Shown: positions 1-64,000 of the stretch, piece by piece | Layout of the letters: each line of letters starts with the position of its first letter | Numbering within the stretch: position 1 is the first letter of the stretch | NCBI GenBank assembly: GCA_964017235.1 | Contig: OZ024927.1 | Coordinates: 47,807,293 to 47,871,292 of the forward strand | Reading direction: 5' to 3' | Length of the DNA: 64,000 nucleotides | Origin: Sabellastarte sp. h YS-2021 | Taxonomy: Eukaryota > Annelida > Polychaeta > Sabellida > Sabellidae | Notes under the pieces: generated by a model | Seen by the model: only the letters and a program-made list of their open reading frames with translations | The model's database searches: none | What the model was told of the DNA's origin: nothing | Program-made: the position numbers and the translations under genes

Positions 1-869
1 GCGCTAATACATTTCTCATTTTTAAGTACATTGGTGCAGTTTCCGGAAATTCATAGTGTACTCTTTTTTATCAATGATTGTATTGTCTTTACTGTTATAA
101 TAAATTTATAAGCTGTATACAACAACACTTACTTACCTTTAACATGCGCCATTTATCTTTATATATTACAATTGTTATCTCAAATGTCAACATCCACTTC
201 TTGTAAATTTTATCAAGTTGGCTCTCGCGATATACCACAATAATCTCACAAGTAAGAAACGTATAGCTATTTGACGTCACATTTTGTGACCTTTCCAATC
301 TGTCAAGACAGAATACTCTTAAAAATTGCCACGTACCTCCAATGCAAATCACCAAACCTGTCTTTTCACAACATGTAGTATCACTAGTCTCACATGAGAC
401 AGTTCACTTCAACATTTGTCTGTATATTCACATTTTCTCAAAACTTTGTTTATAAACATTCATAATAGGCAGACATTTTTGTCAGCTGATATTATAGGGC
501 CGTTCCATCTCCACTGTAATGCTTTACCATATGTTTACGAGCCTCTAAATTGTCAGTTCGGGAGGTGAATCTTTTCACTGGGAATGATCTCAAATCCATT
601 ATAAACCCACCAGGAACAGTTTACAACAATATTAAACTGAAATTATTGTAAACTGCTCTATACCCTTAGGAAATATCTATCACCTTAAATCCATCTTAAA
701 CCTATCTTTCTGTTCGTAATGTCATCCTTTTGATCTTACATCTTAAGATGATCTTTAAGGTTTGTAAAAATCAGGTAGATCAGGAAACTATCACAAATCT
801 CTGGGGATCCCATTGGAACATTTCTTGAATCAATCCCAGCATCCATTAGAAAGCTATTGGTAAAAATCA
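1..869. other. Unassigned AT-rich DNA
   Basis: I see no supportable gene here. Reading frames are short and show no recognisable motif. The stretch precedes the 3' end of a minus-strand LINE fragment. Confidence 0.5.
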
Positions 870-1910
870 GGAACCTATCTCAAACCTTTCTCAAACTGCA
901 TCATGTTTCGTAAATTTTTTTTAAAAAATTCATAATATGAGTTTTGGGGTACTTCGCCTTGTATTCTAGAAGAGGTATAGGGGTGGATTAATTGTCTTAG
1001 GTAAACTGGTTGACCTTGGTTGACAATTTTGTATGTAATAAGGCCAATTTTAAATTGCACCCTGTATCTGACTGGTAGCCAATGGAGTTTTTAGTTGAGG
1101 GGTAATGTGAGAGAATTTAGAGGAATGGGTGACAACCTTGCAGAGTGAGTTTTGGACTCGCTGCAATCTCCTTAACTCAAAATCAGTGAGCGATAAGAAC
1201 AGTGAATTGCAATAGTCCAACCTGCTGCTCACCAAAGCATTTGCTAAGAGCACTGATGTATTAAGGTCTAGAAGGGGATGAATTCTAGAGGTCTCTCGCA
1301 TGTACTCTAGTGGACTTTATGACCTGTGACACGTGATTTGAGAAATTGAAATTGGAGTCGAACACCACTCCTAGGTTCCTGACACTTTTTGCTGGGTAGA
1401 CCTGATTTCCCAGAATATTGATAGGGAAGTGAGGGAGAAGTTGTTTATGATTTTGGGGGGGAGCCTATAAGAATGTTGTTTAGGCAGTTCTTTAATTTTT
1501 GGATAGAGTGAGAGAAATTTGCTGGTGAAAGTGTTATGTATAACTGGGTGTCATCGGTGTAAAAGTGATAGTTGATGCTACTTTGAGAATGAATGATTGA
1601 GCTGATTGGGTTATTGCAGAGAGAGAACAGAATTGGTCCAAGGAGAGAGCCCGGGGAACTGGAGTGCAGCAGGATGGGAGAGTGTACTACCTACCTTGAC
1701 TGAGTGTGTCCTTCCTGACAGGTATGATTTGAACGAGCCAAGTGCTAGCTCACTGATTGCATAATAAACATTGTGTCTGTCCAGGAGAATGGTGTGGTCA
1801 ATGGTATCGAAAGCAGTGGATAGATCCAAAAGGGTAAGGGCAGTAACAGGCCCTTTGGCCATATTAAGAAGAATATCGTTATGAATATTAAGGAGGGCAC
1901 TTTTTATTTC
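870..1910 (-). mobile_element. Degenerate LINE reverse-transcriptase fragment
   Basis: The minus strand encodes scattered pieces of a non-LTR reverse transcriptase of the CR1/L2/Jockey-like type. Near 1,790-1,862 it reads LLDLSTAFDTIDH, the typical palm start. Near 1,545-1,580 it reads FYTDDTQ, the place of the catalytic Y/F-x-DD motif. At 1,050-1,301 it reads ALVSSRLDYCNSLF, the usual thumb region, followed by C-terminal remnants to about 875. The frames are broken by stops and shifts, so it is dead. The endonuclease half is missing, as expected of a 5'-truncated copy. The family is recognised from motifs only; exact clade unknown. Confidence 0.8.
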
Positions 1911-4466
1911 AGCTGGAATGCAGCTGGATGTCCAGTACTGTTCCTGAATATATCCGTCAACCTGTTTGGCATACTATTTGAAGGTAAAGCTCTTGAATCA
2001 GGACATGACCAGGGCTATTCCTGGCCATCCTGGATCATTTGGGATTGTTTGGATTCTGGATGATCACGGATGTGTCCTGAAAGTCACAGGATTTACTTTC
2101 AACAGCATATCAGAGCAGGGATGTAACCCCAAACTTTCCCCCTGTTTAAGGCCAAACCTTTAACAAGGTCCAAACCCACACCTCAGGTCATCTCAAGGCA
2201 ATCCATTCAAACTTAGGTTTCAAAACTATGGTGTCTGCGTTCAATCCTACGCATTGAAGGGTCCTGAGATTACCTAACATTTCTGCTAAGGTTTGGCCTT
2301 ATCAGGGCTCAAACACTGCTTTAGGCTATGAATGGGCAAACTGGGCTGGAGTTTCAGCCTTAACTTACATAAGTTGGGCCAGATTAAAGGGGGCATTCTA
2401 AATATATTTTACATGACTAAGTGGGGTTGATGGCTGCAGTAGATGATATGAGGATCTAGATATACCAGTGGGGATTGGCTGTCTATCTGTGGCTATCTTG
2501 TCTGTGTTTCTGAAATATCTTTGGATGCCACAACTGGAGCCAGAACTGTCACAGTCTGGGATGAAAGTTTGAGGTTTTATTGCTGGACTTCCTGAGACTG
2601 TTGTAGTTACTGAGTCTATCGCTGCAGTGTCTGTTGTATCTGTTGAGTCTACCTCTGCATTGGCTGTTACATTTACCAAGTCTGCTGCTGTATTGACTTC
2701 CATATTGATGGATCTGCTGCTGCATTGTTGGCTGATCTATTTGCTGAGCCTCCTGCTGCGTTGCCTGGTGGAATGGGTGAATTATTGTCTGTCCTGTATT
2801 GGTTACCTGTGGGTCTGGCCCTCCCACCAGACACCCATATTTGGGAGCAATTCAGGTGATAGTCCCACTTTGCTCCACCGTTTCAGTGTGGGATGATAAA
2901 GAACAGCAAGGTATTCAATAGGGTCTCCCTGTAGCTCCCTTAGTGCTTATGTTTCTGGGTTCTAGGATAATACGGGAGCTGAGACTTGGAAATGAAATGA
3001 CCCTATAAACAGCTAACTGTATTTAGTTTATCAATACGATGCTTGCACAAGGACTTCACCAGTATCATCAATAGATTCTAATCAATTATATGATGTCATA
3101 TATATATATCTATTTAGATGTACAATAAGCATCATAACAGAAAATCTTGTTTTGTAAGATTCCATCAAAACATTTGCTTTCTATAAGTCAAACAAAACAT
3201 GCCAGTTCTATGGGTTTAATAAATTAATTGGTACAATAAACATCATACAAGACATTCAGCCCCTTGTGTTTAGTTTCAGAGATGTGAATTGTAAAGAATT
3301 GGCATGAATGGAATTGAATCATTTATCATTCATTTAGAGCTATTCATAAAAGGTCCATTTAACCCTTTGAATACTGGAGTTTTGCGGTTAAATGAGATTT
3401 TATTTTATAAAGATATGTCATATTTGACATTCTGAGAAATATGTCTGATAATAAATGTATCTATGCTCCTCAAAGATGATCAAGATCCAAATAGGGAAAC
3501 TAGAATTTTTTAGCGATTTTTCACCAAAATCTGGTTCCAGATACCTGGGGAAAGGTCGGGGCTCCCTCAGGTATTGCTTGTCTGTTTCTGCAAAACGGTT
3601 TCCTATTATTTTTTTCTCTCCTTTGAAAACCTCCACATGGCATACCACTGCAGAGAGAGTGTGTGAGAGTTATTTCAACAACGAGTTATCCCCAAAGGTG
3701 TCTGTTTCTGCCTGTGAGCATACCTTGAAATCTGTGTACATCTTATCTGGTCCAGTTTTCACATAGATTGGGGTCTACCCCTGGCTTGGCCCTCCTCAAA
3801 GTGGATCTGAAGTTTTTCAGTTTAAAGTTTTGCAGAATTTTTCAATACTATCCAAAGGCGAATGATTGTGTTTTAGGCGCTACTTGCTCTTAATGGTGAG
3901 CGATGGAGAGAATCATACCCTGGCAACAAAATCCCCAATCCAATCTCATCTCCCATATGCCAAAACCCATATCTATGAATCTCTAAAACATTTACCACAG
4001 ATACATCTGTGATGGCTACCTCAATACAAGAACAGGAGGATTCATCGTGAAGCTTTAAAGAATGTCTACCAGCTGTGCGACTGTTGGCAATAAAACAGGA
4101 ATTCACTATACAATCCATGAATAGTGACAGTCAATAGAGACAGAGCAATGACTATTCTGCATCTGAGGCAGCACTAAGCTAACCCTGCTGCTCATGAAGG
4201 CGTTAACATGTAACCACGAAACTGATCCCTATATATGTGTGGGATTATCTCACTCCAGGTCATATCAAAACACATTTAACACGACACTACAACTACAGTA
4301 CCTGAGATTGAAACAGTGACTATATGAACTACAGGCAGAAGAGGAGTAGAGAGATTTGATTGATGGGAATTCTGAAGAGAAGAGTGAAAGAGTTACTAGG
4401 TAAAAGCATAGTATGCCAGATTGTTGGACTATGGGCACTATGACAGGATGATAACAGAACTCCAAA
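1911..4466. other. Unassigned region with weak ORFs
   Basis: No confident gene. On the minus strand at 2,398-2,827 two overlapping frames encode low-complexity sequence rich in Thr, Asp, Gln and Ser, which could be a disordered transposon-encoded protein or chance. A frame at 3,418-3,766 is open on both strands but matches nothing I know. The region probably holds more degraded transposon sequence next to the Harbinger fragment that follows. Confidence 0.4.
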
Positions 4467-4990
4467 ATGAAGATTTTCCAGGTTAAACGGACATTCAGTA
4501 TGATGGATCCAAAGATGTTTCATGAGCTACTATTGAGACTGGCTTCCAGATCGAGAATAATAGCATTCTACAGGAAGGCCATCAACAGTAGAGCTCCACT
4601 TGCAAATGTATTGAGATTTCTTTCAAGCAGTCTGATGTATGACCTTTGTGCAGCTAACAACTCCATATGAAATATCATTAGAGAAGGCTGTGTCAGAGTA
4701 TACAGAGGAAATCATGAACTGTCCCAAAACCAGTGGAAGAAAGTTGTTGCCCAATTCTTAAGACACTGGAATTTTGATCATGCCTTGGGGCCATTGATGG
4801 GTTACATATCACAGTAAGATGTGCAAATAATGGTGAGTCTATTTATGCCAACTACAAGGATTTCCACTCCATCCTCATCCTTGCCTTGGCAGATGCCAAC
4901 TACAAAGTCCTATGGGTTGATGTGGGCACAAAGAGGTCATGTGCTGATGCACAGCATTTGGGTGATTGTGACTTGGCTGGTGGACGATGA
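4467..4990 (+). mobile_element. PIF/Harbinger transposase fragment
   Basis: The plus strand reads as a broken PIF/Harbinger DDE transposase. An N-terminal piece (4,467-4,670) carries a FRMTPETF-like stretch and an ANVLRFL segment. Downstream come WKKVVAQF, HWNFDHALG and, in shifted frames, YANYKDFHSI and ADANYKVLWVDVG, which are hallmark blocks around the first catalytic Asp and the following strand. Frameshifts and stops (for example after 4,670) make it inactive. The remaining C-terminal half, with the last catalytic acidic residue, is not found downstream. Confidence 0.75.
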
Positions 4991-5779
4991 AGTGCTTTAG
5001 TTCAACGGGTAGAAAGTTCTAACAGGCTGGTCAAAAGTGTATTGGAGACAATGACCTATAGAACGGGTGTCTTGTAACCAACAAAATGATAAAGACATAT
5101 TTGTACCAGGATAGTTGGGGATAGAGATTTAACATTAAAGACATAGAACATAGAACAACAACTGAGATTACATAACCTCCAACATGCAGAGATTTTATTT
5201 GAATCATTACTACAACTCACTAGTCTGGAAAGTGGGCTGACAACAACATATGCTATGATCCATCAGGGTTAAAAAGGTTTTAATGGGTAAATGTCATAGA
5301 ACTCGTGTCCAGACCAAAGTAGATTTGAAATAATAAACCTGAAGTGGAGGTGTCCACAGCTTGCCACTGTGCAGAGAAGGCTGCGATGATTGCTGGTGAA
5401 ATGTTGTCCCTGGCTGTTGTGAAGAGAAAGGCTTCTGTTGCTTATGGCTGGCTGCTACTAACTTGTGCAAATGGGGCGTTGTTATTTTGCTGCCTTTAGA
5501 CCTTTGCAGCCATTCCTGCAGGTATAGTTACAGTAACAACTTATTCCTGTTTCCTGCCTATTCAGTCAGTGGATTTGCAGGCTGGATCCACACGCTCTTA
5601 GTGATTAGCATCCAGCTTAAAATACAAAGAAAAACAATTCATAAGGCATTGTGTCAATTTTTGGTTTACGTTTTAGGTTGCAACAACAAACTGCTCTGTC
5701 TTTGAGTTCAGAAGATTGCGGTACGTCCAAAACTCACTATGAAGGGTTGTCCCCCATTCTTCCAAGTATTCCCATATCA
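4991..5779. other. Unassigned spacer
   Basis: No gene supported. One plus-strand frame at 5,463-5,705 has no recognisable motif. Confidence 0.4.
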
Positions 5780-6115
5780 TCTACAATTACAAAAAGGTCA
5801 AGCAAAATACAGGGTAGAACTTAAAATAGGTCTAATCACACACACAATTCTTAAATATAGCCAACCAGCTTACCTTACAAAAAAATCTACCCTTACATCT
5901 GATCTAGAAATACCAGATAAAGTAGCGTAAAAGTATTTTCTTTTGAACTTTATGTTCACAAATAATAGAAACATTTCTCTAACTCTTTCAGCCATTATGC
6001 CCTGGCCCCCTGGAACTCTCTTCCTTTCCACATTATGAACAGTCCCTCTGTGACCTGGATCTTTCCATGCCATAGATCATCCCTTTTGAACACTTCCGTT
6101 GCTTGCCTAGTGAAC
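5780..6115 (+). mobile_element. LINE 3'-end fragment
   Basis: Plus-strand frames give KIGLITHTILKYSQPAYLT and then, with stops, a tract like the usual LINE ending (an aIMpW..gtLFLST..sF..LL pattern). The same KIGLITYKI..QPVYL block occurs on the minus strand in the LINE at 870-1,910, so the two are relatives in opposite orientation. Only the last part of ORF2 is present. Confidence 0.55.
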
Positions 6116-6771
6116 TGAGTCCCCCAAGTTATTTAGTTAGTCATTTAGTTAGTTATTTATATATTTTAATCCATTTTTGTGTACAACACTGAAATCCCCA
6201 TGATTGCTGAGTTTAATTACTAGGCTATTATTTCAGTTTTAATACATTTCATGATGTTTAGGACACAGTAACATGTTTGATTACTAGCTTCTATTTTATT
6301 ATATTTTATTATGTTAACACATATCAGTATTTGTACTAAGCAAATAGGACTGGTGTGATGGGACCTTGGCAAAGGTAAACAACCTTCTCCCGGATCCAGG
6401 CTTTCCTGTGAGTATGTGTCCTGGCCTCCTGCTCTGAGTTTGTCAACATTCTGGAGCAGGTCCATATTCTTTTGAAACACACGTTAAGCTCGGTAGCTGT
6501 AAAACAAAGAATAAATATCCTTAGTGAGTGATTGAAATTTTGAATTTTAAATTTTGTCTTATAAGAAAACTTTAGCGGGACCTGAAAACATTTTGACCTT
6601 ATAAAAAACTTGGAAAAAACTGTAGAAACTTTCAAAACTAAAAAAAGGAAAGATGAAAATAAATCAGACAGTTTACAAATTGTTTAATTTATTGTGAGGC
6701 ATTCTTAAAAATTGGGTATTAGTTATTAGACATTATTATGAGACTTTGATATCTTTGAAAGTTGTTGGTCA
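6116..6771. other. Unassigned AT-rich DNA
   Basis: No gene supported. Minus-strand frames at 6,220-6,635 have no recognisable motif. Confidence 0.4.
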
Positions 6772-7880
6772 TTTTTTTTTTTTTTTTTTTTTTTTGGAAA
6801 TTTGTGAGACATTGGTGCCCAGCCTATACACCGAAGTGGTTGGAGTGATCCTTCGGTTGGTCTCACTGTTGCTTTGCCTCCCTTGAGCGATTTCTGTAGT
6901 TTTCATTACCCATATTAACTACTCGTTCATTCTGTATGGCTGCTACATTGTCTCCTGTGGTGGGTGCCCTGGTGTGTCCTCAGCATGATGTGGAAAAAAC
7001 ACATGTCGACACATGTCAAAACAATGCCTCAACCTTTTGTCTTTGCTCCATTGTGCAAAGTAGGACCCTAAATCCGATCACTAGGATTCCAAACACATTC
7101 TCCACTACCATCCTGCCTTTGGAGATCCTGTATTTTGCTATTCTCTCTTCCCTAGTGAGTTGTCTTCTGCAATAGGGTTTAACAAGCCATGGCCTCAAGG
7201 CAAAGGCATCATCAGCCCAAGGGGTTCAGGTGGCAGAAACCCCAAGGTGCCATTCTCCATATTTTCTTTCAAATTAATGCAGTTAAGTATTTGTGAATCT
7301 GATAAAGATCCACTTGACCCAACATCTACCCACAGGAATCTGTATTCTGCATCGGCCAATGCCATGGAAATGTGAAAGAGGCAATTAATAATTATAAAAT
7401 TCACTTTCAGATTTCTTGGACTTCTTCATGGCGATTTGTCCATCATGTGCCACAAGAGTGTTAGGGACATTCCATCTGGTTCTGGTTCCATCTGAACTTT
7501 TCCTTGGTCTGTGTCCAGTCTTCTGGAGTGGCAGGGCAGGTCAAATACTATTCATGGAATTCCTCAAGGATGGCTCAGCAGACAATGTGACGAATTTACA
7601 TTTGGTGATTCGCCCAAACAGCCAGTGATACTGTAGTGACTTGAACATTTCTCTTTTTGTTAAGTGTCTCAATGTTATTGCCAGTTTCAAGCCAACTTCT
7701 AAGGGATTCCCGATATTGGTAACTTCCTTCTTGATGTGATGGTGTATGCCATTCTTCATTAAAGTTGAAAACTGGAGGGTGGGTCCTGGCAAAATTGTGG
7801 TAACCTGGGATATCAATCTGTAGTGAATCTGCCAGGACGTTGTTATAGCATCCTTTTTCTTTACTTAAAGGATCCAAGAC
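6772..7880 (-). mobile_element. Degenerate PIF/Harbinger transposase ending in poly(A)
   Basis: The minus strand, read from about 7,880 downward, gives in order: a leader with THPPVFNFNEE; EVGLKLAITLRHLTKR, a helical block of Harbinger transposases; WNVPNTL followed by a DGkhIAMKK-like piece with the first catalytic Asp region; LADAEYRFLWVDVGSSGS; and RRQLTREERIAKYRISKGR with VVENVFGIL, the C-terminal catalytic block. Several frameshifts separate them (for example between 7,195 and 7,198), so it is inactive. The coding remnant is followed directly by about 24 T on the plus strand (6,772-6,795), a poly(A) on the transposon strand. That suggests copying from mRNA. Confidence 0.8.
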
Positions 7881-8426
7881 ACGACCCAGGGTTTTTTAGC
7901 TTTATTCTTGGTTTGGGTGGTAGTATGTGCTGTGGTGAAGGTGCTGGCTGTATAGCAGGTGCTGGTGCTGGGTTCAGATTTGTCTTTTTTGTCTGCAAAT
8001 CAGAATAAAAATGAAAATATTTAACTAAGTAAAAAATAACAAGGCCATAATCTTCTTTAGAAAGTCTCTGATGTATAGCTGGCATCGTTGCAGTATTAAT
8101 TGATGAGTAACTGCAACAACAAGGGGTTTATATAGTATTGTGTGGATCCAGACTGGCAATCCCAAATCCAGAAATTAATCAGCCTGGTCGAGTTAAGTCA
8201 GGACAGTGCTCCAGTCTTGTTGGTTTGTCACTACAGCTTGTCCTGAACAGATACAACTTGTCGGTTAAGCCTCTACATCTTGTCATAATACTCTCACGTC
8301 TGATTATGCAGAAAAACATCCCAACCCAAAGTCAGGTCGGGATCTGGATGTACCAAGTCCTGTTGGGTAGGTGAAACTTAGCCATATTGTGCACATGTTT
8401 TTTCTATTTTTATCAACAATTTATAA
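7881..8426. other. Spacer with Pro/Ala-rich minus-strand frame
   Basis: A short minus-strand frame (7,861-8,085) is rich in Pro and Ala just upstream of the Harbinger remnant and may be its 5' part. Nothing else is recognised. Confidence 0.35.
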
Positions 8427-8682
8427 ATTAAACGAGACTAACCTGTAAGGTGAAGTTTGATTGAGATTCTATTGATCTGTAATCTGGAATGGAGGAATTA
8501 CATGAGAGAGCATTCCACTAAGCAGGCTTCACATTTTAGAGCCCGCGAGGACTCAAATTGTTAATTGGGTGGGTACAAGTGCTTTTTTTGTCAGTCTAGG
8601 GTGGGCATGTAATTTCTCTGTTCCAGATTACAGATTGGTAGATTCTCAAACTTCATCTTACAGGTAAGTCTCATTTAATTTA
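8427..8682. repeat. Foldback repeat, probable DIRS terminus
   Basis: A left arm at about 8,427-8,505 and a right arm at about 8,608-8,682 are near-perfect reverse complements; each contains an ACCTGTAAG(A/G)TGAAGTTTGA-like core. About 100 nt lie between them. The hairpin lies just beyond the recombinase end of the minus-strand DIRS-like element. DIRS elements carry inverted terminal and internal complementary repeats, so it may be part of that element. A separate MITE is the alternative. Confidence 0.7.
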
Positions 8683-8849
8683 CAATTCTACCTCACAGCA
8701 ATCTGTCACTTCAGAACTATATGAGATTTTAGAGCCATGAGGCCTCGAGGGAAACAGGAAGGAGAAACCAGTACATGTATTCCAGTACTTGAGAAAAATT
8801 ACAATGTAATAAAACATAATTAATTTGAAACAGAATTACTTTCATAGAT

Positions 8850-9842
8850 AGTAGATGCACAGGCATATTAAGTGGTTTATTGTAATATGTAGCATTAGTC
8901 TTACTCTTAGCATTAGACCTTCCCCCTGCCACTGAGATAGTGTTAATCAATGCACTACACCGGCTAGCCTGTGACACAGATGCTGCCATTGTTCTGTGGG
9001 GACTGTAAATAGTTGTGTCCACTCCAGAAGAGGCTCAACCAACAGGCAATTGTGTCTGTAGTGACACCTTTATGGGGTTTATTTACTGTGATGAACAATT
9101 GTTCCACACTTCCTCTAAGTGATTGAGTCAATGATAAATATTTCTTAAGGTGAGCAACAATGCAAATATCCACATTAGCATGAAGTGGAAGTTACAAACT
9201 GTGAAGATGTCTTCCTGGTTTGGTGGTTTTTAGGATAGAATTCAAATATATTTCACATCCTTGGAAATTGAAAGAAACATTCTGTACTTTAATATTCTGA
9301 AGGGTCTGTATTCTTTGTCCTGTTAACAATGCCAGCAACATTTCACACTTTTGCGATAATTATTTCAGGGTTACACTGATAGTGATATCTGCTTTAAGTA
9401 ATCGAGCCTTATATTTGGGGAACAAGGTCTGTTATTGAAAACTCCTTTCATAAGCCAATTCACCATTGGATGAGAGCCAAAGGTACTTGTTGGAAAATAC
9501 AAGACACTGGATAGGGCACTTTGGGCTGTATTTAATCCACTATATCTATATCCCTTGTCGTAACACTCACTCAAGAAGTTGATGCCATCAGTAACAGATG
9601 CAAAATAAGGTGAAATGCAATGTTTCATTCCATTTATGTCAGTGAATTTGATTTTTATACTGTCTGGTGGTAGCAGGGTGCCAAGAATTGACAATCAGAT
9701 CCTGAGCCCTTGGAGTTAGTTCCTTGTTTGTGATGCTAATTGCTGTCCCCATGCTGGCAGATCCAATTTCTTCTGCAGTGGGTGAGCTATTTTTGGTTGG
9801 ATGCATGATATTAGAAGATTCTTCTCCTAGAAAGAAACACAA
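8850..9842 (-). pseudogene. DIRS tyrosine recombinase remnant (copy 1)
   Basis: The minus strand begins with LTPRAQDLIVNSWHPATTR, the N-terminal core-binding motif, continues through SALSSVLYFP and VNWLMKGVFN (9,371-9,694), then LSLTQSLRGSVEQLFITVNK (about 9,050-9,173), and shifts frame to SPHRTMAASVSQA...TYYNKPL (about 8,880-9,015). In active relatives the last block carries H-x-x-R and a C-terminal tyrosine. Here the His and Tyr are kept but the Arg position is Met, so the recombinase would be inactive even without the frameshifts. Confidence 0.8.
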
Positions 9843-10156
9843 GCGTTTTTTTTATTAACTTTGTTTTCGATACAATGGCTTGGTTGGCAGGTTTGGTACT
9901 ATAATTAAACCAGTTGCATTTTCACTAACAATTTTTTGCAGAACAAGATTTATAATGGAAAATGGGGGAAAAGCATAAAACTTCCAGGTGTCCCATGCAG
10001 GTAAAGAGAATGCATCAACAGCAGAACATTACAGATCACTCTTAAAAGAAACATAAGGCTTAAACTGGTAATTTAGTCTGGAAGCAAATAAGTCAATTTC
10101 AGGTGTATAACCCAGCTTTGTCAAGTGTTTAATTTCTGGAAGCAAATAAGTCAATT

Positions 10157-10531
10157 TTAGGTGTATAACCCAGCTTTGTCAGGGTTTAATTTCCATTCAC
10201 TGTCTTGATTTATGTTCCTAGACAGGACATCAGCAGATGTATTATACTTCCCAGCCAAATGGGCAACAGTTAACCAATTATTTCTTTCCAAAGCCCACAT
10301 CCATATATCTCTTGTTACTATATTACAAGTTCGAGACCTACATCCATCAAAATTATTTATGTATGACACTGCACATGTGTTGTCAGTTAAAACACAAATG
10401 TGGGTGTTGCAATAATCATTACACAGTGATTTAGGACTGATGTATATGGCCCTCAGCTCTAAATTGTTGATGTGGTTTTGACTTTCATCTACCATTAGCA
10501 CTTTTATCAACAGGAGGGATAACACCCCCAA
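10157..10531 (-). pseudogene. DIRS RNase H domain remnant (copy 1)
   Basis: A minus-strand frame of 124 residues contains NNLELRAIY (acidic position of the second RNase H strand), VLTDNTCAVSYIN (third catalytic Asp) and VAHLAGKYNTSADVLSR, the C-terminal block typical of DIRS and other retroelement RNase H domains. It follows the reverse transcriptase piece by about 240 nt. The domain is open but isolated by breaks on both sides. Confidence 0.8.
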
Positions 10532-10773
10532 CCTTAAACTGAAGCATCAGTTTCCAATAATATCAGTGGGGAGCCATGATTGGGTTGTTGGAATAAACAC
10601 CATGATCTACCCAGCAATGTAAATCATCCTGTGCTTCCTTTGATAATTGCATGCAGGCATTATAATTGCCTTTGTTTATTTTCAAAGCCTTATTTTTGTC
10701 AAATTGTAAATTTTGCAGGTAGTGTTTCCCATAACCAACCCCAGGCAATGCACTTACATGTAAACCAATAACT

Positions 10774-11480
10774 TCACACACAGTTTGTATTGTGGGAGAT
10801 GAAATATCCAGGAGATTTTGACATGCCAGTGCTACTCTGTACTTTGGTAATTGTATCCTCAGGAAGAGTTACAGTCATGTTTTTAGAATCTAATACAAAT
10901 CCTAGGAAACAAATCTTTTGCACTGGTTGCAAGACTGACTTTGCTGGGTGTATAACAAACCCTAGACTTTCTAAGGCTGTAACAGTAGCAATGACATTTT
11001 CCTTACATTGGTCATAATTTTGTCCAAACAACAAAATGTCATCAATAAAAACTACAGATTCATGGCATTTCTTACGCAATGAAGCAAACACTGGTTTCAA
11101 AAGTTTTGTAAGCATTCGAGGGCAGCAAGCTAATCTATTTGGAAAAACTGTATATTTTAGCATATCCCATCAAATTGAAATTTTAAATACTTCTGAAAAG
11201 ACACATGAACAGGACATGAGTAGTAAGCGTCTGACATTTCCACTGATGAAAACTAACAATTCTTTGACATCATTCTAATGGCACTTTGTAGGTTTTCCAT
11301 TTTGAATTGATGATAAGGGATGTATTTGTTTAATCCTTTTAGATTTAAAATCAGATGGTAGTCACCATTTCTTTTGACCTTCAGAATAGATTGGAAAAGT
11401 AGTCACCTTTTCACATTTAGCCAAGACCCTACATTTAAGTAATTTCGTTATTTCTGCCTCGATATACAATGTCTCTTGCT
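10774..11480 (-). pseudogene. DIRS reverse transcriptase remnant (copy 1)
   Basis: The longest open piece (10,774-11,163) has TKLLKPVFASLRKK, the catalytic FIDDILLFG (a Y/F-I-DD motif) and ESLGFVIHPAKSVL..FLGFVLDS, the palm-to-thumb region of DIRS and related transcriptases. Upstream to about 11,480 frameshifted pieces of the finger region can still be read (ITKLLK..VL and SKRIKQIHP). Stops and shifts between these pieces show decay. Confidence 0.8.
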
Positions 11481-11689
11481 CTGTAAAAGAAGACCTTTAG
11501 GGTAGAGCCTGTTGCTGAGGAATTTCTATAAATGGAATTTTAAACCCTGTCACCATATTTAGTATAACAGTGCCGCTCGTGAGCTTTTCCCAAGCAGAAT
11601 AAATGACATAATAATGAAACTAATGAAATAATGCCTTATTAAGAGTGTTTCGCAATATGGTATTTTTCAAAAATACATTGAAGGTATGA

Positions 11690-12645
11690 AAAGAAAGTGC
11701 TACCTGGTGAGTTGGGGTACTATTTCTTATTGAATTTCTTGTGTGGATATTGCCGAGGTCATTTTCCCTTGAACTGCTGATGTTTTTGATTGCCCCTGTC
11801 CCTGGGGCCTCTGTAGTTTTTTGGACCATATTGTTTTGGTCCATATTTTGCCTCTTTAGCTTGTTTAACCTCTGCCATAGTCTTCAGGACTTCATCTCCA
11901 AACAGCTTCTTTGTGAAAGGTATGTCAGATGAGACAAGGCCTTCATAGGTTTTGTTTAATCAGGGAGAGCTGCATCCCTCCGTCTATACCCAAGCTGTGA
12001 ATGGGCATGACCAAGCAAGGCTGGTGCATCTATTATTGTGGTAAGTAGTGCCTCATTATCAACCCTATAAGATTGATCCAGTAGCTTGTCAGCTGTTGTG
12101 GTCAATGCACTAAAAGCTTTAACAATAGCCATTTGAATGTATTGAAATTGTTTGTCATGAGTAACAGTGCGAGTGCAAATCATGTCCTTCACTTCTTTAT
12201 TTAGCTGTGGAACATCCAAGGATTCACACTTTGAAGGCCAAGAGTATTTCTCCTGTTTTTGTTTGAGCTTGTCTAAAGACAGTGGAGCCCTGAACCTTTT
12301 ATTCACAATGGAGGCCAATTTTGGGTTCACATCTGGGCCCGAAGTTTTCCTTTCCTCCAGATCTTTCACTAAATCATCCAGCACAGATGACTCAGTAGTT
12401 CTAGGGTTGGTACCCTTATTTGGCTTAATAAGCCCACAAATATCAGAGTCACAAATGTCATCATCATCATCATGCTTCCGCTTATGGGCCTTTCCCATAC
12501 CTTCCCCCGGAGGGCCCCCTGACCATTTATTGGACAGGAGGTTGTGATCATCATTCGCAGTGCTGGACATACTGTATCCCTCCCTCGGAGGGTCCCCCAA
12601 TCTTTGAGAGATTAGGAGTTGCATGTTAGATTGCATTTCTTTCAT
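11690..12645 (-). pseudogene. DIRS gag-like ORF1 remnant (copy 1)
   Basis: A 229-residue minus-strand frame starts with a hydrophilic segment carrying an Asp run (HKRKHDDDDD), then SGPDVNPKLASIVNKRFRAP, KYSWPSKCESLDVPQLN and ALLGHAHSQLGYRRRDAALP. After a stop at 11,956 the same style continues as SSDIPFTKKLFGDEVLKTM and a basic tail to about 11,690. This is the layout of the ORF1/gag-like protein found upstream of reverse transcriptase in DIRS elements of marine invertebrates. Its role would be packaging element RNA. Confidence 0.7.
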
Positions 12646-12660
12646 GCATATATATTTACC

Positions 12661-13582
12661 ATTGCTTTTTACAATCTAATAAACCAGAAAAAACAAAAGA
12701 TCAGTTTTTGTGGAATGTGGACACATTGACTCCACCCCAAGGGTGGTGTAGATTTTGACTTCCCATTCTGACTACTTTTACTTATTATAATACTACTATT
12801 TTACAGATTTTGAAACACGGTCTCTTATATTTTACATAACTATATGAATACTTATGTCTCACATTTCACAAGCATAAAAAAGGACTTCCAGTCACTGCAA
12901 CATATGGTCTCATTGAGAAGCTGATCATATTTACATGACTATGTGTATTTCAACAGAACAGCATTGATGAAAATATGTAAATTGCAAGCTACTCATTTTT
13001 ATCAAGTTTGAGTAGATGTAGAGTTGAAGATGAGATAGAAGTATGTGATTACACACATGCAAGGTATTTTAAAGTTAGTGTACAGGTCAGGCATGTTGGG
13101 TGCCTGACTTTTCAGTGTCCCTGCAAAGAACGTTCTTGTTAATTGGCCTAATTCAAATTACAGGGTTCATGACCCCTGACCTCTGCATTACCCGCCAAAT
13201 GCAGCCATATTTCATTAAGTTTTATAATTTCAGCCGGGAAACACCCCTTTTATCAAATGAAAAATTTTTTTACATCTCGATTTTATTCGATTTTAATATA
13301 ACTTTTGGAAACTCTGAAGCTTCAGTGGCACTGAAACTGCAGAGTTTTCAGTGTTGTTTCAGAGTACAGAGAAGAAGAAGTGCACATCTGGTGTTCTGAT
13401 GTCTGGTTGTCGGATGATGAGCTGTGTCATTTAATTTATCTCAGATCATTGAGACATGCGCGTCTAGCTCCGGGGTGACTTAGATCGACTGTAAAGGGCT
13501 GTATCCACTGTATCACCAAAAATATTTTTGTCATCACTTCTTCTGGGCGCGCGTGTATCAGTCATCTGATCATTGTGATTAA
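12661..13582. other. Spacer between two head-to-head DIRS copies
   Basis: AT-rich sequence without a supportable gene. A frame at 13,100-13,399 has no motif. The part from about 13,370 is less AT-rich and is probably the 5' leader of the plus-strand DIRS copy. Confidence 0.45.
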
Positions 13583-14539
13583 TTGCATATTATTTCCATC
13601 AAAATGCCAAAGACTTTTGAATGTAATGCTTGTGGTGACAAGCATCAAAGACCCATAAATAGCAAATGCACTAGAATGTTGGATAGTGAACCAGAGGATG
13701 CTAGCAGTGTCATCAGTGCTGGACAGTCAGATATAAATTTACAAATTCTGAATGAATTCAAAAATTTAAGTGGCCGGATGTCAGTTATGGAGAAGAGAGT
13801 GGAGAAGGTCGAGAACCCTGTGTTGCCAGCTACCTCCAGTGTGATACCAGTGGCAGATACCCCCACCGTCGAGAAAGTGACCCCTGACGGCGTCATACCA
13901 TCACTAGAGGTTCTCAGAAGGTCGGACTCACTACAAGCCAGGGTGGACGACAGGATTCGAGAGCTACAGTCACTCCATCTTCAAGGCAAGTTTAGGTCTC
14001 AGATGGGTGGGTTAAATGATCAATTCTGGTGCAAAAAAAGAGGTCCCATGGCCCCAAAATCATATTCTTAGTGGCACAACAAAATCACGTGTAACCTATG
14101 ATAGTTTGTCCATGGCCCAATGGGTCTCAGGGTTTTGTTCAATTATTAGAGATGTAAATGATGTAAAAATTAAAAATCACATGCTAGCCTATGCCGCTGA
14201 CCTGATGGAGGACTGGCCATGACTTTGGGGCATGACCATGTGGTCGTACTGTGTCAAATGGAAGAAAATAAGGTAAACTGGCAAGAAACTGATAAATTGG
14301 ACCACATTAGGCAGGTTCATGCCCAAAGAAATTCAAATCCTCAAAGCTCAGTAGCTGGCCGGAAAAAGTCAAAAGACAAAGGTATTCCATGTAAATTTTA
14401 TCAAAAAGGTACCTGTGGCCAAAAAAATGAACATGAGAATGCAGGACAGTTATATTTGCATGTGTGTGATTTTTGTTTCTCAAAAGGGAGGTCCAATCCC
14501 CACCCTGGTAAAGACTGCCGCAAGGCAAAAAACAAATAG
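13583..14539 (+). pseudogene. DIRS gag-like protein with zinc finger (copy 2)
   Basis: The first frame (13,583-14,071, 162 residues) begins with FECNACGDKHQRP, a Cys pair, followed by a short coiled-coil-like stretch. A frameshift near 14,016-14,071 leads to a frame with VPWPQNHILSGTTKSRVTYD and MAQWVSGFCSIIRD. After a stop near 14,220, the third frame ends with CKFYQKGTCGQ..H..C..C, a CCCH-like zinc-binding block, with DCRKAKNK at the end. The same blocks occur at 52,841-53,379. The shifts make it non-functional as one protein. Confidence 0.7.
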
Positions 14540-14679
14540 GGCACTGCAATGTTGCAGTGCCTAAAATTGACAGAAAAAGTAATGGTCAAAATACTGTTTA
14601 CACTTGTGTTTTTGTAAATAGTAACAAAAGTGCTGAAAAAAGTACGAATTGTAAGCAAGACTGGTAGTTTTATAAAAAA

Positions 14680-15892
14680 GTGTCATATGCTGATGTGCTT
14701 AAAAGTACAACATTGTCAAAGTTGGAATTTGCAAAGGTCAAGGTATTAGATATCAAACACCACCATAGTAGATTCCATGTTGACAATATTGCAAGTAAAA
14801 ACACAAAAGCAAATTGCGTCAAAAACATCATACCTAAAGATGACAAAAACATAGCAAAAGTATCACCTCCCAGAGACAATGCCTGCCCTAAATTCCCCGA
14901 CCCCAAAACAATCAATCATTGTTCGGATAATGACACTTTGCAAAGGTGCGACTCCAAAAACAATGGACAGGCACACCTCAATAGAAATGCAAAAAGGTGC
15001 GACTTTTTCCAGAATAGCAATAAAGACACTGTGAGTCACACCTCTGAAAGTTCAAAAAGTCGAAACAATTATGGAAGTACTTTTAAAAATAGATTGTGGC
15101 CTCTTTGCTCTGAACATGAGGTTAATCCCAGGTCTCATTGTCACGATTTGCAAGAAATTAACCAGGTGTTTCAGAACAAATTGCAAATAAACATACCTCT
15201 CAGGCCAAACATAGACAAAAAATCAGACCAAGGCCTACCAATTGAAACAATAAATAGTGGAAACATCCCACATCATACCAATAACCAAAGAAGTCCTGAC
15301 AAAAGTCATTCCAATCATGTTGTGGAAAAAAACCTTGGACTGCATGGTAAACACTCAAGACCCTGATAAATATGTATTGGATCTACGTTTCCGTCCCCGC
15401 CATAGACAAAAAATCCAAGTGGCAAAGGACTGTAATACGTTTAACCTGTGGGATACTCAAACTAATGACAAATTTGGATTTATCCCCTTACAGGATCAAA
15501 TACTTCCTACAAGTCAAACAACAGACTTATACTTTACAGATTTATTAGAAGCCCACAAGATCATTACCACATCTGGTACTTATAACTTTATAAAGTCCCA
15601 ATTGCAAATACCTTCCCAACTTAAACCAGATATATGGAATAAGTACCTTACCAATTATTGGGACAAACAATTGCAGTACCTAATACGTTATGGCTTCCCA
15701 CTAGACTTTGATAACAAGGTGGAGCTCACACATACGGTAGGCAACCATGGATCTGACAATAAATACCCTCAAGATCTTGAAGCAGATCTAGCCGAAGAAA
15801 AACAGTGTAAGGCCTTTGATACTGCTCCCATAAATAATCTGCATGTGTCCCCCTTTATGACACATACAAGGGAAATTAAACATGGTGGCTGA
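14680..15892 (+). pseudogene. DIRS linker ORF and RT N-terminal part (copy 2)
   Basis: The first frame (14,680-15,366, 228 residues) is rich in Asn, Lys and Asp and has no recognised fold; it ends overlapping the next frame. The second (15,257-15,892, 211 residues) ends with IWNKYLTNYWDKQLQYLIRY, FPLDFDNKVELTHT and a LHVSPFMTHTRE block, the finger region preceding the palm in DIRS reverse transcriptases. The sequence then jumps to the end of RNase H, so the polymerase site is absent. Confidence 0.7.
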
Positions 15893-16063
15893 CACCCTAT
15901 CTAGACTCTCAATAAGTCCCAATCTCATAAATAAACTACAAAAAATACTTCCAAATCACATATGGGTATACCCTAGTCCTGACTTATTAAACCTAGACTG
16001 GTCTATTTAACTGCAGGTGAAAATCCCCATCTAGCAGCATTATTTCTCAAGGCAGGCCACAGA

Positions 16064-16996
16064 ATGCAGCATGCTTTTGCAGATTCTACTAGAAGGTCGT
16101 ATTCTAATATGTTTAGAAATTTCTTGGCTTTCATTAATTTCTTGGACGTCAACATTCGAAATATTTCTCCCCCTCACATTCTGGCCTTCTTGGAATTCCT
16201 AGTTTTCAACAAAATTTCCACTTCTCAAATTTCAAATTATTTGGCAGCTATCAAGGCAAAATTTGCCCTTTTTGCACTAGATACCTCACCCTTCTTTGAC
16301 CCTAGGATTAAGTACTATACCAGGGCTCTGGCCAGACAGGCGCCCCTTACAATCAGGCTTAAAACTATCATTGACATTCCTCTTCTGACCAATATCGTCC
16401 AACAGTGTGAACATTTCTACATGGGCTATGTTTTTCAAGCTGCTTTTCTTCTAGCTTTTTTCGCCTTTTTTAGGATTTCTAAATTGGTCCCTAACACCAT
16501 GTCAGCTTATGATCCCCTGAAGCAATAAGCCAGAGCTGACGTATTTTTTACCCCTTTGGGTGCGTCCATCCTCCTCAAAAGGTCAAAAACAATTCAAATG
16601 AATAATTCTGTCAGGCTCATAAAAATTCCACTCTTAAGTTCATCACCCTTATGTCTGGTGAAAGCCCTCAGAAAGCTCCTGTCCCTTACCCCAAATCAAC
16701 CGAATAATCCCCTCTTTTAGATCAAATGTTATCAGAGATGGGTTCCCCTTACCGACACTAGACTAAGGAAGACCTTAAGTTCAATCTTGCATAGTCTAAA
16801 TTTAACCAATAGTAACATCACCTTTCACTCACTTCAGCTTTCAGGTGCCACCCTTGCCTTTAACTCCAGTGTGCCCCTTCAGGACATCCAGAGCCATGGC
16901 ACCTGGACATCGGAGTGTGTCTGGTCATATATCACACAAGATCATGAAGCCTCTGACAAGGTGGCCCTCGCATTCAAAAACCTACTCTACTCCTAG
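16064..16996 (+). pseudogene. DIRS tyrosine recombinase remnant (copy 2)
   Basis: The N-terminal domain reads FADSTRRSYSNMFRNFLAF and ISNYLAAIKAKFA. The catalytic domain continues after a stop at 16,526. The C-terminal block is FHSLQLSGATLAFNSSVPLQ followed by HGTWTSECVWSYI. Active relatives have an H-S-x-R-R-S-G-A-T-like H-x-x-R motif here. This copy keeps the His but has Gln in the Arg position, with the second His and the Tyr still present. Two in-frame stops plus this change mean it is dead. Confidence 0.8.
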
Positions 16997-17000
16997 TCTA

Positions 17001-18734
17001 CTTGGGCTTTGGGGCTCTTTCCATTGTAACTTCCACCTCATAACCAGTAAAGTAAACCCAAAAATTCTCCACTACTTAAGTATCAACCTTAACTTAACCT
17101 CAAACTAAGCCTTATCCACTTTAAGTATCAGAAATTATTTCATGTAATATTCTCTCAAAAATAAACTATTCACCTGCCTGGCTGTTCTTATAACCCCTCA
17201 CCACACTAGAAATTCAATTTAAGGCCACCTTAAGTAAGTAGATACTCCCTATGGAAGCTCATCGTATCTTAACCATCCTTGCCATACTTTAGTCAAACCT
17301 AAATTAGGTCTACTTAATAGTTGTCAAAGTTCATAGAAATCAAAAGTGCTTTAGGTCACATTAAGTGGCTTTTAGGATGGTGAACTGATACTGTGTAAAT
17401 TCTGTTATGTGTTTTTCATGCCTTTGTATGTAACCTTAGCGTGAAATTATTTAAGGTCACCATAAAGTGATCTTAGTGTCAAACATGTAAATTGTGATAA
17501 TATATGTTTAATGCTTGCCATAGGTGGCTTGTAAGATAAATGTTTAAGATTATGTACATCAAATAGTATAACTTAGAAATACTAATAAATATTATAACCC
17601 CACTGGGAAATTTCAGTCTCTTGCCTCCTGGACACTGTGTTACTAGCCGTTCAACAGTCAGTGCATGTTTACATGCTCAATGATTACTATAAGAATATTT
17701 ATGGACTTGTACAACTCATTAATGTTGATGAGTTCATCTGTCAGACTGTGTTTCAAAAGCATAGGAAAATAAAACTATTGCTTTTATCAGTGAATATAAC
17801 TAGAAAGATTTTTAAAAGGTTTAAAAGCTCGCAGGTTACATTATTTTATTTTAAATTATTTATAAACATTAAATATGGCACGAGAATCAGTTAAGGAAAA
17901 CTCCACCTGAGAATTATATTTAAGTACCGAGTGCTGCACTACAAAGATCTGAAATTTTTGAATATTTGATAAACCATTCTTACAGTTTGCTTGTGTAAAA
18001 TATCCAAATAATACCTTTTTATACAATCCAAATGGCAATATATTTATAATATAAACTAGTTTGCTTATCTTAGTTTATATGTACACTTCAACTTTAACAT
18101 AAAACCCATGTTTCAAAAAAAGACAAAAAATTAAATTGTGCAGTTAAAGGAAATGACCTTCAACTTCGAAAATTTGCAAATATTTGACATCACGTTGCTG
18201 GTCACTACAGGTACTGCACATATCTCACAACAGGGAAGATATTGCAAATAAAATTTGCTTTTGCAAATATATTGGACATCCACACAAATCTACCCTATCA
18301 ATTGTTTTTGAAGTATTGCTGGTAACTGTATCACCTAAACAGGTACAAGCAAAGTAGAATGGCTTAATTATATCTTTCTGGATCTCCCATGGGCGATAAA
18401 CACACAACCAACCTTGCAATACTTAATGTGTGTACAACCTCAAGATCTTATAAACCCAAAATGTGGGTTTTTCTTCGAATAAAAAGTGATACAAATTATA
18501 CTTTCCTCTATAATGGACATTGTGGACAACGTGACACTGCGGCACTGTGTCAGCTGACATTTTGAAGGTAACAGCAAAGATTTTTGCGCAGAGCCCATGT
18601 ATGTGCATGTCAGTCGAGCATTTTACTCTCTCTGAGTGCATCTTGTTCTATAGATGTCAATATCAATTTTATGAGAACTGAATCATAATATATACAACAA
18701 TGGTAGTATTACCCCTCCAGATTTATTTTTTGTT
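17001..18734. other. DIRS 3' flank and unassigned AT-rich DNA
   Basis: From 17,001 to about 17,600 the sequence resembles the DNA downstream of the recombinase of the 52.8 kb DIRS copy (both have TTTAAGGCCACC and AAGGTCACC motifs), so it is probably element 3' DNA. From 17,600 to 18,734 I see no gene; the short frames have no motif. Confidence 0.45.
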
Positions 18735-18965
18735 TTGCATCGCATTCAACAGCCAAGGTAATTTGCGACAGGTAGTTAACGGGTGGAGGAACCAGTGCAT
18801 ACTAGTTGGTCAAGATTCTGGACTGTATACCACTAGGCATCGACAAGTAACTACCAACTTTCCAAGATATAGTGCCCAGGCTGAGAACACCAGCGACCTC
18901 AGATGTTGACCTCAGATGTTGAAGACGAGCACTCTATCCCCTATACCACTGGGCCATCACCTATA
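18735..18965 (-). repeat. tRNA-derived SINE, family 1
   Basis: The minus strand starts with a tRNA-like head (GATGGCCCAGTGGTATAGGG, box A like) and continues into the conserved body shared with copies at 23.8, 35.0 and 52.6 kb (AAGTTGGTAGTTACTTG, then a CCAGAATCT and ACTGGTTCCTC segment). A 14-nt stretch, CCTCAGATGTTGA, is tandemly repeated in the head. Degenerate. Confidence 0.7.
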
Positions 18966-19504
18966 TTACCTCTCCAATAATAGATCATATATTTGTATCA
19001 AGAGTAAATGTTAGGTGTGGTTTTTGTTTTGAAAATTACTGTGAGGAAGAAATTTCTCTGTATTATGGAGTACTTCTCACCAGCAACTTCGAAAGCTAAC
19101 GACCCAGTATATAAAGATTCACTTCTGGGTGACGACACAATTATGATGAATCCTTGTGTGCCCTTGTTATGTGTATCCTGGGACTACAACATGACAAGGA
19201 TGAGGTAGGAGGAAAGAAGAAATGTCCATTACGTAAAATGGTGTTACTGGGTCATCTCTAGGTGAAACCAACTATGTAGAACAGTAGAATTAGAATGCAT
19301 CAGACAGCATTCTTGCTGTGGTGACCAGCATTAGACTACCTCTGTCCGAACAATGCCCTCTCTCCCATTAAGTCATTTACTGATCAAAGCTTCCATAGGC
19401 CAGTTACTCTATATGAAAGTCGAATATTACATCAACTTTCAAAACACAATTATAACATTGCTTTCAAAATAACATTATTTATCAATATATATTACAGATA
19501 CAGT

Positions 19505-19735
19505 AGAAGTATCTTCAATATAGTACATAGAATTTGAATTTGCTTGATTGCTACAAACCACTGACACATCAAATAACAGTCTCAAATTGGTATACCACTA
19601 AGTTGTTAGTAGATTATTTAAATTCTAGGATATGCTGCTAATATATGTCAACCTATTGAATAAATATCTTGTGCAATCGATTAGTTATGTATAAATCTGC
19701 AGTTATGCCATTGCGTATCAATATTATGTTAGTAT
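19505..19735 (+). repeat. Direct repeat copy 1
   Basis: Shares GATTGCTACAAAC, a GTCTCAAA tract, CTATTGAATAAATAT and TTGTGCAA in the same order with 20,765-20,990. Clearly diverged. Nature unknown. Confidence 0.6.
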
Positions 19736-20764
19736 GCTACATACATTGTCGTTGCATTATCAGTAACATATTTCAGCTAGAAATAATTGTCTATTAATTT
19801 CCTTCTTTGAGCAACAACTTTTGATCAAATACTATTGCAAAAGAAGCTGTCCAAACTTTTCTAAAAGAGTTAAGGATGTTGACGTTACAGAAAATTATTG
19901 TAGAGTTCAAATCAACTTTTACATAAGCTAGAGTGCTAAATAAAGATATTGGGGCATAAGGAGGTCACCAACCAGGGAGACACTGGAGAAAACAAAGGCT
20001 AATGTGAATAAGCTCTCGAGAATAGGTAGGGTTTTAATTTGATCTGAAGGCCATGCTAGAACAAGCATAGTTGATGTTATCAGGCAGATCATTCTATATG
20101 GTAGGTGCATCATAAGCAAAAATTATTGTTGAAATGTTTCTTTGATTGGTGTATATTCAACATGCTTGCTTTACAAAGGTACTTATTTCAAAATCTTACC
20201 CATCAATTTGTGACATCGAGGAAAAAGATACAAAGACGAGATGTTAAGCAGACAGTGATGCTTAACTGAAGATCTGTGTTTTCATCCCCTAATTTTTTAA
20301 TTATATTGTTACATATAGAGCACGTAAATGTTTTAAGATCACAACTTATTTTATTAAACGGTCAGGTCAATAAATGATTTACCTAGTGGATAGATCAGAA
20401 AAGATGTTCACGGATTCTTGTAACTAAATGTTTCTGAAGTTTTCTGAGAGGAAACAATTCTATAACTGGGAAATGATAGTTAATGTGGTATTTGAATTAA
20501 ATGGCCCTATTTTATGTTTATTCACTTGATAGTAGTATAATTCATTAAAACAGTATCTTCTTTCTTTTTCTTGTGCAATGCAACATTGTCACACAAAATT
20601 GTCCCGCATTGCATTCATATTAAATCAAATGCTGAAAAAGTATGCTTCAAACTTTTTTAACAATCAGGCAAAATGCAAACTCCAATCTCGGTATTAATTT
20701 TCAAAACAAAATAATCATGATTCCAAAGTCCATGCCTGCTGGGTAAGCAAATTACTAAGTATAT

Positions 20765-20990
20765 AGTATAAATCTCTTCAATAAAGCACTATGGAATTTG
20801 AACGTGTGTGATTGCTACAAACGGTTAACACGTTCAAACAAGAGTCTCAAAATAGCATACTACTAAGTTATAAACAGGTCATTCAAACTCTTCAGAATAC
20901 AGTGATAATATACTTGAATATCTATTGAATAAATATATTGTGCAACTGATATCAAACCAGCGACAATCCCATTGTGCCTCAGTGTTATGT
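20765..20990 (+). repeat. Direct repeat copy 2
   Basis: Partner of 19,505-19,735, same order of shared blocks. The roughly 1 kb between the two has no recognisable gene. Confidence 0.6.
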
Positions 20991-22345
20991 AATATATAAT
21001 TCCCAGGTCCCACAGTGGAGAGGTTGCTACGATGATCTCAGCGAAGACTTCAAATTCGCTAGAATTTGCCTAAAAAGGCGGGAAAGTGTGGTCATGTGAT
21101 AAAACATTTTCATTCTACTACGACCCTTCTATGATATTCTGTGATGCTCTTCGACTGTCCTGAGATTAAACCTCGACAAAGCAAGTTAGCTGCAGGTAGA
21201 GGAGAATGAATGCCATCTGCGAAGAATCTTCTTCAGCAAAGGAAGAACCAGTTGCGAATATGGAAGAATATGTGGCGAATTACTGAGACCAAGAAGGTAG
21301 GACAATTTGTTGGTGAACAAGCTACTACAGAGATATGACTTAGAAGAATATGCTACCAATAGTAGTAAATTCTCATGGCGAACTCAAAGATTACTAAAAA
21401 TTGGTGAAAATCGGGGACAGTTTGAACATTTGGTTGTTGTCGACATGAAATGACAAATAATGAAGAGAACTGAAGACAAAGAATAATGAGGAATCGACTC
21501 AGAATATTGGAGAATTTCAGGTCACACTGCACACACAGTAACATTGCTGCAGTCATTTCCAGTGTAAATCAGAAGATGAAGTTAGATTAAACTGCGTTCG
21601 CACTGAGGCAAAAATGCAACATGATGAATACAGACAAAGGGGCTATGATCGAGCCTTTATTTACAAGACATTGGTTTACAGAGATCATCAGTTTACACAG
21701 CTACATGAAAAATTAGTGGGGTCAAGACTACTACAGAAAAGAGGACAAAAATACCCCAGAGAATAAAATGATGTGTAAAGATAGCGTGTTAACGTACAGA
21801 GATAAAAAACAATTTTGTGATAAAAGGACCTTGTAGTTAAAAAAATAACATAACAAGAACTAACCCTGAACATGGGTGAAGCTGGGGAGGATGGTGGCAG
21901 CTTTTAATTCCTCCAATTACAAATTTAAAGTGAAGCAATACCCAGTGGCAGGGAAGCTTGAGTGGGACAAGGCGGGAAAATGTTGACACATAATTCACTG
22001 GCCACCTGGCTGTTTACATGACACTTTATACAATCAAGTTGCCACTTTCTTTAAAAATGTTGACAGATGGTAACTGGCCACCTGAGTTTCATAGTGCCCA
22101 AGCATCAAGAATAACTTTTAAAGAATGTTGATTGTACTGAAACTAGAGCCAGAGAAAGATTAAGGTAAAGATGAATCGTACATGCTTGCTTTACACAGGT
22201 ACTGGACATGTTGAACAGCTTTCCACAACAGTTTGTGAGGTCCTTATCAGTGACACATTTAAACAGATACAAATAGGGGACATGAACCAAGACAGTAATG
22301 AAGGTGAAGATTTGTGCACTCGTGCTCTCCTTGTTGTTACATATA

Positions 22346-22575
22346 GAGTAAGAAATCTAAAATTCGCCAGGAATCTAAAATTCGCCACCTGTAAAACCTT
22401 AGTTAATTTTATGAAGAAAATGAAGTTTTGGTCTAAAAATTGGTATTTTTCAGTTCAAAAAGCCATAATTTACTATACATTCAACAAATTTCACCACAGT
22501 TCATTTATTTTATTAGTATTTTCACATGTGGCGAATTTCAGATATGTGGCGAATTTTAGAGTTTTTACTCTACAG
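22346..22575. repeat. Foldback MITE with doubled TTCGCCA motif
   Basis: The left end reads AGAGTAAGAAATCTAAAATT and CGCCA, with the CTAAAATTCGCCA unit repeated twice. The right end is its reverse complement (TGGCGAATTTCAG, TGGCGAATTTTAGAG, ACTCT). The interior is AT-rich and non-coding. This is the structure of a non-autonomous terminal-inverted-repeat element about 230 bp long. Confidence 0.75.
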
Positions 22576-23154
22576 CACACAAGCTTTTAAAGATTACAAC
22601 TTGTTTTAATTGCATCAAACTTGAACAGCTTTTAGTATGGAAGTTATAAAACAGGCTGCAATCCACTTACACATTTTTCTCAATGTGCCAATTAATATGT
22701 AAATACAAGTCATTTTTAACACTGTAACTGATGTAGTTAGTTAACCTTGAATCTAATTCATAAAATTTGTGTTTTTATACTGAACTGGTGTGATAAACTG
22801 ATAAACTTTCATTACTGGTTGGGTGATAGTAGAGCCAGAATGAATAAATTGGAGGCAACTCAAGTTCTACAGTAAAGACTTACACTGAAACATAGTTGAA
22901 AAATTGTCCATGCAGTCCTCTAAATGACTATCAAGACTACATCCATTTATTAAGTCATCCATGAATAACATCTGTCTGTTCCATTGCAAATAGACAATAG
23001 GTTGAAAATATGTGATATGTGTGATGTTCGAAATGTATTTCATCTCAAGTGAATGGCAGAACAACCCGTTCTCAATTTTAAATTGGAGGTGACTAATGAC
23101 AGAAAAAAATATGGACTTCAATAAACAACAAAAAGCCTACTGACATATGTATAA
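22576..23154. other. Unassigned AT-rich DNA
   Basis: No gene supported; frames on both strands are short and without motif. Confidence 0.4.
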
Positions 23155-23480
23155 TTGTCAAGAAAGATCTCTAAGTACTGTACAGTATCAGGTCCAAGGG
23201 AAGAATCAATAGGAGAGATACAAAATATGCTTTATAAACTCCTTTGGAGTAATAAGACGGACAAAATTACGAAAGAAACTCTGCCAAAGAAATATCTAGA
23301 GAGTGGGTTGAATGTGCAAAATTTAGGACATTTTTTTTCTGCTTTGAATATCAGCTGGATGGCGGAGATTATATTTAAAAGAAAAGATTATATTTGACAG
23401 AAAATTGCAAGGAACTATTTGAATTCAGACGACAAAGTTTTTATGTTCGGATCAGGATACTACTAGAGACTGTAAAGGAA
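23155..23480 (+). mobile_element. LINE ORF2 fragment
   Basis: The plus-strand frame carries MLYKLLWSNKTDKITKETL and ESGLNVQNLGHFFSALNISW, which match the post-polymerase region of L1/Tx1/RTE-like LINEs (iL.fLWngk.dkIk..GGL...n...f..aLkisW). It stops after about 80 residues and continues degenerately. It may be related to the 60.4 kb LINE, which preserves the following C-terminal zinc-binding part. Confidence 0.65.
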
Positions 23481-23769
23481 AATAAGTTATAAATTCTAGT
23501 CTTAAATCTTAGAAAACTAGAGCACTTTGAATAATAAAATTGTCACAAAATAATTCAGTAATTCTGTATCTCTACATATACGGAATAATCCAAAACTAGT
23601 ATGAGAAACGATTTTTTTCTTTCACTCATGATATAATTAGGCCATTATATCAGTCACAGATATAACTTTTGATGGCCGAAAAATCATATCACAAGCTGAA
23701 TTGAAGCTGAATTACAATAGATAAAAAAAAAAACTAATTTTCTAGAATACCATCATGTCTACTTACCTG

Positions 23770-24002
23770 TAAAAAGTATGCTGGCACTATGGTGGCACAG
23801 TGGCAACACACTCTCGTCCCATGTCTGAGGTCGGCGTTTCAAACCCTGAACCTTATGTGAGAAAGTTGGTAGTTGCTTACCGATGGTCGGCAGTTTACAG
23901 TACAGAACCTTGACCAACTGTATGTACTGGTTTCCTCTGCCCATAAAACTACCAGTCATGATTTGAACTGTACAGTGTTAAAAGCGACATTAAACCCAAA
24001 TA
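23770..24002 (+). repeat. tRNA-derived SINE, family 1
   Basis: The head is on the plus strand (ATGGTGGCACAGTGGCAACA, box A like; GGCGTTTCAAACCC, degenerate box B), then the family body GTTGGTAGTTGCTTACCG, TTTACAGTACAGAACC, ACTGGTTTCCTCTGCCC and the tail GCGACATTAAACCCAAATAA. Confidence 0.8.
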
Positions 24003-24394
24003 ACTATTCTTATTTGGATGAAGCCCTGCAAATCAACATTTCCTAGCAATTTTTAGAGCAAGTTTGAAAATAAACAAAAAAATAAATTACCTTCTATGGT
24101 TCCAATATTGGATTCTGTACAAAAGTTCAGGTGCATGGCATCCTGATTCTCTGTAAGTTTTGCAAGAAATATGGGGTGACTATTTTGCATCTCGTTGTGG
24201 AATGTAGAAAGGTTAAAATATTTTTGGACTAATTTTGGGTAAGAATTTAGCATACACTCGACATGGAGTTTGTCAAGCCCCCACCAACCCTAACCCCTAA
24301 CCCTACCCTCCCCCCCCAGCACACACATACATAAATTTAGTCTATTAATTGTATTGTGTATTTATACTCAGTGCACAAGTAACTGACATTCCCT
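24003..24394. other. Unassigned spacer
   Basis: Includes a short CCCTAACCCCTAACCCTACC stretch followed by a C run; no gene seen. Confidence 0.4.
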
Positions 24395-24597
24395 AAACTG
24401 GAAGATAGAGGCTCAAGGATGACCATTTATCAACGTCCTTGAGTTTCTTTAGCCTGCCACTGGGGATAGCGCCCAATGACAGAGGACCGCCATTTTAAGT
24501 GGTCATCCAAGCCACTATGTATCTGCCTGTACCTGGGTATGAACCCACGCCCTCTGAGCTCCTAGACAAGAATGCTACCCGCTAGGCCACAGTGCCT
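24395..24597 (-). repeat. tRNA-derived SINE, family 3
   Basis: The minus strand begins AAGGCACTGTGGCCTAGCGG (box A like) with GGGTTCATACCC (box B like) about 45 nt later, the spacing of a tRNA promoter. The body differs from SINE families 1 and 2 here. Only one copy is in the window, so the right boundary is approximate. Confidence 0.65.
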
Positions 24598-25626
24598 TTT
24601 ACAATAGCTTGAAAAGAGAACTATTTTGAAACATTGTTTATTTAGCACCCAAATACTATACATTTGAAGCTTCCCGAAGTAACCAGAAGTAAAGTTTTCA
24701 ATTCCTCTGTAATAGATTGAAACACATTTACCATGATTAAGAATATATTGCCAAATTACAATTTCTCTGTAGTACATGCACCACAATTTGTTGAACCTAC
24801 TGTTTCTGTCATTAATGAATAAGATATAGTATTTACACTAAAATAAAACCAATACCCGTGTTAGTGTCCTATTATTGTTTTGCGCTTTTTTCTGTACTGC
24901 TATATTGTCTATTTAATGTACTCTGTAGGTATCAAAAATTTAAAAAGAAATCTACTATTAGTTAAATATCACTCAAAATCAATAAAAATACAAATATTTC
25001 TCCTTTTGGTAATAACCATTGTTAATCATTGTTGTTCTAATCATTTCTTATTCAAATACATTTGACCCAAAAACTATTTTCGTCAAATAAGCTATTATCA
25101 AACTCTTTTAGCGGGTTTAATTCTGATGTTTTGTGAAGGGATGCAAAATTTTTCAAAACCTATATCATTGGGAAATGATTGTTTATGTGAAATGGGAATT
25201 AAATTGTTCTATGTTATGTTTAATCTATTGATATTTCAATGATACTACAAGGTAAATCAATGATTCAGATATAGTTCAGATATAATTCAAATAGTTGCTC
25301 TTCTATAATCGTTTTTTAGTAATGGAAAGACTACAAAATAGAGTGACTTACACTACAACACTACACTACTCCACTACCACACATTATTTCCTCACAACAT
25401 TCATATACCATAAAAATGTTGAATAATTAAGCTTTAACCTATTTTAGAGGGTTAAAAATGCAGACATAAACCATATATAAGGGTAGAACAATTAATCTAA
25501 TCTGGAGGGGTAACAAACACACACAAGGCTGGAACACTGATCTCGTTTGTACGGGTAACAAAGCATTAACCTTGGTTGAATGCTGAATTTGATGACAAAT
25601 GTCCCTTTCAGTAGATTAGACTTATC
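24598..25626. other. Flank 3' of BHMT-like copy A
   Basis: AT-rich sequence downstream of the minus-strand gene A; it includes its 3' UTR, whose end I cannot place. It does not resemble the 3' flank shared by copies B and C. Confidence 0.45.
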
Positions 25627-28600
25627 CTATTTAGGAGGGTTAAACTGTGACTGCCAGTGGGACTGAGCAAACAGGTGTTGTTCATCAGTCAACTGTGACA
25701 AATGTTGTGACATATCTGCAGAATACTTGCTGGCTGGTGGTGATCTGCCCAGTGCTTCTGCCATTGCTCTAATATAGTGTGGTCTGTTACCACAACAAAT
25801 CCCCATGTACTGAACACCCAGCTCCTTCAGCACCATTGTAAAATTGGTGATGGCGGAACGTGAACAAAGCCAGGAATCCAAGTCTTCTGGAAATGACCGC
25901 TCACCTGAAATGGATAATTATAGATATGCCAGACATATCCCTAACAAGATTTGTGATGTTTAGGTTGCACCAACTATATTAACACAGTCTGTAGAACTAT
26001 GGTTAAAAAACTCACATATTACATCATATATGATGGAATAGTTCAGTAACTAACTTATATCTAAATTATGTTTACATTATGGGTAGTTTTAGCTTTCTTA
26101 TTTATGTCCCACCAACACATGATCAAGCCAGGAGAGGATTCCAAGTTGGAAAACCAAGTCATCGTCTGCAACAAATGACATTTGAAAGATTAGAGTCTAT
26201 ACCTTGTGCTTACAGTTTGGGGGAAGAGCAGGAATAAATGTAGAAGTACTATTTATGTGTTAAATGTTTATGCAAGTTTATGGCATTGACACTGTATAAA
26301 TATAGGAGATTGCATACCAGTAGCCTGATCTCTGAGTTCCTGCATACAAGTGGCTTCAGATGTTGTTCTGTATGGCACAGGTAGGCATGCAATCGGACCC
26401 TTTAAATACCAAGAAATATTTTTTTGTAATATCATATCACATGATTGGTAAAGGTGCACAATTTTTGGTTTATGTCATTGTGTTTACCTTGCACTTTTGC
26501 CTGATTTCTTTAATAACAGGGAGAATAGATTGGGGACCTCTGAAACAGTTGATACCCACTACATCAGCTCCAAGGTTCTCCAACTCTCTACAGGCATCTC
26601 CAAAACTCATTGAGTCCTTGCCCTGAGTGCGGTTATATTGTGATGGCGCAAATGTTACCACAGAAGGTATACCTTTAAACATTAAATAGAACAAATGCAT
26701 TCAGTTCATATTGTATGCATGTTGAATAACAAAATTTACAAATGAGGAATATCCCATTTGTTGGAATGATATTTATGAAAAAAAACATTAATTGTTTTAA
26801 ATTAATCACATCATGATTAGGTGCATTATATTCCCTATTTGTTCCTGTAAAATTGATCTATTTGTTCTCTTTATGGGAATGAATTTTGACAAAATAGTTT
26901 CCTCTGCCTTCCAAACTACCCATCGTGATATTGACTGTACAGTATTAAAAGTGATGTAAAACCCCAAATAGATAAATAAACTACCTGGTGCATAATCCTG
27001 GATGCATTTCAGTGCTAATGCTGCTTCACCAAAATGTTCAAATGTTTCAGCAATGATGAAATCTGCCTTTGCGTCAGTAGCCCATATAATTTGTTCCTGT
27101 TAAAAATAATAACTAAATTCTATTGGTATTTCTGTGGTATTAATTAAACTGTCAGTGCCAGTTTATTTCCAAAATATATATACAATATGTTTTTCTTCTC
27201 TTTGAATCTTTAAAATATATCTTGAGTTCAAATGGCAAAAAGTTTTTAAAATCTGTTTTTCTTATTTTGGACAATTCCCTCCAAACTTACTCTGACTCAT
27301 AATGTATATTGAAAATATATCACTAAACTATGTAAGCTAGAAACCTTGAACATCTGTCTGCACTGTTCTTGAGATTTGGTATCTTCTGGGTTATATATTG
27401 TGGTATTAGAGATGTTGCCTGCCAGCAGGGTATTTGTCTTTTCAGCCACTTCTTTAGCAATACATAGGGCATCAATATTTAATTTTCTTAAGTCATTTTC
27501 TCTTCCAATCAGCCTCAGCTTCTCTCTGTGACCATAGTACTAAAAACACACATAACTGATTTTCATTATTTGATGGAATATTTTGAAGCAGAAATAAACT
27601 ATTTCTGTTATTTTTATGAGTCATGATCTTATTTTTTATTAAGATCAAAAGGTGAAAGCTGTATGTGTAGCAAGGGAAGAAGAATATGGTAAAGATAGTA
27701 ACTAATACATCATTGCATATATATCAACACTCCACTATTTACTATCAAAACTGTCTTATACACATTAAAAGTTCCGGTTTAAATTTTTACTGGCTAAAAA
27801 TGTTAGAAGATGTGGTTTGCAAAAGCTTACATCCCACCCTGTCGACATAACTCAAACATAATTTTGAATATGGGATAGTTTTGCATGGTTTGGTTGGAAG
27901 GGTGATTAAAGGCAGCATTTTTTATGCTCTGTAGCATCATATCATGATTATAACTATTGATAGTGAATATAAAATATCAATTCCTTTAATTTTGTTTCTT
28001 TTGAAATAGTAATTATTCCAAATTTATTACTGTAAAAGCTTCCACTACATCACTTCCGCAGTGTACAAACTCTTCATGCAGATTTCGGACCAGATGAGGA
28101 TATTCTATCACTACTTCAGGAACAAAAGCCCCTGCTTTGAGATAACCACGCCTTTCAAATTCAAAGAGGTAACCTTCAGCACAGATAATATGCTCCCCTG
28201 CCTGCAACCTCTCCCGTAAACCTAGACACATGACAAAATTGGGTTTATTCAGTATTTTTAACATTTGACATTTGTAGGGTTTTACATCCCATTCAATAGC
28301 CATTTTGGACAGGTCTTCAGTATGGAAGCTTTGGGGGGTGTACCTACATGGAGATGACAGCCAGTGAAAAGATGCCGAACTTGCTAACCATGAGGCCACT
28401 GAAGAGTGTTACCATTTGAGTCTTCTCTTTCACCACTCCAGATATTTTTTGAGCTTTTTCATCCCTTCAAGGTTATCCTCATATTGGTACATGCCTCTAA
28501 CACATATGATATGTTGTGTTTGATCCAAATTGAAAACTTTTGTGTTTAAATGAAGGGCAAATAATTGTACAAGCAACAACCAATTTTAAGTCCCTTGCCC

Positions 28601-29163
28601 ATGTTATGGTGAAGTGTAGAAAACATGACTTTGATCCATTCGTTGTGAATTTTAGAAACCAACAAAAATAGATTTTAACAAAAAAATTGTTGATTGTACT
28701 AATATTCAGTTAGATTAATGTTGTGTGTTTTATTTTTTCAACTTTCATTTCATTAACTGGAGGTTTGGATATACACATTTTAAATTTAAAGCAGTAAATT
28801 AAATGATTCATAATATCTTGAATACACGAAGTAGAACAATGGTAATAAAGTAATAACACTGATACAAAACCTCCAATAGCAAATACATTTCTTTTGTACA
28901 AAGCACCCTGTGTAGTTAAAATGTGTTGATATCTTTAAAGGTTGCTAAAATTAAACCTTGATTGATTAACTATTACATTATGCATACAACTAGTTTGTTG
29001 CCACCATCTGTGAAACCATTCTTTGCGAAAGGTCTGATTTTTCTAACTTTAGTTATAGAACATAATTATAAATGTATTTGCACTAATTGTTGTTGTTGTA
29101 ACACTAATTTGTACTGGTATATGATACATTAAAGTGAAAATACCAACCTTTTCTGTTAGCCAT
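25627..29163 (-). CDS. BHMT: Betaine--homocysteine S-methyltransferase-like, copy A
   Basis: Zinc-dependent methyltransferase family that moves a methyl group to homocysteine to make methionine, normally in the cytosol. Seven coding exons on the minus strand, all with AG/GT borders: 29,148-29,163; 28,031-28,221; 27,345-27,539; 26,985-27,096; 26,488-26,672; 26,318-26,399; 25,627-25,904. They join in frame to 352 residues plus TAG. The start is ATG GCT AAC in a 16-nt exon. Family marks: LRERLQAGE and RGYLKAG near the N-terminus, FIIAETFEH (Glu151), VVGINC (zinc ligand Cys214) and YMGICCG (Cys297, Cys298). Against human BHMT, Asp26 aligns with Ala20, Trp44 with Phe38 and Tyr160 with Thr152, and the C-terminal extension of human BHMT (406 residues) is absent. 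Substrate may therefore not be betaine. No stops or shifts seen; probably functional. Confidence 0.9.
26895..26978 (+). repeat. SINE family 1 tail fragment
   Basis: Contains TTTCCTCTGCCTTCCAAACT, a GTGATATTGACTGTACAGTA stretch and the GTAAAACCCCAAATA tail of family 1. The tRNA head is missing. It lies in intron 4 of copy A, directly beside the donor of exon 4. Confidence 0.65.
28276..28405 (-). repeat. SINE family 2 in intron 1 of copy A
   Basis: The minus strand reads CAGTGGCCTCATGGTTAGCA (box A like) and ends in a GGGATGTAAAACC tail. The same SINE lies at the same place in copy B (42,237-42,358) and a third copy is at 56,850-56,995. Confidence 0.7.
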
Positions 29164-29334
29164 TTTAGTTATGCAAACAATTTCAGACTTGTCTTTAAAT
29201 GTCAATTTCAATCAAAACCAGATGATAATCTCTCTATATTGCAGTCTGATATGGTTTGCTATTTGTGTTACACACAGTAACAAATAGTCAGATGTTATCA
29301 ATCACATGTTGCCATATAAGAAAAGTGTGTTATC

Positions 29335-29362
29335 TATATAGCCTTGTTTCAGCCCAGCCAAT
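29335..29362 (-). promoter_or_regulatory. Possible core promoter of copy A
   Basis: On the minus strand an ATTGG (inverted CCAAT, 29,358-29,362) is followed about 18 nt later by GGCTATATAGAT (TATATA at 29,335-29,340), roughly 175 nt before the ATG. Copy B has the same arrangement with TATATT. Conservation may only reflect recent duplication; no transcript evidence. Confidence 0.35.
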
Positions 29363-29364
29363 TC

Positions 29365-29709
29365 AAATATATGTCCAATAATAATTTTTTTTCATATTTG
29401 GTTTATGTTTCTTAAATTACTGAAAACCCTTTTTGTAAAAGGCTTCTGATCCAATACACTGAGATATTTGTTTACGGTTGACCTTGGTACAATACATAGC
29501 ATCTTGAACAAATACCATTTGTCACAATGTTTCAGTTTCTGACCTTTTTAGTATGACCTTTATCCTTTAACATCAGAGTGCAAGAGTGTGCTTCTGATTG
29601 TGCAAATGGATTTTATAAATATGGGACATTGTCCATTTCTCTTTCATAGCCTGACCTTTTTAGTATGACCTTTTGATTGTGGCAGAACATGGTTCTGCAA
29701 GAGTAATTG
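29365..29709. other. Upstream flank of copy A
   Basis: The part next to the gene resembles the copy B upstream DNA to about 29,500 (GTTTATGTTTCT, AAAAGGCTTCTGATCCAATA). Beyond that no feature is recognised. Confidence 0.45.
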
Positions 29710-31140
29710 GAATTTAAGATTTCAACCTTGGCCTTGGAATCCTTTCTTCAAAATTTATGCTATAAAGTTCCAGAGCATTTTGACTGGCCGGCACACCTTG
29801 TGAGGCTAGGGGACTAGAAACAGGTGATTGTAAAACCTGAGAGATTTTACATTTTGTACTCTTTCTATTGCGTTCTTTGACAGAAGAGACTGGATACAAG
29901 ATGTCATAGCTAGATTGATGGGCCTTATGACCTCAGTGAATCAGAGGGAACTCATTTTGGACTGGTGATGAATGGTAGAATGTAACCATTGGCAAGATTG
30001 TTTAACACATTGTTTGAGCATTTGTTTGTTTGCCTGTCTCTTCTGAAAGAGCAGAGGAGACCTCCTACTGATAGACTAAGGGAGGCTTAAAAAGTCATTG
30101 GGAGGAGGGGTTTCCATGGCCTCATCCCTTTGTGTGAGGTCGAAAATGACCACTGGAGCCTCTGCAATTCAATTTCACCATAACTGGGGAAAATGATGGT
30201 TACTGCTTGGAATGGTTTGACCCCCATAGGGGTGTTTCTTGTAGGAGTCTCTTAGTTGTGAGGATTGTGTTATGGCTGATTTGACAGGGCCTAAACCCTA
30301 AGTGTTTTTATGGGTGGATTGAGGAGGAACTCTTGTCCCTCCTTAACTAATTGTGAATGGAGTAAAGGAGAGAGACAGAATGGGGAACTCCTAAGTTCTA
30401 AAGATCTGGTATCTCTCCTGAATTCCCCATAGTGTATAAGTCTCTCTGGAGAGTGGGCTAAGATGTTACTTGACAGGCTAAGGAACTCTGTTAGATAAGG
30501 ATCCTCTTATACAGGATATCTAGTCACAGGTCTTTCCATAATCTTTGGCTGCTGGGGATTATTTTTTATTTTCAGGGCACCCTTGAGTCTGAACTGTCCT
30601 GGAAACTAGCTCTGAGATTTTGCATTGCCTGGAGCTCAAATTCTTGACTTCCAGTAGGGAACCTAGCCCTTAGGGGGCCCAGAGTGACTAGGAGAGATAC
30701 AGATTTTGTAATTTTGAAATTGTCCTCAAAACAAGGTTGTCCCAATATACCCCCTAGTTGAACCAGGGGTTTTAGAGAATAATTTTCAGGTAAATTAATG
30801 GCCTGAAAGTCCTGTCTAAATTTATCAAAGCATCTTTAGCTGAGGATTGAGAGGGAGCATAGCTGAAGGGCCCCTTGGCGTAAGCTCCTGTTGGCCTGCT
30901 ACATCATTCAGAGCCCAGACTATGGAGGACCTAGGCATACTGTCCCTGGTAAGGGAGATTAAAAAAACTGGCTAAGTTTCAATGTCCTCGGAATATGGTC
31001 AGGGCCAAGTCAGGCAATCAACTTTCCAATAAAATACAGAGTCCGGGTCTGAGTGATGGACCTTGTTCAGAAGAAGCCCTCTTGGTCTTGAGGACTTTTT
31101 GACTTTCACCGAAGCCTCAAATAAGTGACATTTAAAAGGC
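29710..31140 (-). mobile_element. Unidentified retroelement-like remnant
   Basis: Base composition is clearly less AT-rich than the neighbours. Conceptual minus-strand translation gives protein-like pieces in several frames: SSAKDALINLD, KPLVQLGGILGQPCFEDNFK, ERLIHYGEFRRDTRSLELRS and SSPFCLSPLLHSQLVKEGQE. The longest intact frame (29,714-29,899) is only 61 residues. This pattern is what a decayed retroelement gag-like region would look like, but I do not recognise the family and no polymerase motif is visible. Confidence 0.4.
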
Positions 31141-31207
31141 TTGTGTTCGTTTAATCCAAGTGTATGTTAGGATTGTTCGGAATTCTGATCTGAAACCATC
31201 ATCCGAA

Positions 31208-31365
31208 CTGCTCAGATTTTAGATCTGAACAATCGTCCGAACATATGGTCGGATGGTAGTACTTGGGTGAACATGCAAGTCAAGTTGAACTGCTCGGAGT
31301 TTAGATCCGAACAATAATCAGAACATCCAAACATGTTCGGATGGTTAGTACTTGGATGATTATAA
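31208..31365 (+). repeat. Two-copy tandem repeat with internal inverted motifs
   Basis: Two units of about 80 nt: each has CTGCTC(A/G)GA, TTTAGATC(T/C)GAACAAT, a CCGAACAT..GGATGG segment and TAGTACTTGG(G/A)TGA. Within each, ATGTTCGGAT-like sequence pairs with its complement, so each unit can fold. Confidence 0.65.
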
Positions 31366-31602
31366 GTCAAACTGTTGGGATTGCAATTGTGCATTAAATA
31401 TTCATCTATTTACAAAGACTTTTTAGTAAAATATTTTAAATATTTTATATATTCATATAAAAACTTTATTTAATCTTTAATAAATGCAAAGAAAAAGGGG
31501 GGCGACTATGCTAATGCCAAACCAAGGTTTTGCAAGTACCTGGTGTCTAGACGAAGATGATTGAACAAGGCCTTTTATATACATTTTGTATTTAAACCCT
31601 TC

Positions 31603-31700
31603 AAAAGGTCAAATAGTGTAGCAGATTGGGGTTAAAATATTTTATTTTATTGTTTTATTTCGACAGGTAAAGGTCCTGCAATAAGCTACATACATGATTC
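31603..31700 (+). repeat. Direct repeat flanking inverted block, left
   Basis: Shares AAACCCTT, GGTCAAATA(G/A)TGTA and AGAT..GGGTTAAAATATTT-like blocks with 33,242-33,345. The pair brackets the inverted block at 31,790-33,240. Confidence 0.5.
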
Positions 31701-31789
31701 ATAGTCTCTCAGCACTTCCTGTCTAGACAATGACTTCACCGAACGAGTTCCCAAGGATTCTCTTCGGAGTCAGCTTCCATGCTTTATTT

Positions 31790-33240
31790 CATATATAAAC
31801 CCAGACGGGCGACCCTTCCATTGTCTCAACTCTCCATTATTTTTGCATAATGAAGAGTTACCACTACATTATTTTCTAACAGTGGATTGTGGTTAAGTTC
31901 AATGGCCAGTCTGCCAAGAACAAAAGGGTATTTGCCAGTCATCCTCAGCACAATGCATTCAATATTGAAATGTTTTCACAACTTCTTTCATATTAATTAG
32001 TTCAGTGGGTACATTTTCAAAGTCTTTTCAATTCTGAATGACATTCAGTGTTCATAGAAAAATACCTCATGGAAAATGCTACCTTGAAAAAGACAAGTAA
32101 TTTAATTTGTAAAGTTGGATATTTTTTAATTCTTTGCATTTCTTTACAATCTGACTTTACAATAATCTTCTGTGAACTTAATCAAAGAAGCAGCTAACTT
32201 TCAAACAAACTCACTGTAAAAATCTAACCCGGCATACTATATTAAAAGGAGTGTTTTTAGTGCCTCAAAATTTACTCAACTAAAATGAGAAAAAAAACGT
32301 AGTGCAAAAATGCAGTTCTGAAATGCATTACCTCTGGGTTTAAATTTGATTTAAATTTTCAATGTTTTTAAGTTCAAAACAAAGATTTTAATTTATCTTA
32401 TTACAGTTTGTTATATACTTCTAAAATGATACACTGTGGTTGAAATGATTTTTTTTTTTTCTTAATGTTGTGGGGTTAATTTCATAGGAGGTATCACTGG
32501 AATACAAAATGTGGAGCAGGCATTCTTCCTATGAGGCTTTTTTCCAGGAGACAATATTTCCAGGAGGCATTTTTCCTTGATTCCAAATTAAGAGACAAAA
32601 AAGCACACAAAATAAAAATCTTGAGAAACCCAAAAACTTCAACACAAAATAAAACAAGTAAGTAATTCTCCAGTTTCTAGTACTTTCAATGCCTGAAATA
32701 CAAAAATAATAGTTTACTGTATTAAAACAAGCACAGATTAATAAAGTGACACGAAACACTCACCACAACAAATTATCCACAGCATTGTTAAATAAGCAGT
32801 CTAATTTTTTTTCTGGAAAGTGGTTTCTGTAAGTCACAGATCCATATTTTATTGATTATCATTATCCATGGTTAAATGGATCAGATTATGTTAAAACTTT
32901 TTAAGCTTTATCCAAAATTATATTTTTCCATAAAGGAAAAGAAGTGGTACACATGGTGAAACAATGTTGATTGTGTATTGAGATAAAAAAACAACCATAG
33001 AACTAATTTAATGAAAGCTCCATTTGGTATGCACACCAAAGGAAACATTGCAAAGATTGTCTAGGTTGATCATTTGGTGCAAGGTGTTTAATTAATAAAT
33101 TGGTTTTAATTTACAGGGTTTTATAATAGATAATTGCCTCGTGGCGCTTCCATTATGCAAACTTAATGACCCTTCGGCCCGTTCGGGGCCTCAGGCCATT
33201 AAGTTTACATAATGGAGCGCCACTTGGCCATTATCTATAT
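31790..33240 (-). repeat. Inverted copy of the 34.9-37.2 kb / 49.1-50.3 kb block
   Basis: Its reverse complement matches 49,090-50,330 and 34,890-37,240 over most of its length: GTTTCACCATGTGTA, TGCATTGTGCT, ACTAATTAATAT.., ACTCTCCATTATGCAAAAAT and the closing foldback. One end is a near-palindrome at 33,123-33,240 (arms with GATAATTGCC..GTGGCGCTTCCATTATG), the other a short hairpin at about 31,827-31,861. With 34,890-37,240 it forms a large inverted repeat around the decayed BHMT copy D'. Confidence 0.7.
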
Positions 33241-33241
33241 A

Positions 33242-33345
33242 TTAAACCCTTAAACTGGTCAAATAATGTACCAGATAGGGAGTAAACCCTTAAAATATTT
33301 ATTTGATTTGATTTCAACAGGCATATATTCCTTTATATAAACTAA
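33242..33345 (+). repeat. Direct repeat flanking inverted block, right
   Basis: Partner of 31,603-31,700; see that entry. Diverged by small indels. Confidence 0.5.
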
Positions 33346-33864
33346 ACACTCGAGTCATTGTCACCCCCTCTTTGCTTTACAACATGAACCCGGAAGTACC
33401 AAAGACAAGCATATCCATATGAAAAAATAAACTTCTTTCCTTGCAATAAAATATATGTACATATCGCAGCCAACAAGAAAAGAAGGAAGAGTGATGAAGA
33501 ATGCTACAAGGGTACAACCTGGGGATTCAGTTTACACTAAACGTCTATTTTTCTTGGACGTTGGCCAGATGCCTGTAGCTTCCTGACATAGTATTCAGTT
33601 CCACATGGTAAGCTATTGTAGCGCAATAAAATGTTAGTTTTTAATGTTACAAAGTAAAGTATCAGAACTATACAGTTTTAAGCCATTTGGGCTACATTTC
33701 ACCAATATGTTGGCCTTGATATCCAAAACTGTACCATATGTAACCACATGTATAACCATGGTGCAAGTCTTTTTGAGATAAAGATGTTAATATATTAATG
33801 ATATTTTGAACAGTAATCTGCAAATACATAATTTCAGGGAAAAACTTGTAACATTGTACCTAAA
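33346..33864. other. Spacer, partly duplicated
   Basis: From about 33,620 it resembles 44,010-44,190 (TTTTAAGCCATTTGGGCTAC and flanks), marking the left limit of the segment shared by D' and D. No gene seen. Confidence 0.45.
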
Positions 33865-34758
33865 CGTGTGGTCTGTTAACACAGCAAATCCCATATACTG
33901 CACACCTAACTTTTTCAGTTCCTTGGTGAAAACAGTGATGTTAGAACAAGAACAAGCCAGTAATCTAAATGATCTGAAAATGACTGATCATCTGTAATGT
34001 TAATATACAATTCATTGCAGACATTTTAGAGACACATCTCAGAACCATTCGTGTCATGAACCGAAAAGTGTATGGCTTAATTGTACCAACTATATAACCT
34101 CATTCCAAAAAGAACTTTTAAGGCAATACTGGTTTATGTTTGAACTATTGTGATGCTGTAGTGAGTAACATTGACTGAAATATGTAGCGCTGCCCAATTC
34201 TTAATATTTGTTAATTCAAGACAGGTAGTGTAAAGGTTACTATTCACTTCCTGTTTGTGCATATTTTAATATTTGGACACATATTGATAATTTAAATCTA
34301 AATCAATAGACACTCTTATGATTGTTCACTTAAATTGATATTGTAAAGATCAATGAATTCAATGTAAAATAGTATCACTTTGTTTATGATTCAAATCATA
34401 TATTTTTGACAGAAACACTGCAATAAAGGCACAGATGAAACACATCAGCACATGACATAAATACATGCTTTACAGGTCCATGATATTGATAATAACTTTG
34501 TCTTCTGCATTTTTACATAAGTACAACAATAATTGTGCTATACTGCACAAATAAATTACATGCTTACAAAGAAAAAATGGTTGTTATAGTCTAGAACATT
34601 AAATATTAATGTCATGTTTGTCCATTATATTCCATCATGCATGAAATAGTTTTCGTTCTATGGCATAGCATTTTTAATACTTGTACTAATTCTGGTTAGA
34701 ACTCAAGTTAGTTTCAGTGACTTAAGGCTCTAGAATACCAACCATTGTGGTTGGTCAT
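33865..34758 (-). pseudogene. BHMT-like remnant D' (first and last exon pieces only)
   Basis: Two pieces of a BHMT-like gene on the minus strand. The 16-nt first coding exon is at 34,743-34,758 (ATG ACC AAC CAC AAT G, followed by a GT donor). The 5' part of the last exon is at 33,865-33,991, still with its AG acceptor, matching SFxxDLDxWL...ELKKLGVQYMG but frameshifted and cut before the end. Exons 2-6 are gone: only 750 nt separate the pieces, against more than 3 kb in copies A and B. It cannot encode an enzyme. The same internal loss is seen in D, so the loss predates their duplication. Confidence 0.8.
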
Positions 34759-35009
34759 GTCAGATGTCAGGTGTGTCTTTCAACAACAAACTAAGAGATC
34801 AATGAGTTGTACAATGACCTGGCATTTGTGACTTCTGTGACTTTATATATGCATGTCAAAGGTATCCTTCCTTTGGCTGCAGTTATTATATAGATAATGG
34901 CCAAGTGGTGCTTCATTATGTTATCTTAATGGCCTACGAGGCCCGAAGGGCTGAAGAGCCATTAAGTTTAAAATTCATCTTCACCACAAGTAGTGTCTCA
35001 CGTCAGATT

Positions 35010-35232
35010 TTTGTTTATTTGGGGTTTTACGTCGCTTTCAACACTGTACAGGTCATATCACGACGGGTAGTTGGAAGGGCAGAGGAAACCAGTACATATA
35101 GTTCGCTAGGGTTCTGTACTGTAAACTGCCGACCAGCGGCAAGCAACTACCAGCTTTCCCACTTACAGCCATGACGGGGATCGAACCCCGGCCGCAGAGG
35201 TGGGAGGCGAGAGTGTTGCCACCGTGGCCCCC
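35010..35232 (-). repeat. tRNA-derived SINE, family 1, best copy
   Basis: The minus strand starts GGCCACGGTGGCAACACTCT (box A like) with a textbook box B, GGGTTCGATCCCC, followed by the family body (CTGGTAGTTGCTTGCCGCTG, TACTGGTTTCCTCTGCCC) and tail GCGACGTAAAACCCCAAATA. It is absent from the paralogous block at 49.5 kb, so it inserted after that duplication. Confidence 0.85.
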
Positions 35233-35353
35233 GTCTCACGTCAGAAGTATATAACAAAATGTAATAAGATCGATTAAAATCCATGTTTTGAATTCAAAAA
35301 TTTTAAATTTAAATCAAATCTAAATCCAGTACTAATGCATATCAGCACTACAT

Positions 35354-36618
35354 GACACAAGGGTCTCTTAAATGTCAACCAGTCTGCTTATAAGAGTTCC
35401 CACTCCACTGAAACCGCATTGTTGAAGATTCAAAATGATATAGCTTTCTCAGTGGACTCAGGAAAGGCAGTGGCCCTGACATTATTAGACCTGTCAGCGG
35501 CGTTTGACACTATTGACCATTTCCTTTTATATGATTGCTTGCATGACTGGTTTGGTCTAGATGGCACTGTCTTGTTGTGGATCAAATTGTACCTTTCAAA
35601 CACAAAACAAAAAATTAAAATAGGTGATAGTTTCTCTGAGGTGGTAATTCTCCCTTTCGGAGTCCCCCAAGGCTCTGTATTGGGTCCTCTCCTTTTTACC
35701 CTTTACACTAGTCCCCTCAGTCAAGTTATTTCTAAATTCAATGTTACTCATCACCTATATGCTGATGACACCCAGATCTACTTAGCAGTTGACTCCAGGA
35801 ACTTTGATGCTAGCATGGGAGAGCTAACCGAGTGTCTCAAGTCAGTACAGGAGTGGATGGTTGGTGTTAAGCTAAAACTAAACCCAGAAAAAAACGAATT
35901 TATCATCATAGGTCAAAAAGCCACCAGAGAGTTGCCAAGGTTTGCCGAGCATGTTACTATCATCTTCGTGATTTGCGATGAATTCGCAAATTTCTAAGTA
36001 ATAAAACTATAATACTTCAGGAAAATGCTATGGTCAGTAGTCGTCTGGACTACTGTAACTCTTTACTTTATGGGGTAAGCAAGTCCAACATAGCTAAGCT
36101 ATGGAGAGTCCAGAATGCTCTTTGCCGCATCATCTTCAGACTTGACAAAATGAGTCATGTTACACCCTTTCTGAAAAAACTCCACTGGCTTCCAATTCAA
36201 CATCGTATCCTTTTTAAGTATAATCTCCTGGTATTCAAGGCTATCAATCTTTCACAGCCCCCATATCTCTCAGCTTTAATAAGATCGAGCAGTCTTACTC
36301 GCGGCAACAGACTATCTGTCTCCTCAACCCGCCCCAAGAAGCACATAGGCAGGCGAGGCTTTGCAGTAGCTGCACCAGCTGAATGGAACAAGCTGCCACA
36401 AACTGTTAGATCTGAGCAAACAATAGATCGTTTCAGAAGCCAGCTAAAGACACACTTGTTTAGGCTGGCATACCCCCCACCTTAGTTATACCCGGGCGGG
36501 CGCTTTTTAGATGTCGACCCATGCCTGTCTCTGGACTCTCCCTTCTTGGACATAAGTGCATTAGAGGATTGGTATCAATTTTGCCCTATATAAATCCTAC
36601 TATTATTATTATTATTAT
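35354..36618 (+). mobile_element. 5'-truncated LINE with target-site duplication
   Basis: Encodes the C-terminal half of a CR1/L2-like ORF2. The first frame (35,419-35,997) has LLDLSAAFDTIDH, FGVPQGSVLGPLLFTLYTSP and the catalytic HLYADDTQIY. After an internal deletion and shift near 35,940 the second frame (36,030-36,485) has MVSSRLDYCNSLLYG, LKKLHWLPI and the closing FRSQLKTHLFRLAYPPP. The 3' end is a run of ATT repeats. TACAT occurs at both edges (35,349-35,353 and 36,619-36,623) and once in the paralogous block near 49,650, which lacks the LINE. It is dead through truncation. Confidence 0.88.
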
Positions 36619-37639
36619 TACATTATAGTACTAAGTTTTGTTTTCCATTTTACCTCATTAAAAAATTTTTTCATGTGACATAATTTGGATTGTAAAACAA
36701 TAACAATGTACATTCAGAACCAATAAAACGACTCCTTTCAATATAATACTGAAGGACAGATTTTAACAATGCACACTGTAAGCCACCCAAAGCGCTCTCT
36801 TTTACCAACCACTACTCTTCACGATGCATGTGTATGTTTGCTTTTGCCATTAAATACAAAGAGGGCTATGGTCATATTGTAATGAAAATTCAAAAATACT
36901 TTAAAAAGTCCAGCTTCAAAATTAAATTACTAGTTTTTCATTTGTCGGAAGGTATTTTTCCAGGTAGCATTTTTCCATGAGGTATATTTCCATACACTGT
37001 GAATTTCATGCAGAGTTCAAAAGACTATAAATATATCCCCTGAACTAATTAAAATAAAAAATTATCAAAAACAATTCCATATTGAATGCATTGTGCTGCT
37101 GATGACTAGCAAACACCCTTTTGTTTGGCAAACCGCTCACTGAACTAAACCAGATTTCACTGTTACCAAAACATGCACTGTTAACTCTCCATTATGCCAA
37201 AATAGGAGGAGGAGGGTCACCGGTCTGGGTTTTACAAAAGAGTTAATGATTAAAGTACTGTCATTTCAGTTGAATTTTAGACCTAGTTCACATCATTCCA
37301 TGCTGGAATTCATGCTACAACCTAACAGGCTCATGTACTTTTGGTTCTGTTTGGTTGCAGCACAGTCAACTTTGTATATAGTAAGACGCCATTGTTGGGA
37401 TTCTTATTTGGGTGGGATGTTTTAGTACAATTCCACACAACTTAGAATGTGTTTTGTCTCCAAGATTGCTTTATAAGGTGGATGGTGGGATGGATATTTA
37501 AGAGGGGCTTAATCCTCAACGTGTACTACTCAGATACAAGGGTCTTTTCAGAGCCATAAGGACCAGGGCATCCAACTGAAAGTAAATACAAATAAATATA
37601 ACCATTCAGAAAGGTGTGACTCGGCCATTTAAAGATATC

Positions 37640-38354
37640 AATCTAAAAATGGAGAAAAAAAACAGCATTTAATTTTTTTAAAGGAAATTTATAACACCAT
37701 TTTACCAGTGAAATGGACTTTGAGAAAATGTTGAACAGTTTAATTTCAAGTGACAGAAAAATCTGGGCAAAAAACAACAGAGGAAAAAGTTATTACAGAA
37801 AATATATAATGTAAATGTAAACATGAGCATCCTCTTGACATGCCCTTTTGAAAGATGTTTGTGCAGATCCAAAAGTCACTTGTATACATTTGTTGATAAA
37901 AAATACAAAAAGATGAGATACAGTTTAATGTAGATGTATATTGGCTCACCCAAAGGTGAATTGTATGTCTCCTTAAAACATAACAGTGTCCAGACTTTCC
38001 ATAAAATAACTAAACTACACCCGCCTTTCCAGATAAACAACATTATTGTTTTATGTTATTTTATTATCAGTTTCCATGTGTGAAAAAGTATTTTTATATA
38101 TTAGAGGCGAAGGCAAGGCTACTAGTTTGGGGAGTTAAAGTGACATCTTGACAGGTATATTTTCTGTAAAAGAACTTGGACCAATGATTAGCATCAAACT
38201 TGGGCACACCATGCTAATTACACAAAGAAGTACTAGCTTTTATAATTTTGTCTCATGAACATATCTATAAATTAACAGAAACCATCATATGCTATCAAAA
38301 ACAGAATATTTTAAAGATTACAATGCTGTGTACATCCCATATCTTGGTGTCAAC
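37640..38354. repeat. 3' flank of copy B shared with copy C
   Basis: Resembles 57,060-58,365 downstream of copy C, including GAGCATCCTCTTGACATGCC, AAAAAGATGAGATACAGTTT and TATTGGCTCACCCAAAGG. Both versions have short frames on either strand but none is intact in both. A decayed transposon inside is possible. Confidence 0.65.
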
Positions 38355-41300
38355 CTATTTTGGGGGATTGAACTGGGACTGCCAGTGGGACTGAGCAAAC
38401 AGGTGTTGTTCATCTGTCAGCTGTGACAAATGCTGTGACATATCTGCCGAGTACTTGCTGGCAGGTGGTGATCTGCCGAGAGCCTCTGCCATTGCTCTAA
38501 TATAGTGTGGCCTGTTACCACAACAGATCCCCATGTACTGCACACCTAATTCCTTCAGCTCCTTTGTGAAAGTAGTGATGTTAGAGCGAGAACAAAGCCA
38601 GGAATCCAAGTCTTCCGGAAATGATCGCTCCCCTGTAATAAAAATGCAGAATGCATCAACATACTAGCACATTTGAAAATTATTTTGGCATTATAATTTA
38701 TATATTCAATGCTGTGGTTCTCCTTAATTTACTGAAATATATATATTATTGTTGCTAAATGCTACATGTTTGTTTGAATTTATTAATGTTTTCTCATTTC
38801 GTTGGCTGTTTAAGTATTTTTGCATACAGTAAAGTTATGTGTTGGACATGTGCAATGCTGATGCAGGATTTACAGTTTGATGGTAAGAACCTCATAAAAT
38901 AACCAGATGCACTCAGAGAGAGGACACTGGACTTGGTGACCCAATTCGTGAGTGTTATATTTGTATAAGAACAAGAGAAAATAAGAAAACTGAGTATGGA
39001 GGAATGCTAAAAATGGAAGCCAGTTACATAAATTGGCTAATTCCTACTGGATGCTCCAATATTCCACATCCACCACCTCTCATAACTTTTTCTGTGCTCA
39101 GGTTAAGGTGTGTTGTATTTTACATAACACCATTCCAGAATTGAGAAGTGCAGATCTTTGACAGAGTGCCCATTGTCAGTGAAATGTTTTGACATTGGAA
39201 TTGCTCTGTTCTCCTTTGTTTTTTTTCACCGAGAGTATATGTTCATACATTCTTGATCTGAATGCACTCCCAGTTTCACCAACATAGTATTTTCCAAACA
39301 TTTTGTAAGTAATTAGGTACACTTATGCCACTCAATTTACAACTTATATGATTTAGTAATTTGATGAGATAGTGGGTCTTTTGTGTTTTTTCACAATCTG
39401 GCACTGGCATTGTTAAGTAGGTCCAATATTTCAGCAGAAGTCTTCTCTTATGGAAAAGGAGTATCTGCTTGTTCTCACATCCAGGTCACTAGACTGTATG
39501 TCCATTCTGGATGAGGCTGTAAACAGAGTGCTGTGACAAGAAGATGTCACACCTGTTGTAAAGATACACAGAATAATAATAATAACTATCTGTTAGTTAC
39601 TACTACACAGTTCACTAGTAATGCACTATTGGCCTTGTACTGATATGCTTATCTATACACAACTGTATTTTGACAATCAGGTAGTTGTCTCATCAGGTGC
39701 TGGAAAATCTACCAGTCCCATCCCTGAAGTGCCTAGAATGCTTTAGAATGTGCAATTGCACCATTTTTGGACAATGTGCAATCGCAGGTGCAAGCACATT
39801 TATGTGCAAATCAACCAAAATGTGCATGGTGTGCTTTGTGACCTATATTGAGGTTTGTATGGAGGTAAGTTCATTTTTATATCATAATATGTTATGATTA
39901 CTAGTGGGATGAATAAAATTCTATTTTTAGCATTCCTCCACACTCAGTTTGCTAGTTTCTCTTGTTCTTATTCTCATATGGAACCAGTTAAATAAGCAGA
40001 GTATATATTGTTACACACTAAGACATTCCCTTGTGTGATAATTGAAATATTGCATAAAAATTTACAAAAAATTCATCAATAAATTTTTGCATAATATTTC
40101 GACTCTGTGAAATAATTATGACATTATGTGACATAATATCATGGCACTGACACTGTATAAAATATAGGAGATTGCCTACCAGTAACCTGATCTCTGAGCT
40201 CCTGCATACAAGTGGCTTCAGATGATGTTCTGTATGGCACAGGTAGGCATGCAATCGGACCCTATAAATGCCAGCAAATTTTTTTTGTAAAATAATATCA
40301 CATGATTGGTCAAGCTACACCATACCATACATAAGTAGTAAATTTACTTTACACCATTAATTATGAATGCTAAACTCAATTAATCACAATTTTTAGTTTA
40401 TTTCATTGTGTTTACCTTGCACTTTTGCCTGATTTCTTTAATAACAGGGAGAATCGATTTGGGACCTCTGAAACAGTTGATACCCACTACATCAGCTCCA
40501 AGGTTCTCCAACTCTCTACAGGCATCTCCAAAACTCATTGAGTCCTTGCCCTCAGTGCAGTTATTTTGTGATGGTCCAAGCGTTACCACAGAAGGCATAC
40601 CTTTAAGCATTAAATGGAACAAATGCATTCAGTTTATATTGTATGCATGTTAAATAATGAAATTTACAAATGACGAATATCCCATTTGTTGGAATGGTAT
40701 TTATTACTTATTACTTGCTTCAAATGATATGATCAAGTCCATTATATTCCCTATTTATCCCTATTTGTTCTCCTTACGGCACTGAATATTGACAAAATCT
40801 ATGATATTGTATTTAGTGAATAGTGTAGTTATATTTATTTTAAAATAGTCTTTTAAGATTAAATAAATGCATGTAATATAATTTAAGCATTACTTGTCAT
40901 ACATATGAGTGTAACTACCAGGTGCATAATCCTGGATACATTTCAGTGCTAATGCTGCTTCACCAAAATGTCCAAATGTTTCAGCAATGATGAAATCTGC
41001 CTTTGCATCAGTAGCCCATATAATTTGTTCCTGTTAAAAATAATAACTAAATTATATTGGTGTTACTGTGGTATTGATTAAACTGTTTTATCAATACCAG
41101 TTTATTTATAAAATCTGCTACAAAATAACATTTCCATGAACATATGCAATTTTGGAATGTATGACTTCTGTTTGAATTCTTTAAAATATATCTTTAGATA
41201 AAATGACAAAAAGGTTTAAAAATCTGTTTTTGTTATTTTGGACCATTTCCTCCAAACTTACTATGATTCATAATGCATATTGGCAATCTACCATTAAACT

Positions 41301-43205
41301 ATGTAAGCCACAAACCTTGAACATCTGTCTGCACTGTTCTTGAGATTTGGTATCTTCTGGGTTATATATAGTAGTATTGGAGAGGTTGCCTGCCAGGAGG
41401 GTATTTGTCTTATCAGCCACTTCTTTAGCAATACATAGGGCATCAATATTTAATTTTCTTAAGTCATTTTCTCTTCCAATCAGCCTCAGCTTCTCTCTGT
41501 GACCATAGTACTGAAAAACACACATAACTGATTTTCATTATTATGATAGAATATTGTGAAACAGGAAATAAACTATGTTGATGACACTTCTGAAAAGATC
41601 GGCGAATGGCTATGATTTTGATTATATGATAGTTTTTGGTCATATTTTTACCATTATTTTTATAAGTCATGATCTTATTATTTCATTAAGATCGAAAGTG
41701 AAAGCTATATGTGTAGCAAGGGAAGAATAATATAGTAAAGATAGTAACTAATACATCATTAAATATATATCAACACTCCTTTATTTACATCAAAACTGCC
41801 ATCTCCACAAAAATGTTCTGGTTTGGATTTTTTGCTGGCTAAAAATGTTAGATCAGGTCTGAAAAAATTTACACCCCACCTTGTCAAGATAACTGAAACA
41901 TGAAACTATTAACTCTTAATAGTGAATATAAAATATCAATTCCTTTAATTGTATTTCTTTTGAAATAATAATTATTCCAAATTTATTACTGTAAAAGCTT
42001 CCACTACATCACTTCCACAGTGTACAAACTCTTCATGCAGATTTCGGACCAGATGAGGATATTCTATCACTACTTCAGGAACAAAAGCCCCTGCTTTGAG
42101 ATAACCACGCCTTTCAAACTCAAACAGGTAACCTTCAGCACAGATTATGTGCTCCCCTGCCTGCAACCTCTCCCGTAAACCTAAATACATGACAAAAATG
42201 GGTTTATTTAATATTTTCAACATTTGATATTTGTAGAGTTTTACGTTCGGTTGAATAGCCACATTGGGACCGGTATGGAAAATTTGTGGGTTGAACCCAC
42301 ATTGAGTTGACAGCCAGTGAAAGATTCCAAACTAGCTAACCAATAGGCCACTGATGAACCTTAACATTTGAGTCTTCTGTTTTACAACTCCAGACATGTT
42401 TGAGCTTTTCAATATCTTCAATATTATTACCAATATTGGTACATGCCTATAACACATATCATATGATGTGTTGGATTCAAATTAAAAATTTTTACCAATT
42501 TTAAGTCCCTTGCCCCTATTACGAAGTTACAAAGTAGAAAATATGACTTTGATCAATTCTTTTTTAATTTTAGAAACCAAGGAAAACAGATTAAAAAAAA
42601 ACAACCAATTTTAAGTCCCTTGTCCCTATTACGAAGTTACAAAGTAAAAAATATGACTTTGATCAATTCTTTTTTAATTTTAGAAACCAAGGAAAACAGA
42701 TTAAAAAAAAACAATTTCGTTCATTTTACTAATATTCAGTAAGATTAATGTTGTGTGTTTTACAATAGTTTTATTTCTTCATCTTACAGGTCATCAACTG
42801 GAGGTTTGGACATACACATATTAAATTTAAAGCTGTAAATTAAGTGATTAATAATATCTTAAATACACAAAGTAGAACAATAATAACAGTAATAAAGTAA
42901 AAGCACTGACATATAAAGCACCTGGTGTGGTTAAAATGTATATTTGAATCGAAATGATACATTTAAAGGTTACTAAAAGTAACCTTGTCTGATTATGATT
43001 AATCATAATAAGCCTACAAATGTTATATCTGCCACCCTCTGTGAAACTATTCTTTGGGAAGGTCTAATTTTCTAACTTTAGTGGCAGTACATCATTATAA
43101 TTGTATTTATCATAATTATTGTCGTTGTAACACTAATAAGTACTTGCATGTGTTAGTTTATGTGATACATCAAAATAAAAAATACTGACCTTTTTTGTTA
43201 GCCAT
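38355..43205 (-). CDS. BHMT: Betaine--homocysteine S-methyltransferase-like, copy B
   Basis: Seven coding exons on the minus strand: 43,190-43,205; 41,990-42,180; 41,316-41,510; 40,919-41,030; 40,416-40,600; 40,180-40,261; 38,355-38,632. Each has the same length as in copy A (16, 191, 195, 112, 185, 82, 278 nt) and AG/GT borders; the product is 352 residues. The start exon is ATG GCT AAC AAA AAA G. The zinc cysteines (VVGINC and GICCG) and the Glu of FIIAETF are kept, and the same Ala/Phe/Thr replacements of human Asp26, Trp44 and Tyr160 are present. ETFEH of copy A is ETFGH here. Intron 6 is enlarged to about 1.5 kb by inserted DNA with a Penelope fragment; intron 1 has a 110-nt tandem duplication. 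No stops or shifts; probably functional. Confidence 0.9.
39060..39480 (-). mobile_element. Penelope-like element fragment (GIY-YIG endonuclease)
   Basis: The minus strand gives [20 protein letters not shown] and SVKKNKGEQ, the GIY-YIG nuclease core of Penelope-like elements (Y-x-G-E-T, then R-x-R near EH), with downstream [15 protein letters not shown]. Upstream pieces ([11 protein letters not shown]) are broken by stops. It lies in intron 6 of copy B and is absent at the same place in A and C. Confidence 0.7.
42237..42358 (-). repeat. SINE family 2 in intron 1 of copy B
   Basis: The minus strand reads CAGTGGCCTATTGGTTAGCT (box A like) and GGGTTCAACCC (box B like), ending in a GTAAAACTC tail. 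It is at the orthologous place to the copy in A, so it was present before A and B separated. Confidence 0.75.
42494..42713 (+). repeat. 110-nt tandem duplication in intron 1 of copy B
   Basis: Two adjacent, almost identical 110-nt units, each starting ACCAATTTTAAGTCCCTTG and ending in GATTAAAAAAAAACAA. Copy A has a single, more diverged version (about 28,570-28,690). Confidence 0.85.
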
Positions 43206-43386
43206 TTCAGTTATGCAAACAATTTCAGACTTGTCTTTAAATTGCAATTTTCAGTCGAAACCAGATGGCTCTAATTTGTAATCTGACGTGGTTTCCCGAT
43301 TATGTTGCACACAGTAACAAATAATCAGATGTTATTGGTCACGTGTTGCCCTGTTCTTGAAAAGGACAAATAAACAATGCATTATC

Positions 43387-43415
43387 AATATAGCCTTGTT
43401 TCAGCCCAGCCAACT
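43387..43415 (-). promoter_or_regulatory. Possible core promoter of copy B
   Basis: GGCTATATTGATAAT (TATATT at 43,387-43,392) follows GTTGGCTGGGCTGAAACAAG on the minus strand, about 185 nt before the ATG, matching the copy A arrangement. The inverted CCAAT of copy A is changed here (CCAAC). Weak evidence. Confidence 0.3.
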
Positions 43416-43459
43416 CAAATATATGTCCAATAATTAATTTTTTTTCACATTTGGTTTAT

Positions 43460-44724
43460 GTTTCTCAAATTGCTGATAAGACTCAAAAAAGGCTTCTGAT
43501 CCAATACACTGCGATATGTGTTTATGGCTTGACTTTGGTGCAATGCATATCAAGTATCATTTGTCACAATGAAACACGTGATGATGTACATATAATAAAT
43601 AAATATCAATATTTAATTGCTGGCCTATTTTTATCTATTTTGTGGTGTGGTTGTTTGTCTGTTTGTTTGACTGTGAATTCTCCAAAAGTAATAAGCAGAT
43701 CTTTCTAAACTTTTATGAGGATAGGGTCTGAATAAGTAGGAAGAAAGAAGTAGGTAAGTTTTAGGAAAGATCTAGAACAGATTCTGGATACAAAAAAAAA
43801 CAAATGTTAAATTTTCTTTTCAATGTATTTTCAATGACTTTAACTTTCAAGTTAACATTACTCCAAAGTAAAGAGCAGATCTTCATGGAGATCACCTTTT
43901 TCATAAAGCCTGGCCAAAGGAACAATCATATTCCAAAAAATCACAAATTCTCAGAAATTCCAACTTGTGCAGATTTGCATGCTATGGATGCTTTCTAATA
44001 ATGTTTCATTAGTATTAAAAGTTAGTTTTTAATGTTACATAAATGAAGTGTCAGTGCTATACAAGTTTTAAGCCATTTGGGCTACGTACTATCAATATGT
44101 ATGCATTAATATACAAAACTGTGCCATTTAGACTTTCTCAACCATATGTTTTGCCTTTATGCAAGTCTAATAGACATAAAAATGTTCACGTTGCTGGCCG
44201 TTTTAAAACCCTGGCCATTTCAAAAAGGCCAAAAAAATTAATCTGGCTACTTCAACCCTCATTTGGTTTCAAAACAGCCTGACCGTTTCAAAACCTAAGT
44301 TGCCAGAGTACACAAATCTGGTTTAGGATTGAAAATATTTAAATAGTCAGTATGCAATTAATGAAGTGAGTAGCTGTAATTAGGTAAAATTACAATGGGT
44401 AAACCTCAACCTTATTAATTGATTATTGAAGCAGATTGGCCTGACCCCCATTTGATTATATAAATGTATAATCAAATGGCTTGATGCTGAGAGGGCTGTT
44501 ATTATGCTAACTGTTTTAAATAAAAGGAGGTCTATTGATTAATTGAGTGAAGGCTGAATTCAATCAAATCCTAACTTCTTTAAAGTTTCCACTAATATAA
44601 ATAAACCAGCAATATATGCATGCTAATTAAGTAAATCTAAACAAACATAAAGAGACCAATTCTCAAGCTTTAATTGCCTAGTTTTGTAGATCTTGAAATC
44701 CGTGTGCCAAATTATGATTGGTTT
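43460..44724. other. Upstream flank of copy B, unassigned
   Basis: No gene supported. About 44,010-44,190 resembles 33,620-33,790. The tract 44,195-44,295 repeats GCCGTTTCAAAACC-like words in both orientations. Confidence 0.45.
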
Positions 44725-44855
44725 GATTGATTGTTTTGGGTTAAACATCACTTCAAACATATTGTATCAATCATATAATGATGGGTAGTAGATGGATGGG
44801 GGAGATCTTACAGATTCTGTACTGAAAACTGTCAGCAACCTGCAACTTCTTGGTA
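44725..44855 (-). repeat. SINE family 1 fragment
   Basis: Reading the minus strand: body pieces CAGTTTTCAGTACAGAATCT and GATGTTTAACCCAAAACAA tail; the tRNA head is missing. Confidence 0.5.
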
Positions 44856-45224
44856 CATGCAAACATCACTGGAATGGAAAATATGCCATCTGTCCATTGT
44901 AATAACCAAGTTGTTATCTCATTACTAAACACAGTTGCAACTAGGGACATGGCCCTGTCCTATAGGCCTGGAGTCCTATTTATCATAGTATCAAATGGTG
45001 AGATCAAGTTGAGAACCATTCATATCATAGGCAAATCTGGTTGCAAAAGGACTCTGGTACCCCAACCTCAATTTACTGTCATTGAAGCTAAGGCCATCTT
45101 AATTTTTAGTGGTAGCCTGAAATTTTAAAATAATACCAAGATGTATTTAAAGAGGCCTTTATTTAATTAATATCCCCGTGTATCAGCATGTAAATCAAGC
45201 ATCACTCTGTTTTGGTGTACAAGT

Positions 45225-45570
45225 TTCTACAAAGTTGCTATCCAAAATACGTTGAACCTATCCTTAAACCCAGACACAATGTGTACATAACTCGTAGAAG
45301 TCAATCTGACCGCATGCTGCTAGAGATCCCACACTTTGCATCAATATAGAAGTCTAAAAGGCATTTTGGCCTCAGCTTTGCATGTGATGACCCAAGGATT
45401 TGGAATGATCTGCTTGATGATGTAAATCGCTCAGCCAAATCTCTCTCTTCATTCAGGAGGTTCAAAACCCATCTCTTTGCCAAACTATACCCACCCTAGC
45501 CTTAAAGTCTGCCAATAGATGGAAATAAGCACTATAAAAGTACTACTAGAATTAAATATAATTATTATTT
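45225..45570 (+). mobile_element. LINE 3'-end fragment
   Basis: The plus strand encodes, with stops, KSKRHFGLSFACDDPRIWND, a SLSSFRRFKTHLFAKLYPP ending and then GCACTATAAAAGTACTA, the same closing blocks as the larger LINE at 46.7-48.6 kb (QFGLSFAYDAPKIWNEL, FRKRLKAYLFCQAYPP, GCGCTATAAAAG). Heavily 5'-truncated. Confidence 0.75.
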
Positions 45571-46042
45571 CATGAAGAGAAAAAAAATTTCCAACACAGG
45601 GTTTAACATATCACTCTCTAATTTGATCTTAAAGTTTAACTTTAAGCCCAGAATAATGTAGCAGTGTCTAACTTTACCAACCACTGTGTTTTTGTGGTAT
45701 TTGTAATTGCATATTATAGACGATTGGCTCAATGTTTAGTTCTTCAGTACATATCATAATGTTAAAATAATGTTTCTCATATTTTGGTACGGAAATGCTC
45801 ACTGTCCACTGTGTTGTTCTGAACACTGCCAATGGGACTGAGAACACAGGTGTTGTTCATCAGTCAGATGTGAATAATGTTGTGACATCTATCTGTGGAG
45901 TACTTATTGGCAGGTGGTGATCTGCCCAGAGCCTCTGCCATTGCTCTAATATAATGTGGTTTGTTAGGAAATTCTCATGTACTGCACACCCAACGCAGTT
46001 TCTTTGTGAAAACAGTGATATTAGAACGGGGACAAAGCCAGG

Positions 46043-46584
46043 GGTCGATTTCACAAAAGGACTTAGCCCAGACTTAGACTTAAATTGAAGACTTTTGTCT
46101 TAAAATAAGGCTAAGCCTGTGATCTTAGACTTGGAGGATTTCACAGAGCTGCTAAGTCTAGGCTTTAGCTAAGTCTACCCAAGAGTGGGCTTAACTTTTG
46201 TAAACAAAGGCTTAAATATGGCCGCCATATATTTTTCTCACTTCAAAATTTGAAATCCTTGAAAATAAAAAATAAATACATAGAACACCTCCTTAAATTA
46301 TTCTTTGGACATATCTATATGATTATAAGGTTTCCCATTTAAAAATACAGCATTTTTTCAAACATAAAATGAGCTAAACAAGGGATATATATTACCACTA
46401 AAATATTTTGAGTAGAAATAAAGGGTCACATGACATAGAAAACCACTGTGATTATATGACAAGCTTGGATTTCGCTAAGTCACCCTTTGTGAAATCCATT
46501 TAAGTACAGGACTTGGCAAAGACAAAAGACTCAGATTTAAGTCCCTGACTTAGCCTAAGTCTGAGACCCTTTGTGAAACCGGCC
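46043..46584. mobile_element. Palindromic TIR element with 5-bp target duplication
   Basis: The left end is GGTCGATTTCACAAAAGGAC, the right end read in reverse is GGCCGGTTTCACAAAGGGTC. Both continue into repeated and inverted GACTTAG/CTAAGTC words, so the whole 542-nt element can fold. CCAGG flanks it on both sides (46,038-46,042 and 46,585-46,589) and is present once in the intact last exon of copies A, B and C. The AT-rich interior has no long frame. A non-autonomous cut-and-paste element; superfamily not assigned. Confidence 0.85.
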
Positions 46585-46664
46585 CCAGGAATCCAAGTCA
46601 TCTGAAAATGACTGATTGCCTGTAATATGAATATACAATTCATTACATTTTAGAAACATACAGA

Positions 46665-48645
46665 TTACAGAGCTCTTGTTAATGAAAACGGTGACTACCC
46701 TAAAAAACTATGGCAAGTTCTGCGTTCTGCCTTACACCGTACCCCTGACAAGGTTCTTCCATGAAATAGTTCACAAAAAAAATTGGCTGAACAGTTTGCC
46801 GCTTTTTTCACCAATAAGATTGCTAAAATCCGAGAGTCTTTTTCCAGTTCTTCATCTTTTTCCCTGCCATCTCCAGTGAATCCGCCAGGACTTGTCAAAT
46901 TTGATGATGTCTCACCTGACGATATTGCGAAGGTAATAAAAAATTCACCTACAAAATCCTGTCTCCTGGATCCTTGGCCCACTTTCCTAGTTAAGGATTG
47001 CCTTGATATACTGCTTCCTTCTATCACAAAACTTGTGAATTGTTCTTTGTTGGAAGGTGCTGTCCCAGATGGCTTCAAAAGTGTTGTTGTCACTCCACTG
47101 ATAAAGAAATCTTCTTTATCAAAGGATGAACTAAAAACTATCGCCCTGTGTCTGGGTTGAGTTTTATCTCAAAACTCGTGGAACGTGTAGTTGCCTCACA
47201 ACTGAGTAGACATGTCTCTCTCCATGGGTTGGAAAACAAGTATCAATCTGCCTATAGACGTGGCCATTCAACTGAAACAGCTCTTTTGTCTATAAAGAAT
47301 CAGATTCACCTATCTCTAGCCAGAGGTGAGGCCACAGCTGTGGTGTGGCTTGATCAATCTGCAGCGTTTGACACCATTGATCATGACAAACTCCTTGATT
47401 GCTTAAGAAAATGGTTCGGTGTCGGGGGTAGATGCCTTGACTGGTTCAAATCATACCTTTCTGATCGTACCCAATGCCTCAAGATTGGTTCTGTTCTGTC
47501 TGAGGCTAGAAAGCTTAAGTTTGGTGTGCCACAAGGTTCAGTTCTTGGTCCTATTCTTTTTTCGTTGTATACCACACCTTTGAGCAATGTAATCTCTAAA
47601 CATCCAGATGTCAAATTTCACTTTTATGCAGATGACACAGCTATTTATTCACCTCAAACACAAAAATGCAAAAATTGCCTTCGATCGGCTAGGAAAGTGC
47701 CTCGAAGATGTCAAACTATGGCTGTGTGCAAATAAACTAAAGCTGAATGCTGATAAGACCGACTGTATTATATTTGGCGCCAAGTCTCAACAAGAAAAGT
47801 TAAACCCATTCTTTCCAGTAAATATATTGGGTGAATCACTGATACCTTCAGATGCCGTTAAGAATTTGGGCGTCTGGTTTGACTCAGACTTTTCCTTCAC
47901 CAAACATGTTAAAAATGTATGTAAACTATGTTTCATTCAGATGAGGGATCTTAGACAAATTCGACAGTACTTGACTCATGATGCTGCTCTTACGGCTGCA
48001 AACGCACTTGTGGGCAGTAGGCTTGATTACTGTAACTCCTTGTTTAGGGGTCTATCTGTTGCTAACCTACGCAAGCTACAATGCATTCAAAACAGTCTGG
48101 CCAGAATTGTTTGCAGAACCACATGTTTTTCTCACACCACTCCACTAAGAAAAGCCCTTCATTGGCTACCCATAAGGCACCATTGCATCTTCAAGACTGC
48201 CTTGTTGGTATATAAATACCTACATACTAACCAAAATATTTCAGCCCATTTCTCAAAGTTAGACAATGTGCCTATAATACTTGGTTGAGTCAATCAGATG
48301 GTATAATTCTACATGTTCCTCAATACCAACCATCTATTTACAAATCTACAAAGCAGTTTGGTCTAAGCTTTGCATATGATGCTCCGAAAATATGGAATGA
48401 ACTCCCTGATGATGTACGATCTGCCACTTCTATTGTTTCCTTCAGAAAAAGACTTAAGGCATACCTATTCTGCCAAGCTTATCCTCCTTAGTATTTTCCA
48501 CCTCATATGGCGTTCTCCGTGATGTCGACCATAGCTATGGATAAGGACAATGATTTTTGTAACTATGCTTATGATGTTGCGCCTTAGAGTCTGTCACTTA
48601 GGCAGAGATTAAGCGCTATAAAAGTTGAATTGAATTGAATTGAAT
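46665..48645 (+). mobile_element. LINE ORF2 copy (CR1/L2-like), 2 kb
   Basis: Longest LINE in the window. Frames from 46,783 to 48,491 cover the pre-RT region (FTNKIAKIRESF, IKNSPTKSCLLDPWPTFLVK), RT palm (YRRGHSTETALLS, DQSAAFDTIDHDKLL, FGVPQGSVLGPILFSLYTTP, catalytic FYADDTAIY), thumb (SRLDYCNSLFRGLS, LHWLPIRHH) and the ending FRKRLKAYLFCQAYPP. The endonuclease is missing and shifts near 47,150, 47,690 and 48,285 break the frame. The 3' tail is TTGAATTGAATTGAATTGAA. It is inserted in the intron of remnant D; the D' copy lacks it. Confidence 0.88.
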
Positions 48646-48944
48646 ATCTCTGAGACAGTCTTGTCTTTAACTGAAAAGTTTATAGCTTAATTATACCAAC
48701 TATATTAACTCGTTCAAAAAGAACATCTAAGACAATACTGGATTATGTTTGAAATGTTGTGATTCTGTAGTGGGTAACATTGACACATATTGATAATTTA
48801 AACAAGAAAGGAGACCCCAATAATTTTTCACTCAAACTGATATTAAGGTCAATGAATGCTTTGTGAAACAGTATCACTTTGTCCATGATTCAAGTCAAAT
48901 CTTGTTTGAGAGAAACAGATTACCAACCTTTGCTGTTGGTCATC

Positions 48945-50765
48945 TCATAAGTAACTATATCAGGCATGTCTTTCAATAATAACGGAATTAAGAGATCGCT
49001 GAGTTGTATAAGTACCTGGCATTTATGACTTCTGAAAGAGTTTATATATGCACGTCAAAGGTATCCTTTCATTGGCTGCAGTTATTATATAGATTATGTT
49101 AACTTAATGGTCTATGAAGCATGAAGGGTCAAAGAGCCATTAAGTTGACATAATGGAAGTGCTATGAGGCAGTTATCTATTATAAAACCTTTGAATTGTA
49201 ACCAATTAATTAATTGAATTATTTGACACCTTACTAAATAGTCAACCTATGCAATTTTTGCAAGGTTTGCTTCGATGTGAATATTATACGTGGCTTTCAC
49301 TATATTAGTTCTGTGATATTTTTTAATGTCAATACACAATCAATATTGTTTCACCATGTGTATCACTGGTTTTCCTTATCGGGAAAATAAATTCAATTTT
49401 GGATAGAACTTGAAAATCGTGATTACAATCTTAACCACAAACTTTAACCATAGAGAGTTACTGAATTACTGAACTGGACATGGTGTTACACCTTACAGTC
49501 TGTTTTAAAAACAAAATTCATTTCCACCACAAATACTGTATCATGTCAGTATATAACAAAATGTAACGAGATTGATTAAAATTCATGTTTTGAATTTAAA
49601 AATTTTAAATTTAAATCAAATCTAAATCCAGTACCAGTGCATATCAGCACTACATTATAGCACTACGTTTTGTTTTTCCATTTTACTTCAGTAAAAAAAA
49701 AATATTCTTTTATGTGGCATAATTTGGATTGTAAATTAATAACAATGTACATTCTGAACCAATAAAACCATTTCTTTTAATATAGTACTCTGGGACAGAA
49801 TTTAACAATGCACACTGTTAGCCATCAAAACCCCTCTCTTTTATGAATCACTATTCATCACAACACATGATTTTAATTGAGACCTGATCCTGGGTATGTT
49901 TGAAAGGGTAGCTACTCTTGCAATTAAATACAGAGGGTTAGTGTAAAGTCATATTGTAAAGAAAATCCAAAGACTTAAAAAATGCCCAGCTTTATAGCTT
50001 AAATTACTTGTTTTTTTATTTGTCAGCAGGTATTTTTTCCAGGTAGTATTTTTATGAGAAATTTTCCATGCACCCTGAATTTTATGCAGAATTCAAAACA
50101 CTATAAATGTACCCACTGAACTAATTAATATAAACAATTGTGAAGACAATTCAATATTGAATGCATTGTGCTAAAGATGACTGGCAAACACAATTTTATT
50201 CTTGGTAGACTGGTCACTGAACTAAACCACATTTCACTGTTAGAAAATAATGTACTATTAACTCTCCATTATGCAAAAATAATGAAGAGTTGACACAGTA
50301 GGGGGGTCACCGGCCTGGGTTTTATAAAAGAGTTAATGATTAACTTACTGACATTTCGGTTGAATCGTAGACCTAGTTGACACCTATCCTTGCTAGAATT
50401 CATGCTACAACTAAACAGGTTTGTTTAGTTTTTGGCTGCAGTGCAGTCCACTTTGTGTATGGCAAAACGCCATTGTGTTGGAATTTTTATTTGGGTGGGA
50501 TGTTTTTAGTACAATCCCACAGAACTCCGAATGTGTTTTGTCTTCAAGACTGCTTGTTTGAAGTGCTTGAAATGCCTTGCACGATTATTCACATGTTGTA
50601 ATAAAATACACATGCTGGAGGTGAGGGATGGATATTCAGAGTGGATCGAACCTCAATGTTTACTACCCAGATACTAGGGTCTTTTCAGAGCCATAAGGAC
50701 CAGCCGAAAGCAAATACAAACAGATATGACCATAAAGAAAGGTGTGAGTCAGGCATTACATAGCT
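48945..50765 (+). repeat. Duplicated block upstream of remnant D
   Basis: The uninterrupted copy of the block at 34,760-37,620; its central part also occurs inverted at 31,790-33,240. A near-palindrome lies at about 49,089-49,193 and a hairpin at 50,260-50,291 (AACTCTCCATTAT...AATAATGAAGAGTT). TTATAAAACC just inside the first and GGTTTTATAA just beyond the second face each other, like ends of a mobile unit about 1.15 kb long. No coding frame is convincing. Confidence 0.65.
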
Positions 50766-51279
50766 ACACAGGGTTATGGTTGGTAATGGTTAAGACAGAG
50801 GTTAATATGAAAATTTGCCTGTTTTGATGAAGGTCTCTTGAATTGCACCTTCATCAATATCTATGAACAGTCATACCCCAAGGGGTCCTCAAACAAGTCT
50901 TCGACCAGGTTTATGATCTAATCTTGCTACAATCATCAAATGACAAGAACACTTTTTTTCAGTTTGAATCTGGAACGAACAGACGTTCATTTTAACACAA
51001 AAAATGTCTGGGAAAGGGGTAGCATAGGAAAGAACAGACTGCTTTACATAAAAGTCTCATAATTCTCTCATATCCACAAGACAAAAAAAAATGACTTTGT
51101 GACCGTTACACAATTTCCATCAAAACTGGTCCAGTAAGTACAATAATTTTTTTGTGTCTGACATTGCTTATGCAACAATTTATTGTGCCATTTACTCATT
51201 CCGTGATTCTGCTCGAGTTACTCTACAGGTCTATTTAGTGCTATTATTTCTTGACAGAAAAAAAATTTTTTTTTCTAGT
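50766..51279. other. Unassigned DNA
   Basis: Not shared with the 37.6 kb segment; start of the inserted or expanded stretch that runs to about 57,060. No gene seen. Confidence 0.4.
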
Positions 51280-51365
51280 TTAGCAATTTGATTCTATTCT
51301 ATTTTGGACCTTTATAGTGCTTAATCTCAGCTCAAAGCAGACTCTAAGGCACAACACCAGAGACC
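51280..51365 (-). mobile_element. LINE 3' UTR stub
   Basis: The minus strand reads GTTGTGCCTTAGAGTCTGCT and GATTAAGCACTATAAAGGTC followed by an AATAGAATAGAAT tail, matching the 3' UTR of the LINE at 48,575-48,640. Extreme 5' truncation. Confidence 0.7.
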
Positions 51366-52552
51366 AGATTCATTCGCAACAAGGTCAAGGTTTAAAGAAG
51401 GCCTTAACCTGTATCCTTAGTAAAGGCAATAGATAAGTGTCTTACAGTTTGCAACAACCTGAGAAAGCTTATTATTGTATTTTGTTGACTTTTGACATTT
51501 CATTTTATGGAAAACCAGTTGCTAAGTCGTCGAATGTCAAAACATTGTCGGCAAGTTTAAAAATGACAGAATCACTGACAGTTCTTTTTTCCTGCCAACC
51601 ACATCATGACCCAGTGTAGATGGACTCATATTATGATGGATATGAGCAGGGTGGCTTGTATATGTTAGAACAAAACAGTGAAAGATTTTGCTTTTAATCT
51701 TTTAATGTATACTATGATATCCCATTTATTCTAGGATATTCTAGTTATCTGATAAAATTCACTTTAAAAACTTTATATTTTCTATATATATATTTATTGT
51801 CACTGTTTTCGAAAAAAATATATAGATAGCACCTCGTGCTTTGAGTAATGCAAGTCTAACAAGCGGATGAGTTACAAAAATCAAGAAAGAATTATCACAT
51901 ATGGTAAAATCACTAGTATATTAAAACACTAAAATGCAATAAAATGTATAAAATAAGAGTTAAGATGACACAAATGTAAAATCAAAGTTAAGTCATTCCT
52001 TTTGTTGAGGCTCCAGCATCCCAGAACAAGACTCGTATTAATCAAAGCACTAATCCTGGATTATGTCCTGCCAAAAACTCAATCGGTGTGACTCTGATAA
52101 CACAACAAGTAACTTGGATGCCAACACTTAAAAATTCGATATTGACGAGCAGCCATAATAAATCCTAATAGTTAAAAATCCATTTGTATAAAATGGAGTC
52201 TTGCCCCTTTGACTTCTCAATTTTGAATGAAGTTTAAATCAATTTTGGCACCAGATCTAAATGGCAATATACCAATACCCAAATCGAAGGTCAATTTTCA
52301 CTGGAAGCACTGAATAAGGTGGGGCTTGATGCTCCACCCTCCAATGTTTCCTTTGCTGTTTTTGCATAACCAAGTAAACAATTGCAAATCAACAATTCAG
52401 TTATTTTCTTTAGCTTATCTTAGATCTATGGTTCATTAATCTATTATCTATTTTGGTTAAAATTTCCTTGACATATATTGATGCTTGATGCTCCACCCTC
52501 CAAAGTTTCCTTTGCTGTTTTTGCCTAACTAAGTAAACAATTGCAAATCAAT
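51366..52552. other. Unassigned AT-rich DNA
   Basis: No gene supported. The phrase ATGCTCCACCCTCCAA.GTTTCCTTTGCTG with following sequence occurs twice, near 52,328 and 52,488, a short local duplication. Confidence 0.45.
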
Positions 52553-52786
52553 TTATTTATTTATTTGGGGTTTTACATCGCTTTCAACACTGTACAGGTC
52601 ATATCACGATGGGTGGTTGGAAGGGCAGAGGAAACCAGTACATACAGTTCATCAGGGTTTTGTACTGTAAATTGCCCAACGGCAAGCAACTACCAGCTTT
52701 CCCACTTGAGGCCGTGCCGGGAACCAAACCCCTTTCTCAGAGGTGGGAGGTGAGAGTGTTACCACTCTGCCACTGTGGTCCTGACA
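52553..52786 (-). repeat. tRNA-derived SINE, family 1
   Basis: Same body as the 35.0 kb copy (CTGGTAGTTGCTTGCCGTTG, TACTGGTTTCCTCTGCCC, GCGATGTAAAACCCCAAATA). The head is degenerate (box B reads GGTTTGGTTCCC). It lies directly 5' of the DIRS copy. Confidence 0.8.
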
Positions 52787-52840
52787 AGCGACTTAGACAA
52801 CAGGTAGACTTAAAAGAATCAGGCAAGTCCAAGTCTAAGA

Positions 52841-53379
52841 GTGGGGAACGAAATTGTCTGGGTCAAGAGACAGGTTCCCTGGCCCAAGAACTTTGTTTTA
52901 GGTGGCAATAACAAGAGAAGAATGTCTGGTGATGCATTAAATTGGTGTCAGTGGGTAGTTGGGTTTGCAACCATCCAACGGAGGAGCAAAATTTACATAC
53001 AAAAAATGCAATGCTTCAATATCTAAGCGAAATTATGGAGGATGCTAATGATTTTGGCTGGCAATCAGCAAAGGCCTCTCATGCTGTGTTATTGTGCTAG
53101 ATGGAGGATGGGAAGGTTGAGTGGCATGAAACCCATAAATTAGATATCATCAGAAGGGCACATGTACAGGAGTTAAATTCAAAATCAACCAAATTTTATG
53201 CAAAACCAACCACTGTCTGTCGCTTTCATCAGAAGGGGTTATGCCATAATCAGAGGAACCATGAAACTTGGGGAACCTTCTTCAAACATATTTGTGCAAC
53301 ATGTTTCACTATGGTGAAGGAAAAAAGGTGCATGGCTAAAGACCGCAACATATCCTCCAGAGTTTCAAGAAACGAGTAG
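52841..53379 (+). pseudogene. DIRS gag-like protein remnant (copy 3)
   Basis: Frames contain VPWPKNFVLGGNNKRRMSGD and NWCQWVVGFATI, matching 14,016-14,200 of copy 2, then after a stop at 53,098 MEDGKVEWHETHKLDIIRRA and the zinc-binding CRFHQKGLCHNQRNHE..HICATC. Frame breaks at about 52,980-53,100. Confidence 0.7.
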
Positions 53380-54192
53380 TGCACTGCCAAAGTACAGTGC
53401 CAAAGTGTAATGAAAATGTAAATAGTAAAGAATTGTCCTGTATAATGTATTATGCCAGTAGAGTGTTGTACATACAAAAAAGACTTTATAATGGTAGAAG
53501 TAATAACTGTAAAGCTGACTGGACAAGGTTCATTAGAAGGTCAAATGTAGAAGTCGTCGGTTTGAATCTGACCAAAGTAAAGGTTGATCCTCGCCAGGTT
53601 AGCAAAAACACTGTAAATAGTCTGGTAAATACATTAAATACATGTCAGGCTGTACAGATGAGAAAACCTACCTTGATAGGTCAGATGGAAGGTGTGTCAA
53701 TATTCAAATTCAAGGAAGCCAAATCCTTCCAAAAAATATCCACGTAATTCAGTTCAGAATTTTGGGTCCCACTTTACAACAGGTTTGAATCTATCAATTT
53801 GTTGGATGATTCGGATTTGGGTAGTGATGCAAATGCTATGTTAGTCCCAACTAAAGCACAACTTAAACACACGGTGTGTCAGTACCCAGCATCAGTACAC
53901 AGTGCAAAAAGACCCCCAGTGACAAAGTACTTTGTAAATCGTCAGCTGATACTATTTTGTACAGAGTCCAAAGTCCAAATAAGGAACAGGACAAATGTCA
54001 AAAACCTGTCAAATTTAGCTCAAACGTATTTTTGCCAAATGATAAATATGAATTGGTGATGCAGGTTAGAAATAAGAACAAAGATAGATTACAACTGGAG
54101 AAATCAGACCCTACATATAAAAATGGGCAGAACAGAATCCTAACTAGTATAGGTTCATCCCTTTAGGTCTTCTGGTCTTACCGGAATTAAAT

Positions 54193-55420
54193 ATGAAAAA
54201 TTTCAGGGGCACGGATCCGATTAAATTATACGACATAGCAAGGAATCAAGATACATTTAACTTCAAGTCAAGTGCAAGTCAAGTCGAAATTGGTTCCAGA
54301 TATTTTAGAAAAAAAATTTTAGATGGGTGTTGGGATAAACAGTTGTTATATCTTATCAGATACAGATTTTCTTTAAACTTTGACAGGAATTCTAAATTGG
54401 GTCAAAACACCAAAAAATCAGATCGACTTTAATGTTCTCACAAGATGTCGGGGATACCATAAATAAAGAAGAAATTGAATTTGGAGTTATTGTTGGACCT
54501 TTTAATCATCCACCTTTTAGCAAATTTCACACTTTCCCATTTATGGCAAGGGAGAAGCCAGGTGGTCCCCATAGGCGGGTCACCATGGACCTCAGTTTTC
54601 CACATGGTTTGGCAGTAAATTCTAACATTATCAAAGACTCATAGCTAGGCACTGAATTTGTGTTAACCCTTCCTTCTATAGATCAGATTACAAAGTTAAA
54701 ATTTATATAAACCGAGCTTTCAGACATGTCAAAATTGATCCTAGGGATTATTTCTTACTTGGACTAAGGCATAAAAATTACTGCTTCAATACATGTCTAA
54801 CCTGGCAAGGCAAAACAAAATGTAGTAAGAAAGACCTTCAATCCCTCTTGGGCTCGCTTTTATATATATCTAAGTGTGTCAGAAGCTCAAGATTTTTCTT
54901 AAACAGAATGCTAGACACCTTAAGGGCTCATTTTTGCACGGAAGAAATTAATTTGAATGATAATTTTCATAGAGACCTAAATTGGTTCATAAAATTTTTG
55001 CCAGCTTTCAATGGCACAGCCTTCTTTAATCATTCACCAATCCAAATGACAATTGAATTAGATGCCTGCTTGATGGGATTGGGTGCAATCTGCAAGAATC
55101 AAGTATATACTATAAAAAATCCAAAATTTTTTGAAAATTGCACCGTAGTTTATTTAGAAATGCTCCACATTCTGGTAGCGTTATGCATTTGGGCTAGTCA
55201 GTGGGCAGCCAAAAATATACTACTTAAATGTGACAATCAGGCAGTGGTCTGAGTACTCAACTCAGACTATACTCAACACCTGACCTTGACAGCCATGGCC
55301 AGGGATATTAACATGATTTGGGCTGTACACAATAAAGAGTTGCAGGTTATACATATATTGGGTTCGAACAATAAGATAACAGATTTGCTGTCAAGATGGC
55401 AAGATATGCTGTCAAGATAT
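54193..55420 (+). pseudogene. DIRS RT and RNase H remnant (copy 3)
   Basis: Finger pieces: CWDKQLLYLIRYRFSLNFDR, EIEFGVIVGPFNHPPF and FMAREKPGGPHRRVTMDLSF. Then HVKIDPRDYFLLGLRHKNYC, after which the catalytic palm is missing. Thumb and RNase H: LLGSLLYISKCVRSSRFFLN, IELDACLMGLGAI (first Asp), YLEMLHILVAL (Glu), LLKCDNQAVV (Asp) and after a stop VIHILGSNNKITDLLSRW. Inactive. Confidence 0.8.
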
Positions 55421-55510
55421 CAAAAATCCATTTTGGTTGAATATACCAGATAATATTCTTAATTTGGATTTGTCTTTCTAAATTTAGGTCTTCCCCAAAC
55501 AGCCAGGCAT

Positions 55511-55970
55511 TTGGCTCTGAAAGAGACTACAAGAGCACACCATGCCTTCAGACCAGCCACACAGGCCTCCTACCTCAGGAAATTCCATCTTTTTGTAGCC
55601 TATTGCTGCTTAATTAACATACAGTTAAATGATGTAACACCACTGGTTGCTTTCTCATTTTGGGAATTTCTGACAGAAAATGGAGTCTCCAATACATCTA
55701 TTCCTAATTACATTCAGCAGTCAAAGCCAATCTGGCATTATACAGCCTGTCCATGTCACCTTTTTGGATCAAAGAGTTGCATATTTTCAATGTTCATTGA
55801 CCGTCAAAAAGCCATTCTCACCAATCAATCTGTCTATTCAAAACATCCAGAATCATGGCACCTGGACATCTCACAGTGTTTAGAGGTATATTGTACAAGA
55901 TCATAATGCCTCTGAGGAAGTGGGTGATTTCTCCGAAAGATTATCTGCCCCACAACGCGTCTAATTTCTA
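55511..55970 (+). pseudogene. DIRS tyrosine recombinase remnant (copy 3)
   Basis: The N-terminal domain reads HHAFRPATQASYLRKFHLFV and VAFSFWEFLTENGVSNTSI. The central catalytic part is deleted and the reading jumps to IQNIQNHGTWTSHSV (55,840-55,883), the second His block just before the catalytic Tyr, in another frame. Confidence 0.75.
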
Positions 55971-55990
55971 GTTGGGGCTTGGTGGAGGAT

Positions 55991-56849
55991 GGGCATCTAC
56001 CTCAAATTTGTACACTTTCATATATTTTAATTTAAAATCATGTTTAAAGGTCACCTTTACATTTGGCAATAAGTAAGATGAAGCTTATTCGCAATTTAAG
56101 GCCACCCTAACTCTGTTTAGAACTTTGAAATATGGACCATAATATTGTCATTTTCTTAACATATAGTAAGTAAGTAGTTTTAAAGTTTAATAACCTTAAC
56201 TTATCTACAGGGGGCTTTATACTTAGCTTCTTCAGAAATTTAAGGTGACCTTAAATATGCCTGCTGTAGTATTGAAGCAGAAAATAATAATAAAAAATTT
56301 TATCCTATTTCTGCTTGTCATTCTTGTTCAAATCGTACTGAAATCGTAGTGGCACTGAACAGTGATACATGCACATTCATTCGGAGGCCTCTGCTTGGTA
56401 GCAGAAATCTCGAAAAACAGAATAAATTAACCAATGCAAATTTAATGAGGACAAGAAATGTGTACAATGCTCTTGTTAATAAAATCTTATGTAGAAAAAT
56501 GTGGGAGAGAAAGCCACTTAACAATGACAAAAGAAGATTGGGGGAAGGTGCACATAGTGAACGCCAAAAAGCAGAGCAAGAAAGTTGCCGAAATTAAATA
56601 TTAAGTCTTACTTGACTTTCTGTCATGTGAACAGAAAGTTAATACATTGAATAAAATGTGCCTTTTATGTGTCTATTGTAACATGGCTGAAATTATTTCT
56701 CATATGTTTCATGAACTTCATGAGTTTCTAACACTTTGGTTCTCTGTTTGCCATTGTTTGCCAAGTTAAATGTAATGTTGAAACAAGTGATAGACTGATG
56801 CTCATATATGACAGATAATAAACATTTTTGTATGTCTGTTAAAGCCAAA
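55991..56849. other. DIRS 3' flank and unassigned DNA
   Basis: Up to about 56,260 it resembles the 3' flank of the other plus-strand DIRS copy. A plus-strand frame at 56,349-56,597 is open but matches nothing I know. Confidence 0.4.
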
Positions 56850-56995
56850 GTTGGGGTTTTACATCCCGTCCAACAGCCAGGGTCATATTGGGACAGGTCC
56901 TCAGCATTGCCATTTATGGAACTCGAATCCACAGAGGTGACAGCCTGTATTTAGATGCCAAATTTACCAACCACTAGCTAGGCCACCAAAGGCCT
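56850..56995 (-). repeat. SINE family 2
   Basis: The minus strand starts CTTTGGTGGCCTAGCTAGTG (box A like), includes GTGGATTCGAGTTCC (degenerate box B) and ends GGGATGTAAAACCCCAAC. Same family as the intron 1 SINEs of copies A and B. Confidence 0.7.
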
Positions 56996-57059
56996 CTTTT
57001 TGTATGGCAGTGACAGCTTACAACATTTTTTGTGTACTGAGATCAAATTCTTAGGAAAA

Positions 57060-58365
57060 CTCTACCTTTAAACATAGCAATCTAAAACGGAGATAAAACA
57101 GCATTTAAATTGTTAAAGGGAAGTTTGCAACACTGTTTTACTGGTAACGTTTAATTTATATTCTGGATTGATTATGCATGAATGTAGTACTTCATAATAA
57201 AGAGAGTCATTTCCCAGAGTGCTCAGTATTTCATCTTCTGTAACACAAGCACATTATATATTAATGTAGACTATCATGTAAATTTCATATAGAAGTACAA
57301 TATTTCTGGCAATTATAAATTAAATATGTGAAGTCTTCTGTCATATGTGTATGACCACTTGTACTGCACCCGACAAATGGTTTATACCCTTGCCCTCGTG
57401 CGTCATTTGCTCTGAAAGGGTAAATAAACTTTACTGGGTGTCGGGGAAAGAAATATGTGGTCACTAATGCCCCTTTCAGGGAGTATGTATTTTCATTACA
57501 CACAATGATATATGTGACTATAATAGGAATATGCTTGAATGGCAGCCAAATAATCAGAGATCATATAGATTGTTTTCTGGATACTGTTGCATACCTTTTG
57601 GCCAGAAACTAACAGCATCCTGATATGAGGAATGATGTGGTGCTGCATTGCAGGCTCCCAACAAGCAGGCAAGCCATGTTACAGAGGATTAATTATAGAA
57701 ACCCCATAGATTTAATGTGTCATCACAGTTTAAGTTGAAAGTTTAATAATATATTCAAAATTGATTGGTAGTGATTTTATTTTATTAATTGGTATAAAAT
57801 TTCTACAAATGGACATACTTCTTCCTTTTTGGTCCCATTAACAATGACATAAAACTTAAAATGAGAAAAAATCAAACACAAGAAATATCAAGTGACATAA
57901 AATCTGGGCAAAACCAGCGGAGGAAAAAGGTATTACTGAATGTATATGATGCAAATGTAACCATGAGCATCCTCTTGACATGCCTTTTTAAAAGATGTTT
58001 GTGTGGATCCAGAGGTCACTTGTATCGATTTATTGATGAAATAATGCAAAAAGATGAGATACAGTTTAATGTGGAGGTATATTGGCTCACCCAAAGGAGA
58101 AGTGTTAGTCCCATTAAAACATAACAGTGTCCAGACTTTCCTTAAAATAACTAAACTCCACCGACTTTTGCAGATAAACAATGTTGCTGTTTATGTTATT
58201 TTGTTATCATTTTTCCATGCTAATTATACAAAGAAGTACTAGTACAGTCTTTATAATTTTGTCTTATGAATATATCTGTAAGTCAAAACAAATCATCATG
58301 TGCTATCACAAAACAAAACATTTTCAGATTACAATGCTGTGTACATCCCATATCTTGGTGTCAAC
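57060..58365. repeat. 3' flank of copy C shared with copy B
   Basis: Counterpart of 37,640-38,354, in two matching parts (57,060-57,160 and 57,850-58,365) separated by unrelated DNA. A plus-strand frame (57,861-58,124, 87 residues) crosses the best conserved stretch; its end, EVYWLT, vaguely resembles a hAT transposase block, but the frame is not kept in the copy B version. Confidence 0.6.
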
Positions 58366-61300
58366 CTATTTTGGGGGATTGAACTGGGACTGCCAGTGGG
58401 ACTGAGCAAACAGGTGTTGTTCATCAGTCAGTCTTGAAAAATGCTGTGACATATCTGCCGAGTACTTGCTGGCAGGTGGTGATCTGCCGAGAGCCTCTGC
58501 CATTGCTCTAATATAGTGTGGTCTGTTACCACAACAGATCCCCATGTACTGCACACCTAATTCCTTCAGCTCCCTTGTGAAAGTAGTGATGTTAGAGCGA
58601 GAACAAAGCCAGGAATCCAAGTCTTCCGGAAATGATCGCTCCCCTGTAATAAAAATGTAGAATTCATCAACTTATTATCACATTTGATAATTATTTTGGC
58701 ATTGTAATTAATATTTTCAACACTGTGGTTCTCCAAATTTAAAATAAATATATATACATCATTGTTGCTCAATGCTACATATTTGCTTGAATTCTTTAAT
58801 TTTCTGGTATAGGTTGGCTGTTTAAGTATTTCTATACAGCACAGTTATGTGTTGGACTTGTGGAATGATGATGCAGGAGTCACAATTTTATGCTGATGTT
58901 CCCTATAAAATAATTACGGACTACCCACCAGTAATCTGGTCTCTTAGGTCTTGCATGCAAATGGCATCAGCTGAAGTCCTGTATGGCACAGGTAGACAAG
59001 CAATTGGACCCTTCAAATAAAAATAACATTTTGTATCAAACAGTTGAACTGCTTACAGCTACTTTACGCCAATCATAACATGAAAATCATTATATATACA
59101 TAGTATAGTGTTGAAATTAATTTAGTCATGGATCACCCATGTGATTCAGTAATTTACCTTGCACTTTTGCCTGACCTCTTTGATAACAGGAAGAATAGAT
59201 TGGGGGCCTCTGATGCAGTTAACGCCCACCACATCAGCTCCAAGCTTCTCCAACTCTCTACAGGCATCTCCATAACTCATTGGCTCCTTGCCCTCTGGGC
59301 GTGTTTTGGGTGCCAATGTTATAACTGATGGCATACCTGATAGAAAATATGAAATACATACATTATATTCAATTATTTTATACACATATTTATGTAACTT
59401 CACAAATGAGGTAAAAGACAAAAATTGCAATCTAGTATTACTGATATCAACGTACAACAAATTATCCCTTTCTTTTAATAATCTTTATTCACAGGTGTCT
59501 CATGTTATCAAATTAAGCTGCCATTAATCAATCCTTGATATATTTCTCTTAAAAGCCTTACTTCATTGAATGTTATGTTAATGAAAAATGTAATTTAAGA
59601 TATTGCTTTTGATTAATAATGCAATCAAAAATTATTCAACAGCAACTTTTTGTGATTTATTTAAATTTTTACAATATAGCCACCAAGTTCTATCATCTAA
59701 TGAATTACATGCAAAGCATTACTATAACATATATGTTTTATAATTCTATGGTTATAATTTGGTATATGTGGATGCACAGTGGTTTATATTGAAGAATGCA
59801 GATATAACATGACTTGAAAAAGGTAATAAAATTGACAATAAATCCAATTATCCCCAAACAAAAAAGTATGTGTTGCTATGTTTCTGATCGAATTTATTAA
59901 ATTTCAAAATAATTATAGTTCAAATAGACTTTGCATTAAAGTTACAAATGTATTTAATATTGGTTTTGAGCTACAATAAACAACCTGACCTTCCACACCT
60001 CTGACAAAAAATTACCTGGTGCATAGTCCTGTATACACTTCAATGCTAAGACTGCTTCACCAAAAGCACTGAAAGTTTCAGCAATAATGAAATCTACCTT
60101 TGCATCAAGAGCCCATGCAATTTGTTCCTGTTAATTTAGAAACAGGAAGTGGATAAATGTTATTGGTTTTATTTATCATCAACATAGAAATGTCACATGT
60201 ATATTGTTATCAGTAATTTCAGAACCATTCAGTCCAACAACATTCAAAATGCTTCCCAGTTGTTGTTTGACACGGAATTTCTAAATAAAATGCAGTGGCA
60301 GATCTAGGGGGGTGGGCGTGGAGGGCATTTTTGTCCTTGTCCACACACCCCACCAATCCCCTACACCAAGATCTGTCATTACTAGGCTTAAAAATCTTAA
60401 ATCAAACTGATCAGAAAATGTCAAAAATATTTTCAGTTATTTGGATATGACAGAAGACTTTATGCATCAGAATATAGTTAATCTCAAAATAGTAAAATCA
60501 AAATTGTTCAATGTAGCAGAAAAAGAGTGGAGAGCAGATGTGACATCAAAGCCAAAACTTAGAAATTATGAGATATTTAAAACTGATCTACAGCCAGCCA
60601 ATTATCTTCAAAATTTTATGCCTAAATTTAAAAGATCACTCTTTGCACAATTTAGGCCTGGTGTATTGCCCTTGCGCATAGAAACTGGTCGTTACCACTT
60701 AACCAAGGATCCTAAATCAAAAACTTACAGAAAACTCAATGTAGAAGAACGAACATGCCTGGTTTGCAATATGAATTCAGATGAAATTCACTTTTTATGT
60801 CATTGTCCCATGTATGAAGAACAAAGAAAATTATTGTTTTCTAAAATCAGTTTCCTGGCAAACACAAGTTTACAAAGATTTCTTAAACATGTCTAATGAG
60901 GAACAATTGTCTTTGATATTTAATAATTTTGAAAAACCTCTAATTGTTTATCTTTATGATTCATGGAATATTCGTAAAAAAATTATCAATAAATAAAGAG
61001 CTGAACAAAAGTAAGGAAAAATTGATAATCAGCTTGTGATTTATGTCACGTTGTTATTGTTCTTATAACTATATTAATTTACCATTTTCAAAAAAGTGTT
61101 ATTCCTATAAATAATACCAGTTTGGTCTGTTTTTATTCAGTAATTTCTGTATGTAATACTTTATTGTTATAACAGTATTAAATGTTTATAAACATGTACA
61201 TATTTAATGACTATGTGTGATTATATTATTTTTGTATTGGAAAAACAACCACATGTGAAACTATATTTTTGTACTAAAAGTGACTTATAAGCCCATATGG

Positions 61301-63517
61301 GCTGGGCATTTTAGGTGCATGTCACTATAATAAATGAATAAATAAATAAATATACCTGTTTAAAGTGACAATTATTATACCTGTGTCACTGTCCAGTATC
61401 AAAGGGGATTAGGCTCTTTTGTGTGTGTAGTAAGTCAGGTCTCATTCTCAAACAAACTGAGGATTACATCTTTTGTGGATAACTTTGTTTATAAACCTTT
61501 TTTGTTTACCAGTGTATGTTTAAACATGATATGCAATTTACAAAAATTGGAATCACTCACCCCAATTAATTATTTCTTACGTGACTTCTATGTTTCAGTT
61601 CTAATTTGCTATAGTAGCTATGATAAGATTAAATTGAAAAAAAAAGTTAAATTCTGAAAACGTTTCATCAAATTTAATCAATTGGTTTATGTGTTTTTAA
61701 AGAAAAACAATGAAAGAATCAGTTATTTTAAAATAAAAATGTTAAAGAAAAAATGTGGCATATAAATTTAGATTCAAGTATGTTTCCCTCCATGTTTTAC
61801 AGTCATACCATTGTTTATTATGGGAAGCCCCTTTGAAGTTTATTTTAGGTTTTGTGTATTTGTAATCATGTCAGTAAACTGCTGTATGGGTCTGACAATT
61901 GAGTGTAGAAAAACCCCCAATAGAAAAAAAACTGCAGAAAAAGTCACAGTAGAAAACTAGTGTATGAACAAATAATCCCAGTAGAAAATACCCAAACCTT
62001 TGTTACATGGTAACTACTTGACAGTGCTTGTGTAAATGTGTTATGTACCATTTAAATAGAGGGCTTTCATAGAGGTATTTTCTACTGCAGGGTTTTACAG
62101 AGGCTTTTTTCTGCTAGAGGCTTTTTCAGTTTACTTGGCCATCAGTATCATATACATGTATAAAGTGTTTTGATAAGATTGGTATTTTGCCCTCCCTGTC
62201 CCATAAAATGTACAGCATTTTGTCCCCCCTTGCAATTTTGACTGGCGTTTTGTCCCCCAGTATTTTGTCCACTGACATTTTGTCCATGCACCATGTGATA
62301 TGTCCTGTTACAGAATGTCCAAGTATGAAATATCCATACCCGCGACAACCCATGCCCCCCTTTCGGGAAATCCTGTATCTGCCCCTGAAATGTAAGCTAA
62401 GATTGTTTTCAGACATTATAGCCTAGTTGTAGATGTGCAACATAGAAACCTTGAATATGTGTCTGCATTCCTCTTGAGATTTGGGATCCTCTGGGTTGTA
62501 TATTGTAGTATTACAAATGTTGCCTGCCAGAAGAGTATTGGTCTTATCAGCCACTTCTTTAGCAATGCGTAGGGCATCAACATTTAGTTTTTTCAAGTCA
62601 TTTTCTCTTCCAATCAGCTTTAGTTTTTCTCTGTGCCCATAGTACTAAAAATAGACATCAATTACACTTAATGGGTTATTTAACTTTTTGGTCAAATATG
62701 CATAGTTTATCATTTTAATATATCAACATTTTTGTGACAATGATAACTCAGAAACTATAACATAATTTATTACAATGACAGTTTTTATTTACTCATTGCA
62801 GACAAACATGAAGTGTTAGATGACTTTATAATTTGCATAAATTCATCACTTAGGCTAATGTGCACTAAGAGAGCTACAGATAACATTAATCAAACAAATG
62901 CCAATATCTTTCCAAATTTTGAATATTTTTACAGTCAGTGTTTGCATACAACTGCATGTCCTTGTGTAACCTTACGCCCTGCCATCTCCAGATAGTCAAG
63001 ACAGATTTAAAGGCAAAATTATTCTTAAAACTGTTTGACCATTGGCAATATTCACAAATGGGATCAGGAATAGATGGGCCAAAAAATCAGCTTTAGTTTG
63101 GTATTATACTATGGTTAGTTAAATTGATTTTTGTTGATATTGTGCTTGTCCCATTTATATAAATAACCCCAGATATTTTGTGTGAGATAATATTCTATAA
63201 CTTGTATTGCTAAACATAGGGAATATGTCGTGCTGATCTATTGACTGATCATCAGAGCAAGAACCTCAATTGTGAATTACCAAAAATGTACTTCATTGAT
63301 TCATTAACTTTGGCAAAGTTTATTACCGTAAAAGCTTCCACTACATCACTTCCACAGTGAACAAAATGTTCATGCATATTTCTGACCAGATGAGGATATT
63401 CTATCACAACTTCAGGAACAAAAGCCCCTGCTTTGAGATAACCAAGCCTTTCAAATTCAAACAGGTAACCCTCAGCACAGATAATATGCTCCCCTGCCTG
63501 CAACCTCTCCCGTAAAC
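58366..63517 (-). CDS. BHMT: Betaine--homocysteine S-methyltransferase-like, copy C (partial)
   Basis: Six coding exons on the minus strand: 63,327-63,517; 62,450-62,644; 60,016-60,127; 59,158-59,336; 58,929-59,010; 58,366-58,643. All splice in frame with AG/GT borders. The 16-nt first exon is not seen before the window edge and should lie beyond 64,000. Exon 5 is 179 nt, two codons shorter than in A and B. The zinc ligands are present (VVGVNC and GICCG). ETFEH of copy A reads ETFSA here. Exons 2-6 are the most diverged of the three copies, while the last exon is almost identical to copy B. Intron 3 (2.3 kb) holds an antisense LINE and small repeats. No stops or shifts; probably a working gene. 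Confidence 0.88.
60292..60382. repeat. Small inverted-repeat element
   Basis: GCAGTGGCAGATCTAGGGGG at the left and CCAAGATCTGTCATTAC at the right are reverse complements with mismatches; the interior is a G-rich then C-rich tract. A miniature element of about 90 nt in intron 3 of copy C. Confidence 0.55.
60430..61352 (+). mobile_element. LINE 3' end with C-terminal zinc-binding domain
   Basis: The plus-strand frame 60,441-60,896 (151 residues) reads [54 protein letters not shown] and [14 protein letters not shown]. This is the Cx2C...Hx3Cx2Y-type C-terminal domain of a LINE ORF2; a frameshift at about 60,890 leads to the last residues ending near 60,996. The 3' UTR contains GCCCATATGGGCTGGGC and ends in an ATAAATGAATAAATAAATAA tail. 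It is antisense within intron 3 of BHMT-like copy C and 5'-truncated. Confidence 0.8.
61900..62130. repeat. Inverted repeat with AGAAAA words
   Basis: CCCAGTAGAAAATACC (near 61,978) faces GGTATTTTCTACTG (near 62,073), and AAAACTGCAGAAAAAG faces CTTTTTTCTGCTAG. The arms are imperfect. Probably a small foldback element. Confidence 0.5.
62165..62392 (-). repeat. Repeat with reiterated GGACAAAATG motif
   Basis: On the minus strand the sequence starts CAGGGGCAGATACAGGATTT and then has GGACAAAATG-like units repeated at least four times (TGGACAAAATGTCAGTGG, GGACAAAATACTGG, GGGACAAAACGCCAG, GGGACAAAATGC). Both strands are open, which explains the overlapping frames, but it is repeat DNA. Confidence 0.6.
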
Positions 63518-64000
63518 CTAGATGCAAATCAAAAGCAAGATTACTTTGAAACTGTTTGCATCAAGAAAGACTTTAATTTGCTTCACCTGAACATAACTGT
63601 ACATTTACATCCTTTCTTGATTGAGGCATCCAGCAATTCTCCTATACAAGCTTCAAAATAAAAAACCACATAGATGCTCTTGTAGATAACATGGGGTTTG
63701 AAAAACTAAGAATCATATATCCTGGCTGTTTCTAGCTATTTTATGTTTTAATGGGTGCTTCTTTGATTACATCTTATAAATATATATCCCAGCAGGCACA
63801 CGCCTTGAAATGTCATTGATTTATAGTTGAAAACAGGTCCTGACATTGAAATCCACATTATCAACTACTGAAGCTAAGTTAGTTTTCTGACATGAAAAAG
63901 TAGTGATATTTTGACCAGAAATCATAGTGATTTTTGGTTGAAAAATTGGCACAGACACAATTTCAACAGTATTATGAAGCTGGAATTCTGACTGGAAAAT
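63518..64000. other. Intron 1 of copy C (partial)
   Basis: No start exon of the ATG-GCT-AAC or ATG-ACC-AAC type is present, and the SINE seen in intron 1 of A and B is absent in the visible part. Confidence 0.6.

Follow-up and report, generated by a model that had tools for sequence, protein, structure and literature searches.

The window, that is, the whole stretch of DNA analysed here, comprises 64,000 nucleotides (positions 47,807,293-47,871,292 of contig OZ024927.1) of the 1.79-Gb genome of Sabellastarte sp. In the same genome, the mitochondrial COI forms an open frame with genetic codes 5, 9 and 13 but not with code 2. Matches to the genome and of the window against itself bear out the order of five BHMT-like units on the minus strand that a sequence-only reading had proposed: A, D', B, D, C. 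In both A and B, the frame is open across seven coding exons, which are separated by GT-AG introns; the exon sizes are 16, 191, 195, 112, 185, 82 and 278 bases, stop codon included. Gene A (25627..29163) consists of exons 1 to 7 at 29148-29163, 28031-28221, 27345-27539, 26985-27096, 26488-26672, 26318-26399 and 25627-25904, and encodes a protein of 352 aa. Gene B (38355..43205) has exons 1 to 6 at 43190-43205, 41990-42180, 41316-41510, 40919-41030, 40416-40600 and 40180-40261, all A-like, and a C-like exon 7 at 38355-38632. Gene C lies inside the window with its exons 2 to 7 (58366..63517, the exons being at 63327-63517, 62450-62644, 60016-60127, 59158-59336, 58929-59010 and 58366-58643), of which exon 5 has 179 bases. 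Its likely exon 1 is located 4.4 kb to the right of the window (window-equivalent 68385-68400) and was the sole match to the pattern within 16 kb.

Searching the genome with the protein of gene A yielded 45 matches with E up to 0.01, and 43 of these lie on OZ024927.1. Besides A, B and C, the same chromosome contains four more copies (E-H) within about 315 kb, in which exons 2 to 7 are recognisable: three on the minus strand, at 47,787,660-47,791,394, 47,764,115-47,768,697 and 47,754,176-47,758,373, and one on the plus strand, at 47,560,762-47,571,878. The last two are inverted relative to each other and are 69-91% alike in pieces. No further remnants were found in the 179 kb and 16 kb searched by tblastn; the interval 47.574-47.752 Mb was covered by the whole-genome search with the A protein only.

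Genes A and C match the Pfam family S-methyl_trans (PF02574) far above its cut-off of 22 bits (A, E 8e-38, 131.3 bits; C, E 7.6e-38, 131.4 bits), and the solved structure that A matches best is 1umy_A, BHMT1 (E 1.1e-46). The three zinc-ligand cysteines (C217, C299 and C300 in human BHMT) are kept in A, B and C. In E-H the first of these cysteines is present, and the CC pair is seen in the tblastn translations of exon 7. The donor site of human BHMT involves D26, W44, Y77, E159 and Y160. None of the seven copies has the residue set of BHMT proper, which uses betaine as donor: in all seven, D26 is replaced by A, W44 by F, and Y160 by T or S, and Y77 and E159 are kept. With W44, Y160 and D26 replaced, it would be unsafe to assume that A, B and C use betaine as methyl donor. 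We infer that these three genes encode expressed, zinc-dependent homocysteine methyltransferases under purifying selection; at a guess, the methyl donor might be S-methylmethionine or dimethylsulfoniopropionate. According to PMC4516251, BHMT2 is monomeric, has 363 aa, takes S-methylmethionine as donor and is unable to use betaine; a word search in that paper found no mention of W44 or Y160.

The two remnants have the structure claimed for them earlier, in that each retains the first and the last coding exon only: exon 1 and a damaged exon 7 were found, and exons 2 to 6 were not. Remnant D' (33866..34758, minus strand) has exon 1 at 34743-34758 and a truncated, frameshifted exon 7 at 33866-33991, whereas remnant D (45826..48943, minus strand) has exon 1 at 48928-48943, pieces of exon 7 at 46585-46620 and 45826-46041, and an RT-bearing insert at about 46659-48645. 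Exon 1 of D and D' reads ATGACCAACAGCAAAG and ATGACCAACCACAATG, respectively, and each is directly followed by GTTGGTA (ATG...G, then GTTGGTA). The AG acceptor of exon 7 is kept in both remnants. The exon itself is broken in D by a splitting insert, small deletions, a stop and a frameshift; in D' it contains frameshifts and ends after 42 codons, more than half of it being gone. When peptides of exons 2 to 5 were compared with the remnants, no match was better than E 4.3, and the protein of exons 2 to 7, exon 6 included, recovered only the exon 7 pieces at E up to 0.1.

At its 3' end, the D intron can be aligned over about 20-30 bases with the 3' end of intron 6 of B and C, which suggests a deletion whose end lay within intron 6; on the intron 1 side, there is no comparable alignment past the donor. 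Exons 2 to 6 were thus probably lost by a deletion that began in intron 1 and ended in intron 6. Since introns 1 and 6 are both of phase 1, such a deletion would have kept exons 1 and 7 in mutual frame. That it happened once and was then duplicated together with the neighbouring genes, as the sequence-only reading held, is supported by the common exon 1-exon 7 layout of D and D', by the alignment of the sequence separating the two exons (34036-34175 and 34267-34417 with 48646-48917), and by the single branch that D and D' form in the exon 7 tree (90/93, not starred). Changes on the terminal branches of D and D' fall on codon positions 1/2/3 as 4/3/3 and 2/2/4, respectively, which is about even, although the numbers are small. 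Those on their common stem (2/1/4 over 117 columns) are too few to judge constraint before the duplication. Between D and C, the changes over 245 sites are distributed as 9/10/21, a pattern that hints at past constraint on D. As they stand, both D and D' appear to be dead.

The block homology on which the earlier interpretation of the array relied, a match in order of 33.6-38.9 kb with 44.0-58.9 kb, was recovered. Comparison of 33.3-40.2 kb with 43.6-59.0 kb yielded 19 HSPs, 12 of which lie on the diagonal and link 33626-38902 collinearly to 44014-58913. The other seven correspond to exon 7 paralogy (three), an inverted repeat match (one) and interspersed elements (three), the strong match between 35010-35222 and 52556-52765 being among the last. 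The match at 36.6-37.6 kb has as its core an interspersed element (49093-50326; 1887 first-look candidates, 40 of them scored). We considered whether it is mere repeat similarity and rejected this, since the alignment extends beyond 50348 as far as 50757, a part for which the D' copy was the sole match reported; with this alignment beyond the repeat core, the block homology stands. At the end of the block, B 37721-38902 shows 84-88% identity to the C locus. Elsewhere in the genome, the matches of this segment are exon 7 copies, a 130-bp element and two short left-edge matches, among the 40 of 62 candidates that were scored.

Much of the sequence between the collinear HSPs consists of private inserts, and some stretches, for example 34418-34731 and 57142-57861, are without recognised content. 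A short interspersed element in D' is accompanied by a 13-bp target duplication, GTCTCACGTCAGA, and the corresponding site in D is empty. Both D' and D contain RT-bearing inserts (PF00078, E 7e-24 and 5e-30, respectively); exon 7 of D carries a short element; the D copy also contains a 6.3-kb insert that weakly matches a family of tyrosine-recombinase type (PF13102; at E 8e-4, the match falls short of the cut-off); and B has the 130-bp element at 38076-38208. Among the six insert sites examined, one has the 13-bp target duplication and three have repeats of 4-5 bp, the sister site being empty in all four; at the remaining two, those of the D RT insert and the 6.3-kb insert, a clear target duplication is absent.

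These inserts bear on the possibility that the array is an assembly artefact, composed of haplotypes left unmerged or of alleles joined wrongly. Misassembly readily affects tandem arrays, but the whole window contains no N, the raw noncoding divergence between copies is 15-16%, and private inserts occur in both copies; for four of the six examined, there is a target repeat and the sister site is empty. Given this divergence together with the inserts in each copy, unmerged haplotypes are very unlikely, and we consider an artefact of either kind to be extremely improbable.

A comparison of three sequences at a time revealed a feature that the sequence-only reading had overlooked. In exons 2 to 6 and the nearby intron, the alignable columns in which exactly two genes agree comprise 234 with B = A only, 24 with B = C only and 36 with A = C only; in exon 7 and its flanks, the corresponding numbers are 6, 77 and 16. 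The switch between the B = A only and B = C only classes is highly significant (Fisher p 3.4e-47), and exon 7 of B is 97.5% alike to that of C. On these site patterns, B is a chimera of A and C joined in intron 6; that is, the middle gene is a mosaic of both of its neighbours with one switch point. The A-like sequence of B stops at about 40141 and the C-like sequence starts at 38902, so that the recombination junction falls in 38903..40140 of B intron 6. Its exact position is hidden, because most of this interval is filled by an interspersed element whose ends, at 38957-39018 and 39919-39979, are inverted; similarity to the repeat reaches to about 40139. The junction ends lie about 38 bases (A) and about 16 bases (C) into intron 6. 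Gene conversion near exon 2 involving C and the A/B lineage was also considered and rejected, the site patterns there being 40:5 in favour of B = A, as in the rest of the body. The earlier block model, in which every block combines a dead copy with part of a live one, is supported as to the content of the block, and one block duplication suffices; what it missed is the chimeric nature of B.

The exon-by-exon phylogeny that the sequence-only reading had suggested is weak when taken alone, because the outgroup is distant. The body tree joins A and B (90/94), but the trees of exon 2 (41/31) and exon 5 (57/45) do so at low values, and the exon 7 tree does not resolve the branching of A, B, C and D. 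In AU tests, neither B + C in the body (p 0.097) nor A + B in exon 7 (p 0.20) is rejected. Since these tests are not significant, we did not adopt the exon phylogeny as the main proof and used the three-way site patterns and neutral distances.

The noncoding K2P distance is 0.183 [0.158-0.209] for the A-B body, 0.176 [0.147-0.207] for D'-D, 0.182 [0.158-0.206] for the second D-side segment at 36.6-37.6 kb, and 0.165 [0.136-0.202] for the B-C 3' side. The four segments are homogeneous (chi-square 1.07, p 0.79, with counts rounded), as expected if they are of equal age. The distances of A-C (0.433) and of the B-C body (0.419) are larger and refer to the alignable, better-conserved parts only. 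Coding distances are well under the noncoding level, at 0.039 for A-B exons 1 to 6 and 0.026 for B-C exon 7.

The mosaic structure of B and the similar neutral divergence across the unit mean that one tandem duplication explains the alternation of intact genes and remnants. Very probably, the observed array arose by a single tandem duplication of A-D-C through an unequal crossover in the sixth introns of A and C. The ancestral array would have been A-D-C on the minus strand, with D already lacking exons 2 to 6. Intron 6 of A would have mispaired with its counterpart in C, close to the exon 6 donor, and the unequal crossover would have given the duplicated product A, D', B, D, C, in which D is doubled and B takes its promoter and exons 1 to 6 from A and its exon 7 and 3' flank from C. 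Copy 1 of the duplication would then extend over 26280..38902, from A intron 6 to B intron 6, and copy 2 over 40141..58913, from B intron 6 to C intron 6, with private inserts accumulating in both copies afterwards. We infer that the exchange was homologous, i.e. non-allelic homologous recombination, rather than some other mechanism of tandem duplication.

Under this one-event model, the A-B body, D'-D and the B-C 3' side are expected to be of the same age. We considered two alternatives. First, a plain duplication of A may have given B, with gene conversion by C later overwriting exon 7 and the 3' flank of B. Gene conversion between tandem paralogues is common, and the 97.5% likeness of exon 7 in B and C would suit it. 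However, the C-like stretch continues collinearly for 5.3 kb, D' included, at the divergence of the A-B body, so that the conversion tract would need to include the pseudogene and to match the duplication in age; we give this history a slim chance. Second, there may have been two events of similar age, one doubling the A body and another copying D with the 3' end of C. Two events close in time would show equal divergence and could not be told apart by it, but the two products would have to abut in register in intron 6 with the frame open, whereas one event gives both, and we therefore regard two events as highly improbable. The single unequal crossover remains the preferred explanation.

It is also conceivable that D and D' are partly alive and supply B and A, respectively, with an alternative promoter and first exon. 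D lies 2.6 kb upstream of B, and D' 4.7 kb upstream of A, on the same strand. Each retains a TATA-like box, a start codon, the frame and a splice donor. In-frame splicing of its exon 1, which is of phase 1, onto exon 2 of the next gene would be possible. If true, such a role would explain the presence of a readable exon 1 beside a decaying exon 7. However, a constraint scan of the promoter and exon 1 of D and D' with windows of 40, 60 and 100 detected no excess conservation. Around exon 1 of D, the most similar windows contain 2, 3 and 9 differences, respectively, whereas the lowest counts of the block (0, 1 and 6) are found beside exon 7 and are themselves not unusual (permutation P 0.41, 0.16 and 0.45). 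The scan thus gives no evidence of retained function, and we regard the alternative-promoter role as distinctly unlikely.

Chimeric genes produced by unequal crossover between tandem paralogues are known from Lepore and anti-Lepore haemoglobin. As in these, the junction in the Sabellastarte array lies within corresponding introns of neighbouring paralogues, and, as in anti-Lepore, the duplicated product has a hybrid gene flanked by both parents. Unlike them, the Sabellastarte array is old (about 0.18 substitutions per noncoding site), and it carried along and doubled an older gutted pseudogene. The mammalian BHMT/BHMT2 pair, as described in PMC4516251, similarly consists of homocysteine S-methyltransferase members in tandem that encode short proteins; Sabellastarte differs in having three intact genes, one of them a chimera, two remnants and four more copies, and in having F for W44, T or S for Y160, and A for D26. 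The chimeric gene duplicates of Katju (PMC3449122) resemble B in that B derives from two donor genes, but the donors of B are paralogues joined in register, with the coding sequence whole. Among the titles listed in literature searches, none describes the A-D'-B-D-C array, although it may be in print. The mechanism itself is textbook; what is new is the chimeric B and the single-event reading of the array.

So much neutral sequence survives at the locus that a tandem duplication can be read as one event in which a pseudogene was carried along, and the switch point can be placed within one intron. In this respect the array is a readable example of ordinary gene-cluster growth, and it indicates that an alternating array of live and dead genes can arise from one exchange rather than from repeated growth. 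In addition, the locus points, in an invertebrate, to an enlarged BHMT-like cluster with altered donor-site residues.

Three decayed retroelement frames lie in the window, one on the minus strand (9374-12675) and two on the plus strand (13583-16993 and 53101-55903); they resemble elements of the DIRS type. When nine frames were scanned against families, six matched one: a PF00078 reverse transcriptase lies at 10777-11169 and N-terminal domains of tyrosine recombinases (PF13495/PF13102) at 15983-16525, with a weak match to such a domain at 55463-55903.

Intron 6 of B holds an element (38957-39979) whose two ends, each some 60 bp long, are inverted relative to one another; a first look gave 1249 candidates for it genome-wide, 40 of which were scored. 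One of its frames, 39322-39179 on the minus strand, resembles a putative GIY-YIG fragment. The stretch of about 4 kb from A's promoter to D', to which nothing on the B side corresponds, contains an inverted copy (31792-33213) of the 49.1-50.3 kb interspersed repeat.

Outside the window, a coding sequence with IGVNC and GYHT on the unplaced contig C158 (16 kb; locus L002) reads like an orthodox BHMT and is distinct from the BHMT-like cluster family of OZ024927.1. On the latter contig, the BHMT-like copies at 47754176-47758373 (L050, L049) and 47560762-47571878 (L051, L052) have opposite orientations, are separated by about 182 kb and share 69-91% similarity in separate pieces; judging from this sequence comparison, the pair is an inverted duplication inside the BHMT-like cluster.
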